A stretch of DNA of 64,000 nucleotides, taken from Pedobacter sp. PAMC26386. GTDB lineage: Bacteria; Bacteroidota; Bacteroidia; Sphingobacteriales; Sphingobacteriaceae. The position numbers and the translations under genes are program-made. This document shows, piece by piece, positions 1 through 64,000 of this stretch; position 1 is the stretch's first letter, and the number at the start of each line of letters is the position of its first letter. Where the stretch lies: the NCBI GenBank assembly GCA_014302835.1, contig CP060294.1:1240001-1304000 (forward strand). The letters run 5' to 3'. The notes under the pieces are model-generated. The model was not told the origin of the DNA. It searched no databases and saw only the letters and a program-made list of their open reading frames with translations.

Positions 1-1115
1 GATATTCTGGTCTTAAACAGGCCTTCCATTTGTGGAAGTGCTAGCTCTGTTAAAATACAAGCAATGATTAATGCGATAAGCGTTATTGTAAAAGTTTCTG
101 TTAAAAACTGTACAATTAATTGGTTGCGTTTGCTGCCCATAACTTTGCGGACACCAACTTCCTTAGAACGGTTAATGGATTGAGCCGTTGTCAGGTTTAT
201 AAAATTTATACAAGCAGTAATGATTAAAAACAAGCCAATAATTACCAATCCATAAATCTCTTTTTTAGTAATTGAGCTATCGGCGAAATTCCCATACCGT
301 TCGCTAAAATGGATGTCTTTTAAAGCTTGTAACGCATTAGTTTGATTGCCTTCAATCTTTTTATCCTGATAGTGTATTTTATTGAATTGTCTTAAGGGTT
401 CTTGTAAATCTGTAGCTAATAGGCCATTTTTCAGCAATACATAACATTCAATCTGCGATCCTACATTATCCCATAGCTTGTTATTTCTTCCATAGAAATT
501 CTGATAGCTGATGATGATTTTTAACGGCAGGCTGCTGTTTTCTGGCAGATCTTTAAAAACAGCGGTAATTTTCAGGTTCATTTTACTGCCAAACCTTATG
601 CTTTTTCCTATCGCATTTTCAGTATTTCCAAAAAATCTTTTTGCCATTGTTTCAGACAGAGCGACTGTATTGGGCTCTGATAAAGCAGTAGAAGGTTTGC
701 CTGCAAGCCAGCTCAGATCAAAAATCTCAAAGAAATCTGGCTCTGCAAAATATGCGGCCTCTCTTGTTTTTATCCTGTTATTACCATCTTTATCTTTGAC
801 CTGAATAATACCGTAATCTTTTACAATGTTTGCTGCCTTTTCTATTCCTGCTAACTCATTTCTGGCAGCGGCAGCAAAAGGAACTGGTACACCCTGAGAA
901 TAATCTTCGAAACTACTATATTTCCAATCCGTGGTAAACCTGTAAATTCTGTTTTGATTTTTGTAACCCTCATCGAAACTCAATTGATAACGAACAAAAA
1001 CGAATATGAGAATACAACTTGCCATCGCGATAGAAAGGCCCATTATATTGATGAGTGTGTAACCTTTGTTTTTCCAAAGATTTCTCCATGCAATCTTTAA
1101 ATTCAGTTTGAACAT
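1..1115 (-). CDS. MacB/FtsX-type ABC transporter permease, N-terminal part (runs off window)
   Basis: The minus-strand reading frame opens with ATG at 1115 (MFKLNLKIAWRNLWKNKG) and is open to base 1, so the C-terminus lies outside the window. The N-terminus has the short cytoplasmic helix and first membrane span typical of MacB-like permeases. A large extracytoplasmic domain follows, then a second hydrophobic segment and a cytoplasmic coupling stretch (SKEVGVRKVMGSKR) of the kind that contacts the ATPase. By family it would be one subunit of a mechanotransmission exporter for peptides or antibiotics. Its own ATPase is not next to it here. The family call is firm; the substrate is unknown. Confidence 0.85.
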   Translation of the reverse strand, partial: MFKLNLKIAWRNLWKNKGYTLINIMGLSIAMASCILIFVFVRYQLSFDEGYKNQNRIYRFTTDWKYSSFEDYSQGVPVPFAAAARNELAGIEKAANIVKDYGIIQVKDKDGNNRIKTREAAYFAEPDFFEIFDLSWLAGKPSTALSEPNTVALSETMAKRFFGNTENAIGKSIRFGSKMNLKITAVFKDLPENSSLPLKIIISYQNFYGRNNKLWDNVGSQIECYVLLKNGLLATDLQEPLRQFNKIHYQDKKIEGNQTNALQALKDIHFSERYGNFADSSITKKEIYGLVIIGLFLIITACINFINLTTAQSINRSKEVGVRKVMGSKRNQLIVQFLTETFTITLIALIIACILTELALPQMEGLFKTRI

Positions 1116-1298
1116 CTCTTGTATTTCTTTACGATTAGCTATAAATCCTATTTAAGATTAGCTAATGGTATGCCAACTGTAAATTAAGAAATAACAAAGC
1201 TTAAATCACTATTTGAAGAATATAAAAGATTTTAACTGTCCGCTGATGAACATAAAGCGATCGAAAACGAACAGCTAAATTCGAGCTAATCAGGATAT

Positions 1299-2879
1299 TT
1301 ATAAATGCCTTGACTGATAGTTTCTGACAGTCAAGCTAATGAGCATTAGGAACACATTGATTCCTAATAGTAAACCCGCATAAACCAACTGATTATCATG
1401 ATGTACACTACCCAAATAATCAGTTATTGATAATTTGTTTAAGGCAGCATAGGTAAGTAAAAAGAATATGATTTCATATAATTTCTGACCGCCCGTTATA
1501 ATTCCTAAGCATACTGCCAATAAAATAAGGAGGATTGAGCCATTTAGTACATTGACAACTGAATATAGATCTCCTTGTAATGCATAGCGTAAAATTACCG
1601 GGAACGCAAGTGCTGCAGCTAATAAGACACCAGATAAAATCTGGGCAGGAAGTATTCTAAACAACGGTCTATAAGAAGCGTAAGTAAAATAATGAAGTCT
1701 GTTGGTCTTCTCTTTTGTCGTTAAATCTGACCAGCGTGTTACTTGCAGAAACAATAAAACCGGAAGCAAATAGGCATGTGCTATATTTAAAGGGATAAAT
1801 AACATAGTCAGCCATAACCCACTATTTACAAGCCATAACCATTTGTTGCCTTTTCTGATAAGCAAGAGTAATTCTGTTTTTACAAATGGAAAAATACTGT
1901 AATCGATTACCAATGGTGGCATTGACACTCTATTTATCCCTGAAGGAAGAAGAACGCCTAATCCATCAGATAGTGGAGTGTCCACCACTCTTTTCTTCTT
2001 TTTAGAGATAGTCTGTTTAAAATCAAACCGGTGAAAAAAGAAAGAAGAAAAGTAAACAAGTCCAAAACTCATACAGATCAGCAACAGGCGGCTAATCAGG
2101 AATGGCAATTGCCAGTTAATTCCGTTATAAACAAAAACCTGATATGCTTTATGACTATTGAAAATAAAACCAAACGATATATCTTTCACATTGGCCTGAA
2201 ATTGTGAATTGATAGCACTGGTGATACTTTTTGTTATAGTTTTTAGACCAAAGGGGTCAATTAACGTAACCAGACCATGAGTATCCTGTTTATTGAGAAT
2301 AGCCATAGTTGCACCAAAAAGGAAAAAATAAGCAATGAATTGTAAGATGTTTTTTTTGCCCAAAAAGACCTCAGCCACCACAGCAAGAGCTGAAACTAAA
2401 AACATCGCCGGAACCGCAAATATCAGATAAGGCAGAATAAAGTTCATCACAATGAAGGGATAACCCGTTCCGCGTACAAAGAACATAACTATACTGACGA
2501 TAAAGGTGCAGCATACAATAGTTAGCAGGACTAAAAAGTTACTTACCTGTTTGCTTAAAAGGTAGCTGAAATTACTAATAGGGGTGGAAGCGATGATTAA
2601 ACCAACTTCAGTATCTATATCCTTTTTAATACCATTATTCACTAATAGAAAACCATAAATTGAAAGCATAATAGTAGTCATTATAGCTGAAACATAACCT
2701 ACCCAGGCAGAGTTATAAGCACCTTTAAACCCTGTGACATTTAACGTTTTATAACTGGCAGTATTTAGCGGCACAAATAAATAAGCTATATAAACCGTCA
2801 AGGCTAAAGTGATCAGAAAAGAATAACTACGCGTGCGTTGCAGATAATCGGCTTTGATAATATTGTAAATGTATTTCAC
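1299..2879 (-). CDS. ABC-2-type transporter permease
   Basis: A 526-residue polytopic membrane protein with roughly twelve hydrophobic segments and a soluble stretch in the middle (about residues 285-330, with the basic run SKKKKR). It begins with a juxtamembrane sequence (IIKADYLQRTRSYSF) typical of ABC-2 permeases. Its start is 3 nt downstream of the ATPase gene at 2883-3755, so the two are almost certainly cotranscribed and form one exporter. The duplicated arrangement of about six spans per half fits a fused pair of permease domains. The substrate cannot be read from the sequence. Confidence 0.8.
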   Translation of the reverse strand: MKYIYNIIKADYLQRTRSYSFLITLALTVYIAYLFVPLNTASYKTLNVTGFKGAYNSAWVGYVSAIMTTIMLSIYGFLLVNNGIKKDIDTEVGLIIASTPISNFSYLLSKQVSNFLVLLTIVCCTFIVSIVMFFVRGTGYPFIVMNFILPYLIFAVPAMFLVSALAVVAEVFLGKKNILQFIAYFFLFGATMAILNKQDTHGLVTLIDPFGLKTITKSITSAINSQFQANVKDISFGFIFNSHKAYQVFVYNGINWQLPFLISRLLLICMSFGLVYFSSFFFHRFDFKQTISKKKKRVVDTPLSDGLGVLLPSGINRVSMPPLVIDYSIFPFVKTELLLLIRKGNKWLWLVNSGLWLTMLFIPLNIAHAYLLPVLLFLQVTRWSDLTTKEKTNRLHYFTYASYRPLFRILPAQILSGVLLAAALAFPVILRYALQGDLYSVVNVLNGSILLILLAVCLGIITGGQKLYEIIFFLLTYAALNKLSITDYLGSVHHDNQLVYAGLLLGINVFLMLISLTVRNYQSRHL

Positions 2880-2882
2880 AGG

Positions 2883-3755
2883 CTAGGCTTTGCTTTGAGT
2901 TAAGAATAAATAAGCATCCTCTAAACCTGCTTTGACAGGGGCGGAGGATGGAGCAATGTCTTGATGATGACTAATATAGCGTACACGGATTTGCTCATTT
3001 TGTCTGCCGGTATCAATCACATGGTATTTGTTTTTAAACATGGCTAAATCCTGAACATTCAGCAATACCTCAAATATTCTGTTTTCTGCGTGTTTCATGA
3101 TATCCTGCTGGCTGCCCTTAGTGATCAGACTACCATTCTGCATCACCGCTACTTCATCTGCAATTGTTTCAATATCAGTTACAATATGTGAGGAAAGTAT
3201 AATGATACAATCGTCTGCAAGATCCGTGATGAGCTGACGAAATCTTACCCGTTCTTCAGGATCAAGCCCAACTGTGGGCTCGTCAAAGATTAATACCTTA
3301 GGATCATTTAGCAAAGCCTGGGCTATACCAATTCGTTGTTTCATCCCGCCTGAATAAGTGCCAATGGGCCTTTTTGCATCCGCAGTAAGATTTACTCCAT
3401 CAAGCAGCATATCGATGCGCTGATTCAATCCTTTACCACCAACACCTTTCATCGCGGCAATATATTTCAGGAATTCGTAAGCATTTAGGTTCGGGTAAAC
3501 CCCAAAATCCTGAGGCAGATAACCTAAGACCTTTCTGATATGACCGGGATTCTTTACAATATCGATGCCATCCAGAATCAAAGTGCCTTGCGTGGGCTGA
3601 CTAATGGTGGCAATAATTTTCATGAGAGTTGATTTACCGGCACCATTAGGGCCAAGTAAGCCTAAGATTCCTTTTTCAAGTGTGATAGAGTAATCAGAAA
3701 GGCCGGTTTTATGTTTGTTGTATTTCTTAGTGAGATTTTTAATTTCCAGAGCCAT
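2883..3755 (-). CDS. ABC transporter ATP-binding protein
   Basis: A 290-residue nucleotide-binding subunit. Visible motifs are Walker A GPNGAGKST near residues 36-44, a Q-loop in LGYLPQDFG, the signature YSGGMKQR near 134, Walker B VLIFDEPTVGLDP near 154-166 and the switch histidine in LSSHIV. It has the CcmA/YadG-like layout that pairs with ABC-2 permeases. A C-terminal extension of about 70 residues follows the catalytic core. It is the first gene of a two-gene operon with the permease at 1299-2879. It would power export across the inner membrane. Confidence 0.93.
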   Translation of the reverse strand: MALEIKNLTKKYNKHKTGLSDYSITLEKGILGLLGPNGAGKSTLMKIIATISQPTQGTLILDGIDIVKNPGHIRKVLGYLPQDFGVYPNLNAYEFLKYIAAMKGVGGKGLNQRIDMLLDGVNLTADAKRPIGTYSGGMKQRIGIAQALLNDPKVLIFDEPTVGLDPEERVRFRQLITDLADDCIIILSSHIVTDIETIADEVAVMQNGSLITKGSQQDIMKHAENRIFEVLLNVQDLAMFKNKYHVIDTGRQNEQIRVRYISHHQDIAPSSAPVKAGLEDAYLFLTQSKA

Positions 3756-4153
3756 AAGCTAGTTTATATCATTAAGACATTGTGCCATTTATTAAGTTAC
3801 ATGTTCTGCGAAATAAAAGGCAAAGCTCCTATAGTTTTCTTAACAGTGACCAGTTTTTTAGCAGCTTTCAATCAAACTATTTCAAACGCTTGAAATGATA
3901 GAAAACTGGCATTTAGGCTGTTTTCGGAGATTTAGCTTAATCCATTTAGAATGTTGTTGTTTAATTTCAATTCCTAATCAATCTAAACCAAATATAATAT
4001 GATGAATTCCCTTCACTTCTCTCAGAGATGCCTGCATCTCTATGTATTACAAATTAATCGAGCCCTTCCTGTATAAGATAAGCTATAAATTAATGGTACT
4101 TCCAATCCCAGAAATTGGAGTAAACGAGCAAAATAACCAAATATTTAAAAATT
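3756..4153. other. Intergenic region upstream of the interrupted susC gene
   Basis: About 400 bases between the divergent ABC ATPase gene and susC. I see no convincing gene here: the short plus-strand frame at 3711-3893 overlaps the ATPase antisense and lacks coding character. The region is AT-rich and must hold promoters for both directions. I could not identify a clear Bacteroidota -33/-7 pair and do not assign one. Confidence 0.5.
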
Positions 4154-4451
4154 ATGGATAAACTTTACAGCTACTTTCTATGTATTTCACTGTGCTGTTT
4201 CCTTTCCCTTAATGCAATTGCACAACAAAAGGTAACGGGTACAGTAAGAGATATTAAGGGCTTACCCTTACCTGGTGTAAGCGTAAAAATCAAAGACACT
4301 AAAACAGGAACTTTCACGAACAGTAATGGTCAATACAGTATCTCTTCAGGTACAAATAACGGCACGCTGATTTTTAGTTATGTAGGTTTCCTCCCCAGAG
4401 AACTATCAATTAATGGCAAATCAAGTGTGAATGTAACTTTGGACGAAGATG
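4154..4451 (+). pseudogene. susC: SusC/RagA-type TonB-dependent receptor, 5' part (split by prophage)
   Basis: The first 99 codons of a SusC-like outer-membrane transporter: a signal peptide ending near SLNAIAQQ, then a carboxypeptidase-D-like regulatory domain (VTGTVRDIKGLPLPGVSV ... GTLIFSYVGF). Host sequence stops at G4451. The frame runs on 77 nt into phage DNA and ends at 4528, giving a chimeric tail with no family resemblance. The rest of the gene resumes at 38503, in the same frame. Joining the halves with one copy of the duplicated bases restores TLDEDAQGLNEVVVVGYG, the expected junction into the plug domain. As it stands this half can make only a short periplasmic fragment. Confidence 0.93.
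4447..4451 (+). repeat. Target-site duplication, left copy (AGATG)
   Basis: AGATG lies directly before the prophage end here and again directly after the other end (38498-38502). It is part of the susC codons E-D-A. Because one terminal base is ambiguous, the true duplication is either 5 bp (AGATG) or 4 bp (GATG). Mu-family transposition makes 5-bp duplications. Confidence 0.85.
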
Positions 4452-4517
4452 TAAAATCGAAAAAACTAATTGTACCAAATTTTCCAAAAAAAATCAAAAC
4501 AAAATGTACCATTTTTA
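4452..4517. repeat. Prophage R end with two transposase-site-like repeats
   Basis: The end begins TAAAATCGAA and holds two copies of a motif with the core WTGTACCAWW: AAAACTAATTGTACCAAAT at 4462-4480 and CAAAATGTACCATTTTT at 4500-4516. The same motif occurs inverted at the opposite end (38471-38488). By analogy with Mu attL/attR these are likely transposase binding sites. The outermost bases do not match Mu's TG...CA termini. Confidence 0.7.
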
Positions 4518-4549
4518 AAGGGGCTTAAAGCGATATTAAAAGCCCCTTT
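4517..4549. terminator. Hairpin between methylase gene and prophage R end
   Basis: Perfect 10-bp arms AAAGGGGCTT (4517-4526) and AAGCCCCTTT (4540-4549) with a 13-nt loop, directly after the methylase stop codon. The U-tract is weak on both strands, so termination efficiency is uncertain. It overlaps the phased TTAAA array described in the findings. Confidence 0.55.
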
Positions 4550-4555
4550 AAAACA

Positions 4556-5359
4556 TCAATCAATAGGATAATTAGCTGTTAATACTTCTATTTTCCGTTT
4601 TATATAACCACTTTTATTATTTATGCTAACTCCCTGCTCTAAGCTCCACATATTCCAGCCTTTTTCCTTTGCATACTTTTGCAACAAAGGAGATGGATAA
4701 GAGCTTAAAAGGAACTTTCCTTTGACCCCTGAAAGTGTTTTTAAAAGGTTTTCAAAGTCTTGCTCGCTATAACCATCATAATGACCGCAATCACTATTAA
4801 AATACGGAGGATCGCAATAAAAGAAGCTATCAGTTGTATCACGGCTCCTAATTACATAAAGCGCATCTGCGGCCTCTAACTGTACATTTTGAAGTCTGAT
4901 AGCATAATCTTCTGTAAACCGCTCCCTGTTGTTTATAATCTTCTTAGTGGTGGTATTCTTGCTTAAATCAAATCCAAATGAGCTATTAAGTTGTGCACTG
5001 AAGCTTTGAGAACTCAACACCCACACAGCCCATGCCCGTTTGATCTCACTAAACATATCTGGATGATTATATATTACTGAAGCTTTGCGATGCAGGTCAC
5101 GGCTATGTAAGCTTATTCTTATTTCTTTCTCAAGACCTACAAACTCATTTTGAACTGTTTTGTAAAAGTTTATGAGTTCACGATTTGTATCGTTTAATAC
5201 TTCCACCTGAGACGGTTGTTTGGCGAAAAATACAGCTGCACCTCCTAAGAAAGGCTCACAGTACAAAGTATGCACAGGTATAAGACTGATGATTTTAGTT
5301 GCTAACTTCTGTTTTCCACCATAGTAGCTAATTGGTGTTTTTAAATTCAATTTCCCCAT
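4556..5359 (-). CDS. D12-class DNA N6-adenine methyltransferase (Dam-like)
   Basis: A 267-residue enzyme of the D12/Dam family, which methylates adenine in duplex DNA using S-adenosylmethionine. It shows the N-terminal SAM-site motif YYGGKQ (residues 12-17), motif I-like EPFLGGAA (35-42) and the catalytic DPPY at 183-186. Length is typical for the family. It is the last gene of the late minus-strand block at the R end of the prophage, where phage Mu carries its modification gene mom. It therefore probably protects phage DNA from host restriction. No cognate nuclease is nearby. A large hairpin lies in its leader (5390-5476), 30 nt before the start codon. Confidence 0.92.
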   Translation of the reverse strand: MGKLNLKTPISYYGGKQKLATKIISLIPVHTLYCEPFLGGAAVFFAKQPSQVEVLNDTNRELINFYKTVQNEFVGLEKEIRISLHSRDLHRKASVIYNHPDMFSEIKRAWAVWVLSSQSFSAQLNSSFGFDLSKNTTTKKIINNRERFTEDYAIRLQNVQLEAADALYVIRSRDTTDSFFYCDPPYFNSDCGHYDGYSEQDFENLLKTLSGVKGKFLLSSYPSPLLQKYAKEKGWNMWSLEQGVSINNKSGYIKRKIEVLTANYPID

Positions 5360-5389
5360 GTTTTCTATATTTTATTGTTAATTTTGATG

Positions 5390-5476
5390 ACCACAAAACA
5401 AAAAATGCATATTACATCTCCTTATGGCTTACGCCTCCGGTATGATGCTTTGTGCATTTCTTTTTTGTTTTGTGGT
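5390..5476 (-). promoter_or_regulatory. Long imperfect hairpin in the leader of the methylase gene
   Basis: The left arm, 5390-5409, begins ACCACAAAACAAAAAA. The right arm, 5453-5476, is its reverse complement with a 4-nt bulge: 16 matched pairs, the bulge, then TGCA/TGCA. The loop is about 43 nt and contains a small GGC-TTAC-GCC hairpin. It sits between the 92-residue gene and the methylase start, so it may attenuate or terminate late transcription, or control translation of the methylase. Confidence 0.55.
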
Positions 5477-5511
5477 AAATTCAGGAAAGGGCTGGGGGCG
5501 TTCTTTTAACG

Positions 5512-5790
5512 TTAATTGGCAGGCGGTGCATGTTCCACAACGATTGCTGAAAATTCATCCATTACCGCAACAACAACAGTATTGTCATAGTCCGAACGGT
5601 TGAAAATTGTTTGTAATTGCTGATTAGCATCCTTTTTAATCATTAAAGTAGATTGCTGATTCTTAACTCCATTGACGGTAATTGACGGCAGTAATGTACC
5701 GTTTTCAGTTTCATACTCAAATTTTAAATCCCATCCATTTACTACCATTTCATCGTAGTATTTGGTTCGTTTGTTTGTGTTAGTTCTCAT
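5512..5790 (-). CDS. Small phage protein of unknown function (92 aa)
   Basis: A 92-residue soluble protein I do not recognise. No signal peptide, membrane span or enzymatic motif is visible; the predicted character is mixed beta/alpha, with a Y-D-E-M-V-V-N-G-W-D stretch near the start. Its ATG overlaps the end of the preceding gene (5780-6115) by 11 nt, which supports translational coupling and a real gene. It lies downstream of the tail hub, where tail-fibre accessory proteins often occur. That placement is the only hint of a role. Confidence 0.6.
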   Translation of the reverse strand: MRTNTNKRTKYYDEMVVNGWDLKFEYETENGTLLPSITVNGVKNQQSTLMIKKDANQQLQTIFNRSDYDNTVVVAVMDEFSAIVVEHAPPAN

Positions 5791-6115
5791 TGTTTGTTTC
5801 CTCTTTAGTTGTTTTAAATTGTTGTAATAATGTGTTTAAATAAGTCATTAATGGGATGTGTGCAAATGGCCTGTAGTAAGGCTCTGCATCAACAATCTGC
5901 ATTATAGTTGATAATTCAATCTGGGTTAACTCTACATCATTTCCAGAATGAATTAAGCGTGCCGCATCATGTAGTTCAATTGAAGGTGCTGCAATGAATA
6001 CCTGATTGCCTATCTGCTTACAAAAATCTTCCACCCGGCACATAGTTCCATTTAAGTCCTCAATCTGTACCTTGTTAAGATTGAAGACTACTTTTTTATT
6101 TTCTTGTTTTTCCAT
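5780..6115 (-). CDS. Phage protein of unknown function (111 aa), downstream of tail hub
   Basis: A 111-residue acidic protein with no recognised domain. It starts at ATG 6115, about 11 nt after the tail hub stop, and overlaps the next gene by 11 nt, so all three are one transcription unit. The C-terminal half (ELTQIELSTIMQIV ... LNTLLQQF) looks helical. It could be a tail accessory or assembly factor because of its position, but the sequence alone does not show that. Confidence 0.6.
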   Translation of the reverse strand: MEKQENKKVVFNLNKVQIEDLNGTMCRVEDFCKQIGNQVFIAAPSIELHDAARLIHSGNDVELTQIELSTIMQIVDAEPYYRPFAHIPLMTYLNTLLQQFKTTKEETNNEN

Positions 6116-6126
6116 ATTTATTAAAT

Positions 6127-9100
6127 CTATCTGGGGTTATATTGACAATATCCGTTTGAATTTGCCCAGGTCTGACCATTGTTATTTACATCGTTCATTG
6201 CTAAAGTATTTGCAGCAGCTTTTGTTGCAGCGAAGTAGGTATTAGCTGGAACTGAATAGGTTTCGTAACTTCCTACATCTTCCCAGCTACCACATTGCTT
6301 TTGATAAGTCCCGCTTTGTACATCATTGCCATACAATCCATTATTATTGGTGACAGACTCTAAATGTGGCCTTGTATCATCTAAAACCAGTACATATTTG
6401 CCCCATGCAGAATTATAAAAAGCTTTGACATACCCCTTTAAAGGCCCCGTTGATTCATTAACATCCCATACGTCATTTAAATACACCCGGCCATTACCTA
6501 TCTCTAAAGCGATATTCTCATCGCTGTCTCTCGCTTCAAGCCTCATCGCAATATTTCTACGCCTGAAAGAAGGGTCAGGCGGCGCACTTCCATACGTGTT
6601 ACGGATATTGTTTTTGACAACAACCGTATGGTTGTCTGAGCTTCCAGCAGACCCCGGATAGTAACCTAAACCGAAAGACATTTCACGTGTTTGGCTCATG
6701 GCAAAGCTACTGCCAGCTGTCGACCCACATTTTCGCATCAAAAGGTATGAAGGATTAAAAACTACACTCTCACTATTTGCTGTCCACGTATTTTCACTAC
6801 CTGCCGCTAGTCCACTTTGATTAATTCTTAAAGAACCAATATTACCTTCAGCAGCAACGATTTTACCGCTTATCTCTGCATTCTTAGCAATCACCTTTCC
6901 ATTGTCCCGGACTTGGAAATTTGCAGTATATCGATTTTCAAAAGTTCCACCTGCCCATATTCTAACACTGTCCGCTGCCTGATCTGTTACACCTGTAAGT
7001 CCTGCGTTTGCTTGTGCCAAGGTTCCAACCCTCAAAGTATTTGTCGAAATCAAGCCGCCCTCAATGACAGTGAAATTATCTGTGATATCTCCGGTATCTT
7101 CAGGCGCAGGTGTCCAATCCGAAGGTTTATTGCCAATCTCAATTTTTATATTTCTAATGAAAAATTCTTGACGCCAGCCTGTCCCATATATCACTACTGG
7201 AGTATTACCACTAAAACCGCGAGAATTAGTAATATAACTTACTCTATTCCATACAGGTGAATTGGGTACCGTAACCCTATTATCCACATCATTAAAACCT
7301 ATTGCCACGACCAGGTTGTCATAATAAGCTCCTTTAATATCAAAACTTATGCAGTAATCTGTATTTGCTAATATGGGAACTGATAATACGCTTCCTGAAT
7401 AAATTCCGTTACTTACACTATCAGAAATTACATGAACAGCAGGTTTCCCATCAATTGATACCATCGAGGTATTTCCACCGTTGCTGTGCCACCCAGTTAA
7501 GCCCTTTTTAAATGAACTATCTTTAAAAATATTCCTTCCACCAACTTTGATAGCATTGATTTTATTTTGGGCATCCACCGAAGCAGATGAAATTGCATTT
7601 ATCTGAGCTGTATTGGCATAAGATTGCGCCTGTGATGTTGTAGCACCACCACCATCTACCACTATTTGAGTGGCATTAATAACCCGAGCTTTTAACCTGT
7701 CAACTGTCCCTTGAGTAAAATTAAACTCAAGCCCCTGTAAATACTCTATGTTTGCGACATTAGCCCTTAGGTATGCTACATCAGCTTTAAAGGTCACAAT
7801 CGTGCCACGATCAATTACGGTAATTCCTTGAGCTGCGGCTATATCAATATCCCGGTATGCCATTGTTTTTAATTGACTTGTCAAGCTGCTATATGCGGCC
7901 TTAGCCTGATTTGCTAATGAATTGGCATCATCAATAGCAGCTTGTACATCTTCTGGTGCCGGCGTCCAATCTGTAGGTTTGTTACCCACTTCAATTTTCA
8001 TGTTTCTAATGAAAAATTCTTGACGCCAGCCTGTCCCATATATAACTACAGCAGTATTACCACTAAAACCGCGAGAATTAGTCACATAACTTACTCTATT
8101 CCATTCAGGTGAATTGGGTACCGTAACCCTATTATCAATATCATTAAGACCAATTGCTACGACCAAATTGTCATAATAACCACCTTTAATATCAAAACTT
8201 ATGCAATAGTCTGTATTTGCTAATATGGGAACTGATAATACAGTTGAGGAATAAATTCCGTTACTGATAGCATCAGAAACAACTCGAACCGCTGGCTTCC
8301 CATCGTAAGTTACTATTGTCGTATTTCCACCATTACTATTCCAACCACTTAAACCATTTTTAAATGTACTATCCTTGAACAAATTCCTTCCACCAACTTT
8401 CAGAGAGTTTAAAAGCTGATTAGTTAAGGCAGCAGCATTTGCCTGAGCTGCATTCGCTTTAGCCTGAGCATCGGCGGAAGCTTGGTAAATAGCATTTGCC
8501 TGAGCCGCATTTGATTTACTTGTAGCGGTGCTATCTGCATAAGATTGAGCCGCTGTTAAGGTAGCCTGGCTTTTACTGTCAGTATAGCCAGCTGCTGCCG
8601 TTTGCGCTGTATTTGCTTTGGCCTGAGCATCTGCCTGAGCTGTGCTGATTGCATTACTTTGTGCGGTATTTGCCTTAGCTTGTGAACCTGTAACGGTTTC
8701 AGCATTACCACCTGTTACGACAATCTTTCCTTTTATAAATGCCCTGTCAGCGTAAAGCCCATAACCATCTAACTGACCCAATTCAGGATCATTTATACCG
8801 GATAATTTGCCTAATCGCACTTTGGTTTTACTAGCTAAACTGTCGGAATTGATACCGTCCAATACATCTAAATAAGGTGCGCCAGTATCGCTGTTAGTCA
8901 AATAGATTAACCCCTGACGGCTTGTATCTGTTGTATTACCAAATTGAAAAACACTATCACCAGCAGCCGGAATACCTGCGCCAGTTTTTCCAGTTTTATC
9001 CAAATCAAAAATACCTGAACTAACTGCACGAACACGGGCAGTATAATACTTTAAGCGTTTACCATCCCATACCTGACAACGCACAATATCATTAATCCTG

Positions 9101-11031
9101 AATTGTACAGCAATCGTATTGTCATCAGTATTGATCTGGCATGACCAATAATCAGGATTGTCTGTGACTTCTTTGATTTTCGCTACATTGGTAACCGCTA
9201 TACTGCCGCCGCTTCCGGTAATCTCCCGAACATTCAGGACATTTACATTAAGTTCCTTACGCACCGTTAAGCTGTCAAACTCTGCGCTGCCATCTGGATT
9301 TATTTTATAACCGGTACCAGTGAACCCGCTTATATACAAAGCACTATTAACAGTATCGGCTACCACAGATAAAAACTTTACTGCATCGGTTTTGCGTACC
9401 GGTTGATTTAAGTAATCATCAAACTGGCGACCGTCCCATTTATCACTGTCCTGCGCATAATCAGCTAACAAGGCGTGTCCGGCTTCAGGTGCATAATCTG
9501 CAACACCAGCTTTAACCTTCGTTCCACCTAGCAATAAATAGCCATTACTTTCAGAAAGGCGATTTAAGAATATGTTTTTACGGATTTGGTTAATATCCAA
9601 AATCCCGGAACTCTCAATCAATTGCAACGTGCGCTGCTGTTGGGCATATTGGCGAACAATTTCACTCGCGCCAATGGTATCACTCCATTCAACCGATTCA
9701 TATAAGGATCTATCTTGCAAATCACGAACATAGGATGCTATCCTGACCTCTGGGTTTAACCCCATTTCCTCATCATGGATAACAGCAGTGTTCCCTAAAA
9801 CGACCTGCACATTATTCTGCTTAATAAATAGCCTGTCGCACTTTGCCGAATAAGACAGTAAAAAATCAGGGTTACTATTTTTATCATAATATGCCCGTCC
9901 GGCTATCTGTAGCCTGTTTTCTGCTGCTGTAACATAGGTTGGCGGCATCCCGATATTTACAATTACGTATTTATCCCCAACAGCCGGACGCAACAAATTA
10001 GAGGGCACATCTAAGCTTTTCTCATCATCATTTTTATTGATGGTAAATGTTTTGCTAATAGGATTGTATGAACCTAAGACAAATGTATAACCTGCAAGCT
10101 GGCCAGTATTAAATATGATTTTAGCAGCGTCTGCCAATTTAAATTGGTTAACATCAAAATCCATCGAAGAATCCGTAAAATACTTCCAGTTGCCATCACC
10201 AGCTACAATGCTGGTAATAGTTCCTTCCCGCTCAGGCTTAATATCAAACACCTGTGTAGCCTCAATTAAGCCGTAGCCCGTCTTTAAATCGACTTTGGCA
10301 TCATCCTGAATATAAGTTAAGCCGCCCGGTAATAATAGGCTACCTGCGTAGTTACGATACCCAATCGGTAAATTGTCACTACTACCACGAACATAAAGCC
10401 GGGTGACGATATTGGTGTTAGTCTTGTTTTGTCGTAAAATGTTATAAAGTCCATTTCCCTGACCGTAGGCAAAGGTCAAGCCGCTGGACTGCTCACGTTT
10501 TTGCAAGTGGATTGTTTTGTGATCAATCCACAATTCCGTATTAAAATCACTGGCGAGCTGATGTAAGACCTGTAAGCAGTTTTGCGCCGAAAAACTAAAA
10601 TTCTTGTATTCTGTATCATCCACGATACCAACAGTCCAGCCCGGATAACTGCGGTTGATATTTTCCACGACAAGCCCTACAATGGTAGCGGCATTACCCA
10701 TTAAGTTGAATGTAGGCTCTAAATAACTGTTTTTTGGGTTTAAGCCTTGCAATTGAATTTTTGCTAAATCATAAAATTCTTGTTCAAACTGAATCGTATA
10801 ATCATATTGGCGTTTTGCTTTTTTCTCGACGGTCGGGCTAATGTTCAGCTTGTACTTTTCGCCATCTAATATGATAAAATCATTTAGTCTAAAATCAATA
10901 TAAATGGGCAGGGTAAAAGTCATATCCAGTACATTTTCACTCATCGCTTTGACGGTTTGTTTTCCCTCTGGATGCACAGCTTTAACGATCCATATTAAGC
11001 TGCCGTCTGTTCGTTGTATATTGTAAATCAT
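6127..11031 (-). CDS. Phage tail tip/central hub protein with repeated carbohydrate-binding-like modules
   Basis: A 1634-residue protein. The N-terminal about 450 residues resemble tail-hub (gp27/endopeptidase-tail-like) proteins that follow the distal tail gene. A central shaft follows, then an Ala/Gln-rich helical spacer full of AQAKANTAQ-type repeats (roughly residues 785-870). Two near-identical modules of about 150 residues come next, each running from GGRNxFKDSxF to NKPxDWTPAPED, with jelly-roll/CBM-like character. A C-terminal host-range region ends the protein. Its start overlaps the stop of the 140-residue gene by 4 nt. It most likely forms the tail tip and contributes to receptor binding on the cell surface. 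Subdomain limits are estimates. Confidence 0.8.
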   Translation of the reverse strand: MIYNIQRTDGSLIWIVKAVHPEGKQTVKAMSENVLDMTFTLPIYIDFRLNDFIILDGEKYKLNISPTVEKKAKRQYDYTIQFEQEFYDLAKIQLQGLNPKNSYLEPTFNLMGNAATIVGLVVENINRSYPGWTVGIVDDTEYKNFSFSAQNCLQVLHQLASDFNTELWIDHKTIHLQKREQSSGLTFAYGQGNGLYNILRQNKTNTNIVTRLYVRGSSDNLPIGYRNYAGSLLLPGGLTYIQDDAKVDLKTGYGLIEATQVFDIKPEREGTITSIVAGDGNWKYFTDSSMDFDVNQFKLADAAKIIFNTGQLAGYTFVLGSYNPISKTFTINKNDDEKSLDVPSNLLRPAVGDKYVIVNIGMPPTYVTAAENRLQIAGRAYYDKNSNPDFLLSYSAKCDRLFIKQNNVQVVLGNTAVIHDEEMGLNPEVRIASYVRDLQDRSLYESVEWSDTIGASEIVRQYAQQQRTLQLIESSGILDINQIRKNIFLNRLSESNGYLLLGGTKVKAGVADYAPEAGHALLADYAQDSDKWDGRQFDDYLNQPVRKTDAVKFLSVVADTVNSALYISGFTGTGYKINPDGSAEFDSLTVRKELNVNVLNVREITGSGGSIAVTNVAKIKEVTDNPDYWSCQINTDDNTIAVQFRINDIVRCQVWDGKRLKYYTARVRAVSSGIFDLDKTGKTGAGIPAAGDSVFQFGNTTDTSRQGLIYLTNSDTGAPYLDVLDGINSDSLASKTKVRLGKLSGINDPELGQLDGYGLYADRAFIKGKIVVTGGNAETVTGSQAKANTAQSNAISTAQADAQAKANTAQTAAAGYTDSKSQATLTAAQSYADSTATSKSNAAQANAIYQASADAQAKANAAQANAAALTNQLLNSLKVGGRNLFKDSTFKNGLSGWNSNGGNTTIVTYDGKPAVRVVSDAISNGIYSSTVLSVPILANTDYCISFDIKGGYYDNLVVAIGLNDIDNRVTVPNSPEWNRVSYVTNSRGFSGNTAVVIYGTGWRQEFFIRNMKIEVGNKPTDWTPAPEDVQAAIDDANSLANQAKAAYSSLTSQLKTMAYRDIDIAAAQGITVIDRGTIVTFKADVAYLRANVANIEYLQGLEFNFTQGTVDRLKARVINATQIVVDGGGATTSQAQSYANTAQINAISSASVDAQNKINAIKVGGRNIFKDSSFKKGLTGWHSNGGNTSMVSIDGKPAVHVISDSVSNGIYSGSVLSVPILANTDYCISFDIKGAYYDNLVVAIGFNDVDNRVTVPNSPVWNRVSYITNSRGFSGNTPVVIYGTGWRQEFFIRNIKIEIGNKPSDWTPAPEDTGDITDNFTVIEGGLISTNTLRVGTLAQANAGLTGVTDQAADSVRIWAGGTFENRYTANFQVRDNGKVIAKNAEISGKIVAAEGNIGSLRINQSGLAAGSENTWTANSESVVFNPSYLLMRKCGSTAGSSFAMSQTREMSFGLGYYPGSAGSSDNHTVVVKNNIRNTYGSAPPDPSFRRRNIAMRLEARDSDENIALEIGNGRVYLNDVWDVNESTGPLKGYVKAFYNSAWGKYVLVLDDTRPHLESVTNNNGLYGNDVQSGTYQKQCGSWEDVGSYETYSVPANTYFAATKAAANTLAMNDVNNNGQTWANSNGYCQYNPR
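7097..7549. repeat. Duplicated tail-hub module, copy nearer the 3' end of the gene
   Basis: This 453-bp segment matches 7949-8401 with a constant offset of 852 bp (284 codons). Long stretches are identical at DNA level, for example around ACGCCAGCCTGTCCCATAT at 7171 and 8023. Differences are mostly synonymous or conservative. Confidence 0.9.
7949..8401. repeat. Duplicated tail-hub module, copy nearer the 5' end of the gene
   Basis: Partner of 7097-7549. The two copies flank a unique stretch of about 400 bp, and each encodes one GGRN...WTPAPED module. The high DNA identity suggests recent duplication or ongoing gene conversion within the tail gene. Confidence 0.9.
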
Positions 11032-11450
11032 GCCTGTTGCACCTCCTGTAATTGAATTTCTATTTGCACTATAATTTGATTGCCACTGAATGAGGTCGGA
11101 ATGCTTAGAACGGTCATATCGCGGTAGAAAACTTTAAAAGTTTTACCCAGTTCAACAACATTTAAATTGAGCGTTCCCGGTTTATTCATGAGTGCAAACA
11201 GCGCATCATATTTTGCCCAAAAATCAGCCAAAGAGATGGCCTCAATGACACCTTTTAATTTAAAGACCCTGTCATTGAATTTGGGGGCAGCCGCTAAATC
11301 ATACTCCTTGCCATTTTGTTCTGCCCAGTCGTTAGAAAATGGTTCTTTACGAGAAGCCCATGTTAAGAACATTACCCAACCAGTTTCAACCATAAACCTG
11401 CAAGTGGTGTATAAATCTGTATTATCTATTTTGTACTTATTAGACTTCAT
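11028..11450 (-). CDS. Distal-tail-like phage protein (140 aa)
   Basis: A 140-residue protein without signal or membrane segments. It sits between the tape measure gene (1 nt gap) and the tail hub gene (ATGA overlap), which is the usual place of the distal tail protein joining tube to tip. The sequence shows a mixed beta fold with an alternating hydrophobic C-terminus (GNQIIVQIEIQLQEV). I assign the role from gene order plus overall character; no diagnostic motif is visible. Confidence 0.65.
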   Translation of the reverse strand: MKSNKYKIDNTDLYTTCRFMVETGWVMFLTWASRKEPFSNDWAEQNGKEYDLAAAPKFNDRVFKLKGVIEAISLADFWAKYDALFALMNKPGTLNLNVVELGKTFKVFYRDMTVLSIPTSFSGNQIIVQIEIQLQEVQQA

Positions 11451-11451
11451 T

Positions 11452-14400
11452 TTAATTTCCTCCAGCTCTTAAGGCATTGTTACTGTTACTCATTTTTTTA
11501 TCCATACTAACCAGTGCCGTTTCTATGTTATACAGCCTGTCTGTGTTGTTCGCAGTGCGAAGCGTATTGGCTGCAACCTCCATTTGAACTAAGTGCTGCG
11601 CCTTTAAAACAGCGAGCTGATCGGCTCCGGTCTGGCCAATAAATTTGAGCGTTACGTTTCCCTCCAGAGTGGCAATGCGCTGGCCACCGAATTGCCCTGC
11701 AATAATTTCAGCGGTCTGCTGAGTCATTCCTTGAATACCTGCGACTACATTGTTAGTCTTGCTATCAATAGGTTTTACGCCAGTTATGGTTTCAAGCTGT
11801 TTCCAATAATCAGCGGCGTTCTCTCCAATAGTAGCATATTGCTTCTTTAAAGCCTCAATCTGTTCTTTTGTCGGGGTACCGCTACTCATCAGATTGCCCA
11901 GTGCATTGTAAAAGGGCTGCATTGCATCCTCTAAATATTTATATTTAAAACTGTTCGAAATGGCCTTTTGCATGATGCTTTCAAAGCTGTCAGCAAAATC
12001 AGCAGCGGCAAATTTTCCATTCTCAAACAGCTGAGTTAAGCTATCTGCTAAGCCAGAAGTAGAAGTACCAGTAAGGAGTTGTTTTAAATCTTCCTGAAGT
12101 TGTGCGGTAGAAACACCAGCTGCTTCCAATTCCTCTTTTAGCTTCTTTAAAGCCTCAAAATCAGATTTTGCCTGATCTTTAAGCTTTCCTTGCGTGTATA
12201 GTTGTTCAAGCTTGTTATAATCACTTCCGGCAAGGGATGCCATAATATCCCATGTCTTGGCCTTACGCAGCCACGTTCCATGTTTATAGCCAACACCATT
12301 GACAAATTCCTCACCCTGAAGGGCAGAATATATTTTATCATAAGCCTTCTGTATCTCTGGGCTTTGTTTTTTAAGGGCTTCAAGTTGATCAACTATAGCT
12401 CTATACGAGTTTTTACCTCTGGCGACGGTATCCAAATCACGTTTGCGAAGTAGGACTTGGTACTCCATTTCTCCTTTGATTGCTGCCGCATAATAATCGT
12501 CCTGAATTTTGCGTGCAGCAGCATTCATTTCTTTGACCTTTTTACCAATGGAAAGAAATCCGGTGACGGCACTGATTGTTTTAGTCACCCCGCCAACAAT
12601 GTCCCCACTTGAAAAAGAGGCGTATGCTCCAGCTGCATCTGCGCCAACTTTGACGAGCCTACTTATGGTATCAATTGTATAACCAGCCTCAGTATTTACG
12701 CCTCCCAAAGCGTTTGACAATTCGCCGAATCCACCTGAAACCTGATCTAAATCTCTAGAAACACCAAATGCAAACTCCGTAGAAGTCCCTGTCAAATATT
12801 TAAAGTTATCTGAAATGCCCTGGGCGAAATTTGATTTGGATTTACCTGTGATTGAGTTTAATAATTTATCTACCTCAGCCTGAGTTTTCCCTAAATCAAG
12901 TAATGTTCTTTTAAACTCCTCTTCTGAGATTAAGGAATTACCCTGATCGTCTTTAGAGTTAAGTTTCTTTTTTAGACTTTCGACCTTAGTTTGAAGTGTA
13001 TCAAGATTAGTCTGATCAACCCCAATTTTGAAAGCTAATTTTAGTCCGTTAATCTGGGTATTGATTTTCTCAATTGCCTCTGGAGGTAATCCACCTTTTG
13101 CAAGAATCGCCTCTAAAGCTTTTAACTGCTCTTTGACCTGTTCACGGGTTAAAAGGATGGTTTCTTGTGCGAGTTTCTTGTAAATTTCAGTTTTGGCTAA
13201 GGCTTCATCCTTTGCTGCATTGATTTTAGAATCTCGTTCAAATTCTAAGTTTTTGATTTGCTCAGCTGATATTGTACCATGATTTTCTTTTAGGATTGTA
13301 TCGTATTGTTGCAAATAATCCCTTTTAATGGACAATTCTTTTTGTGCATAAGTCTCGGCCTGTTTGTAGGCATCAGTATATCGTTTCTCTTCTACACCTT
13401 GTAATTCTTTGATCTGTTTTTCCTGTTCGGTCATTCGTTCTTTTTCACCACCAGAAAGCACACTACCAAAAACAGGTTTTAGAGTTAGTTTTAAATATTC
13501 ATCTTGTAATTGTTTTAATCTATCGGTATTACTTTTTACCTCTTTTCCGAAACGTTTATCAGCAGCATCTTTGCCAAATGTCGTTTTGAAGTTTTCGTAA
13601 TCCTCATACATTTTTTTTTGCTTTTCAAATTCAACACCCGCCTTCGCTGTACTTTGACGATAAGTTAAATCTTCTATGGCATCGTCCCGGATTTTATTCA
13701 GACTGCTGCCATCTACTTTATATTTGTTTTTGGGGTCTTTATTAAAGCGGTCAACTTCTTTTGCTATTTTTATAAACTTAGCCTTGATTGCCTCTAATTC
13801 TGCATCATCCTTAGTCCCGGATTTACGGCTATACTCCTTGGTGATATCTTCAATTTTTTGTTGTAGTACCCGCTGGTGGTTTAAAGCTGCATTGTCTGCT
13901 TTAGTGGTGTCCTTTGGCTGATCTCCGCCTACGTTACCTTTTATTTTACCACCTCTTTCAATCTGCTTGGTCACTTCCTTTTCTAAATCCAAATTTCTTT
14001 TGGCTAGAATATTACTGTCCGTTTTAAAGTCATTGACTTTCTTTTGAGCTTCTGCCGCTCTTTTTTCGGCACGTGCCGCATCACGCAAAAACCCTTCGGA
14101 ATTACTTGCGCCTACACCAGCAGAACCACTTGCCTTGCCAGAGCCTACGATGTCCAGATTCTTTTTGGCAAGTAGTTTTTGCTTCTCAATCACAACTTCT
14201 AAATCTTTAATCTGCTGCTCGTTTTCAAGCTGACGGGAAGAGTTTTGGGTTATTTTGTCAGCAGCAGCTCTTGCCCTTGCTGTTGCAAGGATGGCATTGG
14301 TTAACTCATCATAAGCGCGTTTAGTTGCGCTGCTGGCTTGTAGTTCAAATTTTATATTGTTAAAATAATCGGGGTACATCTTTTGCAGTTCAGCATAAGC

Positions 14401-15423
14401 CTCTTTTCTATATTTCAATGACAGATTAGTATTCCCATACTCGTTATAAAGCAGTTTTAAATCGGTCAGTTCCCTTTGAGCATCCTGTGAGCCTTTTAAT
14501 TGTACAGCAGCAAGTTCTTTTTTATCCTTTACCGCTTGACTAAGCTTTACACTAAACAGATCTAAATTCCCCAGATATTTCATCAACGGTTCAATTGCAA
14601 AAGCAAGGAGACCTGCTATACCTATACCGGGTAATATTTGAGCGACTGTACGCAAACCACCCCAAAGTTTGCCCACGGCACCAGTACTACCGACTATTTT
14701 ATTCCCCAGCGCGTCAAAACCATCCTTACCAACATTTTTGACTCTCCCGATCTCTACCTGAGTATCTTGAAGTTTTTTATTGTACTTGGTAACAATTTCT
14801 ATATTACCTGAGTTCGCTGCCATATTTTGGTAAGCACTGGCGGCATATTCCAATCGGCCTAACTTGGAAGTTGGCCTTTCAATTTGTAAAGGAAGCGCGA
14901 TACCCGAAACGTCAAACCCAGAACGCCCAGCATTTCTCATTCTCTTTAGAGTGGCTTCGGTCTGTTCCAGCTTAGCGTTGTATTTGGCTAGCATTTCCGG
15001 AGAGGTGGCCTCTAAAATAGCACGCTTATACAAGTCAGCAGCTTCTTTCATTCTTTCGAGCTGCCCCTTTGGGCGTTCAAAATTAGGAATAGCTTTACCC
15101 ATATCATCAAAGCCCTGTTTACCTATCCTGTTCAAACGAATAATTTCATTTTGAAATTCTTGTATGCGGATATTGTATTTTTCAATAGATGTTGTAGAAG
15201 TAGCCTGAGTCTGGGAAACTTTTAATTCTTGAAGTTTCACCTTCAAACGTTCAATAAGTCCGGTGTTATCACTGTTGATCGCACTTACACTACTTTTAAG
15301 TTTGGCTGCTGCCTGATCAGCAGTCGTACCAATACTGGCAATGTTGTTTTTGATGCGTTCAGCTTCGGCCTGCGCTTCTGGGGTGTTAAAAATAAAGTCT
15401 ATACCTAATTCTATATCGCTCAT
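11452..15423 (-). CDS. Phage tail length tape measure protein
   Basis: A 1323-residue protein. The N-terminus has three similar coiled-coil units (each containing K-Y-N-x-K/R-L/I followed by a GxxGFD motif). Next come a hydrophobic segment (GGLRTVAQILPGIGIAGLLAF, about 250-275), long charged coiled coils in the middle and a second glycine/alanine-rich hydrophobic region near 930-980. This is the classic tape-measure design, setting tail length and later passing through the inner membrane. It begins 4 nt after the stop of the frameshifted chaperone, as in lambda and Mu. Length predicts a tail on the order of 200 nm, if the usual about 0.15 nm per residue applies. Confidence 0.92.
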   Translation of the reverse strand: MSDIELGIDFIFNTPEAQAEAERIKNNIASIGTTADQAAAKLKSSVSAINSDNTGLIERLKVKLQELKVSQTQATSTTSIEKYNIRIQEFQNEIIRLNRIGKQGFDDMGKAIPNFERPKGQLERMKEAADLYKRAILEATSPEMLAKYNAKLEQTEATLKRMRNAGRSGFDVSGIALPLQIERPTSKLGRLEYAASAYQNMAANSGNIEIVTKYNKKLQDTQVEIGRVKNVGKDGFDALGNKIVGSTGAVGKLWGGLRTVAQILPGIGIAGLLAFAIEPLMKYLGNLDLFSVKLSQAVKDKKELAAVQLKGSQDAQRELTDLKLLYNEYGNTNLSLKYRKEAYAELQKMYPDYFNNIKFELQASSATKRAYDELTNAILATARARAAADKITQNSSRQLENEQQIKDLEVVIEKQKLLAKKNLDIVGSGKASGSAGVGASNSEGFLRDAARAEKRAAEAQKKVNDFKTDSNILAKRNLDLEKEVTKQIERGGKIKGNVGGDQPKDTTKADNAALNHQRVLQQKIEDITKEYSRKSGTKDDAELEAIKAKFIKIAKEVDRFNKDPKNKYKVDGSSLNKIRDDAIEDLTYRQSTAKAGVEFEKQKKMYEDYENFKTTFGKDAADKRFGKEVKSNTDRLKQLQDEYLKLTLKPVFGSVLSGGEKERMTEQEKQIKELQGVEEKRYTDAYKQAETYAQKELSIKRDYLQQYDTILKENHGTISAEQIKNLEFERDSKINAAKDEALAKTEIYKKLAQETILLTREQVKEQLKALEAILAKGGLPPEAIEKINTQINGLKLAFKIGVDQTNLDTLQTKVESLKKKLNSKDDQGNSLISEEEFKRTLLDLGKTQAEVDKLLNSITGKSKSNFAQGISDNFKYLTGTSTEFAFGVSRDLDQVSGGFGELSNALGGVNTEAGYTIDTISRLVKVGADAAGAYASFSSGDIVGGVTKTISAVTGFLSIGKKVKEMNAAARKIQDDYYAAAIKGEMEYQVLLRKRDLDTVARGKNSYRAIVDQLEALKKQSPEIQKAYDKIYSALQGEEFVNGVGYKHGTWLRKAKTWDIMASLAGSDYNKLEQLYTQGKLKDQAKSDFEALKKLKEELEAAGVSTAQLQEDLKQLLTGTSTSGLADSLTQLFENGKFAAADFADSFESIMQKAISNSFKYKYLEDAMQPFYNALGNLMSSGTPTKEQIEALKKQYATIGENAADYWKQLETITGVKPIDSKTNNVVAGIQGMTQQTAEIIAGQFGGQRIATLEGNVTLKFIGQTGADQLAVLKAQHLVQMEVAANTLRTANNTDRLYNIETALVSMDKKMSNSNNALRAGGN

Positions 15424-15427
15424 TTTG

Positions 15428-16098
15428 CTACATTCCTAATATTTTAGCGAGTTCATCGCCTTCAAATAGTTTTGGTTCTGTTTTTACTTTTTTCATTGCC
15501 GGGGCATCAGCTAGCATCCTTTGTATGCTTTCCCAGCTTACTTTACGCATGATGTATTTTTCCGTCCAGCCAGTTTTTTCGGCTATCATAAAAATCACAC
15601 CTGAGAGGCTATTGAGGCCAGTGGCCTTTAACTCCTCTTTTCCGTCGGACTCAGATTCGGTCTGGTCATCCTCAGATGACTGGTCAATCTGATAGTATTC
15701 AAAAAATCCGAAATACCGCTACATACAACAACATTGGTGATATTGTAAAGGGTTTTTTCGGCTACATGGCGTTTAAGATAAAAGGCCAGCAGACGCTCCA
15801 ACCAATCCGGAAACCGGTTCCTTAAAATTATAATGGCTATAATTCGGGCTATTAACCCCGCTGATTTTTCACGTAACCTTATTCCTTCAGTGACATTTTC
15901 GGTCTCTAAACCCATTTCCTGCACCTGTAGATATAAGCTACCAGCACGTACCGCTGTGTCTAAAAAAGGATGCTTTAAGATTAGGGTTATAGTTTTCTTT
16001 CCAAAAATCCTAAACAACAAGGGCGCAGTTACGGGTAACGGCACGCCCTTGTCTAATAAGGTATCAGCTGCTTCTAATTCGATGCTGATAGATTCCAT
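15428..16098 (-). CDS. Tail assembly chaperone, -1 frameshift fusion product (G-T type)
   Basis: Reading from the ATG at 16098 and slipping back one base at T-TTT-TTG (15706-15700) extends the frame to a TAG at 15428-15430. This gives a fusion of about 223 residues. The added 90 residues start with an acidic linker (EYYQIDQSSEDDQTESESDG) and end in a basic-to-acidic helical region (KYIMRKVSWESIQRML ... LAKILGM). The extension has no start codon of its own near the junction and fills the otherwise empty stretch just before the tape measure gene. Mu gp41/42 and lambda G/GT use the same strategy. Confidence 0.8.
15628..16098 (-). CDS. Tail assembly chaperone, unshifted product (G type)
   Basis: A 156-residue protein whose ATG overlaps the stop of the tail tube gene by one base. 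It has a helical core (GLIARIIAIIILRNRFPDW) and no signal peptide. The last 23 codons after the slippery site read as low-complexity sequence (LTSHLRMTRPNLSPTEKRS), consistent with the zero frame being a by-product past the slip point. It sits between the tail tube and tape measure genes, the conserved position of G-type chaperones that coat the tape measure during tail assembly. Confidence 0.8.
   Translation of the reverse strand: MESISIELEAADTLLDKGVPLPVTAPLLFRIFGKKTITLILKHPFLDTAVRAGSLYLQVQEMGLETENVTEGIRLREKSAGLIARIIAIIILRNRFPDWLERLLAFYLKRHVAEKTLYNITNVVVCSGISDFLNTIRLTSHLRMTRPNLSPTEKRS
15700..15706 (-). promoter_or_regulatory. Slippery heptamer T-TTT-TTG for -1 ribosomal frameshifting
   Basis: In the zero frame the codons are GAT TTT TTG. 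The heptamer UUUUUUG fits the X-XXY-YYZ rule and directs the ribosome into the frame that encodes the acidic linker and the C-terminal extension. Frame arithmetic agrees: zero-frame stop at 15628-15630, -1 stop at 15428-15430. Confidence 0.75.
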
Positions 16099-16616
16099 TA
16101 TGCGCCAGCTTTACCGTAACTAAATGCTGACACACCAGCTTTTGCGGGCTTCATCACTTTACATTTAACTCGTACCACGTTTACATCGGTAGTAGTGAAT
16201 ACACCGACCAATGAAGCATTAACTTTAACACGAGGGTAAAGCCAGTCATTATCCTGCGTATCGGTAGCTTTGAGTGTTTTTTCGACATTCACAACACCTA
16301 ACGGTTCATTATACACTGTATTTGCACCTGCTCCGGTAATAGTACCACCTGTTAAATCGGCAATAACTTCTTTGTCAAACGTCAATAAATCAAATGTGAT
16401 CTCTTTAACACCCTTTTTAGAAACTGTAATTGCTGGTGCACTATCGTCACCCTCCTCAAAAAAATCTGTATCCGTAGGGTCGGCAGGTGTTATCTTAAGC
16501 GTGTTTTCTCTAACTTTCCCAGGGGATGTAAGTACCGGACCCGCACCGCCATCAGCAGCAATAGCACCCAGTACTAAACCACCTATTTTTAATCCGTATG
16601 AAAATATTTGTGCCAT
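16098..16616 (-). CDS. Major tail tube-like protein
   Basis: A 172-residue, beta-rich soluble protein (repeated alternating polar/hydrophobic strands such as KKGVKEITFDLLTFD and VNVVRVKCKV). It lies immediately upstream of the tail chaperone and tape measure genes, where siphovirus and Mu-like phages keep the tail tube subunit. Size fits tube proteins of long non-contractile tails. No sheath gene precedes it, so this phage probably has a siphovirus-type rather than a myovirus-type tail, unlike Mu. The assignment is by position and composition. Confidence 0.65.
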   Translation of the reverse strand: MAQIFSYGLKIGGLVLGAIAADGGAGPVLTSPGKVRENTLKITPADPTDTDFFEEGDDSAPAITVSKKGVKEITFDLLTFDKEVIADLTGGTITGAGANTVYNEPLGVVNVEKTLKATDTQDNDWLYPRVKVNASLVGVFTTTDVNVVRVKCKVMKPAKAGVSAFSYGKAGA

Positions 16617-16677
16617 AATTTTTTAAATTTTAAAACTGTTTTAAATGACTTTAAAAGGGGCTTTAAACCCCAATTAA
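16617..16677. promoter_or_regulatory. Intergenic array of phased TTTAAA motifs with small GC hairpin
   Basis: TTAAA steps are centred at 16624/25, 16631/32, 16642/43, 16652/53 and 16664/65, that is, mostly 10-12 bp apart on one helix face. GGGG...CCCC arms at 16657-16671 form a small hairpin over the last motif. It lies just upstream of the tail tube gene. Function unknown; see findings. Confidence 0.5.
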
Positions 16678-17163
16678 TTAACTTGTTGCTTTATTGTTTT
16701 CTGCTGCAATTTCAGCAGCTTTTAATTCTGCTTCCTTCGTAGCAATCTGTGTTTTCAGTTTTTCCACGCCCGTCATGTGATTAGGTTTGGTATCATATAA
16801 CTCAATGTAGCGGGTTACAAGAGCAGCCTTTTCATCTGTTTCAGATGAGTTGGTTTGCGTACTATCTGAGCCGTCAGTACCACCGGTACTATTTTCAGGT
16901 GACCCGGCATTACCAGCTGCACCTTCTGTTGAACCATCGACCTGCAAACCAGAATCTCCAGCTGCCTTTTCGTTAAAAATATCGGCAGCCATGACTAGCG
17001 TACGGCTAATCGTTTCAATTTTTTTATCAGCGAGTCCGTTTGCCCAACCCATAGCGTAATGTTCGGCGCGGAACATATTACCATCTGAGGTGAAATAAAG
17101 TGTCCTTACTGTTTCTTCTTTTGCGAAAAGTACTTTTGCCCTTTCTAAATATTCTTTGTTCAT
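16678..17163 (-). CDS. Phage protein with Ser/Gly/Thr-rich linker (161 aa), unknown role
   Basis: A 161-residue protein in two parts. The N-terminal 65 residues look globular (EYLERAKVLFAKEETVRTLYF ...). A flexible Gly/Ser/Asn/Thr-rich linker (about 70-112) joins them to a helical C-terminal segment rich in Lys, Glu and Ala (about 112-161). The start overlaps the stop of the spanin-like gene by 4 nt. Similar bipartite proteins accompany structural genes in Bacteroidota phages, and I suspect a head-tail joining or decoration role. No domain assignment is justified. Confidence 0.6.
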   Translation of the reverse strand: MNKEYLERAKVLFAKEETVRTLYFTSDGNMFRAEHYAMGWANGLADKKIETISRTLVMAADIFNEKAAGDSGLQVDGSTEGAAGNAGSPENSTGGTDGSDSTQTNSSETDEKAALVTRYIELYDTKPNHMTGVEKLKTQIATKEAELKAAEIAAENNKATS

Positions 17164-17651
17164 GAGATTTTTTTATATGCCCAACCTAAAAGGAATAACA
17201 CACCAATAATTAGCAGGATATTTATCCAAATAGGCCACGGGGACGGTTTAACTGTTTGTTTAATTTGCTGGCTAAAGTCTATGGTTTGAACAGCTTTAAC
17301 CTGTGTTTTACTGCTATCGGTCGCCGTTAATTCCGAGCGGGCAACTGGCTTCGCCTGAGCAGTAAAATCTATTTTTTTTCCCTTCGCTTTTAACGTGATT
17401 TTTAATCCGGCACTTTCAAAAGATGCGCTATCCACACTTCCAGTATCCGGATTAAATGTTCCGGTAAGCACATCGTCGTAAAACTTGGTGACTAACTTAT
17501 TACTACTGTGTTTTTCAGCAAGACTATCCAGTGTACTTACTACTTTAAGCTGCGTATTTAAACTTCTCTCCCTGACACCGCATCCAAATACCAAGCAGAG
17601 AAAGAACATAAAGGCAGGTAGTTTCCAAAGCCAGAATTGTTGTGCGCTCAT
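17160..17651 (-). CDS. Candidate unimolecular spanin (lipoprotein with C-terminal membrane anchor)
   Basis: I choose the ATG at 17651 over an upstream one at 17678, which would overlap the lysin gene. The 163-residue product has a lipoprotein signal (WLWKLPAFMFFLCLVFGC, Cys24). A periplasmic beta-rich stretch of about 100 residues follows, and then a single C-terminal membrane span (WPIWINILLIIGVLFLLGW) ending in K-K. An outer-membrane lipid anchor plus an inner-membrane span in one chain is the topology of T1 gp11-type u-spanins, which fuse the two membranes at lysis. It directly follows holin and lysin genes, which strongly supports a lysis role. Confidence 0.72.
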   Translation of the reverse strand: MSAQQFWLWKLPAFMFFLCLVFGCGVRERSLNTQLKVVSTLDSLAEKHSSNKLVTKFYDDVLTGTFNPDTGSVDSASFESAGLKITLKAKGKKIDFTAQAKPVARSELTATDSSKTQVKAVQTIDFSQQIKQTVKPSPWPIWINILLIIGVLFLLGWAYKKIS

Positions 17652-17655
17652 GGCT

Positions 17656-18174
17656 TTAAATTTCAACTGGGTACACATAACCTAATACATTTAGTCCGGC
17701 CGCTTGAAATGGTCTTTTGATTGTGCGGAGCTTCTGAGCCACCCGGTCACCCTCACGACTTCCGCTGGCATTGGTATTGCCTTCAATGGTTATCATCGTG
17801 TTTGCTACCTCATCCACGCTTTTAACGATGCCCGCATGACCACTTGTACCAGAGCCCAATTGCCAGATGACTATTGCACCGGGTTTTGGTACCTGACCTG
17901 TAGCAAACGTGCCGTTAGCTTTGAAGTTTTTTAGTGTAGCCTGTGCATTACCACTTGCACATTGGTTAATAATAGCTTTCATGGCCACATGATCTGCATA
18001 AGCCTCTGTAAAAACCAGCTTGGTAAAGAATGCACACCACGGGGCACCAGTATAAAAGCCTACCTGTCTGATCTTCTTATCAAATACTGCATTACCAAAA
18101 CCTTTGTTAGGTTTTATTTCGATAATGCCCCTATAGCTTTCCGCTACAGCGATTATTTTACTCACTCTACTCAT
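17656..18174 (-). CDS. CHAP-domain endolysin
   Basis: A 172-residue cysteine peptidase/amidase of the CHAP class, which cleaves peptidoglycan peptides. The catalytic cysteine is in APWCAFF (Cys47), the histidine in GHAGIV (His113), and the third polar residue is probably in IEGNTN (Glu131/Asn133). There is no signal peptide, so release depends on the holin encoded just upstream, whose stop overlaps this ATG by 4 nt. The spanin-like gene follows. The three genes form a compact lysis cassette. Confidence 0.88.
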   Translation of the reverse strand: MSRVSKIIAVAESYRGIIEIKPNKGFGNAVFDKKIRQVGFYTGAPWCAFFTKLVFTEAYADHVAMKAIINQCASGNAQATLKNFKANGTFATGQVPKPGAIVIWQLGSGTSGHAGIVKSVDEVANTMITIEGNTNASGSREGDRVAQKLRTIKRPFQAAGLNVLGYVYPVEI

Positions 18175-18680
18175 GATATAAGATTGTTTAGTTTATCCTG
18201 TATTTTAGTTATCCAATGGGTTTTGTCTTTACCGCTGATTACTGCAAGGTTTTCAAGGATACTGACCACGTTTTCCAGCACAATCTGAGACAATAGAAAC
18301 AGGTGAAGCCAATCAAACATGGTGGCCGCTGCTGTTCGGTCATGAGCTTTAAAACTTTGTGACATGACGTAGGGCAAAGCGATCAAAACGAGGTAGTAAA
18401 ACACCTTGAAACTAAAGCGGCTAAGCTTCATGCTGCTGATCGCTTCTTTACGAATGTGGGCAGCAACTAAACCGCTGGTCAGCTCTGCCATAAATACCAG
18501 GATTAACACAGCAAAGGCATAGGCATCCAAACCGAATACGCGATCAATAAAAGGAAACGAAACACTTATTACTGCGCTGGCTATTGTTAACCGGTATTTG
18601 GTTGTTGGTACAAGGCTTTGGCCTAATTCAAACCAGCTGTGATAATCGAACGTAGCGAGCATTTTATTTAAAAATTTCAT
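18171..18680 (-). CDS. Phage holin family protein
   Basis: A 169-residue membrane protein with about four hydrophobic segments (SAVISVSFPFID, AYAFAVLILVFMAELTSG, VFYYLVLIALPYVMS, LHLFLLSQIVLENVVSIL). A short basic C-terminal tail follows. This matches the toxin-secretion/phage-lysis holin family found in Bacteroidota and Firmicutes phages. It is translationally coupled to the CHAP lysin. It would form the inner-membrane lesion that releases the lysin. Confidence 0.85.
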   Translation of the reverse strand: MKFLNKMLATFDYHSWFELGQSLVPTTKYRLTIASAVISVSFPFIDRVFGLDAYAFAVLILVFMAELTSGLVAAHIRKEAISSMKLSRFSFKVFYYLVLIALPYVMSQSFKAHDRTAAATMFDWLHLFLLSQIVLENVVSILENLAVISGKDKTHWITKIQDKLNNLIS

Positions 18681-18695
18681 TGGATTTTACGGTTA

Positions 18696-18721
18696 AGCGG
18701 GTGGCACGAAGCCTCCCCGCT
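18696..18721 (-). terminator. Stem-loop between major capsid and holin genes
   Basis: On the minus strand AGCGGG pairs with CCCGCT and an inner GGC/GCC closes a TTCGT loop, giving a compact GC-rich hairpin. No U-tract follows, so it may act as an attenuator or mRNA stabiliser that keeps capsid expression above lysis gene expression. Confidence 0.5.
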
Positions 18722-18734
18722 ATGATTGATTAAC

Positions 18735-19841
18735 CTATGCTACTTTTTGTTTAAGGACTGCTACACCTTCGAAAAGTTTACGTTTTGCACGTGCACCGAT
18801 ACGTACCAGAAATGAGTAAATATCTCCGTACCACACCGGGTTACCCAGATCATCGAAAAACTCTGTAGAGCCGATTGCTTTCTCCACCATGTCCTGATTC
18901 CAGAATAGCAAGCCTTCACAGTCAGTGGCGTTACCATCTGCTCCATAAGGCACGAACAATCCAGCAGCAGTTTGGCGATAAACTGTACTACGGCTTAATA
19001 ATTTCCAGCCCTGACATTTGTACATAACACCGCTACGGCGTTCGTCCTCAGTAACAGACGCCATATAGGTTGCAGTTACCATACTATCGGCAGGGAACAT
19101 CTGGGTTTCAGCATCCGAGGTAAGAATAGCGTACATACGGCCTTCCTTCCAAGCTTTTTGTTTCTTGAACAGGCCACGCATACGCTGTAAATTACCGATC
19201 GCATAAGAGATACGTTTACCTGTATTCCCATCAAAACTTGGCGCAACTTCAATCACACCGTCAGTTTCAAGAATATTGTTGACAGGTAAAACATTATCGT
19301 TACCAACAGGGCTTTTAACAATATTCTCCAGTACGCCTTCAGCAACTTCTTCCCCTAACAAATTCAGTTCTTCACGCAAAACAGATTCACGTTTATCATA
19401 ACTCAATTCTTTAGTGTCAGCATTGGAGATATGTACCGGATCAGATGTATATTCATCAATTAAATAAAGTACTTCTGTATCTGTACGCTGTCTAACGGTA
19501 GCGGGCTTAGCGGTTCGGTTTCTAACCACACGGCCACCACCGCCACTCTGTGCAATATGCACGACCTTACCACCGATAATATTATCACCATCAACGTCAC
19601 TGATGAAATTTAAAAAGGTATTGTCTTTTACCAATGACTCCTCAATATGATTACGCCAGATCTCAACTTGTAAGGCCATAAAAAAGGAAAGCCCGGGGGA
19701 TTTAACAAAACCTAACAGTAGGCCGGAAAGGAAAGCCAGCGACACAGAGACTAAAGGATGTACACCAAAAGGCGTTAACAGTAACAAGGCAATAACAATG
19801 TTATAAACAAGGCCAGCCCATTTGATTTCGATATTCTTCAT
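18735..19841 (-). CDS. Major capsid protein with N-terminal hydrophobic extension
   Basis: A 368-residue protein. From Met54 on it reads as a major capsid subunit of the type found in Bacteroidota phages (MALQVEIWRNHIEESLVKD ... GGKVVHIAQSGG ... VLYLIDEY). Before that lie about 50 residues with two strongly hydrophobic stretches (LVYNIVIALLLLTPFGVHPL and VSVSLAFLSGLLLGFV). The upstream ATG at 19841 has the usual AT-rich leader. The internal ATG at Met54 is preceded by a pyrimidine run with no ribosome-binding character, so the long form seems to be the real product. The extension may be removed by the adjacent protease or may tether procapsids to the membrane. Confidence 0.8.
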   Translation of the reverse strand: MKNIEIKWAGLVYNIVIALLLLTPFGVHPLVSVSLAFLSGLLLGFVKSPGLSFFMALQVEIWRNHIEESLVKDNTFLNFISDVDGDNIIGGKVVHIAQSGGGGRVVRNRTAKPATVRQRTDTEVLYLIDEYTSDPVHISNADTKELSYDKRESVLREELNLLGEEVAEGVLENIVKSPVGNDNVLPVNNILETDGVIEVAPSFDGNTGKRISYAIGNLQRMRGLFKKQKAWKEGRMYAILTSDAETQMFPADSMVTATYMASVTEDERRSGVMYKCQGWKLLSRSTVYRQTAAGLFVPYGADGNATDCEGLLFWNQDMVEKAIGSTEFFDDLGNPVWYGDIYSFLVRIGARAKRKLFEGVAVLKQKVA

Positions 19842-19895
19842 CTTTTTATTTTAAAAGGGTTTTAAATAGTTTTTAAATAATCTTTAAGAGACAGC
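19842..19895. promoter_or_regulatory. Intergenic array of TTTAAA motifs at exact 11-bp spacing
   Basis: TTAAA (the last unit being TTTAAG) is centred at 19852/53, 19863/64, 19874/75 and 19885/86. The four units are each 11 bp apart, between the protease and capsid genes. The same pattern recurs at other prophage intergenic sites. Confidence 0.55.
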
Positions 19896-20963
19896 CTACT
19901 TTTTGTATTCTACTCCAAATTTGTCTTTATAGAGTTGAGTAAATAAAGTCGGGTCGTCGGCTTTCAACTGCACCAGTTTACCTGACTTATCCAGATCATC
20001 CCATGTCTTAACTGTGGCACCTGCGGAAGCGGTAGCCAATGCTAATTGGGTTTGAACTGTTGGTGTCCCTGTTTTTGTTGAGAGCACTTTCTCTACGGTA
20101 TCGTAGTTAGCGGCAGCCAGAGACACGTAATGTGGCTTTTCATCTGCCGTGATTTTTCTGGCATCGACAGCACCTTGTACCATCAATTCAATTTTTGAGC
20201 TTAGCTGCACGCTTTTCTCCTTCGTTAAATCAGCGGTAAGCTGTACGACTTTGCCGTCAGCCTCCGTTTTTTCGCGTGTCAGGGTTTCAATTTGTGTCTT
20301 TTGGCTTTGCGCCAGCTGCACAACTTCGGATACCTTAGTTTCAAATTCATCAGTTGAGCTAACATCCTTTAAGCCCAACAATACCGCTGCTTTGGCGGCT
20401 GTTAGTTCAATTTTTAACATTTCCTTTTCTATTTTTGGGTTTTTAATTACAGGTATTTCAGCGTTATCGCCATTGTGGGAAAGCTGTATTAGCTCATGGT
20501 TTTGGTTATAAAGAGCAATCGCAAGCGCATTGCTATCAGCACCGATATCAACCATGCTAATTTCTTCAAGAATTGATTTGACAAGGGTTCCTGCTTTTTG
20601 TCCGGGCATCAATAGTGCAATGTCCTCACTCCATTCAATTGGAATTAGACCGGCAGAAGCCATGCGCAGCGTACCGTTTTCAAATTTGTTATAAATGGAT
20701 TTTGCGAACTCATCGGTATCGTCAAATAGCGGCTGGCCAGTAATAACATAACCTACGTCTGGTAATACTTCCTTTTTAAGTTCGATTACGTTACCAATTG
20801 GTAAGAACACTTCGTCCTTTCGCCCAAATGCACGGTTGTGCATCCAAAGCATTACTGGATTAGCCTCAAATTGTGCTAAATCTATTCCATCAATCAGTGC
20901 CCTGAAGCTGTAGCGGTTCACCCGCTCGCTGATTACAATTATACGTTTGCTTGCTCTTAACAT
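19896..20963 (-). CDS. Prohead protease fused to scaffold (Mu gpI/Z-like)
   Basis: I use the ATG at 20963 (MLRASKRIIVISE, 355 aa) rather than an upstream TTG. The first about 150 residues resemble HK97/Mu-type prohead serine proteases: a histidine in MLWMHNRAFG and a serine in RMASAGLIP, then EEISMVDIGAD near the active-site strand. The rest is a long acidic coiled coil (QSQKTQIETLTREKTEADGK) typical of a scaffold, ending in a short helical domain. It would direct capsid assembly and then cleave scaffold, and perhaps the capsid N-terminus. It is the first gene of the minus-strand late operon. Confidence 0.82.
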   Translation of the reverse strand: MLRASKRIIVISERVNRYSFRALIDGIDLAQFEANPVMLWMHNRAFGRKDEVFLPIGNVIELKKEVLPDVGYVITGQPLFDDTDEFAKSIYNKFENGTLRMASAGLIPIEWSEDIALLMPGQKAGTLVKSILEEISMVDIGADSNALAIALYNQNHELIQLSHNGDNAEIPVIKNPKIEKEMLKIELTAAKAAVLLGLKDVSSTDEFETKVSEVVQLAQSQKTQIETLTREKTEADGKVVQLTADLTKEKSVQLSSKIELMVQGAVDARKITADEKPHYVSLAAANYDTVEKVLSTKTGTPTVQTQLALATASAGATVKTWDDLDKSGKLVQLKADDPTLFTQLYKDKFGVEYKK

Positions 20964-21029
20964 TTCGCCTTTTTTCGTTCGATTATGGGACAAACGTAAC
21001 CCGACAAAAACGGCTAAAAAAATCGGCTT

Positions 21030-21084
21030 GCAGTATCAAGGGAGTAGTTTTACGTTATCACGGCAATGATTGCCGTGATACTGC
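21030..21084. promoter_or_regulatory. Palindromic operator-like region between divergent late operons
   Basis: TATCACGGCAAT-G-ATTGCCGTGATA (21056-21080) is a perfect palindrome with 12-bp arms around one base. An outer pair, GCAGTATCA (21030-21038) and TGATACTGC (21076-21084), is also exactly inverted and overlaps it. The region lies between the divergent starts at 20963 and 21131, so one regulator could control both late operons. Confidence 0.65.
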
Positions 21085-21130
21085 ATTTGCATTTTTACCC
21101 CCCTTATATAAGCTGCATTTTTGAACTGTT

Positions 21131-21595
21131 ATGGCAAAAAAGAGGCTTACAAAAGATGATTTAGAGCGGGCTAAGAACCACGCTAAACTCCTTTATACAA
21201 GAGATGGTGTAACTCTGCAAAAGGAGTTGGCTCAGCGTACTGGTATAAGTGAAAACACCATTAGCAAATGGGTCAATGAAAACGGATGGGACAAACTCAA
21301 AAAGAATTTTCTGTTAACCCGTGAAGAAAGAATGGGCGATTTGCTGGATGAGCTAACAGAGTTGCAAAAATCTATCAAAGACAAACCTGAGGGGAGCCGG
21401 TTTGCAGATAGTAAAACTGGCGATGTTCGGCGCAAACTGATTAAAGACATTAAGGAACTGGAAGTCACTGCGGCCAAACCTGAAATTATTGCTGCTTGTA
21501 TGGCTTTAATCAATTTCGCAAGAACTGAGAATTTGGAAGAAGCAAAGATTATCATGCGATGGGCAGACATCTTCATTAAATCCCTACTGCAATGA
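21131..21595 (+). CDS. Terminase small subunit-like DNA-binding protein
   Basis: A 154-residue protein with an N-terminal helix-turn-helix (TLQKELAQRTGISENTISKW, about 37-57) followed by helical oligomerisation segments. This is the standard design of terminase small subunits, which recognise phage DNA and present it to the motor. It is the first gene of the plus-strand packaging operon, and its stop overlaps the start of the large subunit gene (ATGA). In Mu-type headful packaging this subunit recognises a site near the L end. Confidence 0.82.
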   Translation: MAKKRLTKDDLERAKNHAKLLYTRDGVTLQKELAQRTGISENTISKWVNENGWDKLKKNFLLTREERMGDLLDELTELQKSIKDKPEGSRFADSKTGDVRRKLIKDIKELEVTAAKPEIIAACMALINFARTENLEEAKIIMRWADIFIKSLLQ

Positions 21596-23091
21596 TAAGT
21601 ACAACTGACAAACGTGCTTTATTTGACTGGGATGCTTTTGTAGACAATATGAACAGGGAGAGCCCTGTTGATTTAAACGAAACCGCCATGCAAAAGCATA
21701 GCCGTATTACCAGTTTAGAACTTTACCCCGAAAAATGGTTTGTTTATTATTTCAGTAAGTATTGTACTGCCGAACCTGCTGATTTCCACAAAGCCAGCAC
21801 TCGCCGGGTTTTGAATAACCCAGAATGGTTCGAGGCACGCCCTTGGAGCAGGGAGCTATCCAAAACTGGCCGAACCATGATGGAGATTATCTACCTGTCA
21901 ATGGTAGAAGAAAAGAAAAACTGGCTTTACATCAGCAGTACGAATGAAAGCGCAACTTTATTGGTTAAACCTATTAAAACCAACTTAGAGCGTAACGCCC
22001 GCTTAATACATGATTATGGCGATCAGGTAGGCTACGGTAGTTGGACTAAAGATTATTTTGTAACTAAAAAGAATGTAAGTTTTAGAGCCTTTGGCTGGCA
22101 AGAGAATCCAAGGGGTACACGTAACGATGAGGCGCGCCCTGATGGGATTATATTTGATGACTTTGACACAGATATAGAATGCCGCAATCCGGATATAGTT
22201 AAACAGAAATGGGATTGGGTTGAACGTGCCGCAATTGGAACTCGCTCCATATCAAGCCCACTACTTGTTATCTGGAATGGAAACATAATTGCAGAAAACT
22301 GTTGTACCCTGCTGGCCATTAAGCGGGCAGATTATCACCAAATCGTAAACATTCGAGACAAAAACGGCAAAAGCACATGGCCACAAAAAAACAGCGAAGA
22401 GGCTATAGACATTGCTTTACGAGGCTGGAGCTACGCTGCCATGCAAGGTGAATATTACAACAATCCAATTACCGAAGGGAAAGTATTTAAAAGCCTACGT
22501 TACGGCAAGATCCGTCCATTAAAAGAGTATAAATATTTAGTAGCCTATACAGATCCCAGCTATAAAAAGAAAGGAGATTTTAAGGCTACAATGTTAGTCG
22601 GTCGATGGAAAAATGAATACCATGTCATTAAAGTCTATTGTGATCAGACCACTACAGCCCAGATGCTGGATTGGAATTATGAGATTTTAAAATATGTTAA
22701 CGGCATAGTACCGGTGTATTTCTATATCGAATGGCCTTGGATTGACGATATGTTGAAACTGGATATTACAGCTGCTAACCAGCGTCACGGCATGAGCCTG
22801 CACCCTAAAGCAGACGAAAGGGATAAGCCGGACAAATACCATCGTATAGAAAGTACACTAGAGCCATTAAACCGCAACGGTGAATTGATGTTTAATGAAA
22901 CCGAAAGAGAGACCCAACACATGAAAAACACCGAAGGACAATTCCTGGCACTAAGTCCAACCAGTCGTGCGCATGATGATGCCCCGGATGCGGTAGAGGG
23001 TGCGATTTTCGTCGTAAACAATAAAGCAGTTAACAATACCGGCAATATACAAACCATTAAAACAGGCCGTAGAGGCAGCAAAAGAATATGA
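21592..23091 (+). CDS. Terminase large subunit (packaging ATPase/nuclease)
   Basis: A 499-residue packaging motor related to Mu gp28. The ATPase half has a degenerate P-loop region (ELSKTGRTMM, about 99-108; Arg replaces the usual Gly-Lys-Ser/Thr lysine). It also has a Walker B-like acidic motif, GIIFDDFDTD (about 184-193). The nuclease half shows AYTDPSYKKKGD (about 316) and the acidic HDDAPDAVEGAIF near residue 463, which would bind metal. It sits between TerS and a gp36-like gene with 4-nt overlaps on both sides, forming a translationally coupled operon. Confidence 0.9.
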   Translation: MISTTDKRALFDWDAFVDNMNRESPVDLNETAMQKHSRITSLELYPEKWFVYYFSKYCTAEPADFHKASTRRVLNNPEWFEARPWSRELSKTGRTMMEIIYLSMVEEKKNWLYISSTNESATLLVKPIKTNLERNARLIHDYGDQVGYGSWTKDYFVTKKNVSFRAFGWQENPRGTRNDEARPDGIIFDDFDTDIECRNPDIVKQKWDWVERAAIGTRSISSPLLVIWNGNIIAENCCTLLAIKRADYHQIVNIRDKNGKSTWPQKNSEEAIDIALRGWSYAAMQGEYYNNPITEGKVFKSLRYGKIRPLKEYKYLVAYTDPSYKKKGDFKATMLVGRWKNEYHVIKVYCDQTTTAQMLDWNYEILKYVNGIVPVYFYIEWPWIDDMLKLDITAANQRHGMSLHPKADERDKPDKYHRIESTLEPLNRNGELMFNETERETQHMKNTEGQFLALSPTSRAHDDAPDAVEGAIFVVNNKAVNNTGNIQTIKTGRRGSKRI

Positions 23092-23507
23092 TAGACTTTA
23101 TAACCAAAAAGGATTTTTTAACGCACATGTACGAGGGTAGTATTAATGCGATTAGCGATAACGATGACGATATTTTAAACGATGCTATAGCTACGGCAAT
23201 GGCACAAGCGTCAAGCTACCTGAACCGGTACGACACAGATTTGATTTTCGCCAGTACAGATAAAATTAAATATGCTGATCTGAGAACCTATATAAAGGAT
23301 CTGGCCAAATGGCATTTTATAAACATCTGTAATGTATCTATTGATTTAGATCTGGCCGAATCTCGCTATAAGTCTGCCATATCGGAACTCGGAAAAATAC
23401 AAGCCAGCAAAACAGTACCTAAAGGCTGGCCACTTGTTACCGAAGCTGTAGACTTAGGCGGTGCATTTAGTGTAACCAGCAGACCAAAACGAGGCAATTA
23501 CTTTTAA
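23088..23507 (+). CDS. Mu gp36-like head completion protein (DUF1320-type)
   Basis: A 139-residue helical protein. Its pattern (FITKKDFLTHMYEGSI ... AMAQASSYLNRYD ... RTYIKDLAKWHF) fits the gp36/DUF1320 family of Mu-like phages, proteins thought to sit at the head-tail connector. The ATG overlaps the terminase stop by 4 nt and the portal gene follows 7 nt later. In Mu, gp36 is located after the capsid gene; here it lies between terminase and portal. Confidence 0.75.
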   Translation: MIDFITKKDFLTHMYEGSINAISDNDDDILNDAIATAMAQASSYLNRYDTDLIFASTDKIKYADLRTYIKDLAKWHFINICNVSIDLDLAESRYKSAISELGKIQASKTVPKGWPLVTEAVDLGGAFSVTSRPKRGNYF

Positions 23508-23514
23508 GTAAGAA

Positions 23515-26259
23515 ATGATGAGCAGAAGAAATAAGAAACCAGTACAAACTGGCACCAAAACAGCCGAAAGTACACAGCAGCCCATTATCGTACAGCAGTT
23601 AACTGTAAGGCCATACAACCGTCAAAGTCAGGATTTAACCAACTGGCGCAATGCCACCCGCGCCGCAGAAAGTCAAATTCCACGCAGGGTAACTTTATAC
23701 GATTTGTATCATGACGTGAGCACAACTGACGCGCAAATCATTGCAGTATGGGGCAAGCGTGTTGATGCAGTCACCTCTGCCGACTGGGTATTTACTGACA
23801 AGGATGGTAATCCTGTGGATGAAATTAACCAGATCATAGATTGCATCGGCTTTGATGAACTGCTGACTGTTATCATGAAAAGTAAAAGCTGGGGTAATAG
23901 CATGGCTGAGCCTACTTTTTTTGTCAATGACAATGGGCAAAACGAATTTTCGTTATATGAAATTCCAGAAAAGCACATGCGCCCGGAACTGGGAGTAATT
24001 GCCTTTGAGCAAATTAGCAACGAGGGTATTAATATCAGGGAGGGTATTTACGCAAAAACCATCATGGAATTTGGAAAGCCCAAAGATTTAGGGCTTTTGC
24101 TTTCGGCTGCAATGTATGCCATTTTAAAACGTGGTACTACAAGTGACTGGGCTGAATTTATTGAAATATTTGGCCGGGGGATTATTGATGCCACATGGGA
24201 TGGCTTTGATGAAAATCAAAGAGCAGAACTAGCCAAAACATTTGAAGAAATGGGCGGTGGCGGTGTAATCATTCGTCCTGATGGCACTAATGTTGAAATA
24301 CACCAGAATACAGGGAATGCCAGCGGCGACTTACAAGATAGTTTTGTGACTAAAATGGACGGTTATATCAACAAAGTGTTATTGGGTACTACTGAAACAA
24401 CCGAGAGTAGCAAAACCAGTGGCTATGCACAGGCTAAAGTTCACCAGCAAAGTGACAACAAAAAACATGAAACTGATTTAAACTTTGTGCGCCGGAATTT
24501 AAACAGCCGTTTTATCAAAGTTTTAAAGGCAGCAGGTTTTGATACCAAAGGCGGTACGTTTGTGCTCAAAAGCAAAACAGGCTTATCATTGAAGGATGAA
24601 TTTGATTTGCATTATAAGATGGCGAATGATCTGAAAATTCCGTACGATGATGACTTTTTTTATGAAAAATATGGAATGCCACGTCCAAAAAACTACGAAG
24701 CACTTAAAAAAGCCATTGACAATAGTAAAAACGGAGTTTTGGCGGCTGACATCAGCAATCAAAATGCAGATACCCCTACCAGTTCAGACCGAAATAATGA
24801 TAAACCCGGCAAACTAAGGACACAACAGCCCGGTAATTCAAAGGAAGAATTAAGCATCAACCCCGGTTTTTGGAAAAGTGTTCTCCGGCTTTTTCGTCCC
24901 GCCCCGGCAGTGATGACCGGGGCGATAACCTGCCCTTGTGGAGAAACCCACATTCAGCTGGCCAGCTTTAAATCCAAAGATTTTGATGCATCAGCTTTTG
25001 CCAAAGCTGTAGATAAAGCCCAGGGGAAAAGCTATTTGTACGCAGAACTGTTTTACCACAATGCCGAGACCTTATTGCAAGGCTTTGAAAGCGGCTGGGA
25101 GCAGGTGGCTGACCAAATGGTCAGACTAACGAGTATTGGATTTGATTACGGGATCACAAACCCAAAAATGCACACCGCATGGGAGCTGAACTTGCTTAGG
25201 TTTTCTGCCGGAAAAGCGGCCTATCAAAGTGCAGAGGTGAATGAAATTTATCGCAACAGTAAAAGCTTTGATGATTTCTACCGTACACTTAAGAAGAAGT
25301 TTAGCACCTACGAAAATGGCGTGTTAATCAGCCCTGACAAAGAACACCTACAAACCGAATGGAATACCGCCAATGCTGTAGGCGAAAGTGCAGCAACTTA
25401 TTTTAGGCTGTTAGAACAAACGGAAACGTTTAAATACTGGCGTTATCTGACCATTGGTGACCAGCGCGTACGCCCTGAGCATAGGCTGCTGCATGGGTTA
25501 GTCTTTGCGTGGAATGATCCGATTTGGGATGAGATCTTTCCTCCGAATGGTTGGGGTTGCCGCTGTTACATTGTACCTGTTCTGGAAAATGAAGTGACTG
25601 ATAAAGAATTGGAAGAAAGCCAGCTAATGGCTAAGTCATTCTTTGAAAGTGAAGAATGGGCAAAAAGTAAAAAGAGTGGATTCGGTATCAACCGGGCAAA
25701 TACCAAAGAGGTATTTAATGATAGCCAGCAGTATAGCAGTACACCCGAAAAGGTGCTTAAGAACGTAGGACAAATGTATTATGATGATTGGGGCATGAAA
25801 CCAATCAAAGAGCGTCAGGCAGCTGCTACTGGAGTTTTTGAACCAGCAGAAAACAGGGACATCATACAGGATTTTTACCGTCAACATAAAGTAAGCACTA
25901 GAAAAATGCTACTTGAAGATTATATGGGCAGGGAAATAACATTCGAAAAAAACAGGCTTTACGGTCATACGGCAGAGAACGATAAATACGGGGAGAGATA
26001 TAAATACTTACCGGGCTTAGATCAGACGCTAAAAAAACCGGATGAAGTTTGGGTGAATGATGATGGAAGCCAGTTTGATAGTTATGTATATCTAAAATAC
26101 TATAAAAATGCCATTATAAAAGTAATCGCTGAACTGGCCGAGGATGGAAACTTGCAAATTAAGACCTGGTATAATGTATCTCTGAATGAGATCAGCAGCA
26201 GCAACAAAATGTTAAACGACCTATATAGGCACAGGCGAGGTCTGCCAGTAAAAAACTAA
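23515..26259 (+). CDS. Portal (DUF935) fused to MuF-like head protein and C-terminal PBECR2-like nuclease domain
   Basis: A 914-residue polypeptide holding what Mu encodes as gp29 and gp30, plus an extra domain. Residues about 25-420 are a DUF935 portal (SQIPRRVTLYDLYHDVSTTD ... KDLGLLLSAAMYAILKRGT ... GTTETTESSKTSGYAQAKVH). A linker with a small cysteine cluster (ITCPCGETH, near 470) leads into a MuF domain with the signature GDQRVRPEHRLLHG ... PPNGWGCRC (about 647-687). The last 140 residues (from about 775) resemble the PBECR2 fold of Barnase/EndoU/ColicinE5/RelE-like nucleases (LPGLDQTLKKPDEVWVND ... YLKYYKNAIIKVIAE). The fusion is continuous; no internal stop or restart is seen. Confidence 0.82.
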   Translation: MMSRRNKKPVQTGTKTAESTQQPIIVQQLTVRPYNRQSQDLTNWRNATRAAESQIPRRVTLYDLYHDVSTTDAQIIAVWGKRVDAVTSADWVFTDKDGNPVDEINQIIDCIGFDELLTVIMKSKSWGNSMAEPTFFVNDNGQNEFSLYEIPEKHMRPELGVIAFEQISNEGINIREGIYAKTIMEFGKPKDLGLLLSAAMYAILKRGTTSDWAEFIEIFGRGIIDATWDGFDENQRAELAKTFEEMGGGGVIIRPDGTNVEIHQNTGNASGDLQDSFVTKMDGYINKVLLGTTETTESSKTSGYAQAKVHQQSDNKKHETDLNFVRRNLNSRFIKVLKAAGFDTKGGTFVLKSKTGLSLKDEFDLHYKMANDLKIPYDDDFFYEKYGMPRPKNYEALKKAIDNSKNGVLAADISNQNADTPTSSDRNNDKPGKLRTQQPGNSKEELSINPGFWKSVLRLFRPAPAVMTGAITCPCGETHIQLASFKSKDFDASAFAKAVDKAQGKSYLYAELFYHNAETLLQGFESGWEQVADQMVRLTSIGFDYGITNPKMHTAWELNLLRFSAGKAAYQSAEVNEIYRNSKSFDDFYRTLKKKFSTYENGVLISPDKEHLQTEWNTANAVGESAATYFRLLEQTETFKYWRYLTIGDQRVRPEHRLLHGLVFAWNDPIWDEIFPPNGWGCRCYIVPVLENEVTDKELEESQLMAKSFFESEEWAKSKKSGFGINRANTKEVFNDSQQYSSTPEKVLKNVGQMYYDDWGMKPIKERQAAATGVFEPAENRDIIQDFYRQHKVSTRKMLLEDYMGREITFEKNRLYGHTAENDKYGERYKYLPGLDQTLKKPDEVWVNDDGSQFDSYVYLKYYKNAIIKVIAELAEDGNLQIKTWYNVSLNEISSSNKMLNDLYRHRRGLPVKN

Positions 26260-26263
26260 AGCC

Positions 26264-26380
26264 ATGCTTTATAAAAACATGGCCTTATTTGGCGGGCTTC
26301 CACATCTGCATTTTTCAGCAGAACCACCAGAGGCGGTTACTTGCGCCGTAAAGGTTGCCCATACAAATATACAAAATTAG
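26264..26380 (+). CDS. Possible small ORF (38 aa) after the portal-MuF gene
   Basis: ATG at 26264, five bases after the fusion protein stop, opens a 38-codon frame (MLYKNMALFGGLPHLHFSAE ...) that ends just before the gpG-like gene. No family is recognised. The same bases also form a stem (GCCATG ... CATGGC, 26261-26283), so the region may instead be a processing or termination element. An immunity partner for the nuclease domain would be expected here, but 38 residues is very short for that. Confidence 0.3.
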   Translation: MLYKNMALFGGLPHLHFSAEPPEAVTCAVKVAHTNIQN

Positions 26381-26393
26381 ATTTAAACTCAAG

Positions 26394-26891
26394 ATGAAAG
26401 ATTTTGATAGTAAGCTAAATACGTTTTTTAATGAGCTAAATGGCAAATTGAAAAGCTTCCCTAATATTGTTGCTGAAACTGCTACCGAACACTTTAAAGA
26501 GCGGTTCATCAAAAAGGATTGGGACGGAACGCCTTGGCCAGCCTATGGCAACCCGAAGCGGGAACCAAAAAGAGGCTCCTTAATGATGCGTAGCCAAAAT
26601 CTAATGATGAGTGTTCGCCCCTCGGTTGTAAGTGCACAGCTGGTGCGGATCAATGCCGGAAGCATGAAAGTACCTTATGCCCGTATCCATAATGAAGGCG
26701 GCAGGATAAGAGGCGTAAGGTACGTAAGGGCGCATCATAACGGCAATTTTATGGGTAAAGGCAAGAGAGTACAGATTCAGGAATTTTCTCGCAAGGTAGA
26801 CTATGTAATGCCTAAAAGGCAATTTATGGGCAAAAGCAAACAATTACTGAGCTTAATAAAAACAAGGGCTATAAATCACTTAAAAAAATGA
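26394..26891 (+). CDS. Phage virion morphogenesis protein (Mu gpG-like)
   Basis: I use the ATG at 26394 (MKDFDSKLNTFFNELNGK, 165 aa) instead of an upstream TTG. The features match the Phage_tail_S/virion morphogenesis family: a helical N-terminus, the central W-D-G-T-P-W-P box (KKDWDGTPWPAYG), SLMMRSQNLMMSVR, PYARIHNEGG, and the C-terminal MPKRQFMGKS. In Mu, gpG helps complete and stabilise the head-tail junction. It overlaps the following gene by 4 nt. Confidence 0.88.
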   Translation: MKDFDSKLNTFFNELNGKLKSFPNIVAETATEHFKERFIKKDWDGTPWPAYGNPKREPKRGSLMMRSQNLMMSVRPSVVSAQLVRINAGSMKVPYARIHNEGGRIRGVRYVRAHHNGNFMGKGKRVQIQEFSRKVDYVMPKRQFMGKSKQLLSLIKTRAINHLKK

Positions 26892-27316
26892 AAAAGATAT
26901 ATTTAAAAACACTGGAGAAATTCAAGGAATTGCCAGAAATTAAATTTGTAGATAAAGACCGGGCGCAGATTGACACCAGCGAGAGGCCAGCGGTGAAGTT
27001 CCCTTGCGCATTAATCTCTATTTCCTTACCAAAGCGTAAAAATTTGGCAGCAGATTTACAGCTATGTGCATGCACCATTAGTATAAGGATAGCATTTGAA
27101 CGTTTCGCAGACAGCAGCAATTTAAGCCCGCAGGCACGTTTAAATTTAGCACTGGAATATTATGATATCGTTGAACGTGTAGAGGCTTTATTTCAAGGCT
27201 ACACTGATGCAGAGATGAATCCTTGGGAATGTACAAGCAGTATTGAAGAGGTTCGCCCGGATTTAGATGTAATGCGGCTTTCTTTTAGTACAAGTTTTAC
27301 AAAGCTGGTGATTTAA
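26888..27316 (+). CDS. Phage tail-completion-like protein (Mu gp37-like)
   Basis: A 142-residue mixed alpha/beta protein (FPCALISISLPKRKNLAADL ... LQLCACTISIRIAFERFAD ... LDVMRLSFSTSFTKLVI). Its layout resembles the gp37/tail-terminator type proteins that follow gpG in Mu-like genomes. It is the last gene of the plus-strand packaging operon. Its TAA shares the TTAA palindrome with the stop of the convergent regulator gene at 27313, so the two genes overlap by 4 bases. Family assignment is by position and pattern. Confidence 0.65.
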   Translation: MKKIYLKTLEKFKELPEIKFVDKDRAQIDTSERPAVKFPCALISISLPKRKNLAADLQLCACTISIRIAFERFADSSNLSPQARLNLALEYYDIVERVEALFQGYTDAEMNPWECTSSIEEVRPDLDVMRLSFSTSFTKLVI

Positions 27317-27624
27317 TTCCAATTGAAATGCGGGTAACGTTGGCGGAGCTGTTTGCGATCTGGGGCGTTTTGGGCAATGTCCTTTAACAAATCATTGTTT
27401 TCTGTCAAACGATCGGCAATGGTACGACCGCTTATAAAAAACTCCTTTTCCATGTCAGCGATTGCATCGTCAAAACGTTTGCGTTGTAAATGGTAATAAT
27501 AGTAGAAACGATAGGACATACAAGCATCACGATCCAGTGCATACGCATTCCTTTTGCCTTTTGTGGCTTTGTTTTCGAACGCTGGCGGGAAGATTGATGT
27601 AAGTGTTTGGCTGCCCCTAATCAT
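27313..27624 (-). CDS. Small regulator-like protein, candidate late-gene activator
   Basis: I use the ATG at 27624 (103 aa), as the longer frame starts with GTG at 27642. The C-terminal part (DDAIADMEKEFFISGRTIAD ... LTENNDLLKDI ... RYPHFNW) has helix-turn-helix character. It resembles small proteins of unknown role common in Bacteroidota mobile elements. The gene lies alone: behind the early operon's strong terminator (27689-27712) and convergent with the packaging operon. In Mu the middle regulators Mor and C occupy the corresponding place between early and late genes. I infer, but cannot show, that it activates the divergent late promoters. Confidence 0.55.
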   Translation of the reverse strand: MIRGSQTLTSIFPPAFENKATKGKRNAYALDRDACMSYRFYYYYHLQRKRFDDAIADMEKEFFISGRTIADRLTENNDLLKDIAQNAPDRKQLRQRYPHFNWN

Positions 27625-27688
27625 TAATATATCTTGATACACAAAAATAAGATCAAAGACAGCCCTTTTCCAAATTTGAATTTGAACA

Positions 27689-27712
27689 TAAAAAAAGCCC
27701 CATTAGGGGCTT
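27689..27712 (-). terminator. Strong intrinsic terminator at end of early operon
   Basis: On the minus strand AAGCCCC-TAAT-GGGGCTT forms a 7-bp GC-rich stem with a 4-nt loop, followed by a run of T residues. It lies directly after the stop of the DUF4468-like gene (27715) and would end early minus-strand transcription. Confidence 0.85.
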
Positions 27713-27714
27713 AA

Positions 27715-28218
27715 TTAGAAATCGTTTTCAGGTTTTCTATTTACTCGCTCGGCTATATCAGTTATCAGATTAATGGCCATTTGCCTTGCAGTTTTATTTA
27801 ATACAGGGTCGAAGGTTTTATTTGCAGTACGTAACTGATCGTTAGATAATTCTAAACCTGCAATTGGCTTTCCGTACTGCAAAGATGAAAGCACAACTTT
27901 AAACTTTTTGTCCTTTGCATATACCTTACACTTAAAATACAAGTTAACTGTTTCTTCAACTATAGTACCACTAAATGCTATTTCTCCTAATTCTAAATCT
28001 TTCATTTCTACAACCGACCGACTATCTTTAAATGAAGTTGTAAGGTAATTTAAAGCATTGCTATATAATTGCGGCTTTGTAAGTGTCGAGACTACAACAG
28101 TATCCAATAAGTGTGCTGGTTGATCCGTGTAAGAACTTTTGATGCTATCATCAGATTTAAAGGTTTGAGCAAAACCTAAAAACGGGGCAAATATTAATAG
28201 TATTACTAGCTTTTTCAT
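27715..28218 (-). CDS. Secreted DUF4468-like protein (prophage cargo)
   Basis: A 167-residue protein with a clear signal peptide (MKKLVILLIFAPFLGFAQ). The domain pattern (LYSNALNYLTTSFKDSRSVV ... GEIAFSGTIVEE ... YFKCKVYAKDKKFKVVL) fits DUF4468, a TBP-like-fold family of exported Bacteroidota proteins. It is the last gene of the phage early operon. It has no apparent replication role and resembles chromosomal proteins, so it is likely a moron gene acting in the periplasm or envelope, perhaps altering surface properties or superinfection. Confidence 0.75.
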   Translation of the reverse strand: MKKLVILLIFAPFLGFAQTFKSDDSIKSSYTDQPAHLLDTVVVSTLTKPQLYSNALNYLTTSFKDSRSVVEMKDLELGEIAFSGTIVEETVNLYFKCKVYAKDKKFKVVLSSLQYGKPIAGLELSNDQLRTANKTFDPVLNKTARQMAINLITDIAERVNRKPENDF

Positions 28219-28238
28219 AGCGTTAAAAGTAATTAAAA

Positions 28239-28661
28239 TTAAATTTCATTTAAGTGTTTACGATACATGTTTTCAAATTGAGTAACTAAATGAGGTAATT
28301 CACTTGTACTATACTGGTCTAACGCCTTGTTACCATACCCATATTGGATACACCAATTATTTACACGTTCTATATTTATTTTACCGTTTGGCTGCTCCCA
28401 TCGTAATTCATGAGCCATACTTAAAATTTTACGTCTCATTTTATTTGCTGGTGTTTCCGGCATATTCATCCCGCCAGTAAGCATCTTAATTACCTGAACG
28501 GCCTCATTAATATATAATTCACTTATACGTAGTGTGCGGCCTTCTGAATAGGTGTAAATCAATTCTTCCTTAGTTTCCTCATCAATCCGCATGCGACCAA
28601 TTAGGTAACCGATCATGGCATTCTGTTTTTTTGTGCTGGGGGTAAATTTTATTGCTTTCAT
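28239..28661 (-). CDS. gemA: GemA/Gp16-like regulatory protein
   Basis: A 140-residue protein with N-terminal KKQNAMIGYLIGRM, where GemA/DUF1018 proteins carry their first conserved helix. The conserved C-terminal block MRRKILSMAHELRWE ... NIERVNNWCIQYGYGNKALD follows. In Mu, GemA modulates host gene expression and DNA topology from the early operon. Here too it lies near the end of the early operon, 2 nt upstream of which ends a 73-residue gene. The match is recognisable but diverged. Confidence 0.72.
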   Translation of the reverse strand: MKAIKFTPSTKKQNAMIGYLIGRMRIDEETKEELIYTYSEGRTLRISELYINEAVQVIKMLTGGMNMPETPANKMRRKILSMAHELRWEQPNGKINIERVNNWCIQYGYGNKALDQYSTSELPHLVTQFENMYRKHLNEI

Positions 28662-28662
28662 A

Positions 28663-28884
28663 CTAATAGATTGGGAGTTTTGTTCTATCTATGTCTTGGT
28701 TTGCCCAATGGGTAACCTCGCCGGCTTTAAACATTTTAGTGAGAAAATCCGCAGATACTAGACTCCTCAACATAAAATTGTTATAAATATCATACGCTAT
28801 ATACTTTCTTTCGTTCGTTTCGTCTTTAGGTAAATTGCTGTGAAAAATGATGCGATGCCAGCCATTGTTATTTATTATTTCCAT
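28663..28884 (-). CDS. Small early phage protein (73 aa), unknown
   Basis: A 73-residue soluble protein without a recognised domain (HRIIFHSNLPKDETNERKYI ...). ATG at 28884, and the stop is 1 nt from the GemA-like start, so it is translated as part of the early operon. No DNA-binding or catalytic motif is visible. Its tight packing between clear early genes is the main evidence that it is real. Confidence 0.55.
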   Translation of the reverse strand: MEIINNNGWHRIIFHSNLPKDETNERKYIAYDIYNNFMLRSLVSADFLTKMFKAGEVTHWANQDIDRTKLPIY

Positions 28885-28944
28885 GCTTTATTAATTAAAG
28901 GTAGTTTGAATGAAAATTATTTTATTACGGGTTTCCGCAAAGCA

Positions 28945-29379
28945 CTATCTTTCTCTTTTCCAATCCACTGCATAGTACTCCTTTTTGATATAATTATCTG
29001 GGTCAGCCTTGCCTCTAAAATTGGTGCGGTACAAATAATCTTCATAGGGCTTTATGTTTCTAATACAAGCCGTTTTTTCGGTGTCATCTAACTTTTTATA
29101 TAGCGGTTCACATCTTTTGCGGTTTATCTTCTTATCGTACTTGTTCCAAAAAACCTCAAAGCTTAAATCTTCGGGCAAAAGTTCAAGTGTACATTTAGTT
29201 TTATCTGCTAAAGCTTGTAAATCTTGTGCCTCTCGAGGCAAGTTTTTCAGAACTGCCAGCAACTGTTTCTCTGTTATCATTGCTGGGGTAGCATCATAGA
29301 AAACGAGTAATCCAGCATCATCATACCCGAATATCACACTGCCAGTTAGATTTTGTGAGGTTAAAACATACTTTTTCAT
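28945..29379 (-). CDS. Early protein with primosome/replication-protein-like C-terminus (144 aa)
   Basis: The second half carries FWNKYDKKINRKRCEPLYKK ... NYIKKEYYAVDW, a motif seen at the C-terminus of many phage replication initiators and DnaT-like primosomal proteins, where it helps recruit helicase. The N-terminal half (VIFGYDDAGLLVFYD ... LKNLPREAQDLQALADK) is unassigned. Its ATG overlaps the stop of the RecA-fold ATPase gene (ATGA), so the two are coupled and probably act together. In a transposing phage they could help load the host replisome onto the strand-transfer complex. Confidence 0.62.
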   Translation of the reverse strand: MKKYVLTSQNLTGSVIFGYDDAGLLVFYDATPAMITEKQLLAVLKNLPREAQDLQALADKTKCTLELLPEDLSFEVFWNKYDKKINRKRCEPLYKKLDDTEKTACIRNIKPYEDYLYRTNFRGKADPDNYIKKEYYAVDWKRER

Positions 29380-30233
29380 ACTTCTACAGGGGTTTTACGT
29401 GCTTTTGTTACTCTTAGTATTCGGGGTTTTTCTGCATCTACCCCCATAGTTTCGGCAGGGGGTAGATGCAATTTACCCCCCGTATCTGGGGTAGGTATTG
29501 TGTCATTTACCCCAGCTCCTTCTTTATCATCAGGGGTAAATAGGTCAGGCTGTTTACCTTTTGATTGTTCTTTTACCCTAATTGCAAAAAAGTTCGGATT
29601 ACGTTCTCTTGCCATTGGCTCAAAGATTACATAAGGGTCAAAGCCGCCAAACCTGTTCTTTTCTGCCTGTGCGATGAAATCCTTAACCCAAATACACATG
29701 CCTCCATCAAAGACTATGTCGTCACTAATGGTTTTGCGAAGTTTACCGGATTTTTCCGAGTGAGCTATAAACACGAAAGTCTTTTTTCCTTCGTATTTGT
29801 TTTTTAAAAACAGATAGTCTGCCTTGTTAAAGCCTGTATAATCAATACTGTCAATAAAAATGTACTCCGGGCTGCTTCGCTTATTCAGGTAGTTATCTAA
29901 GTCCTCCAAGAAAGTTACCCCAGCTCCAAGATTCGCCACCGGGTCAATAGGTATGAAATTCCCGCTTAATTCCTCCATTTTATTACGTTTTGTGGCACTT
30001 TGCAGGTCATACCCATGCCTTTGCTCATAACTTAACCAAGCAACCTTCCCAAAGCCTCCAAGCTCTTTTGCCAGCTGCACACAAAATTCTGTCTTACCAT
30101 TACCGGAATATCCTTTCACAAGACAAATGAAATGCCTTGGTACTTTTCCGAGTAAGCCTTTAAATTTGCTTCTGCTCAAGTCTAACAGCTTAAATTTTTT
30201 CTGATGAAATTGTACAATGCCTAATGCTTTCAT
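29376..30233 (-). CDS. RecA/DnaB-fold ATPase (early, replication-associated)
   Basis: A 285-residue P-loop protein: Walker A GYSGNGKTEF (about 41-50), Walker B EYIFIDSIDY (about 117-126) and a sensor-like FVFIAHSEKSGK. The core ends near residue 215. A disordered Pro/Asp/Gly-rich tail of about 70 residues follows, with a short basic end (RVTKARKTPVEV). It resembles phage single-strand DNA-dependent ATPases or helicase loaders. It is translationally coupled to the primosome-like gene downstream. Mu lacks an obvious counterpart besides MuB, which is encoded separately here. Confidence 0.72.
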   Translation of the reverse strand: MKALGIVQFHQKKFKLLDLSRSKFKGLLGKVPRHFICLVKGYSGNGKTEFCVQLAKELGGFGKVAWLSYEQRHGYDLQSATKRNKMEELSGNFIPIDPVANLGAGVTFLEDLDNYLNKRSSPEYIFIDSIDYTGFNKADYLFLKNKYEGKKTFVFIAHSEKSGKLRKTISDDIVFDGGMCIWVKDFIAQAEKNRFGGFDPYVIFEPMARERNPNFFAIRVKEQSKGKQPDLFTPDDKEGAGVNDTIPTPDTGGKLHLPPAETMGVDAEKPRILRVTKARKTPVEV

Positions 30234-30251
30234 TTAATGTGCTTTTTTATA

Positions 30252-30473
30252 TTAATTATAAGCGTGTCGCAAAAACACAACTTCAGTGTTACCTTTCATC
30301 GACTGGGTAAATTTCGCACCATTCTTACGTGCGTTGACGGTATAGGTTTGATATTCTGTTTTCTTTATCTCACCTTCAACCTTTTCAAATACAACTTTAC
30401 CTTTGTCGTTCCGCTTATAGAAGCGGTCACCAGTTTGCAGACTACCTGCAACTGTAATTTCATTCCTATTCAT
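30252..30473 (-). CDS. Small early phage protein (73 aa), unknown
   Basis: A 73-residue basic protein, probably beta-rich (NEITVAGSLQTGDRFYKRND ... NGAKFTQSMKGNTEVVFLR). It looks like a small SH3/OB-like barrel, but no family is recognised. Its ATG overlaps the exonuclease stop by 8 nt, so it is coupled to that gene. A nucleic-acid-binding accessory role would fit the place, but this is inference only. Confidence 0.55.
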   Translation of the reverse strand: MNRNEITVAGSLQTGDRFYKRNDKGKVVFEKVEGEIKKTEYQTYTVNARKNGAKFTQSMKGNTEVVFLRHAYN

Positions 30474-31023
30474 AACCCATTAACTTTTTATAAGTGGCTG
30501 AACAATATTTTATCTGGTGATGACAGTCAGCTAAAGCATCATGTCTTGTTCCGATAAACGGAATACCTTTCTTTACCTCTGGTGCAAGGCTGACCAAGGT
30601 GCGGACATCTCTCTCATTCCAATGTTTCCATAATACGGTCTGACCCTTGGTTTGTAGAGCATTCTCTATAATACCTAAGTCAAACCGGGCACTATTACCC
30701 CATACTTTTAACTGATCAGGACTAAGCCCGTCTACAAATTCCGTGAAATTCAAGAGTGCTATTACTAGTTGCTCGGGGTTAACGAGGATATTTAAACGAG
30801 CTTCTTCGCTTTGTTTTAACCACCAAAGGATAGTATCCCCATCTACATTTAATCCCGCATTCATACAAGACTGTATATCTATATTACAATTGAAGGTTCT
30901 GCCAGTTTCGCCCGTAGCCAAATCAAATTCAACAGCTGCAATGGAGCAAATTACCGAATAGCTTTTACTACCCATTGTTTCAATATCAACCATTAAATGG
31001 CCTAATTTTTTTACGTTTTCCAT
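30466..31023 (-). CDS. DEDD-family 3'-5' exonuclease
   Basis: A 185-residue nuclease related to the Rv2179c/exonuclease VIII-like group. Exo I motif is MVDIETMG (about 12-19), Exo II lies in WGNSARFDLGII (about 116-127), and Exo III is RHDALADCHHQI (about 161-172), giving the D-E-D-D metal ligands plus histidine. It could process DNA or RNA ends during phage replication or degrade host nucleic acids. It is 3 nt upstream of the lipoprotein gene's stop and coupled to the 73-residue gene. Confidence 0.85.
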   Translation of the reverse strand: MENVKKLGHLMVDIETMGSKSYSVICSIAAVEFDLATGETGRTFNCNIDIQSCMNAGLNVDGDTILWWLKQSEEARLNILVNPEQLVIALLNFTEFVDGLSPDQLKVWGNSARFDLGIIENALQTKGQTVLWKHWNERDVRTLVSLAPEVKKGIPFIGTRHDALADCHHQIKYCSATYKKLMGYE

Positions 31024-31026
31024 AAG

Positions 31027-31389
31027 TTATTTTAAATTATAGGTTAAGGTATCGGTATTACCCCACTGGGTATAAAACTTATCAATGGATTTGACCACTT
31101 TACCGTTGACTTTAATAGTAGCCTTCACGTGTTGATCAGCCGTAAATGTTCCGTGATACAGTTCCAGATAAGCAGTATCCAGTTTGCTGTTTTCAAACTC
31201 GTAATGCCATCTACCTTGTACGACGAAGTGTTGTTTATGACCTCCCTGCCATACATTATCTTTTACATATACCAGAATATATCTGCCTTCCACATCATAA
31301 CTTACAATTTGGGTTGGTACTATGTTTTCATTCTTTTTACAGGCAATCAGCCCAATAGCCATTGAGGCTATTAATAATATCTTTTTCAT
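31027..31389 (-). CDS. Small lipoprotein in the early operon (prophage cargo)
   Basis: A 120-residue lipoprotein with a signal peptide and lipobox (MKKILLIASMAIGLIACKKN, Cys17). A small beta-rich domain follows (GRYILVYVKDNVWQG ... GRWHYEFENSKLDTAYLEL). The Cys-Lys-Lys start is typical of surface or periplasmic lipoproteins of this phylum. It lies between an HD hydrolase and an exonuclease in the early operon, so it would be made soon after infection. Superinfection exclusion at the envelope is a reasonable guess. No homologue is recognised. Confidence 0.72.
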   Translation of the reverse strand: MKKILLIASMAIGLIACKKNENIVPTQIVSYDVEGRYILVYVKDNVWQGGHKQHFVVQGRWHYEFENSKLDTAYLELYHGTFTADQHVKATIKVNGKVVKSIDKFYTQWGNTDTLTYNLK

Positions 31390-31403
31390 GATTCGATTTC
31401 TGA

Positions 31404-31979
31404 TTAAACTACCCCGATGCCAGCAGCGATACTATATTGTTTGATAAGGTTCAGGAATATTCCTGGTATTTGATAGGGAGAATACTTACCACCAATTTCA
31501 TTTTCAATGATAGACTGGATAAACTGCAAGGCCGGGTAAGAATCCATAATATAAGCGGCATGTTCAAACTCTAAAGCTTGTTTGTCGAATGGCTTAATCT
31601 GCTTTAAACGTTCTTTATTCAGGTTGTACTTCCGCAAGATCACTGAAGAAAATCGATCTTCTATATCTGTATACGCTTTGCCTAAAATATTCTTTAATGG
31701 CTTAATGACATCACCCAGATAGGTTTCACTGGCATCATGTAATAGAGCTTCCAGTTTCAACTCAGCTGGTGCCAGAGCTGCAACCAAAATACTGTGTTCT
31801 CCAACGCTGTAGTGTCCCATTGTATGCCCTCCAAATCGACAAATACGATTAAGAGCATGTGCAATATCCTCACTACAAATCATATCAATTGTAGGGTTAT
31901 TCAGGTCAACCAGTAAGCCACTACGTGTATTAAACAAACCTTTGCCGTTGTCGTTTACATTTAAATATTTTGTTTCCAT
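31404..31979 (-). CDS. HD-domain phosphohydrolase (YfbR-like, nucleotidase candidate)
   Basis: A 191-residue HD protein. Metal-binding residues are visible in GHTMGHYSVGEHS (His at about 54-62), the HD pair in LEALLHDASETYLGD (about 78-92), and a later conserved Asp. This layout matches YfbR/5'-deoxynucleotidase-like enzymes that hydrolyse dNMPs and are common in phages for nucleotide-pool control. It belongs to the early operon and overlaps nothing. Confidence 0.85.
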   Translation of the reverse strand: METKYLNVNDNGKGLFNTRSGLLVDLNNPTIDMICSEDIAHALNRICRFGGHTMGHYSVGEHSILVAALAPAELKLEALLHDASETYLGDVIKPLKNILGKAYTDIEDRFSSVILRKYNLNKERLKQIKPFDKQALEFEHAAYIMDSYPALQFIQSIIENEIGGKYSPYQIPGIFLNLIKQYSIAAGIGVV

Positions 31980-31984
31980 TTTTC

Positions 31985-32137
31985 CTATGAATTAGCTTCT
32001 ATGAACGCTTCATCTAAATAGTGATCAAGCATAAAAAGAGTGTCTTGTAATACAGTTATTTTATCCTTTAAGGCTAGTTCCTCCAGCACTTCATCAACCT
32101 TGTTGATGATAGTTTGTGTAGCTTCTTTAGTGTCCAT
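31985..32137 (-). CDS. Small early ORF (50 aa)
   Basis: An ATG at 32137 opens a 50-codon frame (MDTKEATQTIINKVDEVLEE ...) ending at 31985. It fits exactly between the DUF3164 gene (9-nt gap) and the HD hydrolase gene (5-nt gap). The product is acidic and wholly helical, possibly a coiled coil. No family is recognised. The fit into the operon and the absence of other coding here support it. Confidence 0.6.
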   Translation of the reverse strand: MDTKEATQTIINKVDEVLEELALKDKITVLQDTLFMLDHYLDEAFIEANS

Positions 32138-32146
32138 TTTCGCCAG

Positions 32147-32794
32147 TTATAGTTTAGCAAAATCTAGTACTACTGGCTTCCAACTCTCGCCATCAGCTGC
32201 TTTTATTTCAAAACGAGCATAATACTTGGTTTCCCCCGGAACGATACTTTCTTGCAGTAATTCAATTCCTTTCCGCCAGTTTTCATTTTCAAAATCGTCT
32301 TTCATGCTAATCAGCTTTAATACTTCGTCTTTTTCAAGCTGTCCCTTTTTGCGTTCAAGCAACTTTCTTACAAGTTTGGACGTAGGGTTGCTATCGCCAA
32401 ACTGTGCAGTTAAAAAGTCTAATATGTGCCTTTCTGCCTGTGAAGCTCTTTCGTCAAATTTGGTATTGTCCTGTCTTTTATAACTCACCCTCATTTGACC
32501 GTCACTTTCTTCGAGGGTAAAGCTCCCTTTTCCATCAGCGTGACGTGAGCTATGTTCCTGCAATAGCTTGTACATGGTTTCCAAATCACTCCAAACATCT
32601 GTTTTAAATGCTTTTATAGCCTCTCTTAAACGGTTAGCACCCATAACCATATTGATTACTGTTTGATCTCTAAGGGCTTCGTATTGCTTACGTTGCTGTA
32701 TGCGGTCGTTATTTTCTTCGGCCGTTTTTTGTGCAAGTAAGGCTTTTAACTCAGCTGCTGACATTTCATTTACTGTTTTAGTTGCTGTTTCCAT
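32147..32794 (-). CDS. DUF3164 family protein
   Basis: A 215-residue protein matching DUF3164, a family found almost only in Mu-like and related prophages, in the early region. It has a charged helical N-terminus (EMSAAELKALLAQKTAEENN), a central R-V-S-Y-K-R-Q-D core and a C-terminal strand-rich end (ETKYYARFEIKA). In other phages its neighbours are also the transposase operon and GemA. Function is not established; a role in DNA metabolism is commonly suspected. Confidence 0.85.
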   Translation of the reverse strand: METATKTVNEMSAAELKALLAQKTAEENNDRIQQRKQYEALRDQTVINMVMGANRLREAIKAFKTDVWSDLETMYKLLQEHSSRHADGKGSFTLEESDGQMRVSYKRQDNTKFDERASQAERHILDFLTAQFGDSNPTSKLVRKLLERKKGQLEKDEVLKLISMKDDFENENWRKGIELLQESIVPGETKYYARFEIKAADGESWKPVVLDFAKL

Positions 32795-32800
32795 TTTATT

Positions 32801-33040
32801 TTAATCTTTTATGTTATTTACTGGATAATTGAGGTATTCTCTGCGAAATGACTCCTGGCTCAGATGTTCATGTTTTTTCCTAATATCCTCCTCTGTATAT
32901 ACTTTTGGCCACGTTGCTCTCGCCGCTTCCTTCAAATCAGCAAGCTTTTTAATCATGTCATGCCTAGCTATCCAGTCGGTGGTTGGGTGATCCCGTAGCC
33001 AATCCTCTGTTTTCCTGATTTCTTGGTTTAGTTCGTCCAT
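32801..33040 (-). CDS. Small early phage protein (79 aa), overlapping its upstream neighbour
   Basis: A 79-residue basic, helical protein (RKTEDWLRDHPTTDWIARHD ...). Its 5' end overlaps the 3' end of the 127-residue gene (32964-33347) by 77 nt in another frame, which is unusual even for phage. Either the upstream gene reads past its functional end or both products are needed. It could be a DNA-binding accessory, but no motif is recognised. Confidence 0.5.
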   Translation of the reverse strand: MDELNQEIRKTEDWLRDHPTTDWIARHDMIKKLADLKEAARATWPKVYTEEDIRKKHEHLSQESFRREYLNYPVNNIKD

Positions 33041-33347
33041 ATTGTTGATCTATTTGTTTATAAATGTTTTGTAAGAAGTTTGCCTCGTATGGAAATGCAG
33101 TATCATCTATGTACGTGTTTTGGTAAAAGAGATATAGTGCTTTTGCCTCTAAAGAGGATAGTGTAAAACTCCAACTGTTGTTATTACAGTACAGCTGTCT
33201 GCTTTTGTTCAGGAGCTTCATGTAAGTTTTGTTTACCAATTCTTCCAGTAATTCCTCCGCTACGTTCTCAGCCGGGTACTGTGCTAACAGGTATTCTAAG
33301 AGTCTTACCATGCCTTCTAACTGATCTTTTGTTGCTTTAAATCGCAT
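32964..33347 (-). CDS. Early phage protein of unknown function (127 aa)
   Basis: A 127-residue, mainly helical protein (KDQLEGMVRLLEYLLAQYPA ... ELLEELVNKTYMKLLNKSRQ). The last about 25 residues (RTKPRNQENRGLATGSPNHR) are low in hydrophobics and coincide with the 77-nt overlap with the next gene, so that tail may not be conserved. The start overlaps the DnaA-like gene by 31 nt. It belongs to the early operon; role unknown. Confidence 0.5.
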   Translation of the reverse strand: MRFKATKDQLEGMVRLLEYLLAQYPAENVAEELLEELVNKTYMKLLNKSRQLYCNNNSWSFTLSSLEAKALYLFYQNTYIDDTAFPYEANFLQNIYKQIDQQYGRTKPRNQENRGLATGSPNHRLDS

Positions 33348-33640
33348 GATTTCTGATTTAAAATGACGTTGTCTAATGTTATTCTGATGGTGCTGTATTT
33401 CTGCTGGTAATCTTTATTGTAACTCAGTAGATCGGTTGCTACCCCTTCGCCGTAAAAAACATTTGTACGGCTTTTGCTATATCTATTTTGAATCTCTATT
33501 GACTTTACCCCATAACGCAGAGCTAAATAGTAAACCAGATAGCGCACCACCGTAATACTCCTATTGGTCGTTTTAAAGTCTTTTAAAGGTGTTTTGAAAA
33601 CCCTTGAAGCGACCTGTTCGATCATGTGGAGAGTTATCAT
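33317..33640 (-). CDS. DnaA domain IV-like DNA-binding protein (107 aa)
   Basis: Residues about 5-75 (IEQVASRVFKTPLKDFKTTN, then RSITVVRYLVYYLALRYGVK, SIEIQNRYSKSRTNVFYGEG) follow the helix pattern of DnaA domain IV. That domain is a helix-turn-helix binding DnaA boxes. The usual G-x-x-H-S/T-T-V signature is replaced by SRTNVFYG. No ATPase domain is attached. The gene is coupled (ATGA) to the unknown 129-residue gene two places downstream of the MuB-like ATPase. It may compete for or mimic DnaA at host origins, or mark a replication site on the phage. Confidence 0.55.
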   Translation of the reverse strand: MITLHMIEQVASRVFKTPLKDFKTTNRSITVVRYLVYYLALRYGVKSIEIQNRYSKSRTNVFYGEGVATDLLSYNKDYQQKYSTIRITLDNVILNQKSCDLKQQKIS

Positions 33641-34026
33641 TTACCTGTTACCTCCCGTACTGCTGTTGTATTCACTTCCTCAATCATGATCGCATAACTT
33701 TGCTCCATGATAATTTTATGAGGCCAGAATTTAAAGCCTTCAACTTCATTTAGATCGTCGTACTTACGTCTGAGCCATGACGCTGGCCAGTCACTTGCAT
33801 CAGTTATAAATTCCGTATCTCTGGCATTCCAGTGGTTTATCCACCACCGCCAGAATAAGGGTGTTTTTGCGACATTGTTAACACTCCATAAGTCGCCACA
33901 AATCACATCACGCAGATACGTTAAGCCTTTTTCCTGTTGGTAATGGGTATAGTCAGCTATAGTCCAACCCAGTAGCTTGCAAACCTGTTGTTTGTTCGCT
34001 TCGGTTATAAATTTTTGTGCTTTCAT
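33637..34026 (-). CDS. Early phage protein of unknown function (129 aa)
   Basis: A 129-residue Trp-rich protein (LLGWTIADYTHYQQEKGLTY ... LFWRWWINHWNARDTEFI ... WPASWLRRKYDDL). Its start shares one base with the ATPase stop and its stop overlaps the DnaA-like start, so it is translated with both. No known domain is recognised. The WRWWINHWNARD block is distinctive and would be a useful search query. Position right after transposase and ATPase suggests a transposition or replication accessory. Confidence 0.6.
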   Translation of the reverse strand: MKAQKFITEANKQQVCKLLGWTIADYTHYQQEKGLTYLRDVICGDLWSVNNVAKTPLFWRWWINHWNARDTEFITDASDWPASWLRRKYDDLNEVEGFKFWPHKIIMEQSYAIMIEEVNTTAVREVTGK

Positions 34027-34880
34027 TATGCTGCTAATTTTTTAGGTCTGCGTAGATAAACTTTTGTAGATGATTTGATCCGGCGGATACTGCCATCGGA
34101 ATCGTTAGTGATGCGAATCAATTCTTCCTCGTCGGCTACACCATTTAACCGTGCGATCTCCATCAGTTCCGCAGGTTTGTTCTGTGGAGGTTCAACAAAA
34201 CGGCTGTTGATACGGGTGAATACTTCTACAAATCCCTTTTTGCCTTTTTTTACACCGTCTTCTATTCTTTGTTTTAGGTATGGGGTACCTTGAATGATTA
34301 TGGCAGCTTTATCCTCTGTGCGGTTGTAAAAGCTGATTAGAAATAGAAAGATTTCATCTTTTACTTTATCGAACTCATCAAAAATCAATTCTGGTGTTTC
34401 TACACGTAACAAATGGTCTATAATAGAGTTTAACATCTTTCTGGTGGTTTTTCCGGCAGAACTTTCACCCATAGCAATCAGGATCGCTTCTAAAAAATCA
34501 CGTTTGGTCATACATTCATCACAGCTGATCAGGAAAGCATTTGTATTATTGCTCACATGGCGTTTAGCGGAGTGCGTTTTACCGGTGTCGCTGGGAGAAA
34601 TAACACATCGTACCTCACTATACAGCATTATATCTGTATAAAAAAAGTCCATAAACTTGCTGAGAGACGTATCGTTGTGCATCCACTCGCTATTTTTCAC
34701 CTGCTTCTGTATGCTTAGCCACATCGCATCAGCGATATTATCCCACTTGCCAGCTAAAATATTGCTAATTGTTCCGTTTGAAACTTCCCGCATCCGTTTG
34801 GACGCTCCAAGTTGACTGCCTATTTTTTGAACAAATTGGGCTAAGTCGTTTTTAATGTGTTGTTTTGTTTCTGTATTCAT
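34026..34880 (-). CDS. AAA+ ATPase, transposition target-selection protein (MuB-like)
   Basis: A 284-residue protein. The N-terminal about 75 residues carry a helix-turn-helix-like part (LGASKRMREVSNGTISNILA), as in MuB. The AAA+ core shows a P-loop SPSDTGKTHSAK (about 92-103, lacking the usual first Gly), Walker B ELIFDEFDK (about 164-172), and sensor residues in IIIQGTPYLKQRI. The C-terminus fits the MuB/TnsC-like lid region. It follows the transposase gene across a 55-nt gap containing a hairpin. It would bind target DNA, activate the transposase and give target immunity. Confidence 0.88.
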   Translation of the reverse strand: MNTETKQHIKNDLAQFVQKIGSQLGASKRMREVSNGTISNILAGKWDNIADAMWLSIQKQVKNSEWMHNDTSLSKFMDFFYTDIMLYSEVRCVISPSDTGKTHSAKRHVSNNTNAFLISCDECMTKRDFLEAILIAMGESSAGKTTRKMLNSIIDHLLRVETPELIFDEFDKVKDEIFLFLISFYNRTEDKAAIIIQGTPYLKQRIEDGVKKGKKGFVEVFTRINSRFVEPPQNKPAELMEIARLNGVADEEELIRITNDSDGSIRRIKSSTKVYLRRPKKLAA

Positions 34881-34904
34881 AATACACGCATTTAATTAAT
34901 ATTA

Positions 34905-34934
34905 GGCTGTCCCGCCCACCGGGATGGCCTTTTT
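34905..34934. terminator. GC-rich hairpin between transposase and ATPase genes
   Basis: GGC-TG-TCCCG / CGGGA-T-GGCC arms (34905-34929) with a CCCAC loop are followed on the plus strand by TTTTT. The U-tract therefore faces antisense to the early operon. On the minus strand it could only attenuate. It may block stray plus-strand transcription into the transposase gene. Confidence 0.5.
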
Positions 34935-34935
34935 G

Positions 34936-37017
34936 TTAGTATAAATCGTAAAAATCTATTTCGTCTTTAGTTTCTTCCTGTTCCGGGGCTTGTTTTGGCT
35001 CACGTTTAGCAGCAGGTAATTTGGTTGTCGGGGCAGCTATTTCTTTAGGCTGATATAATGCTTCCAGATATTCTGCCTCTGCATCATTTTTCAAATCTTT
35101 AAGCAGCACACCACCCTGTAACAGGCTCTGCGCATTGATATTTGGTAGGGCTAGCATGCGCTCCTGTATAGTGTTAGCCATTAAGCGATTGATATTCTTC
35201 TTTTCTTCAAATAGCCCATGTATTCTTTTACCATCACCCGGCTCATAGTCTGCCAAAGCTCCCGGTACCTTCATATATTGGCCAGCAATAAACCGTAGAT
35301 TTTTACCGTCAGTCACCATCATTTCGTTAAGATTTTCCGGGTCGTAGATAATATCCACCTTTTTACCATTGTGCTGCCAGATTACATCAGCAGGTATATC
35401 AAGTGTGATTTTTTGCTTATTGATCACAGGTTTTAAACCTGCTTTGGTAATTGTAGCTTCATGAGCATACTTTTTACCAAATAATTGAAGCTTTAGCCCG
35501 GTATCTATAGCCTTTGCCTTGCTCTTTTCCGATGCTTCAAAAGCTTCCATCCATTCCTGTTGACGACTGATTCCGGTTTTTGGATTGGCTTTTAACCGCA
35601 TTACATTGATAAAACTGGCAACGATCTCAGGCATACGTTCCACCTTCGGATAGTTTTTACTGGCCTCAATGATATATTCTGAACTTAATCTTTCTTTCGC
35701 TGTAATATTTTGGCCAGCATAATTATTAGTTGGCATTACCTTCAATACTTGGTGCCACTCTGTACCAAAACTTCTTTCGATGTATTTACCCTGTGGCACG
35801 CCATGAGCTTGTGGGGTGAATTTTGCAACTTTCTTATAAAATTGGCCTAATTCGTTTTTATATTTTACATCTAGCCCCCAACGGTCAGTTTGTAACTGGT
35901 GAGGCAAGTAATAACCGCCTGTTAATTCAGCGATATGATTAATTGCGTTTCTAAATGCAGAATAAACCAGCTCATGGGTTACCGTATCGCCCACCGCATA
36001 GCCTAAAATGTAATCGTTATAGGTATCAATGATGACGTAGAGCATTGGGCGGTAATGTTTGCTTTTTTGCGTTTTTCCATCCGGTTTTAGCTTTTCTACC
36101 TCGAAAAATAAGTCTAAACAGTTATCATCTGCATTAATGAACAATAATGGTGCTGATGCACGATTACGCTGTATGTCCTTACTATAGACGTTAGCGGCTT
36201 TCTTTAAACCATCCCTTAATGGGGCTATAATATGTTCATTATTACGAGCAAAATAGCCTATAGCCCCCGGGCTAACTGTATCTTTACCGGCATTCTTGGC
36301 ATATATATTATATGCAGCAGCTACAACGGTATAGTCGTGTTTGCGGGGGTCACTTAATAACTTATACAATAAAGCCTCACTCTCCTGATCTTTGATTTTA
36401 GCAGACCGGGTATTACCGAACTTGCTAAAATCAATAAGGGAAATGTACTGCTGGGTTTTATCCTCTATTTCCTTGTAAAGCTTAATTTTTGCTTTCAAGC
36501 GTTTTGGATTGGCCGGGATCGCAACACCTTCCTTCAAAATCAGTTCAGTTATAGTATCCCAAAAGTCCATGACACTAAGATTTAAAAGACTTTTCAAAGC
36601 CCTTTTATCACCGGTTAAACTGTCTATCATAGACAACCAACTGGCTGCCTTAGTATAGCGTTCGACATAGTTTATTTGTGGTTTACCCTTATGGGTTTTG
36701 TCTGTATTCGGTAACATATCTCCATTAGGGAGGACATATTCGCTATAGAATTTTTGAGCCTCATAATCCCAATCAATTAGATCTAAAATGGGCTGCTTAG
36801 CTAAATATTCATAAGGATTGCCAATCTTATCGGTTATTACCTTTTGACGTGCGGGCTTTAAACTTTCGTACTCAATTAATACTTTTCTACCGTTGCCACC
36901 AATACCACGAATAGTTATCAACCCACGTTTTTTATCACTTTTATAGGCTTCTGAACCAAAAAAAGAAATGTATTCATCGTAGGTTAAACAAAGGATATTG
37001 GTATTGATATACTGCAT
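34936..37017 (-). CDS. Mu-type DDE transposase (MuA-like)
   Basis: A 693-residue recombinase that cuts and joins the phage ends. The N-terminal about 280 residues are helical DNA-binding domains. The RNase H-like core has acidic residues at D297/D298 (INADDNC), D378 (QTDRWG) and E414 (KYIERSFG), in the spacing expected for the DDE triad. A beta-barrel domain (about 540-610) and an acidic/Lys-rich tail ending EIDFYDLY follow. The tail probably contacts the ATPase and ClpX-like unfoldase, as in MuA. It is the second gene of the early operon, 12 nt behind the Ner-like gene. Length is close to MuA (663 aa). Confidence 0.93.
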   Translation of the reverse strand: MQYINTNILCLTYDEYISFFGSEAYKSDKKRGLITIRGIGGNGRKVLIEYESLKPARQKVITDKIGNPYEYLAKQPILDLIDWDYEAQKFYSEYVLPNGDMLPNTDKTHKGKPQINYVERYTKAASWLSMIDSLTGDKRALKSLLNLSVMDFWDTITELILKEGVAIPANPKRLKAKIKLYKEIEDKTQQYISLIDFSKFGNTRSAKIKDQESEALLYKLLSDPRKHDYTVVAAAYNIYAKNAGKDTVSPGAIGYFARNNEHIIAPLRDGLKKAANVYSKDIQRNRASAPLLFINADDNCLDLFFEVEKLKPDGKTQKSKHYRPMLYVIIDTYNDYILGYAVGDTVTHELVYSAFRNAINHIAELTGGYYLPHQLQTDRWGLDVKYKNELGQFYKKVAKFTPQAHGVPQGKYIERSFGTEWHQVLKVMPTNNYAGQNITAKERLSSEYIIEASKNYPKVERMPEIVASFINVMRLKANPKTGISRQQEWMEAFEASEKSKAKAIDTGLKLQLFGKKYAHEATITKAGLKPVINKQKITLDIPADVIWQHNGKKVDIIYDPENLNEMMVTDGKNLRFIAGQYMKVPGALADYEPGDGKRIHGLFEEKKNINRLMANTIQERMLALPNINAQSLLQGGVLLKDLKNDAEAEYLEALYQPKEIAAPTTKLPAAKREPKQAPEQEETKDEIDFYDLY

Positions 37018-37029
37018 TTGGTATTGATG

Positions 37030-37269
37030 TTATTTAATTGGAATTAATTTTTCTAAAAATTCTATAAGGGTTGTTTTGGCTATAATTTCGGCCTCTTGGT
37101 TAAGTTCATCAACTTGTTTTATTATTGCACCCTTGCCTTTATTTGCGTTACGAACTCCCGTTCGCACCTGCCTGATTATGCTTTCACTACAACCAACTAT
37201 ATCAGCTATTTCAGTCGTGGTCAGTAATCCCTTCGCTTCTTTTTGGTACATTTGGTTTTGATTTTTCAT
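37030..37269 (-). CDS. Ner/Cro-like early regulator
   Basis: A 79-residue protein with a helix-turn-helix (LLTTTEIADIVGCSESIIRQ, about 15-34) and a basic middle (RTGVRNANKGKG). It is the first gene of the early operon and is divergent from the repressor gene across an 86-bp operator region. In Mu the Ner protein occupies the same place and represses early transcription after the first round. The fold differs somewhat, so the name is functional by position. Confidence 0.72.
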   Translation of the reverse strand: MKNQNQMYQKEAKGLLTTTEIADIVGCSESIIRQVRTGVRNANKGKGAIIKQVDELNQEAEIIAKTTLIEFLEKLIPIK

Positions 37270-37307
37270 ATCTTCGTACTAATTGCGTTGCTTTGCGACA
37301 CAATATT

Positions 37308-37344
37308 ACAAACAATTCAGTAATAAATAACAAACATTTCAGTA
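37308..37344. promoter_or_regulatory. Direct-repeat operators between repressor and Ner-like genes
   Basis: ACAAACAATTCAGTA (37308-37322) and ACAAACATTTCAGTA (37330-37344) are repeated directly with a 22-bp period, two helical turns. They lie in the 86-bp intergenic region that must hold both divergent promoters. They are the most likely binding sites for the S24-type repressor or the Ner-like protein. Confidence 0.65.
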
Positions 37345-37355
37345 TATATTTTTAA

Positions 37356-38297
37356 ATGGAGATACTACCGCCTATTAATCAGAGAGTTAAAGATTTAATA
37401 AACTATTACAGTAATGGTGTAGTCAGGGTTTTTGCTGATAAATTGGAAAGTATTTCGCAACAAACTCTTAATAGGTTGTTTAATATTGATACCAGAACAA
37501 AGAAATATCCAGTACCTACTACTGACATCTTGGTAGCGATAACCAACATGTTTGTTGATGTTAATCCCAGATGGCTTCTAAATGGAAATGGTGAAATGTT
37601 ATTACCCCCAAACAAATCAGGATCAGAAAATACACATACCCCAACTCAAAACCAGTCTTTGGGTATGCCTTCAGATAAGAAAACAACAAATAATGCCCCC
37701 GCAACCTCAGCTATATTTGCCCCCCCAACTGCCCCTGCAACTCTTAATTTAGGTATGCCAAAGGTTGTAGCTATTAATGAAAATAATGATGATTTGGTCA
37801 GCCTTGTAAATACAAAGGCTGCTGCTGGATATCTTAATGGCTTTGCAGATATGGAATATATAGAGAACTTGCCTACCATAAGGCTACCTAACCTTAAAGG
37901 TGGCTCACATAGGGCGTTTGAAGTTAAAGGCCATAGTATGCAACCAACTATACATAATGGTGCAATATCCGTAGGTAGATGGGTAGAAAATTTAAGTGAT
38001 ATAAGGGATAGGCGAATTTATATCATTGTATCAAAATCAGAAGGAATAGTTATTAAGAGGGTTTTAAACCGTATAAATGATAGTGGCAGACTAATTCTTC
38101 TATCAGATAATCAAAATAAAAGAGAGTATCCTAACATATTATTGGAGCCCGAAGATGTACAGGAGCTATGGTATTTACGAGGCTCTTTTCTATTTGAGTT
38201 CCCTGAACCGGGTGAGATAAACAACCGCATTAGTGATTTGGAGGCCGCCTTTACAATAATGCAAGATGAGTTTAAAAAGCTATCTAAAAGGTCATGA
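37356..38297 (+). CDS. Phage repressor with S24/LexA-like C-terminal domain
   Basis: A 313-residue protein. The N-terminus (about 1-75) is a helical DNA-binding domain of the Bacteroidota XRE-like kind (RVFADKLESISQQTLNRLFN ... NPRWLLNGNGEML). A Pro/Ala/Asn-rich linker (about 80-140) leads to a LexA/S24 peptidase-like domain. That domain has the serine in VKGHSMQPTI (about 194) and the lysine in EGIVIKRVL (about 231), the catalytic dyad for self-cleavage. It should hold the prophage silent and be inactivated by the SOS response. It is transcribed toward the L end and the downstream susC half, but a hairpin at its 3' end may stop transcription. Confidence 0.88.
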   Translation: MEILPPINQRVKDLINYYSNGVVRVFADKLESISQQTLNRLFNIDTRTKKYPVPTTDILVAITNMFVDVNPRWLLNGNGEMLLPPNKSGSENTHTPTQNQSLGMPSDKKTTNNAPATSAIFAPPTAPATLNLGMPKVVAINENNDDLVSLVNTKAAAGYLNGFADMEYIENLPTIRLPNLKGGSHRAFEVKGHSMQPTIHNGAISVGRWVENLSDIRDRRIYIIVSKSEGIVIKRVLNRINDSGRLILLSDNQNKREYPNILLEPEDVQELWYLRGSFLFEFPEPGEINNRISDLEAAFTIMQDEFKKLSKRS

Positions 38298-38324
38298 TTT
38301 TGAAGTCTATCCAAGATAGCTTTT
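38275..38324 (+). terminator. Hairpin at the 3' end of the repressor gene
   Basis: AAAAGCTATCT (38275-38285, in the last codons) pairs perfectly with AGATAGCTTTT (38314-38324), which is itself T-ended. The loop is 28 nt. It should limit read-through from the repressor into the L end and the truncated susC. Confidence 0.6.
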
Positions 38325-38347
38325 AAACTGTTTTAAAATAGTTTAAA
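38318..38347. promoter_or_regulatory. Phased TTTTAAA array near the L end
   Basis: CTTTTAAA-CTG-TTTTAAAA-TAG-TTTAAAGG places T-A steps at 38324/25, 38334/35 and 38344/45, exactly 10 bp apart. It lies between the repressor terminator and the L-end transposase-site-like repeats. Confidence 0.5.
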
Positions 38348-38435
38348 GGTTTACAATTGAAATCCAATTAATTCCAAGTCGCAGGCACAAGTTGTTTTGT
38401 TTTTGTTTTTGCCATAATAGGGCTTCATACTCTTC

Positions 38436-38497
38436 TTTCGCACAATTTTCGCACTTTTCTGTATTTCTATATTGGTACATTTAGTTTTAACCCCCTT
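38436..38497. repeat. Prophage L end
   Basis: The inverted copy of the end motif is at 38471-38488 (ATTGGTACATTTAGTTTT, matching AAAACTAAWTGTACCAAW of the other end). The end itself closes with ...AACCCCCTT. Just inside lies a direct repeat TTTCGCAC at 38436-38443 and 38447-38454, 11 bp apart. These are probable transposase binding sites. Confidence 0.65.
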
Positions 38498-38502
38498 AGA
38501 TG
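38498..38502 (+). repeat. Target-site duplication, right copy (AGATG)
   Basis: Second copy of the 4-5 bp duplication, directly after the prophage L end. Its last base G38502 is the first base of the Ala codon (GCA) that restarts susC sequence. Confidence 0.85.
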
Positions 38503-41336
38503 CACAGGGACTCAACGAAGTGGTCGTTGTTGGTTACGGTACCCAGAAAAAGGTAAACCTGACTGGTTCTGTAGCTCAGATCAGTGGAGATGCGCTGGTT
38601 AACAGACCCGTTCCAAATGCAATTGCTGCACTTCAGGGAATTTCTCCCGGTGTTACGATTACCAGGAATAGCGGTAAACCCGGAGCAGAAAACTATGGTT
38701 TGCGTATTCGTGGATTCTCTTCGGCTAACGATACTAAAGCTTTAGTCCTGGTAGATGGGGTGGAAATGGATCTTGCCTTGGTTAATCCCGATGATATCGA
38801 GAATATTTCCATTCTAAAAGACGCTGCTGCTGCCTCTATTTATGGCGCAAGGGCAGCTGGTGGTGTAGTTTTAGTAACCACCAAAAAATCTACCAGCGGC
38901 AAAACAAAGATTAATTTCAGCAATAATTATAGTTTAAATATCACAGCCAGACAACCGAAACGACTAAATTCCTGGGATGAACAAGCCTTGGTAGATGAAG
39001 CACGCTTTAATGCAACCGGAGCAAAAGAATTCACAGACGAACAAGTTGAATGGCTTAAAAACCCGAATTTCAATTACAGACCAAGTTTAACCGCAGATCG
39101 CTGGGATTATTATGACAACACCAATTGGATTAAGGAGGGAATGAAGAAAGTTAATGCCTCTCAGAATTACGCCCTTTCCGTAGGTGGTGGGAAACAAGAA
39201 TTGAACTATTTGTTATCTGGTTCTTATTATAAACGAGACGGTGTATTGCGTTTTGGACCAGATGACAATTCGAGAAAAAACCTCCGTCTATCAGTGAATT
39301 CACAAATAAATAAGTACTTAAGTATTGGCTTAATTGCCGGCTATGTGAATTCTACAATTCATGAAAACTCCTATGACTCAGGAAACATCATTGACCTGTT
39401 ATATCGAGTACGTACAAGACAGCCAGTTTTTACACCAGCAGAAGACGTAACAGGTCAGAAGTATAATGGCGATCTGCAATTGAACCCTATTGATATAGAA
39501 AATAATGCAGGAACTAAAACTTCAACTTATGAAAGCTATTTAGGTAAGGTAAGTCTGAATATTAAAAATCTGGTTAAAGGATTAGCTTTTGACGTATCGG
39601 CCTCCAGAAATCAGGATTTTTACAATTCCAGATCGGAAAAAAGAACACTGATTTGGTATGGTAAGAGCACCAATACGATCAGAAATTCGATCAATATACC
39701 TAATCAACTTGATGTGTTAAAAAATAAAGGTTATCAGGATAACCTGACTGGACAGTTTACTTACGATCTGCAAATAGCTGATAAACATAATTTTAAATTA
39801 TTAGGTGGTGCTTCATTTGAACAATACCGTAAGGATGAAAATGCAGCAAGTGCCAACAGTATGGTCACCAATGATTTCTTTAGTTTGAACTTTGGAGATC
39901 CCGCGTCTAAAACGAATAGTGATAATATTGAAACATGGGCTATCGGTTCTCTTTTTGGTAGGTTCAACTATAATTATGACGGAAAATATTTGTTCGAAGC
40001 AGTAGTCCGACGTGATGGAAGTTCACGTTTAGCTCCTGATAATCGTTTCCAGATCTTTCCCGCCTTTTCTGCCGGATGGCGTATTAGCGAAGAACCGTTC
40101 TTTAAAAATAATGTGCCTTTCGTAGACAATTTAAAACTACGTGGTTCATGGGGCCAGCAGGGAAATGGTTCTGTATTAGGTTTGTATGATTATATCAATT
40201 TAATTACTAGTGGATTAGCAGTTACTGATCAGACGAAAAAAGAACCAAATTTAATTTTTAATGGCGCTAAGGCTCAATATTTATATCAAAGAGATCTGGC
40301 TTCCAGAAGTAAAACATGGGAGACTGTAGAATCCAGTAATATTGGTATTGATGCGAGTTTATTTAAAAACAGGCTAACAATTACTGCAGAATACTATCAG
40401 AAGTACAATAAAAACATGTTAGCTACTTTAAACCTGCCAAGCATTATTGGGGTAGGTATTCCAAGCAGTAACGTAGGGGAACTGAAAAGCTGGGGGTCTG
40501 AGCTGGAAATTAAATGGAGAGATATCTTTAAAAATGGTGATTACCACATAGGATTTAGCATTGCCGATAACCAGAATAAGTTGACCAAATATGACGGTAA
40601 AAACTCTATTGGCTCGGGTGGCAGAGTTCCATTGTTACAAGGATATCCTCTAAACAGTATTTGGGGATATAAAACTGATGGCTATTTTCAAACACAGGCA
40701 GAAGCCGATACTTATAAAACCAAGGTGAAATATCCATTCTTTGCCAGTCCAGGACCGGGTGACGTGAAATATAAAGATTTAGACGGGAGTGGTGTTATTG
40801 ATGCTGGAGGGGGAACACCCGATAAACCAGGAGATTTAGTATACCTTGGGAATACAAACCCGAGATATACTTTTGGAGTAGATCTGGGCGCAACATGGAA
40901 AGGATTTGATTTTTCGGTGTTTTTTCAGGGGGTCCTTAAACGCGCCTTCTTAATAGATGAAAATACGCTTTCTCCAATCCTTGGAACGTCAAATATGCCA
41001 TGGACAATCCACCAGGATCACTGGACTCCTGACAATCCTGATGCCTTTTTCCCGAGGATGTATCAAACCAGTGCACATAATTTCAAACCTTCAGATAAAT
41101 GGGTTCAGAATGGAAGTTATATCCGTTTAAAAAATGTTCAGGTGGGCTATACTTTCAAGGTAAACAGAAAATATATTCAAAATCTTAAAGTATACTTCTC
41201 TGGACAAGACTTATTTGAAAGTACGAAAGTATTGAGTGTGTTCGATCCGGAATCAGGTGGCGATAAGAATGATGTAAATGCACAGACTTATCCTTTTTAC
41301 CGCTCTGTATCATTTGGACTGAATATTACGCTGTAA
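38503..41336 (+). pseudogene. susC: SusC/RagA-type TonB-dependent receptor, 3' part (split by prophage)
   Basis: About 944 residues of a SusC-like receptor: plug domain from GLNEVVVVGYGTQKK through SIYGARAAGGVVLVTTKKS, then the 22-strand barrel ending in YRSVSFGLNITL. The signal peptide and N-terminal domain are on the other side of the prophage (4154-4451). Together the gene would encode about 1043 residues, normal for SusC. A TTG inside the phage end keeps the frame open from 38472, but no signal peptide would be made. The barrel cannot then reach the outer membrane, so glycan import by this locus is presumably lost in the lysogen. Confidence 0.93.
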
Positions 41337-41365
41337 TCAACGAAATTATCATTAACCATACTCTA

Positions 41366-43021
41366 ATGAAAAGATATAATATACTATTAATCTTTGTTCT
41401 AATGGCTATGTTACTTAGCCTGGGCTGTAAAAAGCTGGACAGATTACCAGAGACATCTTTTACCGATGATCAATTCTGGAATACTGAAAATGATTTGATC
41501 AATGCTGCCAACAGAATGTATCAGCAGCTGATTGGCTATTCTATAGATAACCGCGGAGACGACAATGTGAATCAGACCGGTCTAAATGAGGTAAGTAACG
41601 GTAACCGTGGTGTTCCTGGCACCAGTGATGACTGGAAAGTTCCCTATCAGCAAATCTATACAGCTAACAATATCCTGGAGAAAGCAGGCAAAGCGCAAGT
41701 AACCGATGCAGTTAAAAACAGATATTTTGCAGAAGCCAGGTTTTTCAGAGCTTATGCTTATGCTGCTCTAGTTCAAAAATACGGAGATGTGCCCTTGTTA
41801 TTGAAAACACTGACCATTGAATCACCAGAATTAAATATGCCGCGTACTGCAAGGGCAACCGTTGTTCAGTCAATTTATGATGACCTTGATTATGCTGCAC
41901 TCTGGTTGCCAGCAAGGGCAGCACTTCCAACTGCACAATACGGAAGAGTGACTAAAAGTGCTGCGTGGGCTTTAAAATCGAGAGTAGCATTAAATGAAGG
42001 TACAAGAGGCAAGTTTTTTAATACGGCGAATTATCAGCAAAATCTTCAGATTGCTGTACAAGCAGCGACTTCAGTAATGGGGCAGGGACATAGTCTGTTT
42101 GCCAGTTACCAGGGAATGTTTACACATGACGGCGAAGGGCCAGGTAATACAGAAAATGTTTTTGTAAAACTTTACGGTCTGACAGCAGCATTGGGTTTAA
42201 CACACAACACCTCGCGTGATCTGGAAAATGGGAGGATTGCACCGACCCGTAATTTAATCCGTATGTTCCTCTATAAAGACGGTTTACCTGCTTATAATAC
42301 TGATAATACACCCTCTGCTACCAGATCTCCGTTTTTTGTCAATGAGAAAGATGAAACAGGATATAATACGATTTTAGATAACAGAGATCCCCGGATCACG
42401 ACACTGGTTTATAGAAGTGGAGAACAATCTTACCAGAGACCATGGGTACCAGGAACGTCCTTAGGAACAAGATCAGCCTATGCTGCGAAAAAGGGATTTA
42501 ACGCCGTCGACTGGACAACTAATGGTAATGCAACCGTCCATAAATCACTCATCCGTTACGCGGAGGTCTTGTTAATCTACGCAGAAGCCAAATACGAGAT
42601 GGATGGCACCATTACCGATGCAGATTTAAATTTAACAGTGAATGCTTTAAGAACAAGAGCAGGGCTAACAGCCAAATTAACCAATTCATTCGTGCTGGCT
42701 AATAATCTGAGTATGCGCGAGGAAATCAGAAGAGAAAGAACCGTAGAACTATCTTTAGAAGGCTTCCGTTATACTGATTTAATGCGTTGGAAAACAGCAG
42801 AAACTGTATTGCCGAAAACCTTGCTGGGAGCCCGGTTCAATGCAATAGAATGGGTGGGCACTGCTTCGGGTTCCTTAAACCTCAATGCCGATGGGGTCCT
42901 TGTGGTTGAAGACGTAAGTAAACGAACTTTTAACCCGGCGAGAGATTACCTGTATCCTGTTCCATTACAGGAGATATCACTGAGTAGCAATAATGTAACC
43001 CAAAATCCAGGTTGGAATTAA
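41366..43021 (+). CDS. susD: SusD/RagB-type outer-membrane glycan-binding lipoprotein
   Basis: A 551-residue lipoprotein with a signal and lipobox (LLSLGCKKLDRLPETSF). TPR-like helices such as AEARFFRAYAYAALVQKYGD follow, and the C-terminal SusD signature (EEIRRERTVELSLEGFRYTD-LMRW, ending YLYPVPLQEI) is intact. It lies 29 nt after the susC stop and forms the lid of the SusC pore. Because its promoter is probably upstream of susC, the prophage likely has a polar effect on this gene and those after it. Confidence 0.95.
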   Translation: MKRYNILLIFVLMAMLLSLGCKKLDRLPETSFTDDQFWNTENDLINAANRMYQQLIGYSIDNRGDDNVNQTGLNEVSNGNRGVPGTSDDWKVPYQQIYTANNILEKAGKAQVTDAVKNRYFAEARFFRAYAYAALVQKYGDVPLLLKTLTIESPELNMPRTARATVVQSIYDDLDYAALWLPARAALPTAQYGRVTKSAAWALKSRVALNEGTRGKFFNTANYQQNLQIAVQAATSVMGQGHSLFASYQGMFTHDGEGPGNTENVFVKLYGLTAALGLTHNTSRDLENGRIAPTRNLIRMFLYKDGLPAYNTDNTPSATRSPFFVNEKDETGYNTILDNRDPRITTLVYRSGEQSYQRPWVPGTSLGTRSAYAAKKGFNAVDWTTNGNATVHKSLIRYAEVLLIYAEAKYEMDGTITDADLNLTVNALRTRAGLTAKLTNSFVLANNLSMREEIRRERTVELSLEGFRYTDLMRWKTAETVLPKTLLGARFNAIEWVGTASGSLNLNADGVLVVEDVSKRTFNPARDYLYPVPLQEISLSSNNVTQNPGWN

Positions 43022-43031
43022 TACTAAGAAA

Positions 43032-43550
43032 ATGAAAAGAGCATTGATATATTTAACCGCTTTTGCGTTGATTGCAGTTGTTTTTACAGCTTGTAAGAAG
43101 GATGACAATACTGGGGGAGGTTTGCCTGAATATGATAATTATTATTATGCAGGATTCCTGCCATGGAATAATACAGGTACAGAATCTGTACTGCGGACGC
43201 AAACTAAATTAGTGAAATTTCCGATTCAGTTTCAATCTGCCTTTGTTCGGGACTATGATGCCGCCGCTCAATATACCCTGGTTACTAAAGGAATCACTAA
43301 CCCAGCAATTGCCGGGCAGGATTTTAATATTGTAGATAAAAATGGGAATACACTTACAGCTGAGAATGCTACTTATTCCCTTAACTTCCCACAGGCGAAA
43401 GCAGCTGTAGATACCCTATACATTAAGATATTGGGCAGTACTGTTGCCGGAATACGGAAAATAGAAATTGATCTGGTGAAAAATACCAATGAAAAATATA
43501 CAGTAGGAACGTTTTCACAGGCGTATATCCGCTTTCTGGAAATAAAATAA
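43032..43550 (+). CDS. Small surface-type lipoprotein of the polysaccharide locus (DUF4843/DUF1735-like)
   Basis: A 172-residue lipoprotein (signal to TACKKDD, Cys20). One beta-sandwich-like domain follows (VKFPIQFQSAFVRDYDAAAQ ... NPAIAGQDFNIVDKNG ... LYIKILGSTVAGIRKIEIDL). The DFxI...L-T box and the position right behind SusD fit DUF4843 or the related DUF1735/BT_3987-type surface glycan-binding proteins. It probably helps capture the polysaccharide at the outer membrane. The exact family is uncertain. Confidence 0.7.
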   Translation: MKRALIYLTAFALIAVVFTACKKDDNTGGGLPEYDNYYYAGFLPWNNTGTESVLRTQTKLVKFPIQFQSAFVRDYDAAAQYTLVTKGITNPAIAGQDFNIVDKNGNTLTAENATYSLNFPQAKAAVDTLYIKILGSTVAGIRKIEIDLVKNTNEKYTVGTFSQAYIRFLEIK

Positions 43551-43643
43551 AACTAATCCCGGAAATTTTGAAATATAACTGCCGATACCTCATCTTATTC
43601 TTTTTGTCTGGCATGGACGATGAACCTGGTTATTACCGTGTAA

Positions 43644-43985
43644 AAGATTGGTATCAAAAAGCTTAAACTAGATGTGCCAGATGGAGAATATGAGTTGTCT
43701 CTTTATTTTTCAGAGCTCATTGGTGGAGTGGCTAAAGAATCTTTAGCTTATAACTTAGATAATAATCACCAGAAAGAAACAGCAGGACAACGCATCTTTA
43801 ACGTGTATATCAATGATGAAGTCTTTTTAGAAAACCTGAATCTCACAGCAGATTATGGCTATATCACTGCAGTAAAGAAAAGAACCAGGATTACTGTACA
43901 AGGTGGAGAAGAAATCGGTCTGGATTTTAAAGCGATAAAAGGAGTACCTGTATTAAATGCATTACAACTTAGAAAAATTTATTAA
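43644..43985 (+). pseudogene. Remnant of a glycoside hydrolase C-terminal malectin-like domain
   Basis: An open stretch of about 113 codons begins after a stop at 43641-43643, with KLDVPDGEYELSLYFSELIG and FNVYINDEVFLENLNLTADY. These are the signs of a malectin-like carbohydrate-binding domain at the end of GH2-type enzymes. No start codon with leader, signal peptide or catalytic domain precedes it. The bases 43571-43662 read partly in another frame (GMDDEPGYYRVKDWYQKA, then stop), suggesting deletion plus frameshift. It sits directly before an intact GH2 gene, so it is probably what remains of a second or longer GH2. Confidence 0.7.
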
Positions 43986-43989
43986 TCGT

Positions 43990-46452
43990 ATGAGGAGATA
44001 TTTGTGTGTGTTTGTTTTTCTTGGATCTCTGTTTCAGCCTCGGCTGGCAGAGGCACAGGAATCAAGACGGCTAAATCATAACTGGGAATTTTTGAAACAA
44101 GATTTAGGAGGGATTTGGGAAGCTGTTCGTCCCGTTGGAAAAGGGAATCCGGAGAATGTACCGCTTTGGAGTTCAGTTACTTTACCCCATTGTGTAAATG
44201 CTACTGATGCCGTTGATCCGGATGTGAATTATTACCAGGGACCATCTTGGTACCGAAGTACAATTGAGGTAACTAATCCTTATCAAAACGGGCGTACTTT
44301 ATTGCATTTTGAAGGAGCCGGCCAGAAAACAGATGTCTATGTTTATACGACAAAAGTCGGCTCACATGTTGGTGGATATGATGAATGGACAGTTGATATT
44401 ACTGATGCCGTAAATGCGTTCAAAAAAACGGAGGTTTATAAAAAACAATTCAGAGGTAAAGTACCTGTTTCTATTCGTACCGATAATTCAAGAGATTTGG
44501 AAATGATCCCTTCCAGTCTTTCTGATTTTAATATTTATGGCGGTATTTACCGTTACCTGAACTTGGTTTACGTACGAGAACTTTCAGTTGATAAACTCTT
44601 TGCTAAAGCTGAAGCAGATGGCGCGGGTAAATTGGGAAAACTGACTGTTAAGGCAAGATTTTATAATCCTTCGACTATAAAAAATGCAACCCTATTGTTG
44701 AAGTTAATTGATCCATTCGGTAAAGTGGTCGCTAAAAGTGAGAAGGAATTAAATAACTTATCAAATGATACAAATGTTTGGGATCTTCAGGTAAAGAAAC
44801 CCGTACTGTGGTCTACTGATCAACCTTTATTATATACACTTCAATATGAAATTAAATCATCGGGTGGTATCTCCAAAGGGACAGAGAAAATAGGTTTCAG
44901 GAATTTTGAATTCGTAGAAAAAGGGCCTTTTGTGCTGAACGGAAAACGTTTGCTATTAAGAGGAACACATCGTCATGAGGATCATGCAGGTGTAGCAGCA
45001 GCAATGACAGAAAATATAACCCGACAGGAAATGATAATGATGAAAGAGATGGGGGTTAATTTTATTCGTCTTGCGCATTATCAGCAATCTCGTATCGTTT
45101 TAAATCTTTGTGATAGTTTGGGCATTATGGTGTGGGAAGAAATTCCATGGTGCCGTGGTGGTTTAGGTGGAGATATTTACAAGGAGCAGGCCCGCAGAAT
45201 GCTCACCAATATGATTGAGCAGCATTATAATCATGCATCAGTGATCATCTGGGGTATAGGAAATGAAAATGACTGGCCGGGTGATTTCCCTGAATTTGAT
45301 AAACCAAAAATCAGGAAATTTATGAAAGAGCTGAATGATTTGTCTCACCAACTAGATATTTCGCGTTTAACAGCCATCAGGCGATGCGATTTTTGCAGTG
45401 ATCTGGTAGATGTCTATTCACCTTCAATCTGGGCTGGCTGGTACCGGGGTAATTATACTGATTATAAAACTGTAACAGCAGATGAATTTAAAAAAGTGAA
45501 GCGGTTTATCCATGTGGAATGGGGAGGGGATAGCCATGCCATGCGTCATTCAGAAAATCCTGATAAAGCATTAAGTAAAATAAAAACTGGCTTAGGCGCT
45601 GACGAGCGGGCAGGAGATGCTTCTTTATTTGGTGGTGCAGCCAGAATTTCTAAAGATGGTGACTGGAGTGAATCTTACCTTGTTAACCTGGTAGACTGGC
45701 ATTTGAAAGAACAGGAAACTATGCCTTGGTTAAGCGGAACTGCTTACTGGCCATTTAAAGATTTTTCTACACCAGTAAGGCCAGATAATCCAATTCCATA
45801 TATGAATCAAAAGGGAGTTGTAGAAAGAGATCTGACAAAAAAAGAAGCTTATTACGTTTTTCAATCTTATTGGGTAGCTCAGCCGATGGTACACATTTAT
45901 GGACATACGTGGCCGGTTAGGTGGGGTGATGAGGACGAACAGAAAATGGTGAAAGTTTACTCTAATTGTACAGAAGCAGAACTGTTTTTGAACGGTAAGA
46001 GCTTTGGCGTTAAGAAAAGAGATAGCCAGAACTTTCCTGCTGCGGGATTACGCTGGAATGTTCCTTTCCTTAAAGGGGAGAATGTAGTGACGGTTATTGC
46101 TAAAAAAGGTAAGGTAACAGTGAAAGATGAAATTAAGTTTAATTATCAAACCGAAAAATGGGCCAAACCTGCGAAGATGACTTTAACAAAAATTGATCAG
46201 CACGACGATATCGCTACTATAGAGGTCAAGTTATACGATGATAAGAACGTCCAGTGTCTGGATGCGGTGAACTGGGTAAGTTTTTCATTAGCCGGAGAAG
46301 GTAAATTGCTGGATAATCTAGGTACTTCATCAGGTTCCAGAAGGGTACAAGTCTATAATGGCCGTGCAATTATCAAAGTTAAATTGAATAAAGGAAAAAG
46401 TGTGGTGTCTGTCCAGTCCGATGGTCTGCCTGTCACTTTTACTAATCTTTAA
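43990..46452 (+). CDS. GH2-family glycoside hydrolase (beta-galactosidase/beta-glucuronidase type)
   Basis: I choose ATG 43990, which gives a proper signal peptide (MRRYLCVFVFLGSLFQPRLA). The 820 residues hold the sugar-binding jelly roll (TLPHCVNATDAVDPDVNYYQ), an immunoglobulin-like domain and the TIM barrel. In the barrel the acid/base Glu is in IIWGIGNENDW and the nucleophile is probably the Glu of IHVEWGGDS. A C-terminal domain (AELFLNGKSFG, with ENVVTVIAKKG) follows. Substrate within GH2 cannot be fixed, but neighbours that act on uronic acids make a galactosidase or glucuronidase plausible. The gene starts 4 nt after the remnant upstream. Confidence 0.9.
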   Translation: MRRYLCVFVFLGSLFQPRLAEAQESRRLNHNWEFLKQDLGGIWEAVRPVGKGNPENVPLWSSVTLPHCVNATDAVDPDVNYYQGPSWYRSTIEVTNPYQNGRTLLHFEGAGQKTDVYVYTTKVGSHVGGYDEWTVDITDAVNAFKKTEVYKKQFRGKVPVSIRTDNSRDLEMIPSSLSDFNIYGGIYRYLNLVYVRELSVDKLFAKAEADGAGKLGKLTVKARFYNPSTIKNATLLLKLIDPFGKVVAKSEKELNNLSNDTNVWDLQVKKPVLWSTDQPLLYTLQYEIKSSGGISKGTEKIGFRNFEFVEKGPFVLNGKRLLLRGTHRHEDHAGVAAAMTENITRQEMIMMKEMGVNFIRLAHYQQSRIVLNLCDSLGIMVWEEIPWCRGGLGGDIYKEQARRMLTNMIEQHYNHASVIIWGIGNENDWPGDFPEFDKPKIRKFMKELNDLSHQLDISRLTAIRRCDFCSDLVDVYSPSIWAGWYRGNYTDYKTVTADEFKKVKRFIHVEWGGDSHAMRHSENPDKALSKIKTGLGADERAGDASLFGGAARISKDGDWSESYLVNLVDWHLKEQETMPWLSGTAYWPFKDFSTPVRPDNPIPYMNQKGVVERDLTKKEAYYVFQSYWVAQPMVHIYGHTWPVRWGDEDEQKMVKVYSNCTEAELFLNGKSFGVKKRDSQNFPAAGLRWNVPFLKGENVVTVIAKKGKVTVKDEIKFNYQTEKWAKPAKMTLTKIDQHDDIATIEVKLYDDKNVQCLDAVNWVSFSLAGEGKLLDNLGTSSGSRRVQVYNGRAIIKVKLNKGKSVVSVQSDGLPVTFTNL

Positions 46453-46475
46453 ATTTTCGATTTTAATCATTTTAT

Positions 46476-47762
46476 ATGAACATAATATTCTCTGTTTTAT
46501 CGGCTGCAGTTATCGCTATGAGCCCTTCAGAATTTTCTGTTGGACATCTTCTTACTGATCGGGATACCTTAGCTCAGGATGCTGTAACTATTGATGCGTC
46601 AACTATTATGTTTGAAAGAGAAGAGCTGAATGACAAGCAATATCTAGGTAATAATCCAAATGAAGGTATCGAAAAGTCTGCTGAAATCTTACTGCGAAAG
46701 CAGATACTCGCAGAGGCAGTCTGGGCAATGACGCAAAAGCCTGTTACCATCACGGCGGCATCTTCGCCAAGAAGTGCTGGAGGGAAACATGATTTCTTTT
46801 CTGAGGCTGATTATTTCTGGCCAGATCCTAAAAACCCTGACGGGCCCTATATTAACCGCGATGGATTAACGAACCCTGATAACTTTGTAGAACACCGCAA
46901 GGCGATGATCCGCTTCAGTAAAGTGATTGGTGCTTTAGCTTCTGCATACAAATTAACCGGTGATGAAAAATACGTAAAACAAGCCGTTATTCATTTAAAA
47001 GCCTGGTTTGTTAATACTGAAACGTTAATGAGTCCCAATTTGAATTTTGCTCAGGCTGTTAAAGGAAAGTTTACCGGACGTAATTATGGCATCATTGATA
47101 CTATCCATTTAATGGAAGTTGCGCAAGGCATTATTGTCATGGAAAAAGCAAAGGTTTTCGATCCGCAAACCGCCATAACTGTAAAAACCTGGTTCGCTGA
47201 ATATACAAACTGGTTAAACACCAGCAAACCCGGTATTCAAGAAAAATTGGTTAAGAATAACCATGCTACCTGCTGGGCCATTCAGGTGGCTTCGTTTGCT
47301 AAATTATGTAACGATCTACCTACGCTGGATTCGATGAGAGTACGGTATAAAACAGTATTATTACCAAATCAAATGGGAGCGGACGGAAGTTTTCCACTGG
47401 AAATGTCACGTACCAAACCTTATGGATATTCCATATTTAACCTCGATGCGATGACCATGCTTTGCCAAATACTATCTACCCCGGCAGATAATCTCTGGGA
47501 TTTTAAAACTGCAGATGGCAGATCTATCAAATTAGGTATTGCTTATTTATACCCTTTCATCGCAGATAAAAATAAATGGAGTCTGACACCAGATGTCATG
47601 TATTGGGAGAATTGGCCGGTTGCACAACCATTTCTTTTATTTGGTGCAAATGCTTACCACGAGAAATCATGGTATACAACCTGGGAAAAACTGGACCATA
47701 ACCCGCAAGTGGTAGAAGTGATCCGGAATTTACCTATTCGCCATCCACTGATCTGGATGTAA
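46476..47762 (+). CDS. Alginate-lyase-family polysaccharide lyase (PL5/PL38-like fold)
   Basis: A 428-residue exported protein (short signal-like start MNIIFSVLSAAVIAM) with an (alpha/alpha) toroid of the Alginate_lyase family. Conserved pieces include HDFFSEADYFWPDPKNPDGP, FAQAVKGKFTGRNYGIID, KNNHATCWAI and SRTKPYGYSIFNLDAM, where Asn/His and Tyr/Arg would form the active site. Such lyases cut uronic-acid polymers by beta-elimination. It is followed by a GH88 that removes the unsaturated uronate made by that reaction, so the two work in series. PL38-type glucuronan or alginate activity is my best guess. Confidence 0.8.
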   Translation: MNIIFSVLSAAVIAMSPSEFSVGHLLTDRDTLAQDAVTIDASTIMFEREELNDKQYLGNNPNEGIEKSAEILLRKQILAEAVWAMTQKPVTITAASSPRSAGGKHDFFSEADYFWPDPKNPDGPYINRDGLTNPDNFVEHRKAMIRFSKVIGALASAYKLTGDEKYVKQAVIHLKAWFVNTETLMSPNLNFAQAVKGKFTGRNYGIIDTIHLMEVAQGIIVMEKAKVFDPQTAITVKTWFAEYTNWLNTSKPGIQEKLVKNNHATCWAIQVASFAKLCNDLPTLDSMRVRYKTVLLPNQMGADGSFPLEMSRTKPYGYSIFNLDAMTMLCQILSTPADNLWDFKTADGRSIKLGIAYLYPFIADKNKWSLTPDVMYWENWPVAQPFLLFGANAYHEKSWYTTWEKLDHNPQVVEVIRNLPIRHPLIWM

Positions 47763-47815
47763 TCCGCTTAGATTTATAAAAAAAAAACTATAACCAAGAA
47801 CTAACTTTAAAACAA

Positions 47816-48997
47816 ATGAAACTAAAAATAAACTTAACATTAGCGGTGTTATTGAGTTTAACTGTCTTAGTAAAAGCACAAAATGTCAATGTGACTAAAG
47901 CATTGATCCCGGCAGAAAAACAAGTCAATATATTGCTGGAGAAATCAGAAGTGGCAACAGCAGGAGAATCCAAATTTATGGCTCCGCGTACACTGGAAAA
48001 CGGTCAATTAAAATCAGTAATCGGACGGGACTGGACCAGTGGTTTTTTCTCGGGAATGCTCTGGTATCTATACGATTTAACCAAAGACCCTAAATGGCTA
48101 GACCCAGCTAGAAAGTTCACTCAGAAATTAGCCCCACAGCAATACAACACAGGGACACATGATTTGGGTTTTATAATATATTGCAGTTTTGGTAATGGTT
48201 ATCGTTTAACAGGGGACACCAGTTATAGATCTGTGATTATACAGGCTGCAAAAAGTCTTTCAAAGAGATTTAACCCGGTAGCAGGAGTGATTCGCTCTTG
48301 GGATCATAATGCTGATAAATGGCAGTTTCCTGTAATCATAGACAATATGATGAACCTGGAGTTGCTTTTTGAAGCGACTAAATTAACCGGAGATTCCTCA
48401 TTTTATAAAATTGCAGTCAGCCATGCGAATACTACACTTAAAAATCATTTCCGTAAAGATTTCAGCTCCTACCATGTTGTAGATTATAACCCTGAAACTG
48501 GTGCAGTGAAATGGAGAGGAACTGCACAGGGATTGAGTAATTCGTCTGCCTGGGCAAGAGGACAAGCATGGGCTTTATATGGTTATACTATGTGTTATCG
48601 GGAGACAAAAGATAAAACTTATTTAAAACAGGCAGAAAACATTGCGAAGTTTATATTGACTAACCCTACACTTCCTGTAGATAAAGTGCCTTTTTGGGAC
48701 TTTAATGATCCTCAGATTCCTAACGCACCAAAAGATGCGTCGGCCGCTGCTATTATTGCATCGGGTCTGTATGAATTGAGTGGTTACAGTAAAGAAGGCA
48801 AAAACTATAGAAAAACAGCAGATCAGATTTTGAATAACCTATCAGAGAAATATACAAGTAATGCAGGCGCTAACGAAGGCTTTATACTGGCCCATAGTAC
48901 CGGGCATAAACCAGCGAAATCCGAAATTGATGTCCCTATTATTTATGCAGATTATTATTATCTAGAGGCATTGTCTAGAAGTAAGAGAGGGAAGTAA
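47816..48997 (+). CDS. GH88-family unsaturated glucuronyl hydrolase
   Basis: A 393-residue exported enzyme (signal to LVKAQ). It has an (alpha/alpha)6 barrel and GH88 hallmarks: RDWTSGFFSGMLWYLYD, THDLGFIIYCSFGNGYRL (first Asp), VIIDNMMNLELLF (catalytic Asp) and WARGQAWALYGYTMCYRE. GH88 enzymes hydrate the 4,5-double bond of terminal unsaturated uronates released by polysaccharide lyases. It is the last gene of the locus and would act in the periplasm after the lyase. Confidence 0.93.
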   Translation: MKLKINLTLAVLLSLTVLVKAQNVNVTKALIPAEKQVNILLEKSEVATAGESKFMAPRTLENGQLKSVIGRDWTSGFFSGMLWYLYDLTKDPKWLDPARKFTQKLAPQQYNTGTHDLGFIIYCSFGNGYRLTGDTSYRSVIIQAAKSLSKRFNPVAGVIRSWDHNADKWQFPVIIDNMMNLELLFEATKLTGDSSFYKIAVSHANTTLKNHFRKDFSSYHVVDYNPETGAVKWRGTAQGLSNSSAWARGQAWALYGYTMCYRETKDKTYLKQAENIAKFILTNPTLPVDKVPFWDFNDPQIPNAPKDASAAAIIASGLYELSGYSKEGKNYRKTADQILNNLSEKYTSNAGANEGFILAHSTGHKPAKSEIDVPIIYADYYYLEALSRSKRGK

Positions 48998-49003
48998 ATA
49001 AAC

Positions 49004-49083
49004 CAAAAAGAGTCTGGTCATTTATACATGCGCCCAAATAGAATCTATTTTTATGGCTGTGTATTAATGATGAGACTCTTTTG
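49004..49083. terminator. Inverted repeat between convergent genes
   Basis: CAAAAAGAGTCT (49004-49015) pairs with AGACTCTTTTG (49073-49083) across a loop of about 57 nt. It lies between the convergent GH88 and barrel-protein genes. The long loop makes it a weak terminator candidate. Confidence 0.4.
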
Positions 49084-49132
49084 TTAAACTGTTTGATCAT
49101 CAACTGTAATTACAAATTTTCCCATATGTATA

Positions 49133-51511
49133 TTAATCAGTTCTTTTTCTCTCTTCCTCATTTCCAAAATTGCGTTGTTTTACATTGATTTTATCATTCC
49201 CAAAACTATAAGTCAGCGCAAGTCTGAAAGATCTGTTTTTATCATTCTGACCATACACCTGTTTGATTCCATTAACCACAGAAGTGTAACCCTTCAGGTA
49301 AGCAGTATTGAATACATCATTAACCAATAAAGATAATTGCAGCTTGTTTTTAAGCATACTTTGTTTGATACCTACGTTTAAACCTGATAGCTGACCTACC
49401 TCATACAAGCCTCTTTTGACAGCCGAAGTATAGAAATAATCGACTTGTATTTTAGTTGCTGTACCTAGTGAAAAAGTATTATTGGAGGTTACATATAACT
49501 GTTTACTGTTTTTTGGAGTAGCATTGACCGCGCTATTAAAGATAGTTTTTGAACCAAGCAGGTAGCCTTGATTTTGACTCTGCCACCAAGACGAAATGTT
49601 GAGTGTATAACTTTCACCTATACCATAATAGTATTCTTTATAATAGTTCTGTCTGCTGATGATTTGAATATTCGTTTTCGGATCTGAATTAAATATCACC
49701 CCAAATCCATCGGTGGTGAGATTAAAGAATAAGTTTGTTCTCAAATTTCCTTTGTAAACATAAGTCAGATCAAAATTATCATTATAGGAAGGTTGTAAAA
49801 ATGGATTTCCCTCAGAATAACTTTTACTGTTTAAATAGGAGCGGAAAGGGTTTAAGTCTCTGAAAACAGGTCTGTTAATTCTCCTTCCGTAATTAAACAG
49901 AAAGCTATTGTTCTCATTTGACTTGTAAGACAGATAAACTGTTGGGAATAACTTTAGATAATTATTCCTTGTTTCCTGGGCTAAAGTGCTTGAATAACCG
50001 CTTGTTTGAATATTTTCAAGTCTTAAGCCCAGCTGTAAACTGAATTTACTATTGAAATTTTTGATCCCATTAACATAAACAGCTTGATTGTTTTCTTTGT
50101 ATTCAAATCTATTGGACTTGTTTGGGTCTAAAACAGCATCCCCCGTAATTGTATTGTAATAGGTTATATCGGCCTTGCTCTGAATAAAGCTTAATTTAGT
50201 TCCATAAGATAAGTTCATGAACTTTAAAGGATGTTCCATGTCAATTTTTACACTGCTATTTTTTATATCCTGAGCAGAAAGATTCCTCGCGGCTTGGTTA
50301 GTATTCAGGAAATCCATATCGGGTAAAAAAGTCTTGGTTATAAAGTTATTGTCGATTCTGGAATTATAAGTGAAATAATCAAGGTCAACTGATAATTTTT
50401 TTCCACTGGTATCTAATTGAGTCACCATATGTGCATTATATGTCTGGCTGGTATTGCTCAGCTTATTATTGCCGTTATTAATTAATAAAGAATCTACTTG
50501 GTTGGCGGAATTTCTGATTTTAATAGTTGTTAAATCTTTAGTGTCCGGGTTGTTTTGGTTTCCGGTATACTGGATACCGATCGCGGTCCGGTTGGAGATA
50601 TCATAATCAAACGACAGACCACCAGACAAATTATTCTGTTTCTGTTTTCCAGCGAGAGCCAGTTCCCATGGGCCATTTGGGTAATATGTATTTAGACTTT
50701 CACCTGTTCTCTGATTACCTAGTTTACCGCCAGCATTCAAAGAGAATTTAACTTTATTCTTGTTGTAAAGGAAGTTATCTCTCAGCGTGAAGAAACTATA
50801 AGTATTTAGATCGTAGACTAACGTTGTTGAATTTTTCCAGGAGTCCAGCGTACCTTTCTTTAAAATTATATTGATCAAACCGCCATCACCACCAGCTTCA
50901 TATTTTGCAGGAGGATTAGTAATCACCTCAACACTTGCGATATCGCTTGCTGCAATGGAACCTAAATAATTGATCAGGTCGTCACCGGTTAATTCAATTA
51001 ATCTTCCATCAACCATTACGCGGGACGAACCTTTGCCTAAAATACTGATCGCATTGTTTTGAATCATTACACCGGGAGCGGCGCCGATTGCGTTTAAACC
51101 ATTGCCGCCAGCCGCTGAAATGCTATTTGCTACATTAAATACCAAGCGGTCTGTCTTGTATTCGATCAATTTTTTCTTACCTACAATTTTGACCTCCTGA
51201 AGATCTCCATCTTTTTGTACCAGGAGTATACTGCCCAGATTAATATCCTTTTCTATCAGGATATTTTTTGCCCATTCTGTATAACCGAGGTAGCTGATCT
51301 TCAATATATAAGATCCTTTTGCAATTTTTATTTCAAAAGATCCATCATCTTTGGTCAAGGTTCCTGTGATTACTTTGCCTTCCGGGTTTGATAAAATCAC
51401 ATTGGCCCAAACTATCGGCTCGCTGCTACTTTTTACATTTCCTTTAAATTGTACTTGAGACTGCGCCCATAGTGGTAATAATAATAAGGCGTATAAAATG
51501 ATTGTTTTCAT
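49133..51511 (-). CDS. TonB-dependent-receptor-like outer-membrane beta-barrel protein
   Basis: A 792-residue protein with signal peptide (to PLWAQSQ), a carboxypeptidase-regulatory-like domain (VQFKGNVKSSSEPIVWANV), a plug (SNGLN-type AAGGNGLNAIGAAPGVMI; SVEVITNPPAKYEAGGDGGL) and an OMP_b-brl_3 type barrel. It belongs to the outer membrane beta-barrel family that lacks the SusC signature and has no SusD partner here. It probably imports a small ligand such as iron chelate or peptide. It is expressed alone: a hairpin at 51605-51649 separates it from the VOC gene. Confidence 0.88.
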   Translation of the reverse strand: MKTIILYALLLLPLWAQSQVQFKGNVKSSSEPIVWANVILSNPEGKVITGTLTKDDGSFEIKIAKGSYILKISYLGYTEWAKNILIEKDINLGSILLVQKDGDLQEVKIVGKKKLIEYKTDRLVFNVANSISAAGGNGLNAIGAAPGVMIQNNAISILGKGSSRVMVDGRLIELTGDDLINYLGSIAASDIASVEVITNPPAKYEAGGDGGLINIILKKGTLDSWKNSTTLVYDLNTYSFFTLRDNFLYNKNKVKFSLNAGGKLGNQRTGESLNTYYPNGPWELALAGKQKQNNLSGGLSFDYDISNRTAIGIQYTGNQNNPDTKDLTTIKIRNSANQVDSLLINNGNNKLSNTSQTYNAHMVTQLDTSGKKLSVDLDYFTYNSRIDNNFITKTFLPDMDFLNTNQAARNLSAQDIKNSSVKIDMEHPLKFMNLSYGTKLSFIQSKADITYYNTITGDAVLDPNKSNRFEYKENNQAVYVNGIKNFNSKFSLQLGLRLENIQTSGYSSTLAQETRNNYLKLFPTVYLSYKSNENNSFLFNYGRRINRPVFRDLNPFRSYLNSKSYSEGNPFLQPSYNDNFDLTYVYKGNLRTNLFFNLTTDGFGVIFNSDPKTNIQIISRQNYYKEYYYGIGESYTLNISSWWQSQNQGYLLGSKTIFNSAVNATPKNSKQLYVTSNNTFSLGTATKIQVDYFYTSAVKRGLYEVGQLSGLNVGIKQSMLKNKLQLSLLVNDVFNTAYLKGYTSVVNGIKQVYGQNDKNRSFRLALTYSFGNDKINVKQRNFGNEEERKRTD

Positions 51512-51604
51512 GGTTTAAATTTGTTTCAATTGTGAGGAAGTTGTGCTGTGCTTCGCTTATGAATACAAATTTGTACTAGAAAACCCGGATGCACGTCCGA
51601 CAAA

Positions 51605-51649
51605 AAAAAGTCGAACTATTTTCTTCTCGAAAAAATGGTTCGACTTTTT
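51605..51649 (-). terminator. Intrinsic terminator after the VOC gene
   Basis: Perfect 12-bp arms AAAAAGTCGAAC / GTTCGACTTTTT with a 21-nt loop, 37 nt downstream of the VOC gene stop on the minus strand, followed by further T residues. The A/T ends allow use on both strands. Confidence 0.7.
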
Positions 51650-51685
51650 ATCGGTGGCGTACGACTTTTGTTAAGTATCTGATGG

Positions 51686-52072
51686 CTATTTGGTTTTTAC
51701 TGAAGTAATCCACCAGCAATTACCTGCTGGATCTTCCACACCACAGGTTCTGCCATAACTCTGATCTGATAGACCCATGACTGATTTTGCACCTTCATCC
51801 AGCGCTTTTTGATAAGTCTCATCTGCACTTTCCACATATACAAACAAGTTTGCTGGTTGTGGTGTCCATTGTGATGTCGCTTCACAAAACATAATTGTGC
51901 TGCCCCCGATAGTAATTTCAGAATGCATCACTGTTAAGCCGTCTTCTCTCATTTTATGCATGTTTTCTATCAGTTCTGCATGGAAGACTTTTCTGGTGAA
52001 ATCAATAAACTTTGTTGCGCCTTTGACCATTAAATATGGCATTACGGTCTGATGTTCTGCTGGAATATTCAT
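51686..52072 (-). CDS. VOC-superfamily (glyoxalase/PhnB-like) protein
   Basis: A 128-residue vicinal-oxygen-chelate protein with two beta-alpha-beta-beta-beta units (VMPYLMVKGATKFIDFTRKV ... TVMHSEITIGGSTIMFCE; LFVYVESADETYQKALDEGA ... YGRTCGVEDPAGNCWWI). It matches the PhnB-like/YdhR group often linked to stress or antibiotic resistance; the substrate is unknown. It is in the same direction as the AraC regulator upstream, 76 nt away, and may be under its control. Confidence 0.85.
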   Translation of the reverse strand: MNIPAEHQTVMPYLMVKGATKFIDFTRKVFHAELIENMHKMREDGLTVMHSEITIGGSTIMFCEATSQWTPQPANLFVYVESADETYQKALDEGAKSVMGLSDQSYGRTCGVEDPAGNCWWITSVKTK

Positions 52073-52148
52073 ATCCTTAAATATTTAAATTTAATATCTG
52101 CTAAATTAGGAGGGTGCTGAATTAGTAAATAGGAAAAACGCGACATCT

Positions 52149-52958
52149 TTAAGTCTCTCTCCACGCAGTCCCTTCTGCATTATTTAAGAAATATTCCTTT
52201 GGATTATGACCTGAAAACTCCTTGAAGTCCTGAATAAAGTGAGACTGGTCATAATAACCACAGGTATAGGCAATTTCTGTCAGCGATTTGTTTTTCTCAT
52301 TATATTGGGCTAAGGCATTTTGAAAGCGAATTATTCTTGAAAATAACTTTGGACTGAAACCTGCAATCTGCTTGAAATTTCTTTCAAATTGTCTTGTTGA
52401 CAAGAAATTGCGTTTGGCAAGATCTTCTACATTTGTATGGCTTGTTGTCTGGATTATGTCTCTGATGGTCTCAAAGATTCCCGGAGGCTGTTTTTTTATT
52501 GTCTTTAACTTTTTCTCCAGAAAACCAGAGATAATCGTCACTCTTTGGAAATTGTCAGAAGCGAGCATCATCTTTTCTTCTAATTCGTTTGCTTGTGCAC
52601 CAAGTAACGTTTTCAAATCGATCATTTGATTTTTTAAATCTGAGCCAGGTATTGCAAAAAATTGTGAGACTGCAAAAGGGTAAAGGTAAACACCAAATAT
52701 TCCAAAGCTATTATCAATTGAAAAACGTCTTACAATCTGAGACTGCCCCACCAGACCAGATGCAAATGATTTTCCAGTAAATTTTTCATGAGCCAATTCA
52801 TCAAAGATCCCATTATAGTGAAAGAGAAGTTCAGCACAGCCATCTGCCATGCCACGATGGATATAAGGATTGTCAAGTGAAGCTTCGCCTTCAAGCACCC
52901 AAAAATACCTCACATATTTTGAAAGGTTGTCTGAAGGGGTTATAATGAAGTATTTCAT
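52149..52958 (-). CDS. AraC-family transcriptional regulator
   Basis: A 269-residue regulator. The N-terminal ligand-sensing part (residues about 1-140; YVRYFWVLEGEAS ... GMADGCAELLFHY) is of the DUF6597 type. The C-terminus has two helix-turn-helix units of AraC/XylS: NVEDLAKRNFLSTRQFERNF and SLTEIAYTCGYYDQSHFIQD-F. It lies upstream of the VOC gene in the same direction, so that gene is its most likely target. Confidence 0.9.
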   Translation of the reverse strand: MKYFIITPSDNLSKYVRYFWVLEGEASLDNPYIHRGMADGCAELLFHYNGIFDELAHEKFTGKSFASGLVGQSQIVRRFSIDNSFGIFGVYLYPFAVSQFFAIPGSDLKNQMIDLKTLLGAQANELEEKMMLASDNFQRVTIISGFLEKKLKTIKKQPPGIFETIRDIIQTTSHTNVEDLAKRNFLSTRQFERNFKQIAGFSPKLFSRIIRFQNALAQYNEKNKSLTEIAYTCGYYDQSHFIQDFKEFSGHNPKEYFLNNAEGTAWRET

Positions 52959-53004
52959 TGTCAGATTATGATCAATAAGTTAGTGATAAAAAATCAGTAA
53001 CCAA

Positions 53005-53044
53005 AAAAAGCTCAGAGATCCTTGACGGAGACCTGAGCTTTTTG
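53005..53044 (-). terminator. Intrinsic terminator after the interrupted FkbM-like gene
   Basis: On the minus strand AAAAGCTCAG ... CTGAGCTTTTTTT forms a 10-11 bp stem with a long T-run, 35 nt after the stop at 53078. It would end transcription of the damaged gene at 53078-53881. Confidence 0.75.
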
Positions 53045-53077
53045 AATTTTAGAAAGAATGTCCGAAGAAAAGAATGC

Positions 53078-53881
53078 CTAAAGAATAACCTCGATCTGAT
53101 TTGTTCTCGTATTAAAAACCTCCATACCTTTAATTGCTTTTAAGCGACCGTCTCCATTGGTATATGTTAAGTTTCCTTCTTTATCCCTGCTTTCTCTAAA
53201 TTGCGACAGTACATATCCTTCTTTAGCTTCAAGAGGTTTTAGTCCATTAATTTTATCATTTCTAACAAAATATGCATTATTGCCATTGCTGTTACAGCCT
53301 ATAAAAGTATAAGCCTTTTCATGAGCTAAATCACATAAAGAAAGTAAAGATGACCCAAAGTAAAGATTACTGTGATGTGCATCAGTACGATAAAAGTCAG
53401 CTTTATAGGGTGTCGTCTACGCATTATCTTTACCAAAGACAGTATTATATTCAATGATTACAATGACCGGATTTGTAACAGTTATTGCTTTCCATACCCA
53501 ATAATCATTACCATCAATATGCAATAAACCGGATTCACCTTTAAAACCGTGTTGCTCAATTAAATCGTTGATGTTTTCACTGGTAATAAAAGCAGTTGTC
53601 GCGGTGAGATTGTATTTCCAGTAAATTTCTTGACGTTGTACACTTTTTATATTTTCTTCTGTTCCGTCCATAATTAACCCGGTCCAGTTATTATTCATTA
53701 ACAAGTATCTTGTATTGGCTTCAATATAAGTTTGTACACCAAATTCAATAAACGTTTTGGTCTCAATATCAAGATAATCAACTAAGAATTGAATGATGCC
53801 ATCATCTTTCCATTGGGAATAGACTTTAAATTCTGCAAGCTGAATATTCTTTAGAATATTATTTGTATTACTCAGATTCAT
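53078..53881 (-). pseudogene. FkbM/methyltransferase-like protein interrupted by an in-frame amber codon
   Basis: The frame opening at ATG 53881 reaches a TAG at 53417-53419 after 154 residues. It then continues in the same frame for 113 sense codons to a second stop at 53078. Both halves look like one protein: DIETKTFIEFGVQTYIEANT ... VIVIEYNTVFGKDNA, then TTPYKADFYRTDAHHSNLYF and GCNSNGNNAYFVRND. The pattern resembles SAM-dependent methyltransferase-like proteins near surface polysaccharide genes. One base change would restore a 267-codon gene. A strong terminator follows the second stop, not the first. Confidence 0.75.
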
Positions 53882-54066
53882 CCTGAATAGGATGCTGGCT
53901 TGAAGGAAGTTTTGTGTGGTGTTCTCCTCTTTTAAGGAGTTTAATGTATAATTTATTGCTACAAGATCTTCTTGGATTTTTTTTCTCGTTTTGTAGTGAA
54001 CATAGGTGTAAAGAACGATAAAATATTACTAAAATTGAATATATTTAAATTTTTTAAAACAATTTT

Positions 54067-54285
54067 ATGTCTTTTCAAGCCTACATCGACAATATCAAAA
54101 CCAAGACAGGAAATGGACCTGAAGACTTTAAGAAACTTGCAGATCAGAAAGGGTTTTCTGAAAATGGGAAACTTAAACCCGAAGTGAAAGCTGGTACTAT
54201 TGTAAGCTGGCTAAAAGAGGATTTTGACTTAGGACATGGACATTCAATGGCTATTTATGCGCTACTCAAAGGGATAAAGCCATAA
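54067..54285 (+). CDS. DUF4287-domain protein
   Basis: A 72-residue helical protein whose sequence fits DUF4287 (FQAYIDNIKTKTGNGPEDFK ... AGTIVSWLKEDFDLGHGHSM). The family is small, widespread and of unknown function; some members precede DUF5655 domains. It stands alone here between the damaged FkbM-like gene and a convergent hydrolase gene. Confidence 0.82.
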   Translation: MSFQAYIDNIKTKTGNGPEDFKKLADQKGFSENGKLKPEVKAGTIVSWLKEDFDLGHGHSMAIYALLKGIKP

Positions 54286-54330
54286 ACCTAATCTAAAACA
54301 TCATGTTTGATGGTGGTTTAGATTAGGTTT
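54284..54330. terminator. Bidirectional terminator between DUF4287 and BlaC-TPR genes
   Basis: Perfect 14-bp arms AAACCTAATCTAAA (54284-54297) and TTTAGATTAGGTTT (54317-54330). They overlap the end of both convergent genes; the loop is 19 nt. It probably ends transcription from both sides. Confidence 0.75.
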
Positions 54331-55822
54331 AATTTCCTGAAAGAATTTTTATACGATTGAAGGCGTTTTTATGATCAGGATTAAGTGCCAAAGATTTTTT
54401 ATAATTTAATAGTGCCGCGTTTGTATCACCCATAAGTTCTTGCATTTCTCCAAGACTATCATAAGTATTTGCACTTTCTGGATAAAGCTTCACATTGAGT
54501 TTGAAAATTGAAAGTGCTTGCTTCGTCTCTTTATTTTTTAACAGCAGATAAGCCCAGGCATTCAGCTCATTTTCATTCAGCTCAAATGACGGGGTTTTCT
54601 TTTTCAGGTTGGCCAAAACAATAGGAGCCTGCTCAAAACCGTGTTTCAATAATGCTGCTCTTAATTTTTGAATCGCAGGGGGTAAGCCAAAACCATTCGA
54701 CTGATGCATCTCAGGAATATAATAACCAGCTATTTCATCAACATACTGGTCAGGATTGGAACCCATCAAATTTGTAAGCACCACGATAGCAAGATCGTCC
54801 TTAGTATAGATAAACACAGCAGATCTGCCACCACCAACAGGAGCTACGGCAGGGTGAGAAGCTCTCGTTACTGTGGGCCAGCCTAGTGCATAACCATTAG
54901 TCAGTTGATTGAATCCACCTGTTTTTCCATTATTCAACAGGGCAGGCTCCCATAAGGTTTCAATGCTGGACTGTTGTTTCAGGAGCTTACCGTTTTGCAG
55001 GGCGATTATCCAATTGGCCATATCTCTTGCCGTAGATAAAATTCCGGCAGCGGTTCTATAAAAAACTGGAAATTGTTTATAAGCTGTCCCTGGGCTATCA
55101 AGTTTTGTCCTTCTGCCTCCAACATACTTGAATAGGGTATAGGCACCTGCCGAATTGTGAACTATATCAAATGAATCCCCAAATCGTGTCAGATCCATAC
55201 CAGCTGCTTTAAACTGCCGGTCTTCAATAAATTTGGTGAAATGTACACCGCTTAGTTTGGTGATGATCTTTCCAAGGATTACATAACCGGTTTGATTATA
55301 GCTGAATTTATCTCCCGTATTAAATTCCAATGGTAACATCCTTACCTTTTTCCAGGCCAGATTTTCATCCCCGTCTCCCAATAACTGTTCTCCGTCTGCA
55401 TCTGTAATATCCGGTAAACCGGAAGTATGCGTTAATACCTGTTTTAATGTTATTTTCTGCCATGGAACAGGCAAACTATCTATATAAAGAGAAATCGGGT
55501 CACTCACCTTTAGTTTTTCTTCTTCAGCGAGCTGCATAATTGCTATCCCCACAAATGCTTTCGTAATTGAATTGATAGAAAATATACTTTGATCAGTTGC
55601 TGGAATAGAATTCTCGGGATTGGCTGTCCCGTAACTATTTAATTTTATAATTTTCCCCTGGCGTATGACTGCCAGTTGTAATGCAGGGATTTGTTCATTG
55701 CGCATTTTTTGCATTAAGAACAGATCTATACTATCTGTTTTACTAGTTTGCTGTGCTTTTGATAAAAATGGGAGCAGCATTCCGAAAAAAATAATGGCCG
55801 TGATTGTTCCTTTTAGATTCAT
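54329..55822 (-). CDS. Serine hydrolase (beta-lactamase class C-like) with C-terminal TPR
   Basis: A 497-residue exported protein (signal to PFLSKAQQ). The beta-lactamase fold shows the serine in SINSITKAF (S-x-x-K at about 83), the tyrosine in YNQTGY (about 173) and a later H/K-x-G equivalent (PVGGGRSAVF). After residue about 400 come tetratricopeptide repeats (ALSIFKLNVKLYPESANTYD ... ALLNYKKSLALNPDHKNAF). This architecture is common in Bacteroidota. It is more likely a peptidase or esterase than a true beta-lactamase. Confidence 0.9.
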   Translation of the reverse strand: MNLKGTITAIIFFGMLLPFLSKAQQTSKTDSIDLFLMQKMRNEQIPALQLAVIRQGKIIKLNSYGTANPENSIPATDQSIFSINSITKAFVGIAIMQLAEEEKLKVSDPISLYIDSLPVPWQKITLKQVLTHTSGLPDITDADGEQLLGDGDENLAWKKVRMLPLEFNTGDKFSYNQTGYVILGKIITKLSGVHFTKFIEDRQFKAAGMDLTRFGDSFDIVHNSAGAYTLFKYVGGRRTKLDSPGTAYKQFPVFYRTAAGILSTARDMANWIIALQNGKLLKQQSSIETLWEPALLNNGKTGGFNQLTNGYALGWPTVTRASHPAVAPVGGGRSAVFIYTKDDLAIVVLTNLMGSNPDQYVDEIAGYYIPEMHQSNGFGLPPAIQKLRAALLKHGFEQAPIVLANLKKKTPSFELNENELNAWAYLLLKNKETKQALSIFKLNVKLYPESANTYDSLGEMQELMGDTNAALLNYKKSLALNPDHKNAFNRIKILSGN

Positions 55823-55968
55823 AGTTTAATGCGTGAAAAATATTTAATAAGACAAATTAGTATAACTTATGTTACGGTAGAATAGAATTAGCCCCAATAT
55901 TTTTGGTAATTTGACAGGAAATTATAGCGTAGGAAATCCTAAATCATAGCCCGGAAAAAAACAATGAT

Positions 55969-56889
55969 ATGCTGATGAAAAATAGTAAATTGATAATTGT
56001 TGAAGTCCCTACTAATTTGGGATTAATAGAACCAGGTCGTGGGATTGAACCGGGTGTAAAATATCTTCCAGACTGGCTTAGGAAACATGGTTTTTTTGAT
56101 CAGCTTAAATCAGCAGCAGTTTATAAAATTCAACCTGCTGGGTATGCGATGGAAATTGATGCCGAAACAGGGGTAAGGAATGCGGATAAGATCATTGAGT
56201 GTGCTAACAAGCAAGCAGATCTTTTAACTCCTTTACTCAGGGAAGGATACTTTCCACTGATTATTGGCGGTGATTGCAGTATGCTTATTGGGAATGCACT
56301 TGCTTTTAAAGAGTTGGGTAATTATGGTCTCTTCTTTTTGGATGGACACACAGATTTTATGCTACCTGAGCACTCACAAACCAAAGCAGCAGCAGGTATG
56401 GATCTTGCCATTACAACAGGTACGGGTCATGACCGGTTAACTAATATCAATGGCTTAAAGCCCTATTTTAAGGAAAATGAGGTCTGGTGTGCAGGCAATA
56501 GAGAATTTACAGATGATTATGATGATGCGGTTAAAAAAACTTCTATCCATTATTATCCGCTTCCAATGCTGAGAAAGAATATTGAGCAATGTGTAAATGA
56601 CTTTTTACGAATGACTGAAGATAAAAATCTCGATGGTTTTTTCATTCATCTTGATGTCGATGTATTGAATGACGATTTAATGCCAGCAGTGGATAGTAGA
56701 CATCCTGGTGGATTAAGCTATGATGAATTGCGACGAATTCTGGTGCCATTACTGCTCAGTAATAAAGCAAGTGGAATGGAATTAGGGATTTTAGATCCGG
56801 AGCTTGATCAGGAAGGCAAGTATACCAGGCCATTCGTGGTACAAATGCGAAAAATATTTCAGGAGGTTGATTGGCTTGTCAGTTCGTAA
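55969..56889 (+). CDS. Arginase/agmatinase/formiminoglutamase-fold protein
   Basis: A 306-residue ureohydrolase-fold enzyme with the Mn-binding motifs GGDCSM (about 101), FFLDGHTDFM (about 122-131) and HLDVDVLNDDLMPA (about 221-234, the usual D-x-D replaced around it). The final motif MELGILDPELD is also present. Substrate could be a guanidino compound such as arginine or agmatine, or formiminoglutamate; the sequence does not decide. A second ATG at 55975 is an equal start candidate. Its 3' end overlaps the convergent hydrolase gene by 11 nt. Confidence 0.85.
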   Translation: MLMKNSKLIIVEVPTNLGLIEPGRGIEPGVKYLPDWLRKHGFFDQLKSAAVYKIQPAGYAMEIDAETGVRNADKIIECANKQADLLTPLLREGYFPLIIGGDCSMLIGNALAFKELGNYGLFFLDGHTDFMLPEHSQTKAAAGMDLAITTGTGHDRLTNINGLKPYFKENEVWCAGNREFTDDYDDAVKKTSIHYYPLPMLRKNIEQCVNDFLRMTEDKNLDGFFIHLDVDVLNDDLMPAVDSRHPGGLSYDELRRILVPLLLSNKASGMELGILDPELDQEGKYTRPFVVQMRKIFQEVDWLVSS

Positions 56890-57541
56890 TTTTTAAATTG
56901 CTGTATATAATTTCCTGAATTTCTCTTGCATTTGCGTATACCATAAAATGTCCGCCACGCTTAATTATAAAATCCGGTTTTAATGTAAATCTGATGGGTA
57001 AGATATGATCTGCGGTTCCATGGATATGTGTTAGATTTAATGGACGTTCCCTGTTTTTCCAGGTTAGGATACAGGTCATTGCCCATTTGATGAAATAAGG
57101 ATCGCTGTCTGTTACGAGTTGTTTTAGCAATTGCAGTTCATCAGGAGTTTTTGCACCTAGAAATTTCAACCCTATTCCATTGCCTTTTTTTAAAAGGCTA
57201 ACTGGAACTAATTTTTGCAGTTTCAGTTTTCCAGTCACCCTGTAATACCAGGGTAGTTCTTTAAAAGTAGGTGTACTGGAAATTAGAAAAGTATGTGCCG
57301 GATTCAGTTTCTTAGCAATTTCGGCTGCCAGCATACCGCCAAATGATAGGCCTATCAAATAAAATTGGCTGGTGATATCAATTTTTAATGCTAATCTGGC
57401 AGCATAATCTTCTAAGGATTCATTAGGCTTAGGAGGAATCCAGTCGAGATGGACTAATTCAAAATCAGGTGGAAAGACAAGTTTCCTAAAAGCACGGCTG
57501 TCAGCACCCAAACCACTGATAAAATACACCCTGTTAGCCAT
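56879..57541 (-). CDS. Alpha/beta hydrolase
   Basis: A 220-residue alpha/beta-hydrolase. It has the oxyanion-region FISGLGADSRAF, the nucleophile elbow G-L-S-F-G-G (LIGLSFGGMLAAEIAKKL, Ser at about 67), an acid in HIHGTADHILPI and a His in KRGGHFMVY. Length is on the short side, without a lid domain. The substrate is unknown; it is probably an esterase or related housekeeping enzyme. It is convergent with the arginase-fold gene. Confidence 0.85.
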   Translation of the reverse strand: MANRVYFISGLGADSRAFRKLVFPPDFELVHLDWIPPKPNESLEDYAARLALKIDITSQFYLIGLSFGGMLAAEIAKKLNPAHTFLISSTPTFKELPWYYRVTGKLKLQKLVPVSLLKKGNGIGLKFLGAKTPDELQLLKQLVTDSDPYFIKWAMTCILTWKNRERPLNLTHIHGTADHILPIRFTLKPDFIIKRGGHFMVYANAREIQEIIYSNLKITN

Positions 57542-57964
57542 CTCTAAGTCGATTAATTATATACTGTTGATTGGAAAACAATGTTAGTGATAATTATAAT
57601 TGAAAAGATATGAAAAGAAATTAATAATTTATTTCAGGTTGAAATTCTATAATTAGGAAAATATTTATGATCAAAACCTAGGTTCTACTCTCAATCCTGC
57701 TGGTCATGGGAGTAATGCTGCTTATGCAAAAGGAAAGCTAGTGTTTCAGCTAATCAAGACACTGTTTCCTGGAAAAACGGGATAGTAGGTGCCGGAAATA
57801 TAATTCAAGGGGGTAGCTGCCGGATTGATTTTCGTATCGGTAGTTATTTTTATACTTTCCTCTGATCCAAAACATGCCTGCAATTTATTGCGGGGTTTTA
57901 CAATTTGCAGCTTTACTTCAATAGTTATTCACTTCCAAAGGATTATACCGCCGAACAGGTAACT
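57542..57964. other. Gene-poor stretch with faint coding relics
   Basis: About 420 bases with no intact gene. A short plus-strand piece at roughly 57667-57785 reads NPAGHGSNAAYAKGKLVFQL before two stops, and another short piece follows (AGNIIQGGSCRIDFRIG). These may be decayed gene pieces, but I recognise no family. Promoters of the flanking minus-strand hydrolase lie at its right-hand edge. Confidence 0.4.
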
Positions 57965-59110
57965 TCACTGGCTCTTAGCTGAGAGAATCCGGTCTCTTAG
58001 CCTTAAAAATGGAAGCTCTATACTGTATCTGAGCAGCAATGCAGCAAGCAAAGAGCTGATGATGCAGCAAACCAGCAGGAGATTGCCATCTTTTTCAAGA
58101 CCCATTTTTTCAAATAAATTCTGAGTAATATGGGTTATGATCTTATGAGAGAGATAAATAGCATAAGATAAGGTTGCCAGGTGATAGGTGAATTTTGATT
58201 GGTATTGATACAAGATGCAGGTAGAACAAGCTGCCGCTGCCACAATTGCACCGAATGCAAGGGAAACAAGTGTAAAGCCAAAGATAGAAGCGTTAAAGCT
58301 ATATTGGTCAGCACATAAATAACAGACACAGCATAAAATAAATAAACCCGCTGCCAGAAGCCAGTTGGCATATTTGTTTATTCTTTGATAGTATAGCGGA
58401 TAAAAATTAAGTAGCGCTGCAATGCTAACCCCTGTTAAAAGGCCATCCAGCCTATTGTATGTAGGGTAGTATAGGTATTTGTACCATAAAAAGCGAAAAC
58501 TGTCATTTGATAATTGGGGTTCGATAAACTGATTCCAGCTCCATATTCTTAATACAAAACCTAAAGCAAAGAGGAACACAAAAATGTATACCGCATTTTT
58601 ACCTATCCTGAAGTAGCTAACTGTGCAGATAATTAATGGCAATAAAAGATAGAATTGTTCTTCAATACAGAGTGACCAGGCATGCGTGAAAGTTCCGGTG
58701 TTTCTTAGATCCAGGTCCATATTCAGTGTAAATGTCAGGTATCTCCAAATTGGAGCAAGATGTTCTCTTTCTCGTAGAATAGGGAAGGTTATATAAAGTA
58801 AAAGTATTACTATATAAGCAGGAATGATCCGGAAAAATCGCTTGATGAAAAACTCCCGTAAAGAGATCTTTTTGCCCTGACTAATAGTTTTGAAAATTTG
58901 TCCTGCGATTAGAAAACCGCTTAATACAAAAAACAAATCGACTCCTATCCATCCAAAACTACTGATCTTCTCCTGCCAGCCTTGAGGAGCAAAATGTTGA
59001 TAATGATAAAAGAAGACTATGGTAATTGCAAATGCCCTAAGGTGATCGAGTCCGGATAATTTGTGCGTAACAATGGTGTCAGTGTGATTTGTAAGAGCGG
59101 GGAGATGCAT
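57965..59110 (-). CDS. Acyltransferase family 3 membrane protein
   Basis: A 381-residue protein with ten or so membrane spans and the acyltransferase-3 signatures: GLDHLRAFAITIVFFYHYQH near the start, FGWIGVDLFFVLSGFLIAGQ, and RFFRIIPAYIVILL plus THAWSLCIEEQFYLLLPLI. Such inner-membrane enzymes O-acetylate cell-surface polysaccharides or lipids. No glycan gene cluster is next to it, so the acceptor is unknown. Confidence 0.93.
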   Translation of the reverse strand: MHLPALTNHTDTIVTHKLSGLDHLRAFAITIVFFYHYQHFAPQGWQEKISSFGWIGVDLFFVLSGFLIAGQIFKTISQGKKISLREFFIKRFFRIIPAYIVILLLYITFPILREREHLAPIWRYLTFTLNMDLDLRNTGTFTHAWSLCIEEQFYLLLPLIICTVSYFRIGKNAVYIFVFLFALGFVLRIWSWNQFIEPQLSNDSFRFLWYKYLYYPTYNRLDGLLTGVSIAALLNFYPLYYQRINKYANWLLAAGLFILCCVCYLCADQYSFNASIFGFTLVSLAFGAIVAAAACSTCILYQYQSKFTYHLATLSYAIYLSHKIITHITQNLFEKMGLEKDGNLLLVCCIISSLLAALLLRYSIELPFLRLRDRILSAKSQ

Positions 59111-59223
59111 AATTCTGGTTGTTATTCCTGGTGTCCAAATTAGCTAATGTTTGCTGAATTAAGAAAAAGGATAATAAGCTGTTTGAAGAAGAAAATAAGG
59201 GTAGGAAGGGCCAGTTCTATATA

Positions 59224-59246
59224 GATCGCTGAACAGATCAGCGATC
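59224..59246 (+). terminator. Intrinsic-terminator-like hairpin
   Basis: GATCGCTGA-ACAGA-TCAGCGATC is a perfect 9-bp stem followed by CTTTTT on the plus strand. The genes on both sides are on the minus strand, so the U-tract faces antisense transcription. It may stop plus-strand transcripts, or act as a weak end for the DUF6266 gene. Confidence 0.6.
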
Positions 59247-59255
59247 CTTTTTAGC

Positions 59256-59918
59256 TTAATTATTAAAATCATAGTGGCCGCAATAGATGCTTCTGGAAAC
59301 CTGGTTACTCAACGTGTCTTTGAAAGCGATAAATACTTCAAATGATTTATAATCATAGTTTAACAGAGGTAATTTAAAGGTATCTTTTAAATCTTTCCTT
59401 TGTCCACCACTCAGTGAAAAGTGGCATAATTTGGTTTCATTACAGTAGGCAAGTATGATTGTCCGGTCATTTTCAGATCCCAGTTCAGGGTCATAATCAG
59501 GAGCCCAGCTAAAATGAAATTCGTCTTTATACATTGTTGTGACCACATTTGCTGGTCGTGCAAGATTTCCGTCTGAAACAACAATTCCATCCCAGTTAAT
59601 TTTCCGGTTGGGGTGTCGCCCCGTAACTCCAGTAAATAGATTTGCGGAAACAGCCATATTGTAAGGCGTTTTATTGGGCGCAATGGCAACTTCTTTAAAG
59701 CCTGTTCTAAAGAATTCTTTAGCAGATCGTAAAAACAGACTCAATACTTGTAATTTGTTATTTTGGTTTTGCTGTGGAGCCGTTCTGTTCTTAAACTTTT
59801 TGACTCCTGTAGGTTTTCCCTTTATGCAGGGTATACCTTTCCAGGTATAGACGATAATGTTTCCAATTTTTCCTCTGAAACCTCCTAAAGGTCCATTTTC
59901 TCCTTTTGCCGTAGTTAT
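59256..59918 (-). pseudogene. DUF6266-family protein without a standard start codon
   Basis: From ATA at 59918 the frame reads ITTAKGENGPLGGFRGKIGN and then IIVYTWKGIPCIKGKP, the start expected for DUF6266, to a stop at 59256 (about 220 residues). There is no ATG, GTG or TTG in frame before the TTG at 59744, which would remove about 58 conserved residues. The codon that should be ATG is ATA, directly behind a stop codon. The rest (AVSANLFTGVTGRHPNRKIN ... SIYCGHYDFN) is intact. Either the start codon mutated and the gene is silent, or ATA is used inefficiently. The family is abundant in Sphingobacteriales and of unknown role. Confidence 0.65.
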
Positions 59919-60013
59919 TTATTTTTAAGTGAACAATATTTCAATATACATAAATTTACGATAGAAATTGTTTTAATTAACTAATTATAAGGAGATAGTT
60001 TGTACTGTGTCCG

Positions 60014-60087
60014 GACTTCTTTCGGCTAAAGGTGAAGCCTCTCCAAATACACTCCGAATCATCTCCGAACCATCTCCGAAGGAAGTC
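60014..60087. repeat. Palindromic element with 11-bp tandem units
   Basis: GACTTCTTTCGG (60014-60025) and CCGAAGGAAGTC (60076-60087) are inverted with one mismatch. Inside are three or four units of CATCTCCGAAS at about 11-bp steps (60039-60081). It lies in the 306-bp gap upstream of the TMEM175-like gene, which otherwise shows nothing recognisable. Confidence 0.5.
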
Positions 60088-60224
60088 TGTTTACTTACTG
60101 ATTATAAGCTTGTTACAAAAGGTGTTTTCGGCGAATTATTTTTGTTTAATTGGGTGTTTTTTCGATGTAATTTGCTGAAGAGCACTCATTTCTTTTCGTA
60201 TATTTCTTGAACCTAAACTAATGT

Positions 60225-60875
60225 ATGTCTCACTCTAGAATAACCTTTCAAATTGACCGGATCATTCTTTTCAGCGATGCGGTATTTGCCATAGCAATTA
60301 CCTTGCTGATTATTGAAATCAAGGTGCCACATTTATTACCCGAATCTACCAATGCAGAGGTCATGCAGGCATACCTTAAACTTGGACCTAAATTCCTTGG
60401 CTTTTTTGTCAGCTTTTTCTTTATAGGACTGTACTGGACTGTTCATCATTTGCTGATGGGTTACCTGATCCATTATGATCAGAAATTACTATGGCTCAAT
60501 TTGTTGTATTTATTGTCAATCGTGTTGTTACCTTTCACTACCGCGCTGGATAGTGAGTATGCCGGGCAGAATTTTATTACACCTTTTCTTTTTTATACAC
60601 TGAATATCTGTTTTTCGGGAGGAATGATCGCTGTATTATGGGCATATATCAGCAATGCTAAACATAAATTGAGCGAAGGACTAGAGAATGTAAAGTTTGT
60701 ACGGTATCAGCAAAAAAGAGCATTGATTGTGCCTGCTGTTTTTATGAGTGTTTTCTTGCTGGGATTAGTATTACCTTATCACGGGATGAGCAAGATCTTA
60801 TTGCCTGTTATTCCATTTATCATGAATTTATTGAAGCGTCGGTATGATCGCATGCAGGTGATAAGGAAAAGTTAG
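60225..60875 (+). CDS. TMEM175-type potassium channel (DUF1211)
   Basis: A 216-residue membrane protein with about six spans. It begins with the family hallmark IILFSDAVFAIAITLLIIEI (conserved F-S-D-A in the first span), which lines the pore in bacterial TMEM175 channels. Later spans follow (FFVSFFFIGLYWTVHHLL, LWLNLLYLLSIVLLPFTTAL). It would conduct potassium across the inner membrane as a tetramer. Single gene, no obvious operon. Confidence 0.9.
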   Translation: MSHSRITFQIDRIILFSDAVFAIAITLLIIEIKVPHLLPESTNAEVMQAYLKLGPKFLGFFVSFFFIGLYWTVHHLLMGYLIHYDQKLLWLNLLYLLSIVLLPFTTALDSEYAGQNFITPFLFYTLNICFSGGMIAVLWAYISNAKHKLSEGLENVKFVRYQQKRALIVPAVFMSVFLLGLVLPYHGMSKILLPVIPFIMNLLKRRYDRMQVIRKS

Positions 60876-61035
60876 TATTTAACATTTAACTTTGACTATC
60901 CCAATTTTTTTCTGCGGCCTCAATGGCATTCTTGTCTAGCTAAATTTCTCTGATTTGAATATAACAATTTATCTTTATTCTTGCCAGTGGGAAAAGGAGC
61001 AGGGTCCTAAATATTACACAAAATAAAATATATTC

Positions 61036-62370
61036 ATGGTCAGAAAGTGCTGTATTAAACAAATCTTTATTTTTACGTCTTTATTCTTGTCTCTGCAATC
61101 TTACGCACAGCAAAAACCAAATATCATTCTTGTGTTAGCTGATGATATGGGCTATTCTGATCTCAGTTGTTATGGTAACCCGGTTATTATGACCCCTTTT
61201 CTGGATAGAATGGCTCAAAAAGGGGTGAGAGCTACAAATTACGTGGTTTCAAGTCCGGCATGTACTCCCTCGAGGGCTTCCTTATTAACCGGAAGATATG
61301 CGACAAGAATGAATTTGGGCAGTGTAATCGGACCAGGGTCAGTAGAGGGAATGCCTGATCAGGAAGTTACAATAGCCGAAATGCTTAAGAAAGTGGGGTA
61401 TAAGACCGCAATGATTGGTAAATGGCATCTAGGTGATCATATGGCTTACAATCATCCTATGTCACAGGGATTTGATTCTTATTATGGAATGTTATACAGT
61501 CATGATTACCGGTCGCCTTATGTAAAAACTGATACGACTTTAAAGATCTTCCGGAATCACAAACCTGAAGTGATGAGGCCTGCAGATTCATCGCTGACTG
61601 AATTGTATCAGAATGAAGCTGTAAAATATATTCAGGGGCAAAAGAAAGATAAACCGTTTTTTCTTTATCTGGCACACAATATGCCCCATTTACCTATAGC
61701 TTTTGCTTCTTCCGTAAAGAATAAAGGACGTTCTGAAGGTGGACCGCTTGGTGATGTAGTAGAACAACTGGATGAAAGTCTGGCTGAAGTCTGGAAGGCA
61801 GTAGAAAAACAAGGCCTGGCCGACAATACAATTTTTATCTTTTCGAGTGATAATGGACCATGGATCAATTATCCCGATCGTATGGGTGCTGATGAGGCAA
61901 CGAAACGCTGGCATGCAGGAACGGCAGGTGTTTTCCGTGGAAGTAAGGCGGAGAGTTATGAAGGTGGTGTCCGTGAACCATTTATTGTCTATTGGAAAAA
62001 CCATACCCCGGCGGGGGCAACAATTACCGATATGATTAGTAACCTGGATGTGTTGCCTACTTTGGCAAAATGGACTGGTGCGCCCTTACCTGAAGGCCGT
62101 ACATTGGATGGTCAGGCTATTGCTGATGTTTTATTACAAAAAGGGCCAAAACATCCGGCTCACCGTGAGATCTATATTGTTAACAATGGAATTTGTGAAG
62201 CCGTCCGTAAAGACAACTGGAAATACAGGGAAATAAAGGAGGGGAAAACTGAATTATTTAACCTGTCTTATGATCCTGGAGAAAGAACAAATGTAAAGGA
62301 TAGTCATCCTGAAATTGTGCGTGAATTGAAGGGGTTATTTGATAAATATCCTGGCAAAACTGAAAATTAA
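61036..62370 (+). CDS. Arylsulfatase-type sulfatase (S1 family)
   Basis: A 444-residue exported enzyme (signal to SLQSYAQQ). It has the metal-binding DDMGYSD (about 36-42), the formylglycine motif C-T-P-S-R (Cys76) followed by [11 protein letters not shown], the GKWHLGDH block (about 130) and FSSDNGPW (about 269). The cysteine needs conversion by a maturase encoded elsewhere. It removes sulfate esters, probably from glycans, in the periplasm. It is next to a beta-helix lipoprotein but not part of an obvious SusCD locus. Confidence 0.93.
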
Positions 62371-62379
62371 TATGCTGAA

Positions 62380-62418
62380 AAATAAACTGTCTGACCAATA
62401 TGGCCAGACAGTTTATTT
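62380..62418. terminator. Bidirectional terminator after the sulfatase gene
   Basis: Perfect 14-bp arms AAATAAACTGTCTG (62380-62393) and CAGACAGTTTATTT (62405-62418) with an 11-nt loop. They lie 10 nt after the sulfatase stop and before the convergent beta-helix gene's end. Confidence 0.85.
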
Positions 62419-62473
62419 TGTAGAATACCGCTGGGCTTGCCCCAGGGGTATTTATTGTCAATATGTCGCTGTG

Positions 62474-63994
62474 TCAATTGCCTGTTATGTGCTGATAAAA
62501 GCCCATATCCGGTACCCCGGCAGGTAAAGAAGTACCATAATAATCAGCACCTCCGTTATTGGTTATAACTATACCAGCACTAAGACAAGGAGATGCAGGT
62601 TGCAGATTAAAGTTTGTGGTTGCTCCGGAAGCAGCATTTAAAAATTTGGGATCTGAATATATATTTCCTGAAACCGTTCCTGCCGGGCCATTTGTTGTGG
62701 TTACGGATTGTGGATAAAAACAATTATTATAAAAACGGCTGGAAGCATTAACAGTTGTTGATGCAAATTTACTTACTGTACCCGTGCAGTAAATTATATT
62801 GTTAGAGAATTCGCCTTTAAAGCCGCCCTGGAAAAAGTATGACACATTAGCTGATATGTAAAAAGTGTTGTTATAAATTCGATTGTTGCTATTGGAACTG
62901 GTATAGTTAAATAACCGCATATTGTTGCTTCCACTAGCTATATCATTTACACTTATATTGTACCGTACAATCACATTTGAAGTTGACGGCATAAACAGCA
63001 TAAAGCCCTTTTTGTTATCATGTGTATAGTTATACTCAAAAATATCTCCGTTTACGCCAAGGTCAGCATCAAAAGCTTGCCCATCATTTCCACCACCACC
63101 GGTAATGCCCGACACTTCATTGTGTGCCACTAAGGTACCCACGCTATTAGATGTCCACATACCTGCATAGTTGTAGTTATTCGTATTATAACATAAATTT
63201 CGGCCAATATTCCGGATAATAGCCGAATTAGTATTAGCTCCGTTTAGTACAATGCCGTCGCCATAAACATTCTCAATTAAATTACTATCTATGATGATAT
63301 GAGAACAGATTCCACCCGCATTCCTGATACCCTCCACCGTTACATTTTTCACATGGCAGCCTTTTATAAGTACTTCGCTGTTATTCCCCCCAACTATTAT
63401 TCCTCCAGTTCCTTTGTTAAATAGTGCAGTATTAGATTCAGTGGTATAGGAGTTGACGTCATGTACATAACAATCGAGAATTTGCACGTTGGAATAAGGG
63501 GTGGAGGTTGCCGACTTAAGATAAATGCCATATAATCTGGATGTGCCGCCCGCCAATTGTTGATTAGTCACCTCCAGATTTTTTATTTGCCAATAAGACT
63601 GACCTATCAGTTTAACTGCAGCAGTTGTATCAGCGCCTGAAGCGTTAATGATCGGTTTGTTTCCTGTCCCATATTTGTCAATAACAATAGCGTTTCCGGA
63701 ACTACCTGATCCTTTTGGTAAAAGCTGTCCTGCCCATGCTGCACCGGCTTTAAACAAGATCTGATCGCCGGGCGAAAAAGTTTGTGCATTCACTTTAGTG
63801 ATACTCTGCCAAGCTGTGGAGACACTTTGCCCATCGTTACTGTCATTACCGCTAGGGTCTATATAGTATGTTTTACCTATAGCGTGTGCTGCCTGGTCTA
63901 CAGTTTTGGGGATAGGAGCCCCGTTTATTGATTTTTTACAAGATAGAAAGGATGCGATTACCAGCAAGGGTAATAACTTGAATGTTTTTCTCAT
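62474..63994 (-). CDS. Right-handed parallel beta-helix lipoprotein
   Basis: A 506-residue lipoprotein (signal to SFLSCKKS, Cys19). An opening motif typical of beta-helix proteins (YYIDPSGNDSNDGQSVSTAW) is followed by many PbH1-like coils (VQILDCYVHDVNSY, VLIKGCHVKNVTVEGIRNAG, HIIIDSNLIENVYGDGIVLN, NIIYCTGTVSKF). Such proteins are often polysaccharide lyases (PL6-like) or carbohydrate-binding; no catalytic set is certain. Its ATG is 6 nt from the window edge, so its upstream context cannot be seen. Confidence 0.85.
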   Translation of the reverse strand: MRKTFKLLPLLVIASFLSCKKSINGAPIPKTVDQAAHAIGKTYYIDPSGNDSNDGQSVSTAWQSITKVNAQTFSPGDQILFKAGAAWAGQLLPKGSGSSGNAIVIDKYGTGNKPIINASGADTTAAVKLIGQSYWQIKNLEVTNQQLAGGTSRLYGIYLKSATSTPYSNVQILDCYVHDVNSYTTESNTALFNKGTGGIIVGGNNSEVLIKGCHVKNVTVEGIRNAGGICSHIIIDSNLIENVYGDGIVLNGANTNSAIIRNIGRNLCYNTNNYNYAGMWTSNSVGTLVAHNEVSGITGGGGNDGQAFDADLGVNGDIFEYNYTHDNKKGFMLFMPSTSNVIVRYNISVNDIASGSNNMRLFNYTSSNSNNRIYNNTFYISANVSYFFQGGFKGEFSNNIIYCTGTVSKFASTTVNASSRFYNNCFYPQSVTTTNGPAGTVSGNIYSDPKFLNAASGATTNFNLQPASPCLSAGIVITNNGGADYYGTSLPAGVPDMGFYQHITGN

Positions 63995-64000
63995 TGGAAT

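Follow-up and report, generated by a model that had tools for sequence, protein, structure and literature searches.

A Mu-like prophage with a 4-bp target duplication interrupts a susC gene of Pedobacter sp. PAMC26386

We found that a susC gene of Pedobacter sp. PAMC26386 is broken by a Mu-like prophage of 34,047 bp, located at 4452–38498 of the analysed window (64,000 nucleotides of contig CP060294.1). The prophage is flanked by GATG, and its own predicted MuA-type transposase very probably inserted it here; that enzyme would join TTA-3′ phage termini to target strands cut 4 bp apart. Both halves of the gene are present and open, and the region is organized as follows:

4154–4451, + strand: susC 5′ half, with the start and a CarboxypepD_reg-like domain; its frame extends into the phage up to 4528
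4448–4451: left copy of the target duplication, GATG; empty site in orthologues
4452–38498: Mu-like prophage
38499–38502: right copy of the target duplication, GATG
38503–41336, + strand: susC 3′ half, with the plug domain and the remainder

In-silico removal of the prophage and one repeat copy gives 3132 bp encoding 1043 aa and a stop, with 0 internal stops and the junction TLDEDAQGLNEVVVVGYG. The rejoined frame fits the SusC family, as it combines the CarboxypepD_reg-like and TonB plug domains in one protein of ~1000 aa with susD adjoining, and it aligns over 1043/1043 residues with five uninterrupted relatives (L005–L009) at 89.7–91.2% identity. Nineteen orthologous loci were fetched, and the 15 best were used for the junction alignment; L020–L023 were omitted for lower similarity or, in the case of L021, for being itself split into two frames. 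All 15 aligned junctions are free of insert and stop, and the rejoined junction agrees with them. The first-pass annotation had proposed that a Mu-like prophage splits an exactly restorable susC, whose halves give an in-frame SusC of about 1043 aa, and had pointed to uninterrupted orthologues as a check; the stop-free join, the end-to-end alignment, the 15 junctions and the phage gene set bear this out. A strain of the same species lacking the insert was not found, the empty susC sites being those of other species of the genus. Precise excision would regenerate susC exactly; no excised form of the prophage was seen.

The prophage contains 35 open frames of at least 80 aa counted as genes, is 92.9% coding and has no obviously broken frame. 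A whole-genome search placed its transposition-gene DNA at a single location of the single-contig genome. Its main features are:

4452–4476, + strand: phage terminus TAAAATCG..., the right end in Mu orientation
4513–4553: terminator-like 14-bp hairpin close to the phage end, lacking a long T run (-18.1 kcal/mol, z -5.3)
4556–5359, - strand: D12-class adenine DNA methyltransferase
6127–11031, - strand: 1634-aa tail protein (Prophage_tail, DUF5977)
11452–15423, - strand: probable tail tape measure of 1323 aa, judged from its size and place (no Pfam match)
17656–18174, - strand: endolysin (CHAP)
18735–19841, - strand: major head protein
21131–21595, + strand: DNA-binding protein, possible small terminase
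21592–23091, + strand: large terminase
23515–26259, + strand: Mu-type portal (PF06074, E 5.3e-57) fused to Mu F-like (PF04233, E 2e-16) and PBECR2 nuclease-like domains
34026–34880, - strand: MuB-like DNA transposition ATPase (PHROG 296, E 1.8e-35), adjoining the transposase
34936–37017, - strand: MuA-like DDE transposase (PHROG 310)
37356–38297, + strand: CI-like repressor at the transposase end, directed out of the phage towards susC
38474–38498, - strand: phage terminus TAAGGGGGTTAAAAC..., the left end in Mu orientation

Among the prophage ORFs scanned, none was named GemA by PHROGs and none was named as a reverse transcriptase. A search of the same genome with the terminus pattern, which misses the window's own end, returned 11 matches against 11 in the control, one of them exact (C1:4311593). 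In IMG/VR, seven contigs carry terminus matches of this clade.

The annotation had described a 5-bp AGATG repeat. AGATG does stand on both sides (4447–4451 and 38498–38502), yet only GATG is duplicated target DNA, and the repeat is corrected accordingly: the A at 38498 belongs to the phage, where it closes a ...TTA terminus conserved in related prophages. Those of other Sphingobacteriaceae have termini of the form 5′-TAA...TTA-3′. We examined 19 prophage loci, with ten further genomes that have a transposase match lying outside this count. A first set of 12 prophages was found through matching flanks of 4–8 bp beside TAA/TTA-type motifs; a recount by motif only dropped the flank bias, the motifs still being built from the same prophages with each left out in turn. 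In this recount the ends could be called confidently for 13 prophages: 12 of them are flanked by an exact 4-bp duplication and none by one of 5 or 6 bp, and all 13 end in TTA, bases that the motifs used favour. The thirteenth (G107) carries both termini, but its flanks, GAAA and TATA, do not match; for this reason, and because it is only 24.8 kb long, it is probably rearranged. Clear ends were not found at six of the 19 loci (G127, G012, G335, G013, G143 and G316), three of which are distant, with 27–28% transposase identity; their best-scoring ends gave a 4-bp match in 0/6 and a 3-bp match in one. Target tetramers are palindromic at 6/12 sites. A second empty site beside that of susC, in a cupin gene of Pedobacter terrae, is consistent with 4 bp; independently of any motif, the empty site of the related prophage G137 recovers the TTA end and shows CATG only as the duplication.

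That the duplication is the normal Mu-type 5 bp, AGATG, and that 4 bp arose in the relatives by later mutation or through wrongly called ends, we regard as very unlikely. Such a reading accommodates the flanks of the window prophage, as well as 4/12 prophages if the leading T is counted as host DNA and 4/12 if the trailing A is; this, however, is about chance level (1 in 4), while the terminal T and A are identical in all 12 prophages and the flanks vary, and neither the motif-only ends nor the G137 empty site yields a fifth base. An assembly misjoin that placed a phage contig into susC is extremely improbable: the genome completeness of 84.71% is odd for a single contig, but termini and a duplication of the same form occur in 11 other prophages from other assemblies, and the genes on both sides of the prophage keep the order seen in most of the five close relatives. 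The 4-bp footprint, here and in eleven related prophages, indicates that the predicted transposase likely cuts its target with a spacing other than that of Mu.

The 12 mapped prophages occupy 12 different sites, i.e., insertion is scattered and not att-directed. A preference for susC was ruled out, as only one of the 12 lies in such a gene. Five others break frames (cupin, sigma-70, response regulator/kinase, TPR kinase and a surface-like protein near its start), and at the other six sites any frame spanning the insertion is at most 129 aa long.

Downstream of susC lie genes of a glycan locus:

41366–43021, + strand: susD
43032–43550, + strand: intact 172-aa protein, its start lipoprotein-like when judged by eye, with no Pfam match (five relatives have 170–173 aa before the stop)
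43554–43985, + strand: remnant of a GH2-malectin gene (full gene of 890–893 aa in relatives)
43957–46452, + strand: second GH2 enzyme, intact
46476–47762, + strand: alginate-lyase-family polysaccharide lyase
47816–48997, + strand: GH88-family enzyme

In comparison with five relatives that have the intact gene, the GH2-malectin remnant has lost ~2.3 kb in two gaps, which agrees with the earlier remark that it carries other damage. The claim that a glycan import locus was lost and could be restored by excision held in part: by sequence the full-length SusC is lost, but excision would not give back the locus, because the adjoining GH2-malectin gene has deletions of its own. The prophage would cut off transcription from the susC promoter, and polarity on susD and the downstream enzymes is likely; the repressor gene, directed towards susD, could drive some read-through. 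Bearing on polarity, the strong hairpin at 4513–4553 lies at the phage end adjoining the susC 5′ half, where a consensus scan found no intrinsic terminator.

In susC the window lineage has 11/72 private nonsynonymous/synonymous codon changes, against 19/164 for the five relatives summed (Fisher P 0.53); neither this gene nor susD (P 0.12) nor the second GH2 gene (P 0.46) shows a significant excess pointing to relaxed selection. Private residues are nevertheless most numerous in the window lineage (28 against 5–20 in the relatives for susC, 25 against 2–11 for susD), which fits a longer branch, some relaxation also being possible. With amino-acid change in the susC halves not significantly in excess, the insertion seems young when set against how far these species have diverged, and the earlier suggestion of a recent insertion stands alongside the high private-residue count. 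It is highly improbable that the split susC is a reversible switch, comparable to active lysogeny, in which the prophage would leave precisely on some condition and sugar import return. The exact, in-frame join and the undecayed halves would suit it, and precise excision of Mu is described as rare but real (PMC3562280). Yet the lack of any excised form, the absence of anything that binds the phage to susC given the differing sites of the mapped prophages, and a deleted GH2-malectin gene that fits decay better than regulation speak against it. On the host side we are left with a plain case, in which a young prophage appears to disable one glycan-import locus with other damage as well.

We thus favour transposition with a 4-bp stagger. 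The predicted transposase would join the TTA-3′ ends to a staggered cut in susC, gap repair of the joint would leave the 4-bp duplication (compare 5 bp in Mu), and the resulting lysogen would be without this SusC. It also seems rather probable that a clade of transposable phages in Bacteroidota shares a Mu-type transpososome, a 4-bp stagger, TA-3′ ends and a preference for palindromic A/T-centred tetramers, with hankyphages maybe in the same mechanistic group. The length of the duplication is read as a direct ruler for the distance between the two active sites of the transpososome, Mu with 5 bp being the textbook case; a natural 4-bp family with other terminal bases offers a comparison for what sets that spacing. 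Searches that require 5–6 bp or CA ends would overlook it: a duplication of 5 or 6 bp is used as a key feature for identifying transposable prophages (PMC8705779), and a pipeline published in 2024 takes a 5-bp overlap as the sign of an insertion (PMC11406979). We did not find a 4-bp duplication in a Mu-like phage in the open-access literature searched; in the searched portions of PMC12135933, PMC10367356, PMC12629997 and PMC5977238 the word "duplication" occurs 0 times.

The element works like Mu and has the same kind of transposase, and is a variant of the Mu kind; we stop short of assigning it to Mu itself because its duplication is 4 bp, not 5 bp (Mu) or 6 bp (B3). In structure the transposase matches the Mu transpososome (Foldseek, VIA-align) and its acidic residues are invariant, while by sequence it is far from MuA, with no Pfam match and only weak TnsB matches in a PDB search. 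PF09299, which we take to be a Mu transposase domain, occurs in 7 of the 120 listed transposase relatives. With Escherichia phage Mu and the Mu-like phages (proposed Saltoviridae) it has in common the MuA-type DDE transposase and its fold, the adjoining MuB-like ATPase, the repressor at the transposase end, the Mu-type portal and F protein, and scattered, non-att insertion. Instead of the 5-bp duplication and CA ends of Mu (PMC3562280, PMC8705779), however, it has a 4-bp duplication and TTA ends; none of its scanned ORFs was recognised as a tail sheath, and its structural genes are in mixed orientation. Pseudomonas phage B3 likewise departs from Mu, but with a longer duplication of 6 bp (PMC8705779).

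Hankyphages, which are also Mu-like phages of Bacteroidota, share TAAGGGGG...TTA termini with this clade; the record of Bacteroides hankyphage p00 starts with TAAGGGGGG and finishes with CGGATTTA, nearly identical to the termini found here. Their transposase has only ~25% identity to this one, too little for a close relationship. Direct repeats of 5 bp are reported for hankyphage (PMC6199706). Whole-genome searches gave matches in 13/395 (best 37% identity), 1/121 (weak DNA match) and 10/397 genomes (best-scoring match 31%), prophage ends were not found at three loci with relatives of the hankyphage transposase, and IMG/VR contigs carry one end each. Two induced-phage records have flanks on both sides that mismatch each other, which is what packaging of replicas from different sites would produce. 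As these loci and records yielded no matched flanks, the published 5 bp is neither confirmed nor contradicted, and if hankyphages belong to the 4-bp group it is worth recounting. Flavobacterium phage fF4 and fF4-like prophages have Bacteroidota hosts including Pedobacter sp., frequently encode a DNA methyltransferase among their last ORFs, and the fF4 virions are contractile-tailed (PMC7761591). By description, they resemble our prophage in the transposable-phage gene set and the terminal-region methyltransferase; the main text of that source contains "duplication" and "direct repeat" 0 times. Finally, retroviral integrases, an unrelated type of element with a catalytic fold in common with this transposase, make duplications of 4–6 bp at weakly palindromic targets (PMC4422553), and if the clade-wide 4-bp reading is true, MuA-family phages would cover the same range of 4, 5 and 6 bp.

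The Mu-like prophage at 4452-38498 (34,047 bp) interrupts a host gene, and the positions that the first-pass annotation had assigned to the two susC halves were borne out on the sequence. As proposed there, susC is restorable in sequence: removal of the prophage and one repeat copy gives a frame of 1043 aa with zero stops. The joined SusC aligns over its full length with five intact orthologues from other genomes of the genus (89.7-91.2% identity, ~80% in DNA), in which the protein junction reads LDEDxQGLNEV[IV]V[IV]GYG without an indel, and its joined DNA site, GACGAAGATGCACAG, differs by one base from the orthologue of the related genome G015. The comparison of uninterrupted susC orthologues at the junction, which the same annotation had called for, found the insert absent in 15/15 aligned loci (19 fetched).

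The repeat itself, previously read as 5-bp AGATG, had to be shortened, as in the register of the mapped relatives the duplication is 4 bp, GATG. Relatives of the transposase occur in 15/145 genomes of the genus and 24/399 of the family (own genome counted in both), i.e., in 29 different genomes when pooled; 19 of these, including that of the window, were examined for prophage ends, while 10 with short contigs or weak matches were omitted. A first pass over TAA/TTA-type motif pairs with matching flanks yielded 12 prophages matching at 4 bp and none at 5 in the same register, along with some chance pairs lacking a full terminus, discarded by eye. Since this pass was biased towards flank matches, the search was rerun blind to flanks, with end-motif models built without the tested prophage, the best site chosen per side and flanks compared afterwards. 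Among the 13 prophages with confident ends (left at least 24.9 bits, right at least 21.0 bits), 12 showed exactly 4 bp, none 5 or 6 bp, and one (G107) no match; the remaining six scored weakly on the left (5.3-13.1 bits) and lacked any 4-bp match. In G107 (L042-L044) both termini are present, the flanks GAAA and TATA are unmatched and the length is just 24.8 kb; this prophage is probably the product of a transposition-linked deletion or rearrangement. The duplications are as follows.

Target duplications of the 12 matching prophages
4448-4451 and 38499-38502, window prophage: GATG (CATC in Mu orientation)
Eleven related prophages, Mu orientation: CATG, GATC, AGTA, AGCT, CATG, ATAT, AACC, AATT, AATC, CACT, TAAA

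Palindromes make up 6/12, where a fraction of 0.067 was expected (P 5.8e-5), a pattern spotted post hoc. Position 2 is A in 9/12 sites and position 3 a pyrimidine in 10/12.

A second empty site was found for the prophage of Pedobacter terrae (G137), which interrupts a cupin gene between residues 71 and 73, and across which cupin orthologues up to 97% identical continue uninterrupted. When joined, its flanks agree with the orthologue L138 at 73/76 bases, the nearest right-hand mismatch lying nine bases past CATG. CATG is the longest repeat shared by the two junctions, which therefore fixes the ends as TAA...TTA independently of the motif. Joining the flanks of other prophages also closes frames, namely of a sigma-70 factor, a response regulator/kinase and a TPR kinase.

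The window prophage carries 35 ORFs taken as genes (92.9% covered), none with an obviously broken frame. Inward from its right end in the orientation of the window lie the repressor, MuA-type transposase, MuB-type ATPase and small early genes, followed by head, packaging and tail genes up to a methyltransferase at the far end. Relatives of 14/35 ORFs are present in 11/11 mapped related prophages; several further ORFs have relatives in a single one. One 914-aa protein (23515-26259) unites a Mu-type portal with F-like and PBECR2 nuclease-like domains. The transposase gave no match in a Pfam search; the model predicted for it (mean pLDDT 83.7) most resembles the TnsABCD and Mu transpososomes, and a protein search returned 213 matches, of which the best 120 were listed. 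An identical copy (0 differences over 13,359 bp compared), possibly from the same strain, is present in IMG/VR.

The SusC frame is broken at ~residue 99 of 1043, leaving the 3' half without the N-terminal region; judging from the sequence, import through this SusC is likely lost and polarity on downstream genes is likely. A strong symmetric 14-bp hairpin (4513-4553), 61 bp inside the phage end adjoining the susC 5' half, might act as a terminator in both directions; it went unflagged in a consensus scan for terminators. At the opposite end, the repressor gene is oriented towards susD. The GH2 damage noticed earlier near susC was confirmed: 43554-43985 is the remnant of a ~890-aa GH2-malectin gene with ~2.3 kb deleted in two gaps relative to five relatives; what survives is its start, its malectin end and an island of 64 bp. 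The counterpart is intact in 5/5 relatives (890-893 aa; Pfam assignment from two scanned). Due to this deletion, excision would not restore the whole locus.

The proposal of a recent insertion agrees with the private codon changes of susC, 72 silent and 11 amino-acid changing in the window lineage versus 164 and 19 in five relatives combined, i.e., no significant amino-acid excess (P 0.53). Private residues are highest in the window lineage (susC 28, relatives 5-20; susD 25, relatives 2-11), a surplus to be expected of a longer branch. Measured against species divergence, the insertion thus looks young, a relative age only. The host genome is a single 4.80-Mb contig (completeness 84.71), whereas the genomes of the five closest susC relatives measure about 5.95-6.4 Mb, and its mean ORF is 331 aa versus 441 aa in the related genome G014 (six 20-kb samples per genome); genome decay and assembly errors are both possible explanations.

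Judged by its parts list and insertion scar, the prophage works like Mu. Mu transposase is described as attaching the two 3' ends to target strands separated by 5 bp, with repair duplicating those bases (PMC3562280, PMC8705779), and Mu ends as carrying a conserved CA (PMC3562280). By the same logic, the scars suggest that TTA-3' phage ends would be joined to target strands 4 bp apart, and these phages have terminal TA where Mu has CA. Because duplication length and terminal bases, both tested, differ, we did not file the prophage as Mu. The Mu-like Bacteroides Hankyphage p00 (BK010646.1) has nearly the same termini as the Sphingobacteriaceae prophages (start TAAGGGGGG, L122:1-9; end CGGATTTA, L174:2493-2500), yet its transposase shares only about 25% identity with that of the window. 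The 5-bp repeats reported for hankyphage (PMC6199706) may deserve a recount.
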